Positions 1 to 64,000 of a DNA stretch of 64,000 nucleotides are shown here, piece after piece (the stretch's first letter is position 1; every line of letters begins with the position of its first letter). The position numbers and the translations under genes are program-made. The stretch comes from Macrocystis pyrifera (Eukaryota; Sar; Phaeophyceae; Laminariales; Laminariaceae), in assembly GCA_031763025.1 (NCBI GenBank), contig JASSKH010000010.1, positions 5,017,901 to 5,081,900 on the forward strand. Reading direction: 5' to 3'. The notes beneath the pieces were generated by a model. It ran no database searches, was not told where the DNA came from, and saw nothing but the letters and a program-made list of their open reading frames with translations.

Positions 1-600
1 GTGCCGTTATCATATGAGATACTGCGCAGGATCTATTTGTCACGGTACAGATCCGATCCAGGAAACGTATGCCATAGATCACGCCGATCTATACGGCTTT
101 CACCCTAACTCTGGCCTCAGATCAGGACAGTACCAGCTGCCCCAAAAGAGAACGTGACCTCCAGCAGACCACGAAACAGATCAAGAAATTAGGCTGCCCT
201 GATACACAACAGGAGCTAGACTAGACATGTCAGGCATGTATCTTCCTTGAAACATGCTAAGGTATAAAAGTACGCCATCTTTTTCTGGGTGTACTGACTT
301 GATGATAGTATAGGAGCTCTATACCCCACCCGAAACACCGATTTTGAGAAAAATGTGAGGGCGATGGTTGACGAATAATCTCATGTCCTAAGTAAACAAA
401 CCAACATAAAAAAAAATGTTGCAATAAAATTATAAATAAATGTCATTCTGACGATTTCGGGTTGAGGAGACACTTGATCCAGAAAACGTTTTTTAGTTAG
501 AAAGTTCTACCCCTTTACTGATGCACGCGTCCCCTGACGGATTTAGATCGTTCGCCAAGTGGCGAAGGTATGATCTGTGTTGATCTGTCCGATGTGAAAG
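1..600 (+). repeat. AGATCA-rich dispersed repeat, copy 1; no exon seen
   Basis: The stretch is intronic (upstream of GH5 exon a). Bases 1-140 hold cggtacagatcc, catagatcacgc and related words, and 560-600 hold gatctgtccgatgtgaaaga. Both parts recur in order near 3760, 9895 and 47530, so the segment is probably one old copy with a middle insertion. No exon upstream of base 651 was recognised. Confidence 0.5.
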
Positions 601-650
601 ACCTTCCCCTTTCCCCCCTCTTCTCGTTGCGCTTGGGTGCTGTCGCTCAG

Positions 651-11204
<10,554 letters not shown>

Positions 11205-11640
11205 TGTACCACTGTGAGGCAAAACACACACACGCCGATGATAGCAGGCGGGCTGTCTGTCGGGCACGAGACTGTGTTGACCTCCGTTATTTTTTTTCAC
11301 ATTGGGCCGTGGGCACGTACGATCGTATACATGCGGAGATCCCGTCAACCGAAACTCCCCAGTTATCCCACCATTCTGAGGGAGAGACAAGGTCATGGCT
11401 CGTGCTACGCGATAGATGTACCGCACTTTTTTTGGCGAGAAAAACTCTGACTGACGGGGCTCCTCAATCCTTGCAAGACCCGCTTTCGAGATAGATTGCT
11501 TGGAATGTGTCTGATCTGTCCCCCAAGCGGGACTTCAGCCGTGAAAGGATCAAGGGCATTGACCGCACTTCCCAATACAAATCGCTGGAATGTCATTTCG
11601 TGTTTTACAATATTCTTCTCGTTGTAAACCTACAGCTGTA
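11205..11640. other. 3' flank of GH5 gene; no gene seen
   Basis: Contains the probable 3' UTR and a ctgacggggctcctcaatcc block that has relatives at about 45447, 23770 and 57968; nothing coding was recognised. Confidence 0.5.
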
Positions 11641-12473
11641 AGACCTATGCCAATGGGAAAGCGAAGTATCAATAAAAAGTTTGAATTCCAAAGATATCCG
11701 CCAAAAAAAATTAGAACACGCTTCCTATGGGCACGTTCAGAAAAAAAAAAAAAGTTCCCAACTTTTGGAAAAGCCCGAAAAAAGCAAATCTGGGGCCGAT
11801 GTTGGGCCAAGATCGGCCTGAGAAAAACTCAGGCCGATCTTTGGTTCGAAGCGGCGAGATTCCGAGTCCTCGACAGACATCGATCGACCAAACCAACGAT
11901 TGCGTCATGAATTCTGAACGGAGTGCGCTCGTTAGGGGCTCCGACCCACCCTTGGGTCACCGTCTTCACACAATGGCCAGTGACGTGGGGCGGGCGCTGG
12001 CCAGGCCTGCGATACAAAAACAAATAGCCGCTGGTGTGTACAAAACAGAAGACAAAATTTCTCGATCCGTCTCGAATGGCAAAAAACAGGCTTTTTTTTC
12101 AGGTTTGGGAGGATACCGCAGGACACCGCCGGCAAGCTCTCGCCCCCTAGAGCATGTATTCACTTTCTATCTTCGATGCCGTCATCTATACTCGTTGGCC
12201 TTGCCCGACACCAAGCGGGTTGGCCTTGGGCTGAGTCTACATCGAGATCGAGCATCTATCGTCGCACGAGTTGATTTTTATCAGCGTGTTGACAATTTGG
12301 AACGAGAGAAAACAAATTGCGCCGCCTGCAGCCGTTGGAAAAAAAGAAGGAAAAATCAAACATATTTCCCTTTTTTCCCACAGCGGCGGTACGAGGATAT
12401 TTTCGGCTGTTTTTTTAAAGCAATATTTTTGAATAAAAAGTTTCGGACTTCGCGTTGCCATTGGCATAGGTCT
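11641..12473 (+). mobile_element. 0.83-kb inverted-repeat transposon (family M3), copy 1, with a long ORF
   Basis: Ends are agacctatgccaatgg and ccattggcataggtct, extending imperfectly for about 60 bases. A plus-strand frame open from 11727 to past the right end reads SGEIPSPRQTSIDQTND, ERSALVRGSD and RALARPAIQKQIAAG. The second copy at 38607 keeps the same frame over about 80 codons. No known transposase motif was recognised. Target duplication not clear. Confidence 0.82.
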
Positions 12474-12689
12474 AAGCCATGGGATTATTCTCGTCTTGAT
12501 TTTTTTTTTTTTTGTCGGCTTGGGTGCCACTGCTATTAATAGTGAGCTCCTCAAGTGATAAAAGAGAGCCTCATAAAATTTTCAGAAAATAGTAGGCGCT
12601 GTGTGTCCCTCTACCATAACCAGCGTCTTCTATGAGGTACTGGCAAGGCTTACCCTGGACCGGACCGGGTACGGTGATCGGTCTGTGTC

Positions 12690-12827
12690 TCTCTTACCCC
12701 GGTAGCTCAATCGGTAAAACTTTCATAAAATGCCGTTCTCCTTTGTGCCCCCTCCCGGCGCACCGGATGCGCGGTCAATGGTCAAATGACTAAGGCACGC
12801 AACAAATGAGTACGCCCCCCCCCCCCC
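12690..12827 (+). mobile_element. C-tailed retroelement end (type A), possibly with a tRNA-like head
   Basis: The 3' part, ggtcaatggtcaaatgacta then aacaaatgagtacg plus 14 C, equals the LINE tail at 13470-13525 and 62291-62360. Upstream, ccccggtagctcaatcggta looks like a tRNA D-arm/A box at about 12700, but no clear B box follows, so a SINE head is only suggested. Confidence 0.6.
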
Positions 12828-12911
12828 TCTAGGGCATTACAGGGATGCGAGGGTCTATTACAATATGACCATACGACTACGGCCATGCATAACATTGAGT
12901 ACACCCCCCCC
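12828..12911 (+). mobile_element. C-tailed SINE-like end (type B), array copy 1
   Basis: Block gggatgcgagggtctatt, catacgactacggccatgca, then gagtaca plus a C run. It follows directly on the type A tail before it. Confidence 0.75.
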
Positions 12912-12927
12912 GGCCGGTGCTGCGCCT

Positions 12928-12993
12928 CCAAAGGAATGCGTGGGTGAAATGACTGAGGCAAGCAACAAATGAGTACGCCCGCCCCCCCCCCCG
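12928..12993 (+). mobile_element. C-tailed LINE end (type A), array copy 2
   Basis: aatgcgtgggtgaaatgact, then gcaagcaacaaatgagtacg and C runs broken by single G bases. Confidence 0.75.
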
Positions 12994-13000
12994 CCCCGCC

Positions 13001-13085
13001 GGCATTGCGAGGATGCGACGGTGAATAGTTATACGACCTCAGCCATGCATTACATGAGTACCCCCCCCCCCCCCCCCCCCCCCCC
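13001..13085 (+). mobile_element. C-tailed SINE-like end (type B), array copy 2
   Basis: gaggatgcgacggtgaatag, acgacctcagccatgcatta, catgagtac and 27 C. Confidence 0.75.
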
Positions 13086-13525
13086 GAGATATACCAGTAG
13101 CCGGGAGGAGGAGGCAGTAGATGCACAGATGTCCCCGTGTGGCAAAGCCATAGAGGGTAGAAGTCACATAGTAGGAGGAAGGTGAAATGTACGAGGAGGA
13201 ATGGGATGTGTTAGAAGACGAGATGAAGCAAATAGACGAATGTGACATGGAGGAGTTTGATACACTAGATAGCAAACGAGAAAACGATCGCTCTCCTAGG
13301 AGATAGATGGTGGCCACAGGCGGCGAAACAGGAAGGGGATAAGATTAACAAAAAAAATCTATGTAATATATGGAAACAACGTAATGAGCGCCCAATTGTT
13401 GGAGGTATCTGTATTAGGAGTAGGAACGGTGCTCCGTCTCGAAAGGGATGCGTGTGGTCAGTGGTCAAAGGATTTTAGGCGAACAACAAATGAACACGCC
13501 CCCCCCCCCCCCCCCCCCCCCCCCC
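13086..13525 (+). mobile_element. LINE 3' fragment with C tail (type A)
   Basis: About 440 bases homologous to the 3' end of the minus-strand LINE at 62291-62720: ccgggaggaggaggcagtag, gatgcacagatgtccccgtg, a gatagatggtggccacaggc block (WWPQ in the intact copy), aaacaacgtaatgagcgccc, then aacaaatgaacacg plus 27 C. It is 5'-truncated, as usual for target-primed LINE insertion, and its frame carries several breaks. Confidence 0.88.
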
Positions 13526-14490
13526 TTGCCGCCACCGCCTTCTGCCATCCCCTTTTTCTCGTAGGGGGGATTTTCCGCACCGACCATGGGCTACCAGGAG
13601 GGGCGCACCGAGACTTGATAGCCGAGGCATCCATCTGTACTGTTCCCATGGCACTGTTACTGGCTACAATCTTTGTGGTGACGAGAAACTAGTCTTTTCG
13701 TGTGCGCCAAGACCTATTTGTCCTTAGTGTACTAGTTTTAGAGTAGGGAAGCGGTCAGTCCAGGGGTTGACCCGTGGTCTTCTGACGTATTCGCTACTGC
13801 CTGACGGCCTGCTGTAGTGCGGGGGGACTAATGTTGTAAGCAGAGCCCACGGCGGACCCAAAACCCATGTATCCCCCTCATGTTTAGGGCACCCTTTTTG
13901 GGTATGGTGACTGTTGCTATTCCCCCCCCCCGTGATATGTCTTGAGTCATCTTCGTGCACGTTCGGGCATCAGGCCGCGGTTACTGTGCGTTGTCGTGCG
14001 GCGCGGTGTGGTGCTTCCAGGTCGTAACTACAGCAGCAATATAATAGTAACCTTCGGGTATTTGAAAAAACGAGCAAAGAAGAAACAAAAACTACTATTG
14101 TTTTGTAAATCTGTGAGACCGAATCTTTCCTCAAAACTAATTTTTGCAAGCTTGGGTGTAACGTAGAGCTTGGATGATTTTCTGTGGCGTGTTCGTAGGT
14201 AGCGAAGTCGTGTTAAACGAAACGTGTCCGATTTGGTAGACCAACTACCGTATAAAAGTTACGCGCGCAACCCGTAACACGCGAGATCGAAGCATCCCTA
14301 CCGGTACGTAGTATCACGCACAGCGAACAAATACGTGTTTCGACGAGTACCTCGATCTCACAGCTGACGTGTTTTTTTGTCTTGTCTTTTCAATTTTTGC
14401 CGGGATCTCCATGGTTGATTCCATTGGATACCCTCCTCTTTCTGGCCCACGATATACTACCTGGCACCTGGCAGCATTTTTTCATGTGGT
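13526..14490. other. unassigned intergenic stretch
   Basis: Short open frames only; no homology, splice-consistent exon or clear repeat ends seen. Confidence 0.5.
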
Positions 14491-15160
14491 GGTGCCCTAC
14501 CAAGCGTTTTGATCCTTGGCCGCCATGATAGCGCCAGGCCGCGGGTGCTGCGTGTCCTGGTGCGGCATTTCGCTAGGGTTCACTCCGCGGTTGATTGCGC
14601 ATGGTAGAAACCTTGGTTTGCGTCTTCCAAGGCTTTTGATCCTTCACGTCTACCTGGTACGTATGGTAACGTTTTCGCTGTGGGTCTCCTAAGTAAGGCG
14701 TTCGCCCTTTCCTGGCCATGGGAGGATGTTTGCGGGGTGTCTGCCAAGGCCTTCGGTCCCTTCCAGCCATGACAGCATGTTTGCTACTGTATGTCTGCTC
14801 ATGATTTTGGTGGTCCCTGACCGTGGCGACATTTTTGCGGTGTGTCTGCCAAGCCTTGTACTCCTTCCTGGCTACGGCAGGAAGTTTGCTTTGTGTCTGC
14901 CTACGCTTTTGATCCTTGCTGGCTATCGTTTACCATGGTATACATTTTTTTGCTTTTGATTCGTGACTGCCAAGGCTTTGTTTGACCCACGCCGGCCATG
15001 GCGGAATTTTGCTGCGTGTCTGCCCGAGGTTTAGAAGAGTCGTGGGCTAAGGTAGCTTTTTTGTTGTGTGTTTTGACCGGAGTTATTGACCCTCGCTGAC
15101 CATGGCGGCGTTTTTGCGGCGTGACTGTGTAACTGTCAAGCAAGGCGTTGGGTGCTTCGT
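14491..15160 (+). repeat. old minisatellite, ~66-bp unit, about 10 copies
   Basis: Units share cctggccatggcggcattt, ttgcggtgtgtctgccaagg and cttttgatccttcc, each 15-30% diverged. A unit of 66 bases preserves frame, so a plus-strand frame shows a 22-residue repeat (FAVCLPSLVLLPGYG). No start, splice site or homology supports a gene. Confidence 0.75.
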
Positions 15161-15237
15161 GCGACAAACCGGGGTGTGGGCTTCCTGCCTTTTCCCTCTC
15201 CCTCCCGTCCCCTGCCGGTAAACATTGTTATAATTTT

Positions 15238-15342
15238 GAGGGGGGGCATGGTAATCAGAACCAAATATTCTCAGTAAAAATGCTGGAATATGTAGATTTT
15301 TTGTGTGTGCGATGGGTCCTGATTACTGTGGTCCTCCGCAAG
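15238..15342. mobile_element. MITE M1, divergent subfamily, copy 4
   Basis: Ends gagggggggcatggtaatca and tgattactgtggtcctccgc. It shares aatgctggaatatgtag with the truncated copy near 49266, which together define a subfamily. Confidence 0.75.
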
Positions 15343-16744
15343 AACGGTGTACCTGGCACCGGGGTGTTCATGTTACCGGCTGCAGCATGTGGTTCGTCCT
15401 GAAAAAATCGCCCTCAAGATGCCCGCTTAAAAAAATCGCCCAAAAGATATCTGCCTCATAATCTCCGCTTCAAGATCTATCTGCGCCTTGGAATTGTTCA
15501 CCAATGGGTACTCACCCGGTGATAAAGCCAATACACTTGGTCGTATCTCTGGTATACCTGGTAGTATATTATCGACAGTAGGGGTATGAGCTCGCTTGAG
15601 TTCCACCCCTAGTTATTCGCTGGCGACAGAAGCCAACTAAGTGACTCTAGTACGGCTAAAGTCAGGAGAGTGTCAAGATCAGGGTTGGGACACTTTGTAT
15701 CCCTTGGCAAGTGTGCCTATTGAGCAGGTACTCGTTGGTACTCGCGTGGGTTGTTCGCTTAGAGATAGAAGAAGAGCAGCCTTATTCCTTTCGTGCACGT
15801 GGAGACTGGGAGCAAGGCTCGTGCCTCGCTGGGAAACCCCCTGGTTTTCTTTTCTCAGTTTGTGGAACTCAGTCTCTATTTTGGTAATTGCAAACATGTC
15901 TCTCTCTCTGTATGTCTGTCTGACTGTCCGCAGACACAAGGAAACTCCAATCCTCGCAAAATCTGGCCCAAAACCGCTCCCGACGTTGACGTGTGTACCG
16001 CGCGAATCGATAGCGGACACACATACAAGAGGCCTGGGCCAACTTTCGGGTTCGACAGAGCCCTGCGCGTTGAGCTACGCGACCCAGCCTCACCGGGGGG
16101 ACAATCGCGTGTAGACAATTGCCTGTGCCAGAGTCGGTACGAGCATCGAATTTTTTCGCGAATTGGCTACAGCGCGTCGATCGTAGCAAAAGTGAGATCG
16201 CCTCATAGAAGCATGGCTCGCTCGGCGCGGCTAACGGCGTCAATGAAGTCGGTTGCCCGCCGCTCGCAAAGGTCGAAGATGCGGCTCCTCCAAACCCACT
16301 CCCACACCTCTGAACGGCAAGATAGCGTTGCCGGCCAGGTACGTAAAAGAAGAGAAAGAAAGGAAGACCTAGCCTTAAGGGGCAGGAATGAATCGTCAAC
16401 GAAAGCCATCGTCATGCCACCCGCAACGGGGATAAGGCGAGAATATGTCCAATGACCGACCTTTCAGCTTCATTCAAAGCAGTACCATAACACGAGCGAA
16501 GCGAGCCAGCCCAAAAGCCCCCCCCCACCGGCTGCCCCCGGCCGAGCGGGCCCCGCTGGAGGCGCGCCGCCGGAAGCAAAAATTACGGTATTTTATGTTA
16601 TCGTTTACTACCTGATCATACTAATTCTAAGTAGATCTTTCCCATGTCGAAGCCAATCTACCTGGTCTTATCTCCCGAAAAACCTTGAGGCGGGTGAAAA
16701 GTGAGTACCACACTGTACATGGCCCGGGGAAACCCAATCATTAA
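15343..16744. other. unassigned intergenic stretch with a possible exon
   Basis: Long overlapping open frames on both strands at 15640-16455 reflect GC-rich sequence; the only coding-like part is 16203-16310. Near 16040-16100 the minus strand has gcgtagctcaacgcg and tcgaacccga, a tRNA-like remnant. Confidence 0.45.
16203..16310 (-). CDS. possible small terminal exon, unrecognised
   Basis: A minus-strand frame reads EVWEWVWRSRIFDLCERRAT and DFIDAVSRAERAMLL before TGA at 16203. The stretch is GC-rich with coding-like codon choice and follows tgccgttcag. No upstream exon or family was recognised. It could be chance. Confidence 0.3.
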   Translation of the reverse strand, partial: EVWEWVWRSRIFDLCERRATDFIDAVSRAERAMLL

Positions 16745-16852
16745 TATTTCGGGGGTCCATAGTAAATAGGACCAAATGTTGCTAGTAAAAATAGGTAAAT
16801 ATATAGTTTTTTGTATACCATAGGTCCTATTAACAATGGCCCGTCGTGATAG
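16745..16852. mobile_element. MITE M1, copy 5
   Basis: Bounded by atttcgggggtccatag and caatggcccgtcgtgatag, with the family core accaaatgttgctagtaaaa. Confidence 0.88.
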
Positions 16853-17069
16853 TAGTCTGGTATAAATTCGGCTCTAATTTCAATTTTTTTTTTCTGAAAC
16901 CGTGGGTGCAGTTTTGAAGCGGGTCTACTCGACAGCAGGCAAATATGTTTCGATGGCAACCGGATGGGTTAGCCCTCGTCAGGCTACCTCTGGAGGAGCG
17001 GCACCAAGACGCTTGATCGTGACGGCATCGTGCGGTACCTTGTTTGCAGTTTTGTTTTGATAGCATTAT

Positions 17070-17179
17070 TATTACGGGGGTCCATAGTGAATAGGACCTA
17101 TGGTGTACATAAAAACCTACATATTTAACTATTTTTACTAACAATATTTGGTCCCATTTACTATGGTCCCCCGTAATAG
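17070..17179. mobile_element. MITE M1, copy 6
   Basis: Bounded by attattacgggggtccatag and ctatggtcccccgtaatag; opposite orientation to copy 5, 220 bases away. Confidence 0.92.
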
Positions 17180-18734
17180 CTGTAAGACGGACAATTTCGT
17201 CGAAATTAGTCTTCGTAAGCCGTTTGTGAAAGGTACTTCGACCTTAGTTGCGGCTCTGGTTCTTGGTTAAGTTTGCCCCCCCCCCCCCGCAAGCCGCAGG
17301 GTGACCCAACTCAATCGATTCCGTTTGTTTAGGCTAGCGGCAGGTACCTGCGGAAAATATGCCGCTATTGTGTGTTTCAAGTATTTTTCCAGCGGATTGC
17401 ATCGTACGGAAAAGGACAACGCGACGCGTCGTGGATGATGATCCTGGGCAAGAACAATAATGCCGCAGCTCCAGTCTCCGTCATCTTTTATATAGTTAGC
17501 TATTCCAGTTTCGTCGAGTCATAAGAAGGCCCTCATTGGAGCTCCCAAGATAAATATCATCTTCGGGGCTTCTACGTACCTACCTGGTACGATATTTTAT
17601 CTTGCGCCCAGGGAGTGCATCTATCTGGTCATTTAGCTGCTGCAACCAAAAAAGCGTGAACGATACAGAACTTTCCAATGTATACTTGCAAACATACCCT
17701 GCTCTAAATCCGGTAGTTTGGGGAAAAAGCGGGAGCGAGCGTGGTTCCACGTGGTGGATGGGTGAAGGAGTCTCCTCGCATCCAGACAATGCACCCCCAA
17801 CCTTGTTGTACTACTGCAGCATACCTAACGCCTGTGCGACCGACCTCGCTGTTAGGGGGCAGCGACGAACACACAGACAGTGATGGTTTTGGGGGTTTCC
17901 AACCATCTACCAGCAGCGTGAGCATTCATTCAGCAGTACGAGACATCCATAACAATGTTGCACCCCAGTTGAGTGGGACTGGTTGCGTTGTGCAGAGTAG
18001 CTCGGGCACCCATTTGTATCACGCACCAACCACGCAGTGACCGTTCGTCGCTGTCACCCGTCACTTTTTTTTTATCGTCAATTTTCCCCCTCTTTTTGAA
18101 GTCTTGCATCCAGACAATCATATAATACAACGAATGCACCGCTGCTGCTGCAGCAATGCTGCTGCTGCTGCTGCTGCCAGTGTACCTGGTACTATTTGCA
18201 ATACTCAAGCGGGAAATACAACGGTGGTATTGGCCTATGATGTGCGGCCATGTCAGCAGTAAAGGGACTGCCGTACAGAGGAACCCAGATGACAAGTGTT
18301 GGCCAGCCCTCCTTTCTTTTGCGCTTCAAGGGTATCCAGGAGTGAATGTATGTCCCCTCCCCCCAAAAAATAAATAGAATGACGCCCCCCTGGTGCACGG
18401 ACGGGGGCGCATCCAAAATGTCGCAATATATATCGAACCTCATCCAGGAAGAAACACTTCGTAAAACGTAAAACATCAATCGCCAGTTTTGTTCTGATGA
18501 ATACCACCGTCGACCCCGAAAATGCTGCCACTTCATCAGCTGGAGTGAAACATATCCCCCTTGCCCGGCTTTGCTTCGCACTCTCTTTACGCGAGAAACC
18601 TTGACAATCTCCGTATCCGTATCATACCACGGATCCATCGTACACATTGTACCTCTCGCGGTTTTCCTAGCATACCCATAAATTCAGTCTTACTACCGGT
18701 ATGTGTCTCCTCCTATTTATCCTTGAAACGTCTA
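17180..18734. other. unassigned intergenic stretch
   Basis: Holds a short CTG run (about 18140-18180) and no recognisable exon. Confidence 0.5.
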
Positions 18735-19715
18735 CAAGATGATAAAAGTCCAGGGCTTACCTACTGCATGTAGTGTGCGAAAACGTGCACCATATATCTA
18801 AATACCAAGACGTCTCCATGTCGACAATAAAATCCCTGTGCTGAGTACGAAAAGGTCTCCCACAACGATAAAAATCCAGCCAGCCGTGGGGTAGGAAAAC
18901 GCCTGCATCTCGACAAAATCCAGTGCGATCAGTATAAAACCGCCTATATACGGAATGACAGCATCCAAGTATGAGTAAAAAATCACCTACCAGGTACCAA
19001 GTTAAGAATAGTAGACCGAACGACAAAGTCCGGTGCTCAGTACGATGAAATAATTTACCCGGTGATTTCAAAGACCCGTGCTTCATCAATATGTCCGCGT
19101 GAACGTTGAACTCCAGTTTTTCTGGGATGTTTCCAATGTCACCTTTACTACCCCAGCCCGTATTATACTAATATTAGTATAGGAGGTTTTACCCTCAGCA
19201 GCTTTCTGGGCAATCAGCCGCTCGTCACAGGTGCTTTTCTTTCTCCCCTCCAGTACAGTACAAGCCTTCATCTTATCGAGCCGAGGGTTCAGCATTCCCA
19301 CTGCTTGTCGATTTTCATCGATTTTATGCTAACTTATGCCGTCGCGTATATTCCGCGACAAGAGAAAAAGACACAGAGTAAATAACCTTCTTGCTTTGTT
19401 GAACCAGTACTCAATCAAAATGTCCGCATGTCTTTCCATGTCCAGCTCAACCAGGACGACCGCATGGCCAATACAACTTGAGCTCAGTGCTTGGACAAAA
19501 ATGTCTTCACGTTCACGACGATATATAAATATCCAGTTCCGAACACGAAAACATCAAACATGTCGATAAAAGTCCAGTTCTTATACCAAAAAACTTTATT
19601 AACCGTACGAAAACATCTACAGAACGATAAAGTGAAGATTGTGACAACGAAACAATCGATCAATGCGAAAACGGCTACATAACCATATAAAGTTCCTGTC
19701 CAGCTGTGGGAATAT
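18735..19715 (-). repeat. old minisatellite, ~45-60-bp unit, decayed
   Basis: The word acgataaaagtccag and variants recur near 18740, 18820, 18864, 18914, 19021, 19564 and 19622, each followed by cagtacgaaaacgtct-like sequence. The minus strand reads as hydrophobic repeats such as ALDFVEMQAFSYPTAGWIFI. A SINE fragment interrupts it (19138-19335). Confidence 0.65.
19138..19335 (-). mobile_element. old fragment of the tRNA-derived SINE
   Basis: Minus strand holds the body blocks atcgatgaaaatcgacaagc, agtgggaatgctgaaccct, gtgacgagcggctgattgcc and aggtaaaacctcc-like sequence, more diverged than copies 1-3 and missing the head. Confidence 0.7.
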
Positions 19716-21171
19716 AAAAAAAACAGCCCCGCCTTTCGACACCAAGGGAGGGCGGGGGGGGACTTTCTCGCGCACAACCCATTCCCACACAAATTACATA
19801 CCGGAAAAAAATCCGGGGAAATAGGTGCGCGCCAATACGCCTGCTGAATTATAGCGTCAAGTCATGTCTCAAGTAAGCCAGCGATCATGGTCGGCAAACA
19901 CGTATCCGTGGCACATTTTTAGCTTTCGCTGTCCGCGCCCTCGTCGTTTCAACGAACGGCTTGACGACGGGCATCTATCTATCCAGCTAGCTCCCGAGCG
20001 CCACGGGCTGACACCCTTTCCCCAACTCAAAACAACCCATGTCCCAGCGCGCACACTGCGCTACTCAATGAGGCGGCTGGGCGACGGGCATACCCATCCA
20101 GCCACCGAGCGTCACGTCACGGGGTGACCTGACCCAGAAAAAAAAATGCAAACTCTAACCCTTCTTCTGTTTCTTCGCTCGCCTTTCTTGTGCACACGGC
20201 AAAAAAAGCAATCGTACGGGAACCAGCTCCTCGCCAGCAACTCTTCTCTATCCCGTAAAGCTCCTTCCCTTTGTACAAGAAATACGTAATCTTATGAACA
20301 CCTCCATCCCTATGCCGCTCACCGTATCCCAAGCACATCAAGCAACCGACCAACGCACCAACCAGCCAACCCTCGCACGGCTCCCGGCGTACGGTTTACG
20401 CGGTGTGGCGCACCGCTTTACCGCCCCTCTCAAAATGTTTACGCCCCTGAAGGCCAACCCATGTAAAAAATTGTAGAGATGTGTACAGCACATGACACAA
20501 TACCAAGAAACACGGACGCTGGCACAACCAGGGGTTCTTAAGCTAGCCCGGGCTGGATTTCTCGTTGATCTGTGGGGAATGGTGTGTGTTATATACTAAC
20601 CTCAAGATAACCCTGTCAAGGTTTCATTTTTCCCTCATCGTCTCAAGCCTGCCTTTTGTCGCGTTCGTTTTTCTAGAATTCAAAATGTCCCGTATTGTAC
20701 GTACAGGTGTGTGTAGGCCTAGCCCTTGTCGTGCCAAACGAGTGAAGCCTGGGCAACAGGGACACTGACGGATCTCCAACCCTCGTCTCTCCCCCAGCAG
20801 CGCTCACCACCTGTTATTCGGAGATAACCCATTCAATCGTTGAAGGCTAGTGCATCCGAATGTCTCTTTGGCCACCGCACACAGACACACGTCCGCGTGC
20901 ACCTTGCTCCCGCTTGACATCCTCATTACGCCCGGACCCGACTCCAAGCGGAACTGAACCCTACAAACTGATCTGACCCTGGGTAAGCTAACCAGTCGCC
21001 GGCAGGGTCTACCAACCTACCCCCATCCCACGCCCACCAAACTTGAGGCACCAAAATTGACAGTCAGTCACAGGCCCATAGCCAGTAAAAAAAAATCGTC
21101 AAACAAGTGGTAAACTACTCTCCTCGCCCCCGCCCCCTTGCCCCCGCCCCGATACCCGCCTCCCAGAGGGT
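19716..21171. other. 3' flank of mTERF gene; no gene seen
   Basis: Contains two imperfect copies of a cggct(t/g)gacgacgggcat block (about 19950-20130) and otherwise short frames without support. Confidence 0.5.
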
Positions 21172-21411
21172 TCATGTGCCCCTCCCATCGAGCCAGCGGT
21201 TGAACTGGGCGTCGGTGTAGGTGGACACTACCCACTTGTGCGGGCCAAAGCGAGGCTCGATCTCCTTATCTCGCATCTGCTGGGCTCGTGGCATGATGCG
21301 CTTGTCTAAGCTACGGCTGAGGATAGAAGGACAGGACATCACCGCGGCCTTGATCTCTTCCAGCCCGCCGCTCATGTCTGCCGTGAAGAAAGCTACCGTG
21401 GGCTCTAGGTT
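21172..21411 (-). CDS. mTERF last exon
   Basis: 79 codons plus TGA, acceptor ttgcgcag. It reads NLEPTVAFFTADMSGGLEEI, AAVMSCPSILSRSLDKRIMP and ends with VVSTYTDAQFNRWLDGRGT. Confidence 0.9.
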   Translation of the reverse strand, partial: NLEPTVAFFTADMSGGLEEIKAAVMSCPSILSRSLDKRIMPRAQQMRDKEIEPRFGPHKWVVSTYTDAQFNRWLDGRGT

Positions 21412-24378
21412 CTGCGCAAGGAAGGGTAGGGTAGGGTAGGGTAAAGCAAGGAAAGGTACGGTAAAGGTATTGCAGGGGAAGGAAAGGTAGGGCAGAGAAG
21501 GTAGGGTAAATGAAGGGTAGGGTGGGGGAAGAAAAAGAAAGGCAAGGCACTGTAACGTAAAGGGTAACGCACTGCAGGGTAGTGTCGGGAAAGGCAAGAC
21601 CAAAAAAAAAAAAAAAGGAGTAGGTTAGGGGAAGGCAATGTAATACAAGGTAACGCAATGCAAGCAAGCGTAAGGCAAGGTAGGGTATGGAAGTGCAAGG
21701 CGGGCGAGGGAGGTAAGAGAAGGTAAGGGAAGGGAAGACAATGAGGGACAGGCTACGCTCGGTAAAAGCAGGGCAAGGCACGGGAAGGCAGTGCAAGGCA
21801 AGTCAAGGCAAGGTCATCCGACGAACTTCGCAAAATCACGCAGTCGAACGTTGGCGCTAGCAAGGCCTTGGCCCCACAATAAAGAGCGCACCCACGCGTG
21901 GACAGCACTTTTACCTGGGAGGTGCTGTACCCGAATATGAGGGGGAAACGCTTGATGAGCACCTGCACTTCCTCCGGGGTCGCTCCGAGGCGGTCCTGCA
22001 AGAAAATTAGACAGGAACACAGTTGACCACCGCGGCAAAAACAAACAAGAGAGAGAAAAAAAAAAACATGTACTGGTACAAAGTATCAAGATTCTACGTC
22101 GACATCATCAACGCCAACCCCAACCAGCCGAGCTAACCCACCGTTGAAAAAAAACAAGAGAATATAACAAGAGCAAGATCTACGTCGAAACTTCCAACCA
22201 ATGCAAACACCAAACGCCAACAGTTCAGTTAACCCACGGCGATCGCAAAACAAAAACAGACAAGAAAGGACAGGTCCACGTCGACATCGGCATTGCAACT
22301 ACCAACAACATCGCGGATGCGTCAACATCCTGCAGCTGCACGTTCAAACGACCACCAAAATCTTGTCGCAGGAATGACCGGTCGCGCGTGATTACTTGAT
22401 CGATGCCGCAAAACCAAAAAGCCAGCCCGAAATTCTTGTGGTCTGGGTGGGGTGTACCAGAGGCTGTCTCAACGTCTGGACCTGCTCGTGTTTTCCTTTG
22501 TCTTTTGTTTTTTTCTTCCGCTCCAGGAAAAACGGACCCCGTGGTAAAGTCCACGGCCTTTACATCCATCATATGGCCATGATTTGATGCGAAAATGTTA
22601 ACAACAACTACTACAGTTGCGCACAATCGACAAGGAACTCATGTCGCTCCTACAACTGTACAAGGCAACTCGGCATAACAACCTCCCGAACTCGCCTCCA
22701 ACCATTTGAACTTGGGCTCCAAGTTTTCTTCGACACTGCGGCTGAGCACCGCAGGGTAGGTAGTGATGAGCTGTTTCGGGGAACAGACACAAAAAGACGC
22801 CGACAGACGAAACACTGAGCAACGTACACCGTCTCCCTCCGACACGGCAGAGAGGGGTGTTGCAGTCTCGTTTGAGGCGTGCCCGCACGGGGCTGGGGTG
22901 GGAAAAAAAAAACAAAGAAACATTTCGCGACCCGAGAGACAGACGGTGCTTCGAAACGAAGAGACCATCCGAGCCGGTGGTGTACATACAGCATGCACAA
23001 GTGCACATCGTGCACAACAGCAGTGCAGCTGTACTGCAGGCATACGATCCCCCTGAATTTCGACGGTAACAATTCTGCTCTAGTTGCATGTCACGAAGCG
23101 ACATTCGTCCGGTCAGATACCTAGCTTCACACAAAAATCATTGCAAGGAGCAATCGTTGTAAGGAGCAATCGTTGTGCGGAGTGGGTTTCTTCAAGGAAC
23201 ACAAATCGCTTCCGTATGCGTGATGTGGTTGCATCGACATGCCTTTCGGAGCTGCGGCTGTCCCAGGCCCAAGCGTTCCCGGAGCCACTTCGTCTTCGGG
23301 GCCACGTGAGACGTCACGCGATAAGCCATAAGCCGAGGGTGTCGCAGTACCAGCTTCGAAGGAAGAAATAAAGACAGAGAGGCATTCATGAGCGGGGAAG
23401 GGGGAGGGGTTGTGTCAGTGCGCGATTCGGTTCGAGGAATAATCTACACATCATTGTCGATGTCGTATACCGGTACAACAACTGCTGTGCTGCTGTCTTG
23501 TGTATACATAAATACCAAGTACATTACCGTTCTAGGAAAAGTCCGATGTTTTTCCCTGATTCAAACTCGGACGGGGTGCTGCAGCTGCGATACGGGGACT
23601 CGCCGCACTAAATATTTTTCTGAGCCTACTTACTACCCAAAACTGACTTCGATGAAAATTGTTGGATAATCCCGATGAATAATCTCATGGCCTAAATCCT
23701 CCCACGAAAGCTACTGTGCAACAGTAAGGCATATGCCTTAGAAGGCATTCCTTGCTGGCTAGTTCCTCAGTTGAGGAGTTCCGTCCGTCACAAATTTCGC
23801 CTCATACGGCAAAAAAAAGTGCTACGTATCCCTATCGTAGCATGCATAAAAACGGCGTTAAAATCTGCCGTGTCTTAACGTGCAGAAAACGAAAAAGTCG
23901 TAAACGAGTGTAGAAATCACTGCTTATTTTCTCGCGCTCCGTCTTTCCCCAGACACGCGATCGGAATATTGTGATGACTTAAGCGCGGAGATCGTATAGG
24001 GTCTGTATAGATGCCTAGATCACCCGCAGTACGACGTGCCGTTTGGACGACACCATATAACGGTGCCCCCGATACTAGTAAAAGATACGTGTACGACTAC
24101 GAGTCGTGTACTGCTCGACACAACGTGGGTGGCCTTTATCAACAAGTTTACATTTTCACAATGAACCTGCCGCCCCCCCCCCCCCCCCTTCGCCTCCTCT
24201 TCACCGCGATGAATCCCCCATGTGACCCCGTTCGCACTGAACGCGCACGCCTCCTTACATTCCGCATGTCGCCCAGGCTCATGTCCAACTCCTGAGTGAG
24301 CCAACCAAGCAAGGGCATAGCGGTTTCGGCTCCGAGAGTGTTGAGGGTGGGGTAGCGCTTGCTCATTTTGTTCACCTC
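21172..24378 (-). CDS. mTERF-family organellar transcription/RNA factor, 3' part (5 exons)
   Basis: Exons on the minus strand are 24378-24259, 23353-23243, 22770-22696, 21995-21915 and 21411-21172, about 208 residues to the stop. The chain is a run of mTERF helical repeats, recognisable by proline-centred blocks: VLRHPRLMAYRV, LITTYPAVLSRSVEENLEPK, VLIKRFPLIFGYS and AAVMSCPSILSRSLDKRI. mTERF proteins bind nucleic acid in mitochondria or plastids and affect transcription, splicing or ribosome assembly. Exons correspond roughly to single repeats. Two introns appear to be GC-AG (donors AAG|gcatgt at 23242 and GAG|gcgagt at 22695); GT alternatives break the frame. The acceptor before 24378 implies at least one upstream exon with the targeting peptide, not found. 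Confidence 0.9.
21420..21820 (-). repeat. purine-rich degenerate repeat (GGTAGGGTA / AAGGCAAGGTA)
   Basis: About 400 bases of plus-strand ggtaggg, aaggcaagg and ggtaagg words fill the last mTERF intron; read on the gene's strand it is a long pyrimidine-rich tract before the acceptor at 21412. Confidence 0.8.
21915..21995 (-). CDS. mTERF exon iv
   Basis: 27 codons, acceptor cttgcag, donor CAG|gtaaaa. It reads DRLGATPEEVQVLIKRFPLI and FGYSTSQ. Confidence 0.88.
22085..22345 (-). repeat. three ~88-bp tandem units in an mTERF intron
   Basis: Blocks attctacgtcgacatcatca, gatctacgtcgaaacttcca and ggtccacgtcgacatcggca start successive units that also share aacccaccg/aacccacgg. No exon lies here. 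Confidence 0.65.
22696..22770 (-). CDS. mTERF exon iii
   Basis: 25 codons, acceptor ccgaaacag, GC donor GAG|gcgagt. It reads LITTYPAVLSRSVEENLEPK then FKWLE. Joining at GAG gives WLEDRLGATPEE, the normal repeat linker. Confidence 0.85.
23243..23353 (-). CDS. mTERF exon ii
   Basis: 37 codons, acceptor cttcgaag, GC donor AAG|gcatgt. It reads LVLRHPRLMAYRVTSHVAPK then WLRERLGLGQPQLRK, which continues smoothly into LITTYP of the next exon. Confidence 0.85.
24259..24378 (-). CDS. mTERF exon i
   Basis: 40 codons, phase 0 at both ends, acceptor cattgcag and donor AAT|gtaagg. It reads EVNKMSKRYPTLNTLGAETA and then MPLLGWLTQELDMSLGDM. Confidence 0.82.
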
Positions 24379-24540
24379 CTGCAATGATAGGTGGGCCACA
24401 TTCACGAACGAGATCGAAAATAAATCAGGAACAATATGTCCTGCAATAGGTTGACCACGGCCGTTCACCAACAACAGTCTGCAACAGGTGGACCACGATC
24501 CACGAACAACGATACATTCAACACCTGTAAACCGGGGATC
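24372..24540 (-). repeat. tandem copies of an intron 3' end before mTERF exon i
   Basis: On the gene's strand gtggtccacctgttgcag, gtggtcaacctattgcag and gtggcccacctatcattgca follow one another; only the last is at the exon. Confidence 0.7.
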
Positions 24541-25499
24541 GGGGACAAATAAGCCTACTCTAAAACCTACCTATTGATAATAGTACATTACACATAAGAG
24601 AGGATGGCGAGCAAAAGGTCCAACCCCCCACCTTAAATATATACTGACTCATCGCTACAGGAGGGGCGGAGATATATATTGCACGTACGTGCCAGGTTTT
24701 TCAGACATGTACGTAAACGCAGTACGGTTGTATGTATAGCAGGAGTTGTTGTAGGTATGTATGGCCTACATGGTACCAAAAGGGATCAGGGTGCCAGGTG
24801 GGCCTCCGACGGTCCCTGCGGAAGGCTGAGCATATTTCTGCACCACTAAGTGAGAGCAGTGTGGCAATGGGATGGGCCCATTGCGGGGTCAAAGTACTAC
24901 AGTACGTGAGAACAGGGTGCCAGGTGGTATAAAACATAGGCAATGCATGTACGTGCAACTTCTCCGCTCATGTATTAACACCGGCTCGTAAAAGTGCAAA
25001 ATTTGTAAGGCAAACAATAAATGTGCTGTTTCGGAAATCGAAACAAACAAAAAAAAAACACACACACACATAAAAATACATACCACAGGTACAATAAACG
25101 TGCTGTTTCGGAAATCGAAACAAACAAAAAAAAAAACACACACACACATAAAAATACATACCACAGGTACATACTATACCCGGTATAATATTGGCGCCCG
25201 TTGTGATGTATTCGGCAAATTACTTGTCATTTGAGTGTGTTGGGAACCGAACAACGGCCCTGACAAATCATCAGACAGGGGGACAGCCCGGGACTCGATT
25301 TCAAAATTCGTGCGTGTGTTTCACACAAAGTTAACAGCATGATCACACTCCATACTCCCAAAAATCTTCAAGCATCATTTCCCCGGAGCTGCCTTCGTCT
25401 ATATCGTGGGTACTGCTGCTGTGGTACCCGCACAGAGCATATACTGGGGTTCAGCGATCCCTGTGCGCGTCGATTTTCGTCGGCCAACTCGTGTTTCCG
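24541..25499. other. unassigned; contains a ~62-bp tandem duplication
   Basis: ctgtttcggaaatcgaaaca with an A run and cacacacataaaaatacata occurs twice (25025-25085 and 25092-25155). Any upstream mTERF exons should lie here or beyond but were not found. Confidence 0.6.
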
Positions 25500-25613
25500 C
25501 TATTTCCGGGGGACCATAGTAAATAGGACCAAATATTGTTCGTAAAAAAAGAGAAAATATATAGGTTTTTGTGTATACCGTAGGTCCTATCTACTATGGT
25601 CCTCCATAAATAG
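25500..25613. mobile_element. MITE M1, copy 7
   Basis: Bounded by ctatttccgggggaccatag and ctatggtcctccataaatag. Confidence 0.9.
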
Positions 25614-26317
25614 TACGGTGACTTGGATCACCAAAAGTCGCCAGCTGCAGCAGTATTAGTTGGCCAACAGGTATTTTACTTACTATTACTGACTGACGCG
25701 ACTACCAGGTAATTAGCTTTCCTTCTCTACGGAAGTTTTCTCTGCTTCGGGGTGCGAATTTCCCTCTTGAGCCCACTCGCTCAGAGAGAGAGAGAGCTGA
25801 GAGGGTTGCCGCCGCTCATGGGGCACCCACCGAAACCCATCGCCATCGACGGTGCGGATGGCAGCGCCGAAGGCCGTTGACGCTTCGTTGATACCTGGTA
25901 CCAGGTGTTACTTTCGCATGCAAAGTGAAGAAAAAAAGCGCCAGCCGGCTACTCCGCCAACCAAAACCCAGAGAGGGCTCAAGCACCTTTGCGTCTCCAC
26001 GTACTCTTTGATTATTAATAGACAGCAGTTAATGCAACAAGAACAAGAGCAAGAATAACAATAAGACAGGCAGTTACTCGTGCTTGGCCGGCTTCGCGAG
26101 CCAACAATATACTCACTGTACTACTACTGCTGTCTGTATATAGCCGGCAGGTGCAGGTACTGTTGTATGTAACTTACAACCCGACTATTATTATAATAAT
26201 ATTGTCTGTAGCTTTCGTGTGTACACGCCGCGACGGACGTTACTGACTGCTGATTCTACTCTGAGTCTACTCACAAAAACGTGTCGTGTGCAAAGTACGA
26301 CTGGTATTTATATACTA

Positions 26318-26322
26318 CTACG

Positions 26323-26380
<58 letters not shown>

Positions 26381-26382
26381 AT
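26318..26382 (+). repeat. (TAC)n microsatellite
   Basis: About 20 tac triplets with one variant. Confidence 0.95.
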
Positions 26383-26577
26383 CATAATAATACTAACAAT
26401 AATTGTTAATAATGATAATGGAATAAAAATGTACCTGGTACCGGTAGAAATAACGGTTTAGTGTGAAAATACACACGCGTGTGTACGTAGCCTTGGCTCG
26501 AAACAAACCCTATAAACAGATTAATAGCCGCCAGCAGGGGTGACCGCGTGACACGAGACAGCAGACCATGGTTAAGC

Positions 26578-26794
26578 TTGAGAGTATTTTTTTCAGATTT
26601 TCCAAAGTTTGCAATTAATGGGAGATATGTATATCAATATACGGAGGCGTTCTGTCACTATTCGTGACATTCTCCAGAAGAAAAAAAACACATTTGTTAA
26701 ATTTCACATATTTGGAAAAAAAAAATCAGGAAAATCTGGAAGATGAAAAATTGCGCGAAAAAAAATGGAAATTATGGAAAAAAAGCTCTCCGAT
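26578..26794. mobile_element. ~220-bp inverted-repeat MITE (family M6), copy 1
   Basis: Shares with 57528-57751 the blocks atcaatatacggaggcgttc, tgtcactattcgtga, attctccagaag, aaatttcacatatttggaaa and ggaaaaaaagctctccgat; its left end is decayed. Confidence 0.8.
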
Positions 26795-27160
26795 AAGAAT
26801 GACCCTACATGTAGAGTCTACCAACTTACATCGCACTTTTTATCACATTTGCTGCAAGTATTTCTGAACTCGGTACCTGGTGCTGTTTATACACCTTGTG
26901 CCGCCTATTATAAATAATATTAATACCTCGTATATCAGAAAGGTAGAACCTGTTGATTACCTTGTTTGACCTGCATACTGCAGAATAATGTACAGAACAG
27001 AATGGGCATCTCTGGTGTCATAGTTTTGCGATCGCAGAGATTGTATCTCTCTATTAATAGGATTGAAGAATCGGAACGGGCACCGGTTGGTTGTGTTGTG
27101 TTGTGGGCAGAAAGAACGGTTTCAGAAATAAATGTGAAGAATACGAGTAGACATGCTATG

Positions 27161-27525
27161 CTACTCGTGCCACAAAGTGCTGCCTGCGGCTGCCTGCAGG
27201 GTTCCTCAAGTTTTGTGTTTCGCTGTGCTTCGGTTTGCCTGTTTTTTCCTTCGGCTCTCTCGTAGTTTTCCTGTACACGCATGTGCTACTCGTGCCACAA
27301 AGTGCTGCCTGCGGCTGCCTGCAGGGTTCCTCAAGTTTTGTGTTTCGCTGTGCTTCGGTTTGCCTGTTTTTTCCTTCGGTTCTCTCGTAGTTTTCCTGTA
27401 CATGCATGTGCTACTCGTGCCACAAAGTGCTGCCTGCGGTTGCCTGCAGGGTTCCTCAAGTTTTGTGTTTCGCTGTGCTTCGGTTTGCCTGTTTTTTCCT
27501 TCGGTTCTCTCGTAGTTTTCCTGTG
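27161..27525 (+). repeat. 125-bp tandem repeat, about 2.9 copies, nearly identical
   Basis: ctactcgtgccacaaagtgc starts at 27161, 27286 and 27411; units differ at only a few bases. Since 125 is not a multiple of 3 the open frames through it rotate and are not evidence of a gene. Confidence 0.95.
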
Positions 27526-27553
27526 TCTATATCTAGGATGGTACAGCAGTAGG

Positions 27554-27836
27554 TACCCCGACTTACGAGAGGCCAGGTTAAGAGAATAGTTCACTTGACC
27601 CATTTTAGAACCGCAGTCCCGTTTTGGGGACAAGATACTCTAATTCCAAGTAATTTGTCCTCAAAACTGATCTAAAGAGACTGCAGTTCTAACTAAAAGG
27701 GCCAAGAGAGGGCAGATCGGCTTGAGACAAAACATAGAATGGCCTGAACTTGGTGTGGATGTAACTAAAGTCAAGAGAGAAACCTAGTCACGAGAGCTGT
27801 TCTTGGCCTGTACCACACCTCTCGTAAGTCGGGGTA
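27554..27836. mobile_element. 283-bp inverted-repeat MITE (family M7)
   Basis: Ends taccccgacttacgagagg and cctctcgtaagtcggggta are a 19-base perfect inverted repeat. Inside is a second palindrome (gcagtcccgttttggggaca mirrored by tgtcctcaaaac then gactgcagttc), so one element is nested in, or built from, another. Confidence 0.9.
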
Positions 27837-29513
27837 CCCACAGACAACTGCTGTAGTCAGTTGTATTTGTTAATTTCGCTCGTTTTGTGTTGCCTGGCAC
27901 AACCTCCTTTTGGTGGTCGCGACATTTTTTTTCCCTTAGTTTTGTTCCAATTCTGTTTTTTTTCATAGCATGTGTATGTCGTGCCCAGTACAAACAATGA
28001 CATCCCATTCATCGCACTGCTGTCTGCCTACTCTGCTTACTGCTGTACTGCAGCAAACAATCTACAGCAGCAGCACGTAGTAGCATCTCGGTGTCGTAGT
28101 CTGTGGTGCTCTTCGCAATAAACCGCCCGTTCTACAGAGCTTGTATCTCCCCAGTGTCAAAGAATAATTATCACGGACACTCTCAGACTGATTATCCTGG
28201 ACATTGTAGCATTGCTAGTGGATGTCGACGGGTATTCATAGAAAGAACGGCTTAAAAGTTTACAACACATAACACACCAGGTACCGCTGTACACATTTTT
28301 TAATGAACAATACACACTTGTTATGATAGCCTTGGCAGCCTTGCCTTACTGCTTAGCAGCCTTGCGTCAGCTATGAGGATACATTTAATTTTTGGTCGAA
28401 AATAACGAATTCTGCAAGTTGCGGACGACTTAAAACGTACACCTGGTACCTGGTACGTACCAAGTACGTACGTGATGCATGGTATACTGCTATACCAGGT
28501 ATACCAGAAGCATCACGTAAGATGCCTTCGTACTGCTTATACCGGTATACTCGTACGCATAAAGCATGAAGTACGTACGTAACACGAGTTTGGTTGAACC
28601 AACAGCTGCTGCTGCTGACGTCTGTGTGGTCTGAGGCGACACAGGCGACGTATATATGAGACCACACTGACCCAAAAATAATACTGGTACAGAGTGATTC
28701 ATTTATCTTCATGTGAATTTAAAAACAGTCCTAATAATTTCGTCCAAAGTTATACCACACTTACCATACGTACAAAATCACATAGGATGTATGTACTCGT
28801 ATATATAAACCAAATTCGTCAACGGTCTCGTCGAACGGATCATATCGGACACACGCACGCAAGTACGCAAGGGGTTGAATCCTTGAATCCTGTCTTCCGC
28901 GTTCGTAGGCGGGCTAAACAATAGCAGGTATACGAGTATCGCTGGGGGCTGGGGGGGTAGCCGTGGCGGGGCGTTTGCCACTTTTTTTGTGCACTTTTCG
29001 TACATTAGATTCAATTCACAACGACTACTCCTTGAACGCAACATTCGAAAATTGTAGCACAGGTACAAGACCAGATGCCCAGTTATTAATAACATTAATA
29101 TTAATAGTGCTGTACAGGAGTGACGTCATCAAAAGCAAGTTGTTCGATCGGCGGTGGGGAGGAGAAACCTTTTTTGGGACTGCAGTTTCGTTATGGGGAC
29201 AAACTACTTGGAATTAGAGTGCTTAGTCCCCCAAACGGGACTGCGGTTCAAATCGGGTTAAGAGTACATGCTACGTATCATACCACGACCCGCCGTGTGC
29301 TGAGTGCTGAGAAACGTGGCTACAGCAGCAGCTGCTGCTGTTTGTTTTTATGTTTTTATTAATATTAATACGAGCAGGTCGGTATTATATTTCGTACGTA
29401 GGCGTTAGCAGGTAGGAGTACTCGTACTGCTGTTGCGTGGGTCACACAGCACATTGAACCGTTCTTTCTACCTGTCGACACCAGTTATTCACGTACAGCA
29501 GCAGTAGTCTATA
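27837..29513. other. no gene seen; dispersed words and repeat fragments
   Basis: Contains a gatgtcgacgggt..agaaagaacgg repeat (28083-28270) shared with 27030-27125, 30028-30130 and 30328-30430, and a gggactgcagtttcgttat/ggggacaaactacttggaat palindrome at 29177-29250. Confidence 0.55.
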
Positions 29514-29847
29514 CCCCGGTGGCTTATTAGGTGGTCCGCGTGCCTATCAAGATCAATTTCGTGGGTTCAAGTCTCACCGAGTGCAAGCTCGTAGGGACTT
29601 TTTCTTGCATAAAAAATTGATTAGCGGAAAGCGCGAGAGCGTGAGTTAGCTACGTACATTCGATTAAAATCGACGAGCAGTGGGAATGCTGAACCCTATG
29701 CGCGACAAAAAATAAAGGTACGTACCGGGGGGGAGAAGGGACGACACCTGTGACCACGGCTTGTCCAGAAGATCGCTGAGGGTAAAACCTCCTACGAGTT
29801 AGGCTGGAAAGTAAAAGTGATGATTAAAAAAAAAAAAAAAAAAAAAA
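29514..29847 (+). mobile_element. tRNA-derived SINE with poly(A) tail, copy 1
   Basis: The head ccccggtggcttattaggtg resembles a pol III A box and gggttcaagtctcaccgag a B box. The body includes gtcgtagggac-like and ccacggcttgtccagaag blocks; it ends gtaaaagtgatgatt plus about 22 A. It shares its whole length with the minus-strand copies at 36171 and 55482. Confidence 0.9.
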
Positions 29848-31438
29848 TACCTGTACTCGTATAATAGGGCGGTAATACGCACGTATCTGGTACGCGTTAC
29901 CAGGTACGAGTACTATCAATACTCGTATATGCTCGTAATGTTGTGTCGGCCGTACCTAGTGCGAAGGCATGGTATTGCGTAGGCTATTAATGCATTACGG
30001 TGTGTTATCTCTGTGTCGTACGTAGTCTGTGACCACAGAGCTCGTATATTTCTAGGGTGAAGAATCAGCACGGACACTGGGCTTGCTGGATGCCGACGAG
30101 TAGAAGAACGGTTTAATGCGCAGAACACAGACACGCCCACCAGATCATCGCGACAGGTTGCGCTCAAGTATTACATTCTGTGTACCAGTTGTATCAGTTA
30201 AATACGAAATCACTACAATACCTGGTGTACTTATACACGCAAGGGACATGAAAAACCCCGAAACTGTACGAGGCTTGCACTGGTACACATACGTACTGCT
30301 GTTAATATTATAGACAGCAGTATTAAGAGTGACCATAGAGTCTGCATCTCTCTATTACGGGATTGAAGAATCGGCAGGGACACTGGTTGTGCAGGATGTC
30401 GACGGGTAGAAAGAACGGTCTAATGTGCAGAACACACACGAAACAGCTCAAAGTTACAGAAAGGTTGAATATATTTATGAAAAAAAAAAACAGCTGTGAG
30501 ATCGAGGATTTTGTCGAAACTCACCCTTGCAAGCTGTGAGTGATACCATTTATTACTATTAATAGTGATACTTCGATCGCGCGTGAAATACTCCGTCCCC
30601 CACCATGAATTCTTACATTACAATCATCCTTCTGGCGGTTGCGTTGGTTTTCGAATCTCGGTTGCTGTAATTGTTACCTGGTACCTGGTACGTTATTATT
30701 ATTACCAGTACTCTTTCGTCCTACAGGTGTATTGCAAGTATTATAAACACTACGTACGCATCGTGCAAGGCACTACTTACTGCTGTACTGCTGTTGCTGT
30801 ATCTCTCTGCGCCTTCGGCCGTGGCAGAAGTGAAGGCATGAGAGCGCGAGCTGGCAAAATACGATCAAAATTGACGAGCAGCGGGAATGCCGAACGAAGG
30901 AGGAGCGAACCCTATATACCATCATGCTTACTACATACCCGGTACCAATACTACAGCAGTAGGTGCCTGGTATCCTATACCAAGTACTTATTTATAAAAT
31001 TTCAAGAACAGCAGCTGCGAGGTCGAGGACTCCGCCGAAACTCATCTCTGCAAGCTGTGTGTGATACTTCGACCCCGCGTACTATTAATACGGGTTTTGT
31101 ATGGCCATACAGTCCGTCTGCAGAGTTCAAGGAGTGGGTGTGTGCTTTATTTGGAAATAAAAAAAGCGAAAAATATCCGGAGGTTGCACCTACCTACTGT
31201 AGCTTGCCTCGAGTGCGAAATCCCCCGCCCCCCGCCTTACCTACTTACCATGGTGCCTGGTATACTGCTGCATATGTGCGACAAAAACGAACTACAACAG
31301 TACTGAGGGAGAGATAAGGGACGACACTTTCTACGTGCTCTGTATCTGTAACTACGGGTTTTGTCTATTAGTAGAAGGCGTGTTGGGGTGGTAGTGGAGA
31401 ATCTCCGACGCCACGAGTCGAGGAGGGGGGGGGTTGAA
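29848..31438. other. no gene seen; word-rich intergenic DNA
   Basis: Carries two copies of the gaagaatcggcacggacact..agaacggtttaatg repeat and many TACCTGGTA, ACTATTAATAGT and GTACGTAC words. A 250-codon frame (30565-31317) crosses these words and is not credible. Confidence 0.55.
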
Positions 31439-31611
31439 CAGTAGTGGACAAACCTTGATAGTATATCTTTCTGGGGTAGCTAATTAGGCACTCTGATTGG
31501 CTAGGGGTATGTTTGACGCTGCTTAATCAACTTTCGAGTCTTTCCCAGCCACAGCATCCCGAGTCAACCTAGAGTCTTCCCAAGCTCAGCATCAAGGTCT
31601 GTCCACCCCTC
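31439..31611 (+). mobile_element. hAT-like non-autonomous element (M2), internally deleted copy
   Basis: 173 bases from cagtagtggacaaaccttga to ggtctgtccacccctc. It matches both ends of the copy at 37141 but lacks about 150 central bases. ggggttgaa lies on both sides. Confidence 0.88.
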
Positions 31612-32209
31612 GGGGTTGAAAGTGCTCTGACAAAAAACTAATAATATGTTTCTTTTCGTGAGGCCAGACAAGCTTTTGTTGAGCATTCTGTAAAACATTA
31701 TTTATTCCGGGTTACCTCTCTGTGTACACGACTATTGCATTAATGCCGTGCGTTTCGTACAGTGTAGGCAGCACTCCAGGACAGCAACCGCTGTAGTAAG
31801 TAGCCAGGACTGTGGTTAGTTGTTGGAAGAAGAGGTGCTGCGATGCTGCTGTAGTTGGGTGGATACCCGCGGCCATGTTGATACTGCTTTATTAGTATTA
31901 TTAATATTAATAGTTCAAGTTGCACATCGACTTCGTTTCATGTGTGCGCCCTCTTCGCCTCGTGTATTTTCAGGAGTGAAGCGTTGTGCTTTTGTGAGCC
32001 GATATTTGTTTTTTTTTTCAAATGGTTTTTCGGATCTTCGTAGGGCTCCAGCACTTTAGTCTGCAGTGCAAAACAGCTGTAGTGCAGTTGTGTGAAGACG
32101 GACTCCCGCTCCATGATTGGACAAGCACGAGAACAACGACAACAACAACCTGGTAAAATATACCTGGTACCTGGTATACTTGTATACGCCCACAACCAAA
32201 ACGAAGTAC

Positions 32210-32336
32210 TGCTGCTGCTGCTGCTGCTGCTGCTGACGACACCTACCTACCTACCTACCAACCTACCTACCTACCTACCTACCTACCAACCTACCTACCT
32301 ACTCTCTGCATGTGCAACAACGGGTTTTGTCTACTA

Positions 32337-32369
<33 letters not shown>

Positions 32370-32370
32370 T
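32210..32370 (+). repeat. cluster of microsatellites: (CTG)n, (TACC)n, (ATT)n
   Basis: ctg units at 32210-32235, tacc/aacc units at 32240-32302 and att units at 32338-32369, adjoining one another; another TTA run is at 32517-32545. Confidence 0.95.
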
Positions 32371-33564
32371 TTAATTATTTGCCTTCTGACAATGTGCAGG
32401 GCGTTATTCATTCAAGATGAAAAAACTAACATAATTCGTCGAACACCCTCAATTTTATCCAACCTTTTCTCCTTGCTTGCGTATACTCAGTTGAATACGC
32501 ACTACCTTTTACCGATATTATTATTATTATTATTATTATTATTATGCTTGCCTTCTGACAAAATAGCGTAGATGCCGTTCCTATATAAAACCAATATCCT
32601 TCCGTAAATCAGAAGATCAGAAGGGCGTCTGAGGGTGGTACGAGTGTAGAATCTACGACGCCACAAGTTGGGGGGGGATTAAAAGTGTTTTGACCAAAAA
32701 AACAAAATCGGTTTGCTTTGTGCCGCCAATGAAGCTTTTGTTGAAACGTTCAGTAAAACGTTACTCATTCCGCGTTGCCTGCGTCCCACGTTCCCATATT
32801 CCACGTTTGTTCTCGTTCTGTGTCGACACGTGTGTGCACCAAAATGCTTGTTGTTCTGTCTCTTGACTGACCCCACATGCTTCAGGCACCACCCATCTCT
32901 CGAGCGGCCTTTACTTCTTATGCCCACCAGGTATAGTATGTGGGGCCATACTCACTCGTAGTAATCAGAACCTCCTATTGTATGATGCACCAAAAAGCTG
33001 CAAAAGTCCTTATGTTTACATGTACATTCACATATTATTAATAATACCATTTGCTGTTGTTCTCACATTAACTCATCGCCACAATACAATGCAGTGCGTG
33101 GTCGCAGGACAGGCTCCAATAACTCTGGAGTGGAAGAATACCTCGTTGAAATAGAAAAATGCAACATTATTGTAGTACACATGGTATCCCTCTCGTCAGG
33201 AAATATGCACGGAACGTTTAGACAAACTCTGGCAGGTGCGGAAATGTAAGAAGCATTTCGGTATTGATCTTCATAACCGAACAGTGCTTACATTTCCGGA
33301 CAGAGTTGTATGATAGCAGCGGGAAGTATCCCCTTTACGCCGCCGGCGTCCCCGCGCCTCATGCAACTTGACACAAGCACAAGTCAGCACACCAATCAGT
33401 ACCTGTACAGCAGGCAGGCTGTCTCGACGCGCATAGTACCTGGTACACATGATATATACCAGGTATGCGCAGCTGAAGATACCTGGCACACAACTCCGGC
33501 TCCAAAATGGCCACGAGCAAGTAATCGTGAGCGCAGCAACAGCAAAAACAAAAACAAAGACAAC

Positions 33565-33587
33565 AACAACAACAACAACAACAACGA
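33565..33587 (+). repeat. (AAC)n microsatellite
   Basis: Eight aac units. Confidence 0.9.
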
Positions 33588-33919
33588 CGAAACCTCGCGT
33601 TCGATAATTTCTTATCTTACACAACGCGTACGTACGTACTCTTATGTATCTGCCCTCTGACCATCATGCATGCACGACTGATGACACACATGCATGGCAG
33701 CAGGCAGAGAGGATAGATCCCTAAATAGGTAGATACAGTAGGTACGTACGTAAGCGACATGAATCATCATGTACGTGCTACTAATACTGCACGTACCTCT
33801 GGTACGTAGTAAGAGCCGGTAAACCATTTTCATTTTTAACCTCTTGAACCGAAAAAAAAAAAGGTGATACGTACGGGTACGAGTATCATGTGGCAGCGCA
33901 GCACTACGCGCCGCCGCCG

Positions 33920-34284
33920 TCAGCGGCTGTGGCGCTCGATAAATCTCACCGCGAACGAGAATTTGAAGTCGCCCAGACACGACACTGGCAGCTCTTTCTC
34001 TTCCACGGTGATGGGCGAGTCCACCGCAAGCTCGGCACCCGCCGCTTTCGATGAAGAAGCAGACTCGTCATTGATCACAGCACCTTCCACGTCCGCAGGC
34101 TCCGCCTGCGGCTCCCCCTGGGGCGGCAACGGTGCCTTGTCACCAAGCGCTTGACCGTCTGTGCTGGCATCGTCTCCAGGAAGGCAGACGCCGGTGTCAT
34201 CGACCTGAGGAGGGGGGGGGTAGAGCTGCCACTGCTGTCGACGTTCCTGCTGCCGCCGCTGCTACTGCTGCTGTTGCTGCTGTC

Positions 34285-34319
<35 letters not shown>

Positions 34320-34769
34320 TGTCTCTGTTGCTGCTGCTGTTGCTGCTGCGGCCGATCTGAGTCCAGGCGACTTTCTGCTTTGCGCCGCCTGAGGCGCATT
34401 TCTAACACGTTTCTCGCGAGATTCATCGACGCCGCCACGTGCACTCCACCCTCCTGTTGGCTGCGACCGCTTGCGCCCAGCCAGAGCGGTCGCTGCCAGC
34501 GTCGGAGGGGATACCCCGCCCTCGCGCTGGTGCGGCTCCGGCAGGGGGGCTGGTGTGGCGTGCAACCCTCCTGTTGTCGGCCCGTTGATGCTCTTTGGTA
34601 GACCTGCGCCAATTGACGTAAGACCACGCCCCAAGAACTCGCCGTGAATCATGGGTAACGTTCCGACTGATCGGTCTCTGGTGCTGACGCCGCCGACGCC
34701 GTGAGAGGCTACGGGAAGACCGGTTGCTTTAATGGTGGAGCCGCTTACAGCTGCAGGTGCGGATGCCAT
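33920..34769 (-). CDS. unrecognised low-complexity protein, poly-Ala stretch, one frame break
   Basis: From ATG at 34769 a minus-strand frame reads MASAPAAVSGSTIKATGLPV, GRKRSQPTGGWSARGG and ESREKRVRNAPQAAQSRKSP, then an Ala/Thr-rich tract coded by GCA repeats, and stops at 34197. The frame that continues the coding character is shifted by one base at a run of nine C (about 34212-34220). With eight C, LPPPP runs on into QVDDTGVCLPGDDASTDGQA, EGAVINDESASSSKAAGAEL and PVSCLGDFKFSFA, to a TGA at 33920 or a donor (GCG|gtgaga) at 33949. The basic GRKRS motif hints at a nuclear protein. No domain recognised. Upstream, a GC-rich frame near 34870-34965 (REVGAPSTSRAAAATGVEVL) may be another exon. Confidence 0.6.
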
Positions 34770-35252
34770 CGTGTCGGCTGTCCTCGGCTGGAAGCAAAGC
34801 AGCGGTCGAGGTCGAGTTGGGCAGAGCAGGTGCGGTCGTGGTCGTCGCGGAGCACTCACTCAGCAGCAGGAATCTGACCTACGTATGTACTTCAAAACTT
34901 CAACACCAGTCGCAGCAGCGGCGCGTGAGGTGCTGGGAGCGCCCACCTCGCGCTGAATATCTGTGACGTAGGTGTTGCAGGACCTAGTTGGGATGCAAAT
35001 GCACAGACTGGGTGGCTTGTGTGGCTGGCGAGGTGTACGTATACACGAACCCTGTGTTTGCTGGGGGGGGGCTGGGGGGGCCAAGAAAATTAAAATGCAC
35101 CGGGTTTCCATTACTGATTGCTGCGATCAAGCGGGGTTAGGGAGCGACCGAAATTAACAGTCCCTCGGCACACGGCAACCGAGACAACAGCAAACTTTAG
35201 AAGACGAAGACACACGACGACGGCTGGTTCGGCTGGTTTTGGTACGCTGCAC
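34770..35252. promoter_or_regulatory. probable shared promoter between divergent genes
   Basis: The 480 bases separate the starts of a minus-strand gene (34769) and the plus-strand thioesterase (35253). No TATA box is evident; there are G-rich blocks at 35059-35080. Part of it may be an upstream exon of the minus-strand gene. Confidence 0.35.
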
Positions 35253-35497
35253 ATGAGGGGGGGGCTCAACAGCGCTCGTCGAGCGTGGGTAGCGAAACGC
35301 GCCTTTGGGGTGGAACCGCAGGCAAAGACTCCGTTGATATTTGCACGTACGAGTTCGAGGACAGCTCATCATGAGTTGCCTCTCATTGGGAATGCTTTGA
35401 GAGCGCCATTTGGCACCGGAAGGGGAGGCAAGGTTGCCAGTGCTGCTTCGACAGCAGCCGAGGACGAGGAGAAAGAGGTTCTCCCGGGGGCGTTCAA
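35253..35497 (+). CDS. thioesterase exon 1 (presequence)
   Basis: First in-frame ATG at 35253; reads MRGGLNSARRAWVAKRAFGV and ends EKEVLPGAF plus two bases before gtgaga. The two bases AA plus the first base of exon 2 make lysine, so the phase fits. The link across 9 kb is inferred from phase, presequence character and lack of another candidate. Confidence 0.6.
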
Positions 35498-38400
35498 GTG
35501 AGAAGCTCGAGATGTTAGGCTGTCCGTTAGGATTTACTCTTAGAGAAAGCCAACCTGTAACAACACAAAATCACTTTTGGTGTGGGATGATACACGAAAC
35601 GGGAGAGTGGCAAATCTTCAACAAGGAACATCGGCAGTACCAGTATGCATGGCCAGGATACAGGGCAGGTGATGCGGGCTAGGCTCCGCTTCGACGATGT
35701 CGCATTCTGGTCGTACTTGGCCTTTCCTTGACTTTCGGACGACGTACGGCTGTGGTACTGCTGTGCTAAATGCTGTCCAATTCGCTGTGCGACGCCGTAG
35801 CGCTCTCTGCTGTCTCCGTAGTGGGTGGTGGGGCTAACATCATCAATAATACCGTAGACCAGACATCAGGCATACCAGGTACCTATTAATACCTGGTGCT
35901 GCTGGTACTGCTGTACCACAGCAGACAGGAACAATGGTGTATCATAGCTGAGCGTTCAAGTCGAGTGTGTGTCAAAAGTAAGCTCCGTTGGGATGCACCG
36001 TCCGTGGAGCATACAGAGACGACGCCAATCATCGCACGGGATCCAGCTGTACGTACAGCAGCAGCAGGATTCGGCTTTTCTTATTTCGGGGGACCATGGT
36101 AGGACAAAATATTGTTAGTAAAAATAGGTAAATATGTAGGTTTTTGTGTTAACGTAGGTCCTATTTACTATTTTTTTTTTTTTTTTTTTTTAATCATCAC
36201 TTTTACTTTCCAGCCCACTCGTACGAGGTTTTACCCTCGACGATCTTCTGGACAAGCCGTGGTCACAGGTGTCGTCCCTTCTCCCCCCCGGTACGTGCCT
36301 TTAGTTTTTATCGCGCATAGGGTTCAGCATTCCCACTGCTCGTCGATTTTCATCGAATGTAGCCAACTCACGCTTTCGCGCTTTCCGCTTATCAATTTTT
36401 TATGCAAGAAAAAGTCCCTATGAGCATGCACTCGGTGAGACTCGAACTCACGAAATTGATCTTGACAGGCTCGCGGACCACCTACCAAGCCACCGGGGAC
36501 GCCGGCATCTCTATGGTCCCCGGTAATAGTACTAGGAAACCATTAATAACAGAAAACGAACAAACTCAAGCCTGCGTAATGATGCAGAGGGTGCCCGCTC
36601 GGCCGTGAAAAAAAAAATGAGGCTCGTTTTCTCTCGAAATTTGCCCGAAGAACCGGCTGATGCTCAGGGTCGGGTGCCATACTATAAATATAATGATGAT
36701 CTCAGCCGTATCCGATCAGTTTTGGTCGGCGGATCTCTCTCGCCTCAGACCGTCTTTCCGCGCGGTTTCTTCACCGGGGCGTTCCCCCCTCACGCCTGAA
36801 CCCCCCGGCGTCGGAGGATCCGCCCGCTCAGCGCCGTGGCGCCCGCGCGAAGCCTTGACGTTGAGATGTCCGAAGGAATCTCCGAAAATCCCTGCCCTGT
36901 CGGTGTTTTGGGCCATGGTCTCTGGACAAACTGTAGTTGTATGCATTCGCGTGGTTCTTCCCGACACGCCCTCTCCGACCTCCGACCCATGGGGAGGGTC
37001 AGCTCCCCGGCCGGCATCGCCATTGTGGGGGCCGGCGCGGGTGGCTGTATCTGGGACATCGATGGAGCGCCCCGATAGCACATGCCACCCAAGCTTGGTT
37101 GAGAACTGCCATCCATAAAAAATTATGCGGGGGATATATGCAGTAGTGGACAAACCTTGATAGTAGATCTTCCTGGGGTAGCTAATTAGGCACTCTGATT
37201 GGCTAGGGGTATGTTTTACGCGGCTTAATCAACTTTCGAGTCTTTCCCAGCCACAGCATCCCGAGTCAACCTAGAGTCTTCCCAAGCTCAGCATCCACGC
37301 CGGCCGAGCCAACCTAGAGTCTAAACAAGCACAGCATCCCAGCACTGACCACCGGCATAGGGTTCGGGTTCGGGTTAGGGTTAGGGTTCGGGTCGGAGGG
37401 TCGGCTTCAGGCGTCGAACACAAAACCCCCACAAATTATCTACTATCAAGGTCTGTCCACCCCTCGATATATGAGAGATATCGCATGTTACCTACAGCCA
37501 GAAGCGCTTATGGTGTGTACTCTATCGTACAGCGGCAGCTGCAGTGGAGATGTACTACGTAGCTGCGGAGATGTACAGCTGCAGCAGGACTGGTACAGCT
37601 ACAGCAGCTGCTGCTGTGACGGCACCTTTTTACAGAGGTGCGATTTCCGCGACCGCGCACTCCCTGAGTTAGAAGTTAGGGTGTGTCTTAACCCCCCCTA
37701 GAGAGCATGGGAACGGGCGGAACGGAACGAGGCTGTTCGTGGTCGTTCGTTCCGTGCCTGTGTAAAAAAACGTGTTTGGGTCCATGCAGAATCCTGGGCC
37801 TCGCCAGCCGAATCAGTACGAACGGTATCTTTTGCACACGCCAGAGCACATCGGTGTCCACATCCATCCTCGGTGGTGTCCATCTACATCAAATAAGATC
37901 CTGTATGTTCCCGTTCGGTCGGGCCGTTCGGTCCTCCCAAACAAGAAAAAGGGGTGCAACACTTCTTCTTCCTCTTCCTAGATATACAGTTTTTCTCGGG
38001 CTGCACTGAATCTATTCGTTTCCCACAACCAATCAGCATCAATTCATGCAGCAAATATTATTCCATCCGGTTCGTTCCAATGCTCTCTGGGGGGGGTTAA
38101 GACACACCCTTACACCGCCTTCTAGGATTCCGCCGCTTTTCGGTTGATCGGCGAGTAATCGTCAGCATTCTGCCGCCTTTTCGAACGTTCATGAAGTGTG
38201 GAGCCCACACTCTTACGAAATCTCTTTTCATCGAGTCTCCGCCTCCTCCTCCACTGCATTGCACGCCCACCACGCAAGTCTGTGACTGACCGGCGGCCGT
38301 TTAGGTCGCCGGCATAGCCCCTCGGCATAGCCCCTCGGCATAGCCCCTCGGCATAGCCCATACCTGGTACCGTAGCCGAAGAGTACGAGCTGGACCAACC

Positions 38401-41400
38401 AAGCCTCTGCCACAACCGTTTCTTGACCATGGCGCGCACACTTTTACCAATTTTCCCCGTGAAATTTTGACACGGCGTTTGTTCATGCAATAAAGTACAC
38501 GTTCGGTCCCACCCTTTTTTTTCTTGTTTCTGCGCGAAAAATGTCGAGGGTTGCTTAATAGACCAACAGCTGCTGTATTATGGGAAGAAATTGAAGGACT
38601 CTACTAAGACCTATGACAATGGGAACGCGAAGTTGAAAGTTTTCTTTCGAAAATATTCCCGTCAAGAAACAGCCGAAGATATTCTCGTACCGCTGCTGTG
38701 GGAAGAAGGGGATTAACAATGAATTGCAAAAAAACGGCTGCAGGCGACGCAATTTTTTTTTTCTCGTTGCAAAGTGTCAACACGCTGATAAAATAAACTC
38801 GTGCGACGATAGACCTTTGATTTCGACATCGACTCAGCCCACGGCCAACCCACTTCGTGTGGGGTAAGGCCAACGAGTGTGGATGACGGCATCGAAGATA
38901 TCAGGTGGATCCATGGTCGAGGGGTCGAAAGCTTGCCGGCGGCGTCCTGCGCTCTTCTCCCAAACCTGAAAAAAACTATTTTTCACCATTCGAGATGGAT
39001 CTAGTAATTTTGTCATCTATTTTGGGCTCACCAGTTGCCAATTGTTTTTTAATCATACGCCTGGCCAGCGCCCGCCACATATCACCAGTCATTGCGTAAA
39101 CAAGGTGACCCTTGGGTCGGTCGGAGCCCCTAACGAGCGCACTACGTTCATATTTCATGACGCATTCGTTGGTTTTGTCGATCGGTGTCTGTTGAGGACT
39201 CGGAATCTCACCGCTTCGAGCTAAATATCCGCCTGAGTTTTCTGGAGCTGATCTTGGCCCAACATCGACCCCAGAATTGTTTTTTTGCGGGGTTTTCCAA
39301 AAAAGGTAGGAACATTCGGTTCGAAGAATCGTGCTCATAGCAAGCTGTGCATGAAATATTATGGTGGGTATCTTTGGAATTCAAGTTTTTTGTGGGAAGT
39401 TTGCGGTTCCATTGGCATAGGTCTAAGAACTTTTTTTTTTTTGCCGAAAACCCGCGATTTACTCGGCGAGACTGTCAAAAACACCGGTAGACTCCTCGGG
39501 ATGCTCTCCTTTGTTTTCCGAGAGCTTTCTGGAGCAGTTTTCGGTTAATCCCGAGTCGTAATTTTTACTGTTTGTCCGTATTTGCCAGTTCTGAGGACAT
39601 GATGCTTTTTCACCAAAAATCTTCAAAAGACCCATCCATTATGTATGGCCCGAGTTCTGGCAAACAATCTTATGTTTGACCCTCCACAGAAAAATTATTG
39701 GCTGCTCCAAAAAATCAAGCTAGGAATCTGAAGAAACGGAAAACTGCTCCAGAAAGCCTTCGGAAAACTCCGGGGGGCATGCAGGGGAGTCCAGCGGGGT
39801 TTTTCTCTGTCCTGCCGATTATAACGCATATATTCGGCCGAAAAACTCAGTTCCTGGAGCCCAGAAATGATTTCTCATGGTAGGTGGTCTTCCTACGTAT
39901 TCGAGAAAATGGTTGACACACACTGTGTACGAGACGGATAGAACTACTGTAACCCTAACCCTATAAGCCAATCAGAGCAACCCTGGTCCTGGCCCTAAGC
40001 CATTCAGACCGAATCTCGAAAAAGTAGTGAGCTCTGCAGGAAATATGATCAGTTCAACGCCCCGAAAATTGAAAAAACGGACAAAACTGACCTGAGAAGA
40101 AACTAGAAAACGAAAAAGGCCGGCACTCAATAATCTTGTACGCGCCCTACTGACAAATACGGGGTCAAACTTCAGATCGAAATTCGACAAATTGAGCGCG
40201 GAATCGCAGAAAAAATCCGTATTTCTCGGTACTACTTCTTTGATGTAAGGGAATCGTTTTTTTTTTTTTTTTTTTTTTTTTTTTTGTGATGTCTCTAGAT
40301 AGGTGTCGATCGGAGCAATAAAACTGATACCGATCGTCTTCTTGTGTCTTCAGCATTGTCTACCCCAATTTTTACCGCGATTGGAAACGATGAGGTTTGG
40401 ACCTGTCATCCTATTGTCGTCCGGAAATTATTGTCGAAATGCCGGCAAAACGAAAAAGGTACTGCTGAAGCCAATTATTATGCCGTCCGATTTGCAGTCC
40501 GTTGAAATAAAAACTTTCAGCACGATCGCATGAGCTTTTTCCCCGGAAATATTGGAAATTGGTTTTCCCGCCTCAGAATGTGTCGGATCTCTCTCCAAGG
40601 TCTACTTGGGGGTGTTTCTCGCTTCTGCAGGCACCCAGATACAGGAAATTGCCGTCCCCACTTTTTCGATCCAACTGGGTCAAACACGATCCAAACCCCC
40701 GATCGGATCGAAAAAAACGTATTTTGCGATCAGATCCCCGATCGCAATCTGATTCACCTCATCTGGATCGACAAAGTGCCGACAGCAGTGATTTCTTGCA
40801 ACCGGGCCCGTCGAGAAGCGGGAAACGCCCCCAGATAGATCTTGGAGAGAACCCCGACACATTCTGAGGCGAGAATGGCCAATTTTCAACCTTTCCGGGG
40901 CAAACGCTCATGCGAAGGTGCTGAAAGAGACTTTATCAAGTGAGTGCGAGTCCGACTGCATAAGAATTGGCCTGAGTATTGTTTCATACCTCGGCGACAT
41001 CGACTCGGATTTCTATTTTTTTTTCAAGAATAAGCATGCACACAATTGTGTCCTAAGGTCGGTTCTTCCAATTTTGACGTCCAACTCGCAAAGGTGGTGC
41101 TGTTTTTCGCAGGCCGAAAAGTCATCACATTCGTGGCTGGCCCAGCTCATGGCCTGTGCTAAATGGAGGCAACTACAGTAGATGAGAGATCGAGCCTCGA
41201 TACCAAATTGGCTTTGCTTCCTACTTGTGCATAGCGGGCGCCTTCTGTGCCTGGAATGCTATGTACGGGGAAGCAGGTATACGAACCCCGCAATGCAAGG
41301 GTTAGGGTCTTCTTTCAAGGCACTCTAGGATTCTCCGACGCAGACTTAAGGGGAGGTGGTGTCACCGTGTCATGGTGTCACGGTAAGGGGTCTGCGCAGA

Positions 41401-44400
41401 AGAAGCGCGCTCAGCTTTCGTTTCGGTCCGTGAAAATCTCTGTTAGAATTGTTGCGGTTCTCGTACTGCTGTAAAAAAAAACACCACAGACGCAAGTGAA
41501 CATAAAAGAAAAAAGATCTACGAGGACGCTGCTGTGTTGCCCGATACGCACGATAAAAGACTACATCTTGTGCGCACAAAACGTGAACATTTTTTACGTC
41601 CGGGGTTATTTCTCAGGGACACGCAGCAGGTACGCAGAACTAGAAAAGGTCGCCGCGTTCATCAGTTGGCCTAGGTGTGACCTAAGTATGATACCACCGA
41701 ACCCCCCAATATGCTGAATCAGGACAACGGCCAGCTTTTCCCTTTCCCCGAAGGTCAGCTTCCCAGGAGTCGGGCGCTCGTCATGGTATGATATGCTTGA
41801 TAGGGGGCGGACCCGAAGGAGGAGTAGCCACCCGTCCAAACGAGGGGGAAATTGGACCGCGTGTTCACTCTCACAACTAAACTTGTATTAGTAGCAGCGA
41901 AATAAGCCTACACATAGAAGTACTACGCGGCACCGATTTCAGCACCACGCCCCTTTCACACAGCGTACATTCAGCGTAAGAGCGGGCGGTGCCGCGGGGA
42001 TCTGCAAGGACAATTCCGTGGCGTGGAGGCTGCCGTGGGATCGACTCTTTGTGGCATTCTCCGACCCCACGTCTGCCGTCGGACTTCAACCGAATCGCCA
42101 CTCAACAGCACAACTCCACAACTCCTGCTACGCTGACAACGCGATCTCCATTACATCTATTAATAAGAGCCTACGGGATGAGATGTTTCTGGGGGAGTTG
42201 GGTTGTGGAACGCGGCGACTTCTCGAACATATCCTGGAGACTGGAGAGGACATAAACTGGGCTAGTCGCACACCATTTTTGGCCATGGCAAGGCCCCCGG
42301 CCAGAAATTTCCACACAGACCACCAAGGAGCACACTTATTTCAGAGCAGGTGTACGGAAGGAGGCTGATCGCACTCGTGCCTTCTACTGCTGCCATTGTG
42401 CCGTAAAGAGAGATGACCAGAGACTGCCTTCAAGGGGAATATGTAACGTGTGTGATCTGGTTGCATCCAGTGCGATGTTGAGCTGATATTCGATGAACTT
42501 TTCGCAACCATTGTAATCAATCGGGATCTTATTGGTCCTGGCCGCTGACGGCATGGATGACTGATTTTGTAACCGACGCGAAAAGTAGTCATGTTTTCAA
42601 AACAAAACGGGAGCGCAGGGATTTTTTTACGGGACCCCCCCCCCCCCCCCCCCCCCCCCTAATACATAGCGGTCGCCTTGTGTGCCTGGAGTGCCATGCA
42701 CGCGGGAGAAGGCTTACGAACCCCGCGCTGTAGGGCCTGGGTTGGTTTCTAGCGCACTGCGGTAGGCTTCTCCGACGCAGACTTGAAGCAACTGGTTGCT
42801 GTACAGGAAGCGCTAGTAACAGTACGGCGGCGGAACTCGAAGTAACTGCTGTAGGCTGACCTGCCACCTTCAACTCTCAACCCTTAACTGCTGTGCCTTT
42901 CGCGTCGGGGTGCTCTTATTGGTACACATTCTAACAGCTTTGAGTCGACAGGATTCCATGGGTGCTATCTGATCGGTAGGCGCCGTCCGCCAACCAGCTG
43001 ACGCTAGTCGGCAAGTTGGCTCCGGTAGATGGCCCGCGGGCTTGCGGACTGTAAGCGAGAGCCTGATCAGCCCTCCCCGGCCGACGGGGGCCCGCTATAA
43101 AAAAAACTAATCTGTACCGTATCCGTCAATTAACAATCCTTCCTACTGTCCAAGTATGGAAACCCAAATAAGGCGGATGGTCGGCACCTCCAGGGAACGA
43201 CTAACCATTAGTCTGACTAGCAACTACTAATGGTAGATGAGTTAAGTCGTGCCGACTCACAGCTTTGCTGATCTTGCCTTGATGACCGGGGGGAGGGGGT
43301 CGATTTTGCTGTTTCCCCGCCCTTATCACGGCGGCGATTGCAGTCGCAAGCAGATTCGACACATCTAACTCGCCACAGCGTATCCCCATCGCTACAGCGT
43401 GTCCCCACGGGTGAGAAAATAAGGTTCACTTTTTGGTGGAATCTTGAAAACATACGGATTAAAAAAAAAAATAATTCAGATAAAAATAGAAAAGTAAACA
43501 AAATTGGGCTTTTTGCGTTTTTTTTTGCAACGTGCATTTCGATCCTAGCGGAGATGATTCTTGAACGTCCCCTGTTTTACCCGTCATTTCCCGTGAGCGA
43601 CCCTTTCGCTGGTCTCCTGGCATGGTCGCAAGACCTATTGTCGCCGCAATCCGACATCGTGCTCAGCGGCGAGCGCTACGATTGGTCCTATATGGTAGCC
43701 TATGCTCAAGGTTGTTCAGGAATAGTGTCGCAATAAGGTTCTCAGGCTTGCCCATACTAATGGTACGTAGGCGTTTCTTGCTGCTGCGACTTACGGGTGC
43801 TTTCTTTTAATATAGCTGTTGTATACCGCTGTGTCCGTAAATGTTAGCGTCTATCGGGTGTATTATTTATGGCCTGAGTACCCCGTCGGCCCTTACGCCC
43901 CCGGACAGAGCGACGTATGATCATCCCTGCGCCGCTTTTGGATTATTGCGGCATGCTCAGATGCTCAGTGGCATTCATCGCGACACCAAATTCACATCTA
44001 CGTCAAAGTACACCTGGTAGTTTTACGGGGTCCCTTCTCATAATACTGGAACCACATGGGGGCCACACGGCATTCCATATTTGTTGTACTGAATTATCAT
44101 GTTTGGGCACTTGGGGTTATCGTAAAGGCGGCCCCAGTGGCTGGATGGGCTCGGAAACAGCGGGGAACTGAAAAGAGGATTCACCACCTCGTTTCGAGTG
44201 TTGAATTTCGCGCATTGAGTTTTGAATGCTGATCTTTCGAGCGTTCACTTTCAAACGGAAAGTCCAGAGTGAGTTTTGCGCGATGTTTTTCTGTTGTTGC
44301 GATCGAGTCTCCAGCCGAGCTACAAGAACGTTGCTGTTACTGCGTGTTTTCGCACAAGCTCGCGTACTGCCCTTATTTGGGGTCATCTTGCAGACCTTCA

Positions 44401-47219
44401 ACCATTTTACCGCGTCTGTCCTTTTTGCCCGCGCATCCGACTCCTCTGGCCTCTTGCTCCGGTGCCACCACCCCCTGTTGTTGCAGGTCTCCTATCACGA
44501 AAGCGCTGTGGGAGATCCGCCGAGCTGAGATGAAGTTCCAGGTAGAAAAATGCCGCCTGGCAATAGAAACCCAGCGGTTCTTGTGGACGTTGTCGTGTCG
44601 CCGACCAATGGAAGCACCTGAGCGTTGCGCTCGAGCTTCGCGATTGTGCGTGCATACGAGTACTAGTGCGTCGCTTTTGAGCGTAGTCTGTGTGCGTAGC
44701 ACTTGTAATGTAGCACACGTAGCGCTTGTGCGTAGCGCTTGTAGGTGGTACTCGCGCGTGGGTAGCGCTCATGCGTAGCGCTTGTGCGTAGCCCTATGCG
44801 AATGATTCAAGCGCGGCACTTACGCGGGGGAAATGTTGGTGCTTGTGCGGAGGGAGTGCCTGCGCGTGCGTAGCATGCAAGATGCGAGCCCGGAGGGCGT
44901 GTGGTCGAAGCGCTTATCCGTACCGCTTGTGTGTGGTACGTGCGGACAGCACGCACGTAAGGGGTTGCACTTGTGCGTTAGACCTTCTAGGACTGCACTC
45001 CCGTCTCGGGGACAAAGCAGTCAAGTTCTCGAGTGATATCGTCTCCCCGAAACGGGACCCCAGTCGCAAGCGGCTTAGTACGTCGGATGCGTTTGAGGTT
45101 AAGTGTAGTGTAGTGTGAGGTAGAGAGGTGCATCTATTTTTGTTTCTGAGGCTCCTCACTGAGGAGGAGATCTGTACCCCACCCAAAAAAAGCGACGAGG
45201 TGAAAATGAAGGGGCAACCGACTCAACGAGCAGGCAGTCCCAAGGCGGCCAAGGTATGTCTAGAAGTAATATTGGGAAAAAAAAATCAGGCGATACGATG
45301 GTTTGGATAATAGTTGCACTATTACGGAGGGCCGCAGTAGATAGGACCAAATATTGTTAGTAAAAATAGGTAAATATATAGGTTTTTATGTATACCATAG
45401 GTCCTATTAACTATGGTCCCCCGTAATAGTTCCTCGGTGCTGTCAGTGTCCTTTCGAGGAGCCCCGTCAGTCAGAATTTTTGCCTCAGAAGGCAAAAATA
45501 AGTGCCGCCCTCATGGTGGCGATTGCGCGTGAAAATGTGCATGTATACACCCGGTATGCGTACGAAGCACCTCGGCGGAAGCACTTGAGGCGTAATTATG
45601 TACACGATGCGAGGCCTGAGGGCATGCTGCGATCATGCACGGTCGCGAGAGCGGCGCTGACAACGGTATCGAATTGTATCGCTCGCATGAACATCGTCGT
45701 GTATCGCGGCTGGTGAGCAGCTTGTCGGGGAAATGCACCGATTTTTTTGTTTGTTTTGTTTTCTTCTGGTGGGTCGACCGTATGTCTCTCTCCCCTTGCG
45801 CCACAGGAAACGCGCCGAGAGGCCGGAGGGAAAAGTCCGTCGGAAGACCTCCGGGCCGTACCCCCGTCTCTCAGCCGCAGCGCCATCCACTACCCCTTTT
45901 CCACCGACTCGTTTCTTCGAGAAGATTACCGCAATCCTTCAGGCCTTGTACGGGTAAGTAGGCGTGTGGCCAGGGACCAGGTTAGGCCCTTTTCTGTTTT
46001 TTGTGGGGGGGTGTAGGCGTGGGCTCCAAGAGCCTATAGGGGGCGCGGCGTCTTGGAGGGGGGAGGAGGGGGGGGGGGGGGGGTGTACTCATGATATGCA
46101 TGGCCGTAGTCGTATGACCATAGAACCTCGCATCCCTACAATGCTGGGGCGGAGCGGCGGGGGGTAACGCGTAGGAACTCCGTAGGCTCTCGGAGATATT
46201 TTTGGTCCAGATTCGATGAGAGCCATGCGTTAATCTACTTCCCCTTGATCTTGGTAGTATTTTCTACTGTAGAAAAGACCCCAACGCAAAGCCCCCACGT
46301 GGATCGTCGTCTCCACTAATATGTGTGCACTTTCTCTACTCTCGGAAAACGATCCTACTCTGCTTCTACAGCGAGAAAATGTTTTGCCCCCAAAACTGGG
46401 ATGGGAGTATGGGAGTTGAGCGGTAGCAAGCCTCTCCAGAATGTCGAGTCGGTTTTTGTGGTGGAGTGACGAGCCACTCGTCCACGAGGCACGTGGTCGC
46501 GGGTCTCCGACGCTTTAGGAAAACTCTTCAGGTGTGGAGAGGGGTCAACGTGAACTGAAGTGCTCTGAAATATTTCCCTTGCCAGAGAGTTTCTTTGTTG
46601 CCTAAGTGATGTTTCAACACCGGGTGTATATAGGAACTATCGTTGTTTATTGATATGCTGTCTGAGAGGAGTTCGTTGTCGGTAAACGGCGTTCTTTGTT
46701 GTACAATGGCGTTCTTGGTTGCTGAATCTCATGCTTTGTTGTCGGTAATCGGCGTTCTTTGTTGTAAAATGGCGTTTTTTGTTCTTTGTTGTGAAATGGC
46801 GTTGGTTTGTTGCCGGTCGGTAAATGTTGCGGCTCTTCAGATTGGGCGAATTCTGGAAGATCTGGACGCTTTGGCGGGAAACATCGCGTTCAAGCACTGC
46901 TCGGAAGACCCCTCCTTCCCCCTTTTGGTCACCGCCTCTGTGGACAGGCGAGTGAAACCCCCGATAACAACTCAACCCACCCGACTTCACCGCTTCGAAC
47001 TTGATACCAGCACCTACATTTTGATGTGTCTTACCGGTGTTCCTTGATGCTTGCGTCGTATCGATACGTACGTATGCTGTGTGCTGCAATAGCTATCCCA
47101 CCTCGGAAACATTCGTACGGTAGTAGAGTTGCAGGGCCTGCATATGCGACCATTTCTGCTTTCGGCCCCGGGGTCGGGCATGGGACATGTCGGTCTAAAA
47201 AAAGGTGAGGCTTTACGGT

Positions 47220-47266
<47 letters not shown>

Positions 47267-50200
47267 GAGATGGGAGACGATTCTATTCTTCTGATCCCGC
47301 CTTGTCCCGCCGGATTGCTTGAAGTCTGCTTGAAGCTATTTTAGGGGGCTCGTGAGTGCCCACGCTCGTGCTTCTGAGGCCGCTGGCTCACTCTTTGTAT
47401 CTCCTGCCTCTCCTTGTTTGGCACAACGCCTAGGGAGAGAACCGAAGCTTCTGAATGATGAACTGTCACTGTGAATCATTCACCCCTCGCACAGATCATC
47501 ATCTAGGTCGTCCTCGTACGTAGATCCTAACCTGCCGTTCTGAGGCACTGCTGTGCAGCGTCTGTATAGTACAGATCCAACCCAGGGAAAAAAAAAAACC
47601 CAGATCATGCAGAATATATGACTTCCACCCGGCAACGTGAGCTAGACGATACAGATCATACAGACTATATACAGATCAGGGATCTATCTATCTATCCGCC
47701 CTGAAATATCTAGATCAGGGAGTGGGAATGATCTGTAAATGATCTGTAAATGATCTGCAGATGATCTGTGCATGGTCTGTCCGAGGTGTGAAATATTTTT
47801 TGTGTGTGTGTATTAGTAGTGTTTATTGGGCTATTAAAATTGACACACGACACCAATTTTGAACGTGGAAGTGTGGTGAGCTTAAGTTTTATTTTTACCA
47901 ATCCGCCGGAGAATAAAAAAAATGAATAAAAAAATATTTTGTCCACGGATAGACTGCCCGGGTACTGTCCAAAACAGTGTTTTTTTGTTTGCCTCCTTTT
48001 TTTCCTTTTTTTTTCGTCCTTTCTTTTCCTCCTTTTTTTCCTACCCTGCTTTCCGTTTTTTCTTTCTTCTTTATTTTTTCCTAAACTTTTCGAAATGGGG
48101 TTGTTTTTTTTCTTGCGTCCGTTGCAGGATCGTTCTCAAAAGGCACCCGCGGCTGGACTGCGACATGACCTTGATGGGGAGAGTGGTGTGGACGGGAAGG
48201 TCTTCGATGGTCATCAACATGAGGCAAGGCGTCGCCCCCCCTTTCCCAAGCCCTTGCACTCTATTCGGGTGTGGGAGTGCTGCAAGCGCCATCCGATACC
48301 TGCTGCCGGTGTACTCTACTCGTACCACGGGGGACCATAGTAAATAGGACCTAAAGTACACACTAAAACCTATATAGATACAACTATAATTACGATTTTT
48401 GAGGTCGTTGTCACTTGCTAGCTCTTGGCAGACAGACCGACTGCTAGACAGCTCTTCGCAAACAGCCCTTCTTCTTTGAAACAGCCGAACAGCCGAACAA
48501 CCTTTCTTCTTTCTTCTTCTCCAAACAGCCAAACAACCTTTTCTTCTTTCTTCCTCCGCAAACTGCCAACCAATAGACAGCTCTTCGCACGGCGCCTAAA
48601 AAAAGAGGCTTCTCGCCTTCGACGAACGGCATAGATAGGTGCAGCTGTCGGCGGCCAAGCTGCTGCTGTCGGTGGCGAACCTGCTGGTGCTGCAACCCCC
48701 GCCTCTCCCTTCTCCACGCCCCCTAAGCTCGGTCCATAGTTAACAGGACCTATGGTGTACATAAAAACCTATATATTTAACTATTTTTACTAACAAATTT
48801 TGGTCCCGTTAACTATGGACCCCCGTAATAATAATATTTGGTCCTATTTACTATAGCCCCCTGTAATAGTTAGTCAGTGTGGTATCATTGGTGTGCAAGT
48901 GCAAGAGGGGGGAGTACGTGGATAATTTTCTCTAGTTTTAGTGCTATCGCCGGGGTTGGTGTCTCCTGGCGTAGTTTCGTTGTCATCATCGTGGTGCTTC
49001 GGTTCGAATTTTTGTCGTTTTTTTTTCGAGACGAGTGAGCCCCTACCCTAGCTCGCACGTGGAAAATGTGTTCACAACTGTCGGTGCAGCTCTGAGCAAG
49101 TCCGCGAGAGTCGACTGGAAGTCTTGTCCGTATCGCTCGCGGAGGGAAAGCAGAAGTTGGACGCTGTCGGTCGCAATGATGGCGATGCTTGCGACCCTGC
49201 GCGCATGCATGCGTGGTGGTAGAAAGCGTGAGCGCAGTAAAAGTGGAGTCTCCAGCTACTGTAGTCGAGGGGGGAAAACGGTACGAACCAGGATCAGATG
49301 TGCCTGGTGAAAATACTGGAATATATTTTGTTTTTGTGCGTGTGATGGGTCCTAATCACTCTTAATATGGTCCTCCGTAATATTGTATGCCATTATGTAC
49401 CTTAATATAGTGATCAATGGTATTACATATTCATACATAAGTATTGCTTGTGTTCCGGGACAGAGGGGTAGGTGGTGGGTGCTATTCTGCAGGGGGAGAC
49501 ATGGGAGCCGTGCTCTTCTATTTTGTTGCGTCCCCCTCGGTTTAAGCTGTTGCGCGAGCCTGAGACACAAGCGTCTCCTCGGGCGCTCCGCAGCACTCGT
49601 ACCGGCGAACCCTTTCAGTCTCAAAACGCTATTTTAATGCCGAACCTCACACTTTCCAGTAGCAAAAATTTGCCCTTCTAGAACATCGACCAATAGGAAA
49701 ACTCAGGGCACTTGATACGTTGCTTTTGTTAGACCTAGCGGCAGCAACGTTTCGGACTCAAACAACTTGAAATTCGTGTTGGGTGTGTTTTGAAGTACGA
49801 TGACAAATGGGTCAACAGCGTTGATACTCTTGCTACCCCCCGCTGTTTTGTCGTAATTCCCTACTTTGGCAGGTGTTCATCGTCACCACCGGGGGTTTGC
49901 TATGTAGGAGGGGATCTGTGGGCGGACGACGACAGCTGCTGGCTAGACGCCAACTTCACTTTCGTTGCTCGAGACAGGTACGGCACGTGGGAGCTTATAT
50001 AGACTTGGGCGTGCCCTCGCCGCGCGCGCGCGGGGCGGGGGGGGGGGGGGGGGGGCGTACTCATTTGTTGCTTGCCTTAGGCATTTGACCATTGACCACG
50101 CATCCCTTTCGAGACGGAGCGGGGGGGGGGCGAGTAGGTTTCTTGGTTCCACCTCAGGTACATTTTTTTGAATTCCTTTTTTTTTATTACGGGGGTCCAT

Positions 50201-53200
50201 AGTTAACAGGACCTATGGTGTACTTGAAAACCTATATATTTGCCTATTTTTTATAACAAAAATTGGTCCCGTTAACTATGGACCCCCGTAATAGTGCTCT
50301 TTTTTTGTCAAGAGCGTTCCTTGCTGATCTCCTTGGTGGAGTTCGCCCTCTCCCTTGCAGTGCATGTTGACTGCAGACTCAAAATGGTTTCCGTTGTGCA
50401 AAGAGCGTTCGTAGAAGGGGACACGTCTAGGCCATCCCCTCGATCAACGTGGGCTCTGTCGAACTAGAGCGCCCCTCGTCTACCCCCCCCATCACCCCCA
50501 CCGTGCGGTAGAAACCCCTCCATAACTACACCTCTTTTTTAACGGACAAACTAGTTGGAAGTGAGTGTAGGATATTTTTCATGATAGTACGTTATTTAGT
50601 CTTTCGTTTTTTCCTGAGCTTTTTCTGCGTGACGGTGACGGTGCGAGGCACTTCAACTTGTTGAATGCTGTATGAGCAGCGGTTTCACACGGTGTCCAAC
50701 ACAAGAGCCCCGTCGTTTCTGTCTTTGCAGTGCGCTTGGCCTTGTCCTCTTTCGGTCTTGTCCGCTCGCTGTTCCTTTGGCCCCGCGTGTTGTCGCGGAC
50801 GTTGACCTTAACGCTTCTAATCCCCCCCAGGCGTAGTGCTCTGTTTGGGTACAAACTCAGTCCATCCCGGGGGGGTGTTGCCGAGTACATTTTTTTTCTA
50901 GATGGATGTATCGTTTTACTACTGCAAGAACTCTACGTATCTCTGATTCCGGGTAGTTCGGACCCGAAATATTATCGGAGTACTTATTTTTCTAAAGGTT
51001 AAAAACAAAACATTCGTTTCTTTTTTCTCGGGTGTACGTTGTCGGTGCTCGCGCTCAAGAGAGACTGGTCGAAGCCGCGCCGTCAGCCCTCTCACTCTCG
51101 GAAGCAACCCTCTCCAACAAAGTTCAGGGGATGGCGTCGGCGATTCGGGCTCCAAAGAGACAGACCCGGAGGATGGCTGGAGGGCCATCTGGAGGGTGGT
51201 GCAGAAGCACAAGGACCGGCAGGCTCTCGAGAGAAAGGCTGCCAAGGAGGCAAGAAGATTTCGAACCGTGGGCCGATACAGTTTGGACTGCCTGGACCGA
51301 TACAGCCTGCTTCCTTGAATAGTTTGGAACACGCGGGGTTCGCAAAACGAACGCCGCTCTGATTTGCGATATTTTCTGTGGCTTTTGCAGCGTAGTTTTT
51401 TTTCTCTGCAAACGAGGCTGCAAAACTGGAAGTTCTCGAGTGCTAGCTGAGGAGCTACTGTAGTGTTTGTCGCGTCTCCCCACCCTACGAAACGGCGGCC
51501 GGTCAGCTTTCGGAACGGTTCGACTGCCCCTGACCGCGACATCTTTGCGCCGACGCCGTCAACACCTCCTGTTTATACGAAGCACGAGCTGTTGTACTGA
51601 TTTATGGCAAGGGTGGTTACCCGAAACGTGCGAACTGTTTTTTCTTCACTTGCCAGTACGGTAGCACGTGCTCCTTGTCGTGTGAACGTCGCGTGCGAGC
51701 CATCGACCGGAGAGCGCGGCCACGAACCTGAACTTGACACGTATACCATCCGGGATTGTTTTGTTGGCAATAGCGGGAGGCATCGTTGAGGACATTGACA
51801 GCACATTTTATGCGGTAGCCGTAAATACCTATAGATGTCGTTCGGCGCGTGCCGCGTGCAAGGCATGTGAAATGCGCACCGACACGCCAATTTAACAAAC
51901 CACGCAAGCATGTAGCGGGAGGGGGGGGGGGGGGGGGGGGGGGCACCTGTTGCCACGGCTTGTGAAGGGGGACGGGTGTAAAAACGCATGGGAATTGAGA
52001 TTCAAAATAAAACGTGACCTAAAACAAACAAAAGTATAAAAATCAACCAACCGACCAAGCAAACTAAGAAACAGCCCAACGAATAAACACCCAATCAAAC
52101 AAACAAACAGGTGACCGAAAAGAAAACAACTACTAAGGAGGAAAGAAACACACGGGACCCTCTGTCCTATCTGCCTGTCTTGCGTGAGCAGGGTGCAGGA
52201 CACGAGAAGTTCTCGGAGCTTGAGGCTGCGAGGGCGAAGAGGGAAGAAGAAGCGCTCAAGCTCGTCGCCGCTGGCTTCCCGCTGCAGCACCTGCCAGCCC
52301 TTGCGGACCCGCATGCCGTGCTCGTGCGACAAACGGTAAGGCAAGAGCCGATGACTTGACACAAACTAAAAACTAGCTGCAGATTGTTCTGCCAATGGAC
52401 CCCCCCCCCCGACGGTGCTTCGCACGCTTGGTGAAAACTCGACGTGAAGCAACGTCTGCCTGGTCGGTGAAAACTCGACGTGCTCCGTCCCGGCAATATA
52501 GAGATGCGACGGTCTATGGTCATACGGCTGCGGTCATGCATGACATGGATACCCCCCTCCCCGTTTAACGGCTCGCTCTTGCGGCGGAGTACTATTTGTA
52601 TACTTCCTTGTTGATGGTAGAGTCGGCGATGTTCTGTGACCTCGTTTTTCTTCGTTCTTATCCTCACGTCATCCTTTGCTTGCTTAGTTCCCGGGGGCTC
52701 GTGCGCAGTGCATTTGTGTAGACCGCGGGATGCAGAAGGGCAGCGCGTCATCTCCACGGTTCTTTATCGGAAGTTGCAAAGCGACCCTCGCGCGCGCGAA
52801 AAAAAAAACCGTCGCGATAAACGGCCGTGGGAGCGAGCCGTGCAGGAGTAAACCTCGTGATGCTTCGGGTGCGTTTGTGCATCGTCTGGGCGATTTTCAA
52901 GACGCTTGAAGAAGCCGCCCCAGTAAAGTTACCATGCTTTATCCCGCGCACGATGCTCATGCCTAACGCCCCCCTTCAGCTGAGTGTTGTCTTTCTCCCG
53001 CACACGATGCCCCCCGCTTGTTGACATGTCTTCAAAACCGCCCAGGCGGTGTCGTCAACCCTGATCTGCATGCCCCAGCACCGCAATACCGCTAACCGGA
53101 TCTTCGGCGGGTTCCTGATGCACCGGGCCTACGAGGTCGCCTTTTGCGCCGCCTTCATGTTTGGAGGGTCGAGACCGAGATTCAGCGAGATCGACGAGGT

Positions 53201-56200
53201 AAATACGGAAAATACGAGCTATTATGCGTGCTAAGAGGAAAGGAGCACCAGGTAGTATTCGTTTCGTACTACAGCACAAGGATTCCCTTCGAGATGTGGT
53301 TCAGTTGAAATCCTGGGGGTTTCGCGAGTTGAAAAGGGGGCAACAGCATAATCATAACCAGGCGTTCTTGCACACTATACTGCTGTTGTTAACAGCAGTG
53401 TACATGGTGGTGCACCTGTAGGACGGAATGAGGTTCGACGTCGTGTGCTTGATTTTGAAATTGTGCGCGGAAATGTGAACATGAGGTGCATCCTAGCTTT
53501 GTCACCACACACCCGAATACAAAATAAAGCACCGTGGCTGTCACAAAGGCCAATGTGTGAATTGTTGGTGCCGCTGTGCTGCTGTTGTACCGCTGCTGCT
53601 ATTACGGAGAACCACAGTAAACAGGACCAACGGTACACGCAAAAACCTATATATATATATATATATATATTTATATTTCCTGTTTTCACCAAGAGTATTT
53701 GGTCCTATTTACTATGGCCCCCCGTATTAGTAGTATTTGTGTTGGCACCGTGGCGGCGCGGCTTCTTTGTGAAATCCTGAGGAAGGGCGCATTCGTATCG
53801 CCGTCCTGCCCCCCCCAGCATGCAATTAGTTGGACCTGACATGCCTGTGTTCACACGGCACCCACAGGCACCCACAGGCACCCTCACCCTCCGTCCGCGG
53901 CTGTCACGAAAGGAAGAGAGGTTGATGTACGAGTACGACTGCTGTTGTTCCATCGCTGCCACATAGTAGAGAGCTTCAGACACATGACACAGCAGCAGCA
54001 GCAGCACCGGCCAGCAACAGAGCCAAATGTAAAAAAAAAAGTATTAATTTGTGGGGTTTCCACTGCCCTGCTTGGCCGTGGGTGGGCGGAACGTCTCCTC
54101 GCATTTACTTGGATAGATTTGGCGACTTTGAACGCCCAGCGCATGCGCCACGGAGCCCGGCACTTGCGGCGTGGTATACACGCGAGCCCTTTGCGTGCCC
54201 GACCAGGCTACCTACGCACGTGCCCTGTGCGATATGGCCACGGCTAAGTTCGGCTACGATCGAAACCGGTGCTAGTTGTGCTACATGCCGGGTGCGAGGT
54301 GTACAGCAGAACACTCGCAGAGGGTTGGTGGAAACTTGTAGGGTTTCCATCGACCTGCTCGGCTCTAGCTGGGCGGAAGACCTCCCCGGGGTTACTTGCC
54401 AGGTTTTGCGACTTTGGACGCCAAAAGCACGGGCCACGGAGCCCGGCCGGGAGCCACACTTCCGCCGTGATGTACACGGGATAGCCCCCTGCGTGCCCCG
54501 TAGCCGAGACCGCGAAAAAAGATCCTCGGCCGGAGGAGGAAAGAAAAAAGTCGAATTGGTACATAGTAGTAATATCACAGTCAATTTTGTACATAGTGAA
54601 TAGTATTAGGGCAAATGCCAAAATCAGGTATACTTGATCCGTTCGAGCCAAAATCAGGTACATACTAAAACCGAGTAAAAAAAGCGGGCCACGAGCGGTG
54701 TCGTGTCCATGAAAAATCCGGTAAGAAAAGATTGCGCCTAAAGCATTAAGCGTGCCACATGGCCTCCGAAATTTGAATTGTTTTGTTTTCTTTAGGCCAC
54801 TTGTTATGCATTTGGAGTTGGAGTCAGTTGAAAAAGTCCCTTTCAGCACGTTCGCATGAGCTTTTGCCCCGGAAATGTTGGAAATTGGTCTTTTTCGCCT
54901 CAGAATGTGTCCGGCATCTCTCCATGATCTATCTGGGGGTGTTTCCCGCTTCTCCAGGCACCCAGATACAGGAAATTGCCGACCGCACTTGTTCGATTCA
55001 ACTCGGTCAAATCCGATCCAAACGCCCAATCGGATCGAAAAAAGCGTATTTTTCGATCCGGTCCACGATCGCAATCATCTCAGTTGGATCGGAAAAGTGT
55101 GCGGACCTTGATTTCTTGCAACTGGGCCCCTCGAGAAGCAAGGGGCAAAAGCTCATGCGAACGTGCTGAAAGGGACTTTTTCAACTGACTCCAAATCCCA
55201 TTGCATAAGAAGTGGCCTTAGGGTGTATCATAGGTACCACGGGCTCCACTTGGACCTGCAGAGAGTCACTATAAATATGCTTCGTTTGTTTGTTTCGCCA
55301 CGGCGGGAGCGCCAAGAGTATTTACTCCGGCGCCCCCCCCCCCGTTTGACAGCTTTAAAGCTTCAAGACCGTCCTCGCGGAACCGCCTGCTCGGCACGAA
55401 ATTATTTTGCCGTACCAAACCTGACACCAGCTCGACGCGGGGTGGCGCAGACGAAATGCCGTGTGACCATGTGGTGCTGTATTTTTTTTATTTTTTATTT
55501 TTTATTTTTTTTCATCATCACTTTTACTTTCCAGCCCACTCGTAGGAGGTTTTACCCTCGACGATCTTCTGGACAAGCCGTGGTCACAGGTGTCGTCCCT
55601 TCTCCCCCCCGGTACGTGCCTTTAGTTTTTATCGCGCATAGGGTTCAGCATTCCCACTGCTCGTCGATTTTCATCGAATGTACAGCTAACTCGCGCTCTC
55701 GCGCTTTCCGCTAATCAATTTTATGCAAGAAAAAGTCCCTATGAGCATGCACTCGGTGAGACTCGAACTCACGAAATTGATCTTGATAGGACCTACCAAG
55801 CCACCGGGGACGCCGGCTGTGACCTTAGAAACAGAGTACACATGATAAATATTAAAAATAACTGAAGCACATCGCACATCGCAAAGATGAATAAGTGGAA
55901 CCGGCGTACGCATGCATGCATGTATAAATACGTACTTTTACGTACGACGTACGAGTACAGAGTTTTTACGTCAATACGGAAGAATTTCAACCGAGGGAGG
56001 GCAGACGCATACGGAGAGAAAAAGCAGCAGTGTACGTATGTATGGCCTCTCTGATTGGTTCAAAGTTGGCCAAAATCAGTTGAAAGCTGAGTAAAAAAAG
56101 TTAGGTATACCTTGGCCTTTACGAGCCAAAATCAGCTACGATGTCAGCCTGGCCAATAAGAGCAGGGCTCCTGGGGTGTGATTTGTACTTGTTTTTAGCA

Positions 56201-59200
56201 TGCAACTGATTTTGGCCGAAAAGTGGCCAGGTATATCTGATTTTGGCTGAAGCCCTACAGTAGTGTTAATACTCCGTACGGTCAATTTGGTACATTGTAG
56301 TATATTTCTATTATTTATAGTACTCTGGGCGTAAATATAAGGACCTTTTTATCTTCTTATTAATGCCTAAAATGTCCTTATATTTCCGCCCAGAGTGGAA
56401 TGTGCCTTATCACACGGGTGATATTATAACACACCCCCTAGGGGAAGAATTTTCGGAGCAGTGTTTCTACAAACCCACGGGATCCCACACGACGAAAATG
56501 GTGGCTTTTGGAAAAATCTCGACGGAATCTTCCCTATATAGTAGATGCATCGCGTGGCGTTTGAACCTTCGCAGTTTGTCGAGAAAATTCGTTTCGAACT
56601 TCGCCCGAGGGGGTTCCTTATCTTGCCATGCGTGCCATGCGCCTTACCAGGTACCTGGTATACGGTAGACCTACTGTACACAACAGTGCGAGATAGCTCT
56701 TTCGCGCTGCTTTTCGCGCTTTTTTGGCGGAAGGTTTTTTTGAGGTTATCATTTCAGCGAAGTCGACGAGCAAGGCGAACTGCAGGGATGGAGTACTATT
56801 AATAGTAGCATTATTTTTATTTGCCCTCTTTACGATGAATACGGTAGGCCTACAAAAATGGTACCAGGATGATTCTTGCGCACCAATTTTCGCGCCCTTT
56901 GGCGGAACATTGGTCAGTTTCGGATCGCGCGCTTTGAGTTTTTTTGTTCAAAGGCGAGGTCTTTGCTCGGTCCGTGCAGTCGACCATGACAGGGATTGAT
57001 GCCATGGATACCATCTGGGGTCTCGGCATGTTTTGCATGGTGTCGTTCAATCCGAACAGTGTCCAGCAATCGAGCCCTCTCCGTGCAGCTGCGGCCGGTG
57101 TGGTGTCGCGCTTGCTTCGGCTGCGTTACCGTCCCTTAGTGTGCATCTGTTGTGCTTTGCTTTGCTTTGCTGTGCTTTGCTGTGCTTTGCGTTGACCGCA
57201 TTTACGGCCTCTGTGTAGCTGCTGTGGGCCGTGTTGTGCTTGACCGCGTCCACTGCTGTTTGCATGTACTTGCTCTGCTGCGCTTTGCTTCCCAGGTGGT
57301 TTTCTTGCAGCCTGTGGACGTGGGAGACCTTGTGCACCTGGAGGCTTGCGTTCTCTACACCAAGCCAGGGTAAGCAGTGCCAAGCAGTGCCCCTGCCGTC
57401 AGCTTCGGCATCAGACCGGGTGTGTGCTGGGTCACTGCTGTGAATTTACTGTAGGCACCAAACCAAGGTAGGGCAATGTGACTGCTTGTAGAATCGTGTA
57501 TCAAGCCGGGGTAAAATTATTTTTTTTATCGGAGAGCTTTTTTTCCAAAATTTCCAACGTTTGGAAATAATTGGAGGTATGCATCAATATACGGAGGCGT
57601 TCTTCTGTCACTATTCGTGAAATTCTCCAGAAGCAAAAAAATCATGTTTCTTAAATTTCACGTATTTGGAAAAACAAATCAGGAAAATCCGGAAGACTAA
57701 AAAATTGCGCGAACAAAACATGGAACTTACATGGAAAAAAAGCTCTCCGATATGAATGACCTTAAGTAGTGTTGCCGTTTCCGGAGTTGTGTGCGCTAAC
57801 CCAGGGAGGGTAGCCTACCACTTATTCGAGATTTTTAGTTGGCAGACACTGCTCTGGGCGATACGAACACAACTAAACCCCAACCCTAACCTCAAGTCAG
57901 TCAGTGACCAACGTTCAGGGACGCGTGGAACGCTAGAGGTTGCACATTTTCGGGTAATTTCTTTTTTCTGAATGACGGGGTGTCCCTTAACCCGAAATCT
58001 TCGGAACGCTCTTCTTGTTTTGGGATATTCGTATTTTGCACACCTATTAATAGGCCATGGGATTGTTTCGTCGGGTTGAACTTTTATCTTTTTTCAAAAA
58101 CTTGTTTTTGGGTGAGGATAGATCGCTGCTCCTATACTGCACTCGAGTGAAAAACCTCAGAAACAAATTGGTGCACGTCTAACTTGGCGCGTGTCGCACA
58201 GTGTATATACATATTTCCCTCGAATAAGTTATTAGCTCTGCTGAAGCCCGGTGAAGCGGCGTCACTCGTGTTGGATATCGGATATCGATGTTCGAGAATC
58301 CAGGTGCATAGGATACCGACAAACAAAAAAACGTATTCGATATGATTTCGATGCTTGATAAATCGAAGCTTTCGTTCAGTCTCAGCGTTAAAAAACACGG
58401 GAATGCCAGGGGATGGAGGGTAACACACGGTCGACACGATACGTCGAATTATCGATACTTCGGCATATCGAAGCATTCGATACGATATTCAACACTAGGT
58501 AAGTGACATACCGCATCGCCGGGGGGGCTTTGTTGAGACAGGTGGGGGCGATCCAAACGTCGGTTGCAGACGGATTTCGTGAGATGGACGAATGTGGGGC
58601 ACCAAAGCCGGATAGGCACTACCACCGTAGGCTTGCGCACCAAACCGGGGTGACGTAGTGTCCCTGGTGTGCACTTGTGCGCAGATGAGAGGGAGAGGCG
58701 TTGATGGCAGAAGAACGAAGTGCGATGGATGCACGCACGGTATCAGAAAAGCAATCCCAGCGGAAGAGGTGGAGTTGCGATCAGTATTTCCTCGCCTGGG
58801 ATCAAGAAGTACTGCGGGTGACGTCAGCGGTTTCTCGCCGGACGTTATCGTTTGACTTTCTTTGCGTATTTCGACGAGTGGGTCAAGACGAGACGCTATT
58901 ACGGGGGTCCATAGTTAATGGGACCAAATTTTGTTGGTGAAAATAGGTAAATATATAGGTTTTTATGTATACCATAGGTCCTGTTAACTATGGACCCCCG
59001 TAATAGTCTTCGTTGTGATAATAGGCCTACTGCTGTTTTTGTTGGCACATCATGGCTGGCAGACCAGATGACAGCTCCAGACACAATAGCACGTGCACAA
59101 TCTGGTGTAGTTTCGATGGACAGTGCCCGTTCGCTTGCCCCAATGGGCGACACAGCTCCCGTTGTTCCCACCCACCCTGTTTTTTTTGTTTGTGTTACCT

Positions 59201-61027
59201 TTGGATGGGGTCGTGTCTCGTCCGATTCCCCGCAGGAAGGATAGCAATGCCCCTCCTGAGGCATGTGTCGAGGTCCTCGCATCCGTCGTCAGGCCGGAGG
59301 TGGTGGAGTCCAAGGTATTTCGTGCGGTAGTGCTGGTATTTCGATCGCGTGCGGTATTGCTGGGGATTTCGTGTGGTATCGCTGCGCTACTGTCGTATCT
59401 CTTAACGGCGAGTGCACGGCAATTTCACGGCCGAACTGCCTCGATTTCCGCCGTCGGTTAATTTTGTTGCTACTACTCGGACGTGATTCGGTTGCGTAGA
59501 ATACCTTGGCGCTTTACGGGACTCTCCCAACATGCTTGAAATATCTACCGATCATAGTTGTTCGTAGGGTACCTTACTCGCTTGTATCACGTCGGCTGTG
59601 AGTTGATTGAGCGGGAACGGTCAAGAGCCAGCTTTTCAAGCTGCGTGATAGGTCAGCCGCGCAAGTTCTAGAAGCCATATTTTTTGTTTTTGATGTTTCA
59701 TGCTCGTATGCTCGCCTTTGTTTGTTTCGGCCCTCTCCCTTCGTGTAACGTTTACAATTTCCCATTTTCCGATAGCTCGTGGAACGCGGACTGCTTTGAG
59801 AAAACCAACCAGAGGTTCCACTATCTGCCCAACGGCACATCGTCAATAAATCGTCTGTACGAACTTTCTTGAGAAAACTTCACCAGGAGGTCATATACAA
59901 CCAATCAGTAGCACGGTTTGGTCTTCGTGTACGTATCACACGCAGCTTGCAAATATGAGCCTCAACGAAATTATCGATCTCAAGCTGTTCCCTATGCGGT
60001 TCGATCTCGACCTCTACAGTAGATTTGTATTTTCAGTCCCATAGTGAAAGCATCGGCTTACGCAGTTCGAATATCGTAAATCCGACCGGATTTTGTTCGA
60101 TTTTTGAGAATCCGATGGCCCAAGACGCCAGATTTTGGCCCAAACTCCGACGACTTGGGCCATCGGCCGTCGGATGGGACATAAGGTTTTCAATCGAAAA
60201 ATGCCGTGGTCTCTAAATTCCGAGATGTTACCAACTGCAGCAAGCGGCAGCAGAACGATGAACGAGTTGGATGGTGACGCAACTGTCTAGCGACGTCGCT
60301 TCGCGCCCGACGCGCAGTCGGTGGGTGGCGCGTCTCTCTGTGGCCAGACTGTAGTCGGCGGGCGCGGGCTCGGGCCTAGAGGCCAAGAGAAACGCGCTCG
60401 GTGCGCACCTCTCCGTGGATACGTACTCGTAGACTGCAGCAGCGGTCAGTCACGTCGTGTCAAAATACAGCATACCAAGACAGCTTGACCTCAGCGCACT
60501 CGCCACGTCTCTTCGCTGCCAAACCAGAGGCAGTCAGCGTGGGCTCGGACGCTTGGGTCCTACGCGGAGTGCAGCGCACTCGGCGCGCCTCTTCCGCCTC
60601 CTCTCGGCGCCAGACCACGACAATAGCGGTTGGTCTCGGCGTTTGCTCGAATCTCTGCACGAACATTAAATCTGACTTACTCACATAGGAAGACTGCTTC
60701 GATTTGCGAACTTCGCATCTGAAAATGCGAGCGGGTAAAAAAAATCTGAGGCTCAAGATCTGAATCGCATAGGACACAGCCTCACAGCTGATGAGAGATG
60801 TCTTTTCTATTTGTACAAAACGTGAAATCAGGTGTCCAATCGCTTCAACCTGACGTTTTCTTTCCCGGAACTGGCGGCTGGAAAAAAATGACTCCCCGGA
60901 TGGGAGTAGCTCAGCAGTGGTGCTGCGCACGGTACTGCCAGCGGATGCCACCGAGGCTGCAAGGATAGTGACGGCGAAGCACAAAGACCGCCTTCAGGAT
61001 GCTGCCGATGAGGCAGCGCGCAGCTGA
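35253..61027 (+). CDS. acyl-CoA thioesterase, ACOT9-type double hotdog, mitochondrial (13 exons)
   Basis: Exons: 35253-35497, 44487-44541, 45164-45253, 45807-45953, 46841-46947, 48128-48223, 49873-49977, 51060-51249, 52192-52335, 53046-53198, 57296-57369, 59236-59314, 60832-61027. Phases agree at every junction. The protein aligns with plant and animal acyl-CoA thioesterases of the ACOT9/10 type, which hydrolyse acyl-CoA to free acid and CoA in mitochondria. Landmarks: YPFSTDSFLREDYRNP, RILEDLDALAGNIAFKHC (first hotdog), ANFTFVARD, MPQHRNTANRIFGGFLMHRA (second hotdog, with RIFGGFLM), LQPVDVGDLVHLEACVLYT and VLRTVLP. The N-terminus (MRGGLNSARRAWVAKRAFG) is a good mitochondrial presequence. Two or three donors are GC. 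The last exon has a one-base frame break at an A run. Intron 1 is 9 kb and full of transposons. Confidence 0.9.
36081..36529. mobile_element. MITE M1, copy 8, split by a SINE
   Basis: The left part runs to 36170 (ending ggtcctatttactat). The right end, ctatggtccccggtaatag, resumes at 36511 after the SINE. The SINE therefore landed in a finished M1 copy; a short ctat is present on both sides. Confidence 0.88.
36171..36510 (-). mobile_element. tRNA-derived SINE, copy 2, inserted in MITE M1
   Basis: Minus strand: gccggcgtccccggtggctt, ggtaggtggtccgcgagcct, gagttcgagtctcaccgagt (B box), body, and a poly(A) tail of about 21. It interrupts M1 copy 8. Confidence 0.92.
37141..37465 (+). mobile_element. 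hAT-like non-autonomous element (M2), full copy with telomere-like core
   Basis: 325 bases from cagtagtggacaaaccttga to ggtctgtccacccctc, flanked by an exact 8-bp duplication, gatatatg (37133-37140 and 37466-37473), as hAT elements make. The interior has a G-rich array of gggttc/gggtta units at about 37358-37400. No transposase is present. Confidence 0.9.
37678..38110. mobile_element. 433-bp Harbinger-like inverted-repeat element (family M8)
   Basis: Ends agggtgtgtcttaacccccc and its mirror near 38091-38110 extend over about 35 bases including agagagcat. TTA lies at both borders, suggesting the 3-bp duplication of PIF/Harbinger elements. No transposase frame. Confidence 0.82.
38310..38358 (+). 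repeat. 13-bp tandem repeat (GCATAGCCCCTCG), about 4 copies
   Basis: Exact repeats within thioesterase intron 1. Confidence 0.95.
38607..39424 (-). mobile_element. 0.83-kb inverted-repeat transposon (M3), copy 2
   Basis: Inverted relative to copy 1, inside intron 1 of the thioesterase gene. Ends agacctatgacaatgg and ccattggcataggtct. Its minus-strand frame reads SGEIPSPQQTPIDKTNE, ERSALVRGSDRP and RALARRMIKKQLATG, then stops after SISNGEK. Confidence 0.82.
39485..39795. mobile_element. foldback element (family M5)
   Basis: gtagactcctcgggatgctc then agctttctggagcagttttc at the left is mirrored by gaaaactgctccagaaagcc and gggcatgcaggggagtcca at the right, about 55-base arms around a 180-base loop. 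Confidence 0.75.
40471..40970. mobile_element. foldback element with ~150-bp inverted repeats (family M4), copy 1
   Basis: Left arm ccaattattatgc, cagcacgatcgcatgagct, gcctcagaatgtgtcggatc is mirrored by gacacattctgaggcgaga, agctcatgcgaa-like and gcataagaattgg at the right. The loop contains gatcggatcgaaaaaa and related palindromes. Non-coding. Confidence 0.85.
41228..42790 (+). repeat. pair of ~125-bp direct repeats
   Basis: gcatagcgggcgccttctgt to ttctccgacgcagacttaag (41228-41352) recurs as acatagcggtcgccttgtgt to ttctccgacgcagacttgaa (42663-42785). The second copy is preceded by a 25-base C run. In thioesterase intron 1. Confidence 0.8.
44487..44541 (+). CDS. thioesterase exon 2
   Basis: 55 bases, acceptor ctgttgttgcag, donor CAG|gtagaa. 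It reads SPITKALWEIRRAEMKFQ, similar to the TK.LW..R motif near the start of the mature family. Confidence 0.8.
44690..44790 (+). repeat. short tandem repeat built on TAGCGCTTGTGCG
   Basis: About six variants of cgtagcgcttgtgcg in thioesterase intron 2. Confidence 0.85.
45164..45253 (+). CDS. thioesterase exon 3
   Basis: 30 codons, donor AAG|gtatgt; reads EEICTPPKKSDEVKMKGQPT then QRAGSPKAAK. The acceptor could be three bases earlier (a repeated gag). Low-conservation linker. Confidence 0.68.
45319..45429. mobile_element. MITE M1, copy 9
   Basis: 111 bases bounded by ctattacggagggccgcag and ctatggtcccccgtaatag, in the thioesterase intron between exons 3 and 4. Confidence 0.92.
45807..45953 (+). 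CDS. thioesterase exon 4
   Basis: 49 codons, acceptor gcgccacag, donor CGG|gtaagt. It includes SAIHYPFSTDSFLREDYRNP, a family signature. Confidence 0.92.
46066..46162 (-). mobile_element. C-tailed SINE-like element (type B)
   Basis: Minus strand: agcattgtagggatgcgagg, ctatggtcatacgactacgg, ccatgcatatcatgagtaca and a long C run. Confidence 0.78.
46660..46825 (+). repeat. minisatellite built on GGCGTTCTTTGTTGT
   Basis: About five variants of ttgttgtaaaatggcgttct in thioesterase intron 4, ending just before the acceptor at 46840. Confidence 0.8.
46841..46947 (+). CDS. thioesterase exon 5
   Basis: Reads IGRILEDLDALAGNIAFKHC then FPLLVTASVD plus AG; the donor is GC (CAG|gcgagt). A GT four bases on would break the frame into exon 6. 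Confidence 0.93.
47220..47263 (+). repeat. poly(G), 44 bases
   Basis: Uninterrupted G run in thioesterase intron 5. Its flanks do not match the known C tails, so its origin is unclear. Confidence 0.95.
47525..47790 (+). repeat. AGATCA-rich dispersed repeat, copy 4
   Basis: The longest copy: cagatccaacccagg, cccggcaacgtgagctag, tandem cagatcata units, ctatccgccctgaaat, four successive gatctg units and ggtctgtccgaggtgtgaaa. It lies in an intron of the thioesterase gene. Confidence 0.65.
48128..48223 (+). CDS. thioesterase exon 6
   Basis: Reads RIVLKRHPRLDCDMTLMGRV then VWTGRSSMVINM plus AG; acceptor cgttgcag, GC donor GAG|gcaagg. VWTGRSSM matches VTWVGRSSIE of Arabidopsis. Confidence 0.9.
48325..48400. 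mobile_element. MITE M1, truncated copy 10
   Basis: Left half only: accacgggggaccatagtaa, then aaaacctatata; the right end is missing. Confidence 0.75.
48728..48869. mobile_element. MITE M1, compound copy 11
   Basis: A full copy (ggtccatagttaac to ctatggacccccgtaata) is followed at once by a second right end (atttggtcctatttactata to ccctgtaatag). Two copies, or a copy inserted into another's end, share a boundary. Confidence 0.85.
49266..49384. mobile_element. MITE M1, divergent subfamily, copy 12
   Basis: Shares aatactggaatat and gtgatgggtcctaatcac with copy 4; right end atatggtcctccgtaata. Confidence 0.7.
49873..49977 (+). CDS. thioesterase exon 7
   Basis: Reads CSSSPPGVCYVGGDLWADDD then SCWLDANFTFVARD plus AG, donor CAG|gtacgg. 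ANFTFVARD is the last strand of the first hotdog. Confidence 0.87.
50030..50125 (-). mobile_element. truncated LINE 3' end with C tail (type A)
   Basis: On the minus strand: gctccgtctcgaaagggatg, cgtggtcaatggtcaaatgc, gcaagcaacaaatgagtacg plus about 20 C. Only the last 70 or so bases of the LINE are present, starting just inside thioesterase intron 7. Confidence 0.82.
50185..50294. mobile_element. MITE M1, copy 13
   Basis: Bounded by tattacgggggtccatag and ctatggacccccgtaatag, both ends nearly perfect. Confidence 0.92.
51060..51249 (+). CDS. thioesterase exon 8
   Basis: Acceptor gcgctcaag; joining gives ARDRETGRSRAVSPL, matching ARD..TGKA.PV. It continues to WRAIWRVVQKHKDRQALERK, a charged helix. 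Donor is either GC at 51250 (GAG|gcaaga) or GT at 51265 (ACC|gtgggc), both phase 0. Confidence 0.8.
51890..52010 (+). mobile_element. probable SINE fragment with an expanded G run
   Basis: The G run (about 51918-51943) and cacctgttgccacggcttgt match the gggggg..cacctgtgaccacggcttgt block of the tRNA SINE body. Confidence 0.5.
52192..52335 (+). CDS. thioesterase exon 9
   Basis: 48 codons: GAGHEKFSELEAARAKREEE, AGFPLQHLPALADPHAVLVR; donor ACG|gtaagg. Matches the MPALADR.SILLRDT segment. Confidence 0.92.
52395..52562 (+). mobile_element. C-tailed SINE-like element (type B), longer copy
   Basis: gacggtgcttcgcacgcttg, ctgcctggtcggtgaaaact, cgacgtgctccgtcccggca, ctatggtcatacggctgcgg, catgcatgacatgga and a short C tail. 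Together with the copy at 62043 it shows the element is at least 170 bases long. Confidence 0.75.
53046..53198 (+). CDS. thioesterase exon 10 (second hotdog core)
   Basis: 51 codons: AVSSTLICMPQHRNTANRIF, GGFLMHRAYEVAFCAAFMFG, GSRPRFSEIDE; acceptor aaccgcccag, donor GAG|gtaaat. Confidence 0.95.
53599..53730. mobile_element. MITE M1, copy 14, with an AT microsatellite in its centre
   Basis: Bounded by ctattacggagaaccacag and ctatggccccccgtattag; the central tatata has grown into about 11 AT units. Confidence 0.9.
54050..54515 (+). repeat. imperfect ~295-bp tandem duplication
   Basis: ggggtttccactgccctgct to acgcgagccctttgcgtgcc (54053-54205) is repeated as agggtttccatcgacctgct to ccccctgcgtgccccg (about 54342-54505). 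It lies in thioesterase intron 10. Confidence 0.8.
54797..55214. mobile_element. foldback element (M4), copy 2
   Basis: Left arm ccacttgttatgcatttgg, agcacgttcgcatgagctt, gcctcagaatgtgtccggc; right arm agctcatgcgaacgtgctga to gcataagaagtgg. The right arm lacks the inner part present in copy 1. Confidence 0.85.
55482..55818 (-). mobile_element. tRNA-derived SINE, copy 3
   Basis: Nearly identical to copy 2 (gccggcgtccccggtggctt to tgatga and an A-rich tail); lacks about 14 bases between A and B boxes. In thioesterase intron 10. Confidence 0.92.
56055..56255. repeat. inverted repeat with GCCAAAATCAG arms
   Basis: ggccaaaatcagttg at the left faces caactgattttggcc at the right. Related words (gccaaaatcaggtatac) occur at 54615-54690. 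Confidence 0.6.
56319..56398. mobile_element. 80-bp hairpin element
   Basis: actctgggcgtaaatataag and cttatatttccgcccagagt are a near-perfect inverted repeat around a 35-base loop. Confidence 0.8.
57296..57369 (+). CDS. thioesterase exon 11
   Basis: Reads VVFLQPVDVGDLVHLEACVL then YTKP plus GG; acceptor gcttcccag, donor AGG|gtaagc. Intron 10 before it is 4.1 kb. Confidence 0.93.
57528..57751. mobile_element. ~220-bp inverted-repeat MITE (M6), copy 2
   Basis: Ends atcggagagctttttttcca and tggaaaaaaagctctccgat are exact inverted complements. In thioesterase intron 11. Confidence 0.88.
58896..59006. mobile_element. MITE M1, copy 15
   Basis: 111 bases, ends ctattacgggggtccatag and ctatggacccccgtaatag are exact inverted complements, making this a good family representative. 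Confidence 0.93.
59236..59314 (+). CDS. thioesterase exon 12
   Basis: Reads KDSNAPPEACVEVLASVVRP then EVVESK; acceptor ttccccgcag, donor AAG|gtattt. Matches VNVEVVAHVTSPE. Confidence 0.9.
59315..59390 (+). repeat. three ~25-bp tandem units starting at a splice donor
   Basis: gtatttcgtgcggtagtgct starts at the real donor of thioesterase exon 12 (59315). It is followed by gtatttcgatcgcgtgcggt (59336) and gggatttcgtgtggtatcgc (about 59363). Confidence 0.8.
60832..61027 (+). CDS. thioesterase last exon, with a one-base frame break
   Basis: Acceptor gtgaaatcag. It opens VSNRFNLTFSFPELAAGK and then hits TGA because of a run of seven A (about 60881-60887). With six A the frame continues DSPDGSSSAVVLRTVLPADA and TEAARIVTAKHKDRLQDA, ending AARS and TGA at 61025. 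VLRTVLP is the conserved C-terminal family motif, so both halves are clearly one exon. Confidence 0.88.
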
Positions 61028-61756
61028 TCTACGTGTAGACCACGCGTTTTGTTTCCGACCGTGATTAAAGTAGGCCTTAACGTATTAAGTGAATATGGGA
61101 CTGGGTTACGGTGATAATATTGTTAAGTACTCGTATTGAGGCACGCGAGAGCGAAGCGCGAGCGAAGCGTGAACGTTTTTTTTCCTAGGTTTTCCAAGGG
61201 AAAACAAATACTTGGGTACCGTTGTAATATATCGTGTATACCTTGTAGGAGTACTCGTGGACTTGTTGTGCTGCTGGGCGTAGTGCTGGCAAATTCCACA
61301 GGAAAAAGCCCTCGTCAAAGTACTATTATTGTCATTTCAGCGGTCGGCGAAGGGCAAGACAAGATGCAAACGATGCCTCGGGGTGTGACCGGTAGACGGT
61401 TAAAATAGTCTACGCTGATGGCAATCCCCGGCCCCGAAGGCGAGCGTATCGAGATATGTGCTGGCTTGGTCCTTGAGACGATCGTCGTTTATTTATTTAT
61501 TTTTTCGTTCATCTCTTTTCCCTTTTCTTCGCCCTTCTATCTCCTCCTCCTTGATTGTAGCCCAGATCCGGGGTCACATAGCAGCCCCCCCCACCCCGCC
61601 GCTATGGTACGCGCCTTGCATTTTAATCACGATAAAACTGCAGCCATTTTTCCCCTTGTCGACTCTCCTCGAATTGCGCCTACCCACTCTGCTACAGCAG
61701 TAGGCACTCTCAGCAGTTGATCCCTTCTTCTTTTGTGATGTATTCAGAATCTCATC

Positions 61757-61838
61757 AAGGTGGGATTCGAACTCCAGGATGAACGCTTTAGCAGTAGTGA
61801 CATCCGAGGATATTCACTAGACCACCGCGGCGACCGGT
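61757..61838 (-). repeat. tRNA-like SINE head fragment
   Basis: Minus strand gcggtggtctagtgaatat (A-box-like) and ctggagttcgaatcccacc (B box) are spaced as in pol III promoters, but the two ends do not pair into an acceptor stem, so this is not a working tRNA. Confidence 0.4.
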
Positions 61839-62042
61839 ATGTGGCGACATAAATTTAAATTTAATGTACATTTTCTGGTGCGTGCAGAGGCCGTCGCTAA
61901 TGCAGAGAGAGGAGTATCACACGGGACACCCACCTCCTTCAGCTTGTGGATAGTGGACACCGTCGCCAGACGTCGTGCTTGCCTTCAACGCTAGGCAGTT
62001 TTGTCATTTTTTCAAGCTATCTGTTCTGGTTCGGGTGGCCGG

Positions 62043-62235
62043 CGGGGGGGGGGGGGGGGGGGGGGGGGCGGGGTGTACTCCATAGGAGCGATGTACTCGA
62101 TCTCATGCATGGCCGTAGTCGTATGACCATAGATCCTCGCATCCCTACAATGCCCGGAGGGAGCATGTCAGGTTTTCACCGACCAGGCAGGCATTTCTTG
62201 CACCAAGCGCGAAGCGCCGTGAGGTGTCCGGCGAG
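62043..62235 (-). mobile_element. C-tailed SINE-like element (type B), longer copy
   Basis: Minus strand: acggcgcttcgcgcttggtg, cctgcctggtcggtgaaaac, gggatgcgaggatctatggt, actacggccatgcatgagat, gagtacaccccg and about 27 C. It lies just downstream of the LINE tail, the same A-then-B order as in the 12.7-13.5 kb array. Confidence 0.78.
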
Positions 62236-62290
62236 TCGCATGAAGGGTGAACTGCATCTTACTAAGAACCGCTTGTGAGGCGGACTTGCC

Positions 62291-64000
62291 GGGGGGGGGG
62301 GGGGGGGTACTCATTTGTTGCTTGCCTTAGTCCTTTGACCATTGACCACGCATCCCTTTCGAGACGGAGCACCGTTCCTACTCCTAATGTAGACACCTCT
62401 AACAATTGAGCGCTCATTACGTTGTTTCCATATATTACATAGAAACTTTTTGCTAATCTTACCCCCTTCCTGTTTGGCCGCCTGTGGCCACCATCTATCT
62501 CTTAGGATAGCGATCGTTTTCTCGTTGCTATTTAGTGTATCAAATTCCGCCATGTCACTTTCGTCTATTTCCCTCATCTCTTGTAACACATCCCGTTCCT
62601 CCTTGTACATTTCACATTCTCTTACTATGTGAGTTCTACTCTATCTATTGATTCGCCACACGGGCACATCTGTGCATCTACTTCCTCCTCCCGGCTACGG
62701 GTATACCTCTTTTTTTCTGGCAGGTCCAGGTCACCTACACGGAAGCGCAGTTTCAGCGTTTTCGCGAAAGTCCATTGGTCCGTGCAAGTACGTTTTCATT
62801 CCTATCCCTTCCCTCAATCCCCCGTGTATCTCCTAGTGTTTTTTCGATTCCACCTTGTTTTTTAGCGCTAGCCTTTCCCTTCTTTCTATCCTTTCTTCTA
62901 CTTCAGCCTTGTACCTCCCAAACTTCCCGGCGGACATCACCTCTTCTTGGTTTCCCCCTATGATATATCCTTCCATACTTTCTCAAATCCCCCATCCCAC
63001 CTTATTCCAGCTCGCTCTTTTGTTACTTTTTCCCATACAGCTGTATCACTATGGCGGGCAACCTCTTTGTTGGCATGTGTCTTACTTTATATTGTCATTT
63101 CAACTTTCTCATGTCTCTATTTGTCTTGAGTGAGTGCATTCCCAGTTCTGCTCTTGATACTGTATTACTACTGTAGTCGTATTTGAGCATCTTAGGACTT
63201 TTTTTGGCTGCTGTCATATGTACTGTTTCCAACTGTTTTACGAGTTTCGCGTTCCCTTCCCATACTTCCCCTGCTTATTTTAGCTTTGGTACGATCACAT
63301 TCATCAGGATACTTATCTTATTCCTAGTGTCAAGGCGGGAGTCTGTTAGGATCGCATCCATCTTGCCTACAGGCAGTAAAGGTGATTTATCCTTTCCTAT
63401 TACTTTTGCTATATGTGTATCCCAAGAGCACTTTGAGATCTCTACGCCAAGGTACGTATACTGGTCTACGATCGGCAATTCATTCCAACTGAAATTTGTC
63501 GGGTTTACCTTATCTTCGTTATAAACAACTGCTGCGCATTTCTTGACGTTCGCCGTCACCCTCCATTTCCTGGTGTATTCTAGCGCCTTCTCTCTTTGTT
63601 TCTGCAACCCTTCGGGTGTTTCTGCTATCCCCACGCAGGTCATCCGTAAACATCAATCCCGACACCGCATCTTTCCCTACCGTGACTTCCTGCCTTGCTG
63701 CCTCGACTGCTACTATCAGGTTGTTAATATATATATATATATATATATTGGAATAGGCTAGTGACAACGTACATTCCTGTGCAACTCCATGTAAAATATC
63801 AACGTACTTCCGTATTCCCCGTCCAGCATCACGACACTTCTCGCACTCCCCGTCACATTTTTCATCATTCTCCACATCTTTCCTCTGATTCCTATTTCCC
63901 ACAGATTTTTCCACAATCCATTTCTCCATTCTGTGTCGTAGGCGTTCTGCACATGTAGAAAGAAACAGCAAGTTGTTTGTCCCGCTTTTTTCCTACCATG
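62291..64000 (-). mobile_element. LINE (non-LTR retrotransposon), reverse transcriptase 3' part with poly(C) tail
   Basis: Minus-strand frames give RT landmarks in order: VQNAYDTEWRNGLWKNLWE, ILHGVAQECTLS (the G-(V/I)-(P/A)-Q-(G/E)-C-x-L-S motif), GLMFTDDL (the catalytic F-x-DD box, with T in place of the usual A), then AVVYNEDKVNPTNFSWNELP and YTYLGVEIS. Downstream come CPCGESIDR, a zinc-knuckle-like block, and DRWWPQAAKQEGGKISKK to the terminus, followed by gagtac and 17 C. The frame shifts in a few places, one at an AT microsatellite (63729-63750), so this copy looks inactive. The 5' part is beyond the window. Clade not determined. Confidence 0.9.

What the first reader, a model, noticed from the sequence alone, without database searches (positions are those of the whole stretch)
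21915..51265. GC-AG introns are far too common
Of 24 introns deduced in three genes, four need a GC donor to keep frame and family alignment: 23242 (AAG|gcatgt), 22695 (GAG|gcgagt), 46948 (CAG|gcgagt) and 48224 (GAG|gcaagg). A fifth (51250, GAG|gcaaga) is likely but has an in-frame GT alternative. All carry strong flanking consensus (AG|GC(A/G)AG). In most eukaryotes GC-AG introns are near 1% of the total. This suggests a spliceosome or U1 pairing tolerant of GC in this lineage.
Basis: partly seen in the sequence, partly recalled or inferred. Interest (0 to 1): 0.75.

Follow-up and report, generated by a model that had tools for sequence, protein, structure and literature searches.

The report
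Common GC-AG introns in a kelp
In a 64 kb piece of brown-algal DNA, five of 23 introns start with GC instead of the usual GT; relatives support the intron borders and ordinary splicing explains them, but so many in DNA of average base composition is unexpected and may mislead gene models.

Summary
The window is brown-algal nuclear DNA, most likely a kelp (closest ACOT protein: Laminaria digitata). I re-derived 23 introns in three genes: a GH5 exo-1,3-beta-glucanase (8), an mTERF (4) and an ACOT9-type thioesterase (11). ORFs of relatives that run past the same exon ends reveal their donors: GT at both mTERF sites (3 of 3, 2 of 2), mixed at the first ACOT site (1 GC, 2 GT), GC at the other two (2 of 2, 3 of 3, Ectocarpus included). 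So the borders are right and GT/GC exchange at +2 is real. Five of 23 is 22% (95% CI 7.5-44%), against about 1.1% in animals, fungi and plants. A special U1 is not supported: GC donors have stronger flanking U1 complementarity than GT donors, the compensation known from mammals. High GC-AG shares are known in GC-rich Aureococcus, Micromonas pusilla and Emiliania; this window is 49.5% GC. Six published brown-algal ACOT models fail more often at these GC junctions than at GT ones. No RNA or genome-wide count was available, so the true kelp share stays open.

The parts
21175..24378 (-). mTERF-family gene, five exons found (24378-24259, 23353-23243, 22770-22696, 21995-21915, 21411-21175); upstream exons not located
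   Evidence: Pfam mTERF E 1.8e-22 on spliced exons; relatives P0121-P0124, P0135, P0142, P0155; junctions
22771..23242 (-). GC-AG intron mT-2, AAG|GCATGT ... AAACAG|CTC, 472 nt
   Evidence: Border supported by GT at the same exon end in P0135, P0142, P0123; 3 in-frame GT-AG alternatives within 45 nt, each inserting 14 or more residues
21996..22695 (-). GC-AG intron mT-3, GAG|GCGAGT ... TTGCAG|GAC, 700 nt
   Evidence: GT at the same exon end in P0155 and P0124; 22 in-frame GT-AG alternatives within 45 nt, six printed, one of which keeps the length but replaces DRL by ASS with an acceptor inside the exon; no relative's next exon was seen
35497..61024 (+). ACOT9-type double-hotdog acyl-CoA thioesterase gene, 12 exons located (the first ends at 35497, the last coding stretch near 61024); earlier N-terminal exons not located
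   Evidence: Brown-algal homologs P0001-P0006; tblastn exons; Pfam 4HBT E 7.8e-9; junctions
46948..48127 (+). GC-AG intron AC-3, GACAG|GCGAGT ... TTGCAG|GATC, 1180 nt
   Evidence: P0129 reads DR|RVK (GC type by likeness to the window), P0133 DR|Y and P0146 DR|end (GT type) at the same place; P0002 and P0003 splice exactly there; no in-frame GT-AG alternative within 45 nt
48224..49872 (+). GC-AG intron AC-4, ATGAG|GCAAGG ... GGCAG|GTGT, 1649 nt
   Evidence: P0149 and Ectocarpus P0003 read NM|RQA, so C at +2 (Gln is CAR); P0004 splices NM-R-CSTS exactly
51250..52191 (+). GC-AG intron AC-6, AAGGAG|GCAAGA ... GAGCAG|GGT, 942 nt
   Evidence: P0153, P0154 and Ectocarpus P0003 read on with Ala (GCN); P0004 and P0005 splice exactly there. 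The in-frame GT at +18 would insert six residues absent from both
650..11165 (+). GH5 exo-1,3-beta-glucanase-like gene (start and end approximate), nine exons found, eight introns all GT-AG (comparison gene); 5' part lies before the window and the 3' end is not settled
   Evidence: PDB phmmer match to glucan 1,3-beta-glucosidases, best E 4.2e-16; Pfam Cellulase E 0.002, below its cut-off; junctions

Best explanation
These are ordinary U2-type introns whose donor has GC in place of GT. The major spliceosome removes them: the mismatch with U1 at +2 is offset by strong pairing on both sides (AG before the cut, G at +5) and by CAG acceptors. The state changes one intron at a time: two (mTERF) have GC here and GT in every relative seen, one is GC in one relative and GT in two, and two are GC in Ectocarpus and other relatives too and so may be old. 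The share of GC-AG introns in this kelp is probably several times the usual 1%, although the DNA is only about 50% GC. Shown: the five GC donors, their borders, GT/GC difference between relatives, compensating flanks. Inferred: splicing in vivo, use of an unmodified U1, direction of change, and the genome-wide share.
For: Borders and states. Count and statistics. Compensation in flanks. Alternatives enumerated. Precedent for compensation and GT>GC drift in mammals: PMC2490688. Precedent for high GC-AG shares: PMC3033335, PMC4028052.
Against: No RNA evidence. All five lie in two of three genes; the GH5 gene has 0 of 8. The sample is 23 introns from one window chosen for the pattern, so a genome-wide share of 3-5% with a lucky cluster is not excluded (P = 0.005 at 5%). 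Two of the five have GT in all relatives seen (3 of 3 and 2 of 2 ORFs). mT-3 has 22 in-frame GT-AG alternatives within 45 nt. P0002 (Sphacelaria) does not align cleanly at AC-4 and AC-6, and P0001 (L. digitata) at AC-3, AC-4 and AC-6, so their states there are unknown. Micromonas RCC299 shows that the share can differ widely between close relatives (2.7% against 22.2%).
Confidence: 0.72

Rival explanations
1. The introns are real GC-AG introns, but the genome-wide share is ordinary (1-3%); this window is a chance cluster that the reader noticed because it stood out.
For: The window was flagged for this very pattern; all five fall in two genes; the third gene has 0 of 8.
Against: P(5 or more of 23) is 4e-6 at 1.07% and 3e-4 at 2.7%, so very many windows would have to have been read. 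Relatives carry GC at three of the same sites.
Confidence: 0.23
2. The lineage has a changed U1 snRNA, U1C or U6 that accepts GC as well as GT.
For: Only the apparent abundance of GC donors.
Against: GC donors are stronger in their flanks than GT donors, which a GC-adapted U1 would not require; GT remains in 18 of 23; relatives differ, GT or GC, at the same sites. No U1 gene could be examined (no Rfam match in the window).
Confidence: 0.04
3. The exons are misread: true donors are GT sites nearby.
For: In-frame GT-AG pairs exist near four of the five sites (3, 22, 0, 3 and 7 pairs within 45 nt for mT-2, mT-3, AC-3, AC-4, AC-6). Ectocarpus model P0003 carries extra residues there (RQAS, ASRCYAL).
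Against: For mT-2, AC-4 and AC-6 the pairs printed insert or remove many residues; those at AC-4 and AC-6 are not shown by P0004 or P0005. For mT-3 the closest printed pairs use acceptors inside the exon. Relatives have GT or GC at exactly the same exon ends. AC-3 has no alternative within 45 nt.
Confidence: 0.03
4. GC donors mark regulated or inefficient introns (alternative splicing or retention), kept for that use at the two sites shared with Ectocarpus. This is compatible with the best explanation.
For: GC donors are linked to alternative splicing in human, nematode and Arabidopsis (PMC2490688); AC-4 and AC-6 are GC in Ectocarpus and other relatives; two models labelled Ectocarpus sp. 12 differ at exactly these sites.
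Against: Model differences are more simply gene-finder artefacts; no expression data.
Confidence: 0.15

Closest known systems
GC-AG introns of the major (U2-type) spliceosome (1.07% of introns over animals, fungi and plants; PMC7072748, passages)
   Same: GC for GT at the donor, AG acceptor, stronger flanking consensus, exchange with GT between species
   Different: Share here 5 of 23
GC-AG-rich algae: Aureococcus anophagefferens 39.6%, Micromonas pusilla 22.2%, Chlorella 7.7% (PMC3033335, passages)
   Same: High GC-AG share in an alga; Aureococcus is an ochrophyte, as brown algae are
   Different: Those three have the three highest genomic GC contents of 61 species (69.5% and 65.9% for the first two), which the authors hold responsible; this window is 49.5% GC
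Emiliania huxleyi: 56% GC-AG among 241 hand-mapped junctions (PMC4028052, passages and one section)
   Same: GC donors under-called by ab initio gene models, normal AG acceptors
   Different: 65% GC genome; RT-PCR of 13 junctions there, none here

Membership tests
GC-AG introns of the major spliceosome | GC at +1/+2 and AG at the end of the intron | tested here: met
   5 introns, borders
GC-AG introns of the major spliceosome | Flanks closer to CAG|GYAAGT than in GT donors | tested here: met
   6.2 against 5.0 flanking pairs, p = 0.004; AG and +5G in 5 of 5 against 3 of 18
GC-AG introns of the major spliceosome | Exchange with GT at the same site in relatives | tested here: met
   GT in relatives at mT-2, mT-3, AC-3
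GC-AG introns of the major spliceosome | Spliced in vivo at that border | not testable with these tools
   No RNA data; some annotated relatives splice there
Genome with raised GC-AG share (Aureococcus type) | Genome-wide GC-AG share far above 1% | tested here: inconclusive
   5 of 23, CI 7.5-43.7%; genome tool did not complete
Genome with raised GC-AG share (Aureococcus type) | High genomic GC | tested here: not met
   Window 49.5%; Saccharina latissima 49.84%, six assemblies in that table 49.66-53.59%, column heads not seen (PMC12116465)
U12-type introns | Donor RTATCCTTT (recalled) | tested here: not met
   No GC donor resembles it (by eye); Ochrophyta reported without minor introns (PMC10639083, passages)

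The most novel reading that the evidence does not exclude
Brown algae, with genomes of about 50% GC, use GC donors in 10% or more of their introns. The usual explanation by genomic GC would then fail for this lineage, some GC donors would have lasted since before kelps and Ectocarpus separated, and present brown-algal gene sets would be damaged wherever such introns lie.
Probability: 0.33. Interest if true: 0.6.

Novelty: new member of a known kind. Interest (0 to 1): 0.42.

Why it matters
If the share holds genome-wide, it separates GC-AG abundance from genomic GC and gives a lineage in which gain and loss of GC donors can be followed across species. In practice, the six brown-algal models of this gene that I compared align cleanly at 5 of 15 GC junctions but 24 of 31 GT junctions, which suggests that gene finders should be run there with GC donors allowed.

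Tried and rejected
Rejected: a special U1 (flank test); nearby GT donors (and relatives); U12-type introns; high GC content as the cause in this window. Pseudogene as the reason for odd donors: the mTERF exons found are open; the ACOT gene has one frame break, at an A run in its last exon and far from the GC donors, which could be an assembly error.

Papers: ten searches were answered. No title or abstract start in their listings gives a GC-AG share for brown algae; I opened passages or sections of nine papers, none of which gave one in what I saw. I did not see the Ectocarpus or Phaeoexplorer genome papers, and the library holds open-licence papers only, so a published figure may exist.

Limits: the junction table counts cells that are not independent; several 'not clean' GT cells are plain divergence or a chance alignment (Undaria at AC-1); P0001 and P0002 are marked partial, so contig ends may explain some breaks; the true donor of each species is unknown in most cells. 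The four DNA motif counts are background only and were not used. The inference at P0129 (second Arg = CGN) rests on likeness to the window; P0146 is read as a stop after AGG because the protein ends there. Species of the lgn/ena ORFs are unknown, so they may repeat one species, and that they are genomic is inferred from their running into introns. Introns upstream of the first exons found, and a possible further donor at the end of the last GH5 exon (CAG|GTTAGA near 11165), are not counted.

Full report
What the window is. The window is 64 kb of eukaryotic nuclear DNA at 49.5% GC. Of the 23 introns deduced, 22 are 0.47-4.1 kb long and one is 9.0 kb. Spliced exons of the ACOT gene match brown-algal proteins best: Laminaria digitata P0001 (84% identity over 86% of the query in local alignment; 97% in the multiple alignment), then Sphacelaria, Ectocarpus, Undaria and Hapterophycus. 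Laminaria is a kelp of Laminariales, and Saccharina latissima, another kelp, has 49.84% GC (PMC12116465, passages). The source is most likely a kelp; the species is not established.

Genes and introns. Three genes carry deducible introns. (i) A GH5 exo-1,3-beta-glucanase-like gene (+): eight introns, donors at 770, 1790, 2533, 4256, 5410, 6297, 7620 and 9680, all GT. Its identity rests on PDB matches to glucan 1,3-beta-glucosidases (best E 4.2e-16); Pfam Cellulase was below its cut-off. (ii) An mTERF gene (-): donors at 24259 (GT), 23243 (GC), 22696 (GC), 21915 (GT). (iii) An ACOT9-type thioesterase gene (+): eleven introns, donors at 35497, 44541, 45953 (GT), 46947 (GC), 48223 (GC), 49977 (GT), 51249 (GC), 52335, 53198, 57369, 59314 (GT). 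The total is 23 introns, 18 GT and 5 GC. Exons before 24378 on the mTERF strand, before the window start in GH5 and before the exon ending at 35497 in ACOT were not found, so their introns are uncounted.

Are the GC borders right? For each site I used two kinds of outside evidence. First, annotated brown-algal proteins: Ectocarpus P0004 joins exons exactly at AC-4 and AC-6, Undaria P0005 at AC-6, Ectocarpus P0003 and Sphacelaria P0002 at AC-3. Second, ORFs of relatives run past the exon end, and their next residues reveal the donor. At mT-2 three ORFs (P0135, P0142, P0123) continue with Val (GTN, so GT). At mT-3 two (P0155, P0124) continue with Val. At AC-3 P0129 continues RVK as in the window (GC), P0133 with Tyr (GT), and P0146 ends (GT, if a stop). 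At AC-4 P0149 and the Ectocarpus model P0003 continue RQ (CAR, so C at +2). At AC-6 P0153, P0154 and P0003 continue with Ala (GCN). So in other species GT occurs at three of the five exact places, and GC at three (AC-3 in both lists). This supports the borders without relying on the look of the donor.

Alternatives. Within 45 nt of both ends, in-frame stop-free GT-AG pairs number 3, 22, 0, 3 and 7 for mT-2, mT-3, AC-3, AC-4 and AC-6 (up to six printed per site). For mT-2 all three insert 14 or more residues; for AC-4 they drop or add eight or more; for AC-6 those printed add residues from ARRFRT onward, absent from P0004 and P0005. For mT-3 the choice is less clean: one printed pair keeps the length and replaces DRL by ASS, using an AG inside the exon as acceptor. 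I saw no relative's next exon there, so mT-3 rests on the GT of P0155 and P0124 at the same exon end and on the better acceptor.

Is it more than chance? With a base rate of 1.07% (animals, fungi and plants together in PMC7072748, passages) the chance of 5 or more in 23 is 4.0e-6; at 2.7% 3.2e-4; at 5% 0.005; at 10% 0.07. The exact 95% interval is 7.5-43.7%. The window was put forward because of the pattern, so the figures overstate the case, and the three genes are uneven (0 of 8, 2 of 4, 3 of 11).

Mechanism. Counting Watson-Crick pairs with the standard U1 end (recalled) outside +2, the GC donors have 6, 6, 7, 6 and 6 (mean 6.2) and the 18 GT donors a mean of 5.0 (Mann-Whitney p = 0.004). 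AG at -2/-1 together with G at +5 occurs in 5 of 5 GC and 3 of 18 GT donors (Fisher p = 0.0017). This is the pattern reported for mammalian GC donors, where the rest of the site adheres more closely to consensus and inferred GT>GC changes outnumber the reverse 298 to 40 (PMC2490688, abstract and Findings). The simplest account is the ordinary U2-type spliceosome and one-base drift at strong donors. A U1 suited to GC would predict no such compensation. I could not inspect kelp U1.

What is known. Raised GC-AG shares are on record: Aureococcus anophagefferens 39.6%, Micromonas pusilla 22.2%, Chlorella 7.7%, against 1.3% of all introns examined, with high genomic GC held responsible; but the authors find the correlation weak apart from these three, and Micromonas RCC299 at 64.1% GC has only 2.7% (PMC3033335, passages and outline). 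In Emiliania huxleyi 56% of 241 hand-mapped junctions were GC-AG, and ab initio models under-called them (PMC4028052, passages and one section). Aureococcus is an ochrophyte, so within the wider group the feature is not new. In plants, positions of Arabidopsis GC-AG introns align to GC-AG in 9,830 and to GT-AG in 13,045 sequences (PMC7072748), so both conservation and exchange, as seen here, have precedent. The listings of my ten answered paper searches showed no share for brown algae.

Effect on published models. Comparing six brown-algal ACOT proteins with the window's exons, junctions that are GC in the window align cleanly in 5 of 15 present cells (3 absent), junctions that are GT in 24 of 31 (11 absent); Fisher p = 0.008 (the junction at 35497 was not included). 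Examples: L. digitata P0001 and Ectocarpus P0004 begin at or just before the exon that follows the AC-3 intron, P0001 and Undaria P0005 depart at AC-4, and Ectocarpus P0003 carries RQAS at AC-4 and ASRCYAL at AC-6. Cells are not independent, some GT failures are divergence, and P0001 and P0002 are marked partial, so this is a lead, consistent with the Emiliania precedent.

Verdict. The GC-AG introns are real at the level of sequence evidence (about 0.95). A raised genome-wide share is likely but unproven. A modified spliceosome is unlikely. The kind of feature is known; what would be new is its abundance in a lineage of average GC.

Noticed in passing
window 60832-61024: The last coding exon of the ACOT gene changes reading frame at a run of A, whereas the models of relatives have one continuous frame. 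It may be an assembly error in a homopolymer or a broken allele.
   Followed up: no
window 29514-29799, 36217-36498 and 55554-55610: Copies of a repeat in both orientations whose translation reads DLLDKPWSQVSSLLPP; probably a transposable element, with copies inside two ACOT introns.
   Followed up: no
window 35498-44486: The first deduced ACOT intron is about 9 kb long and contains repeats; the next longest intron is 4.1 kb.
   Followed up: no
window 6290-7056: A long low-complexity trinucleotide-like tract (poly-Val, Ser or Thr depending on frame) lies in a GH5 intron; poly-G runs occur at about 46060, 47220 and 50030.
   Followed up: no
window 27159-27533: Three tandem copies of a 125 nt unit, 93-100% alike.
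   Followed up: no
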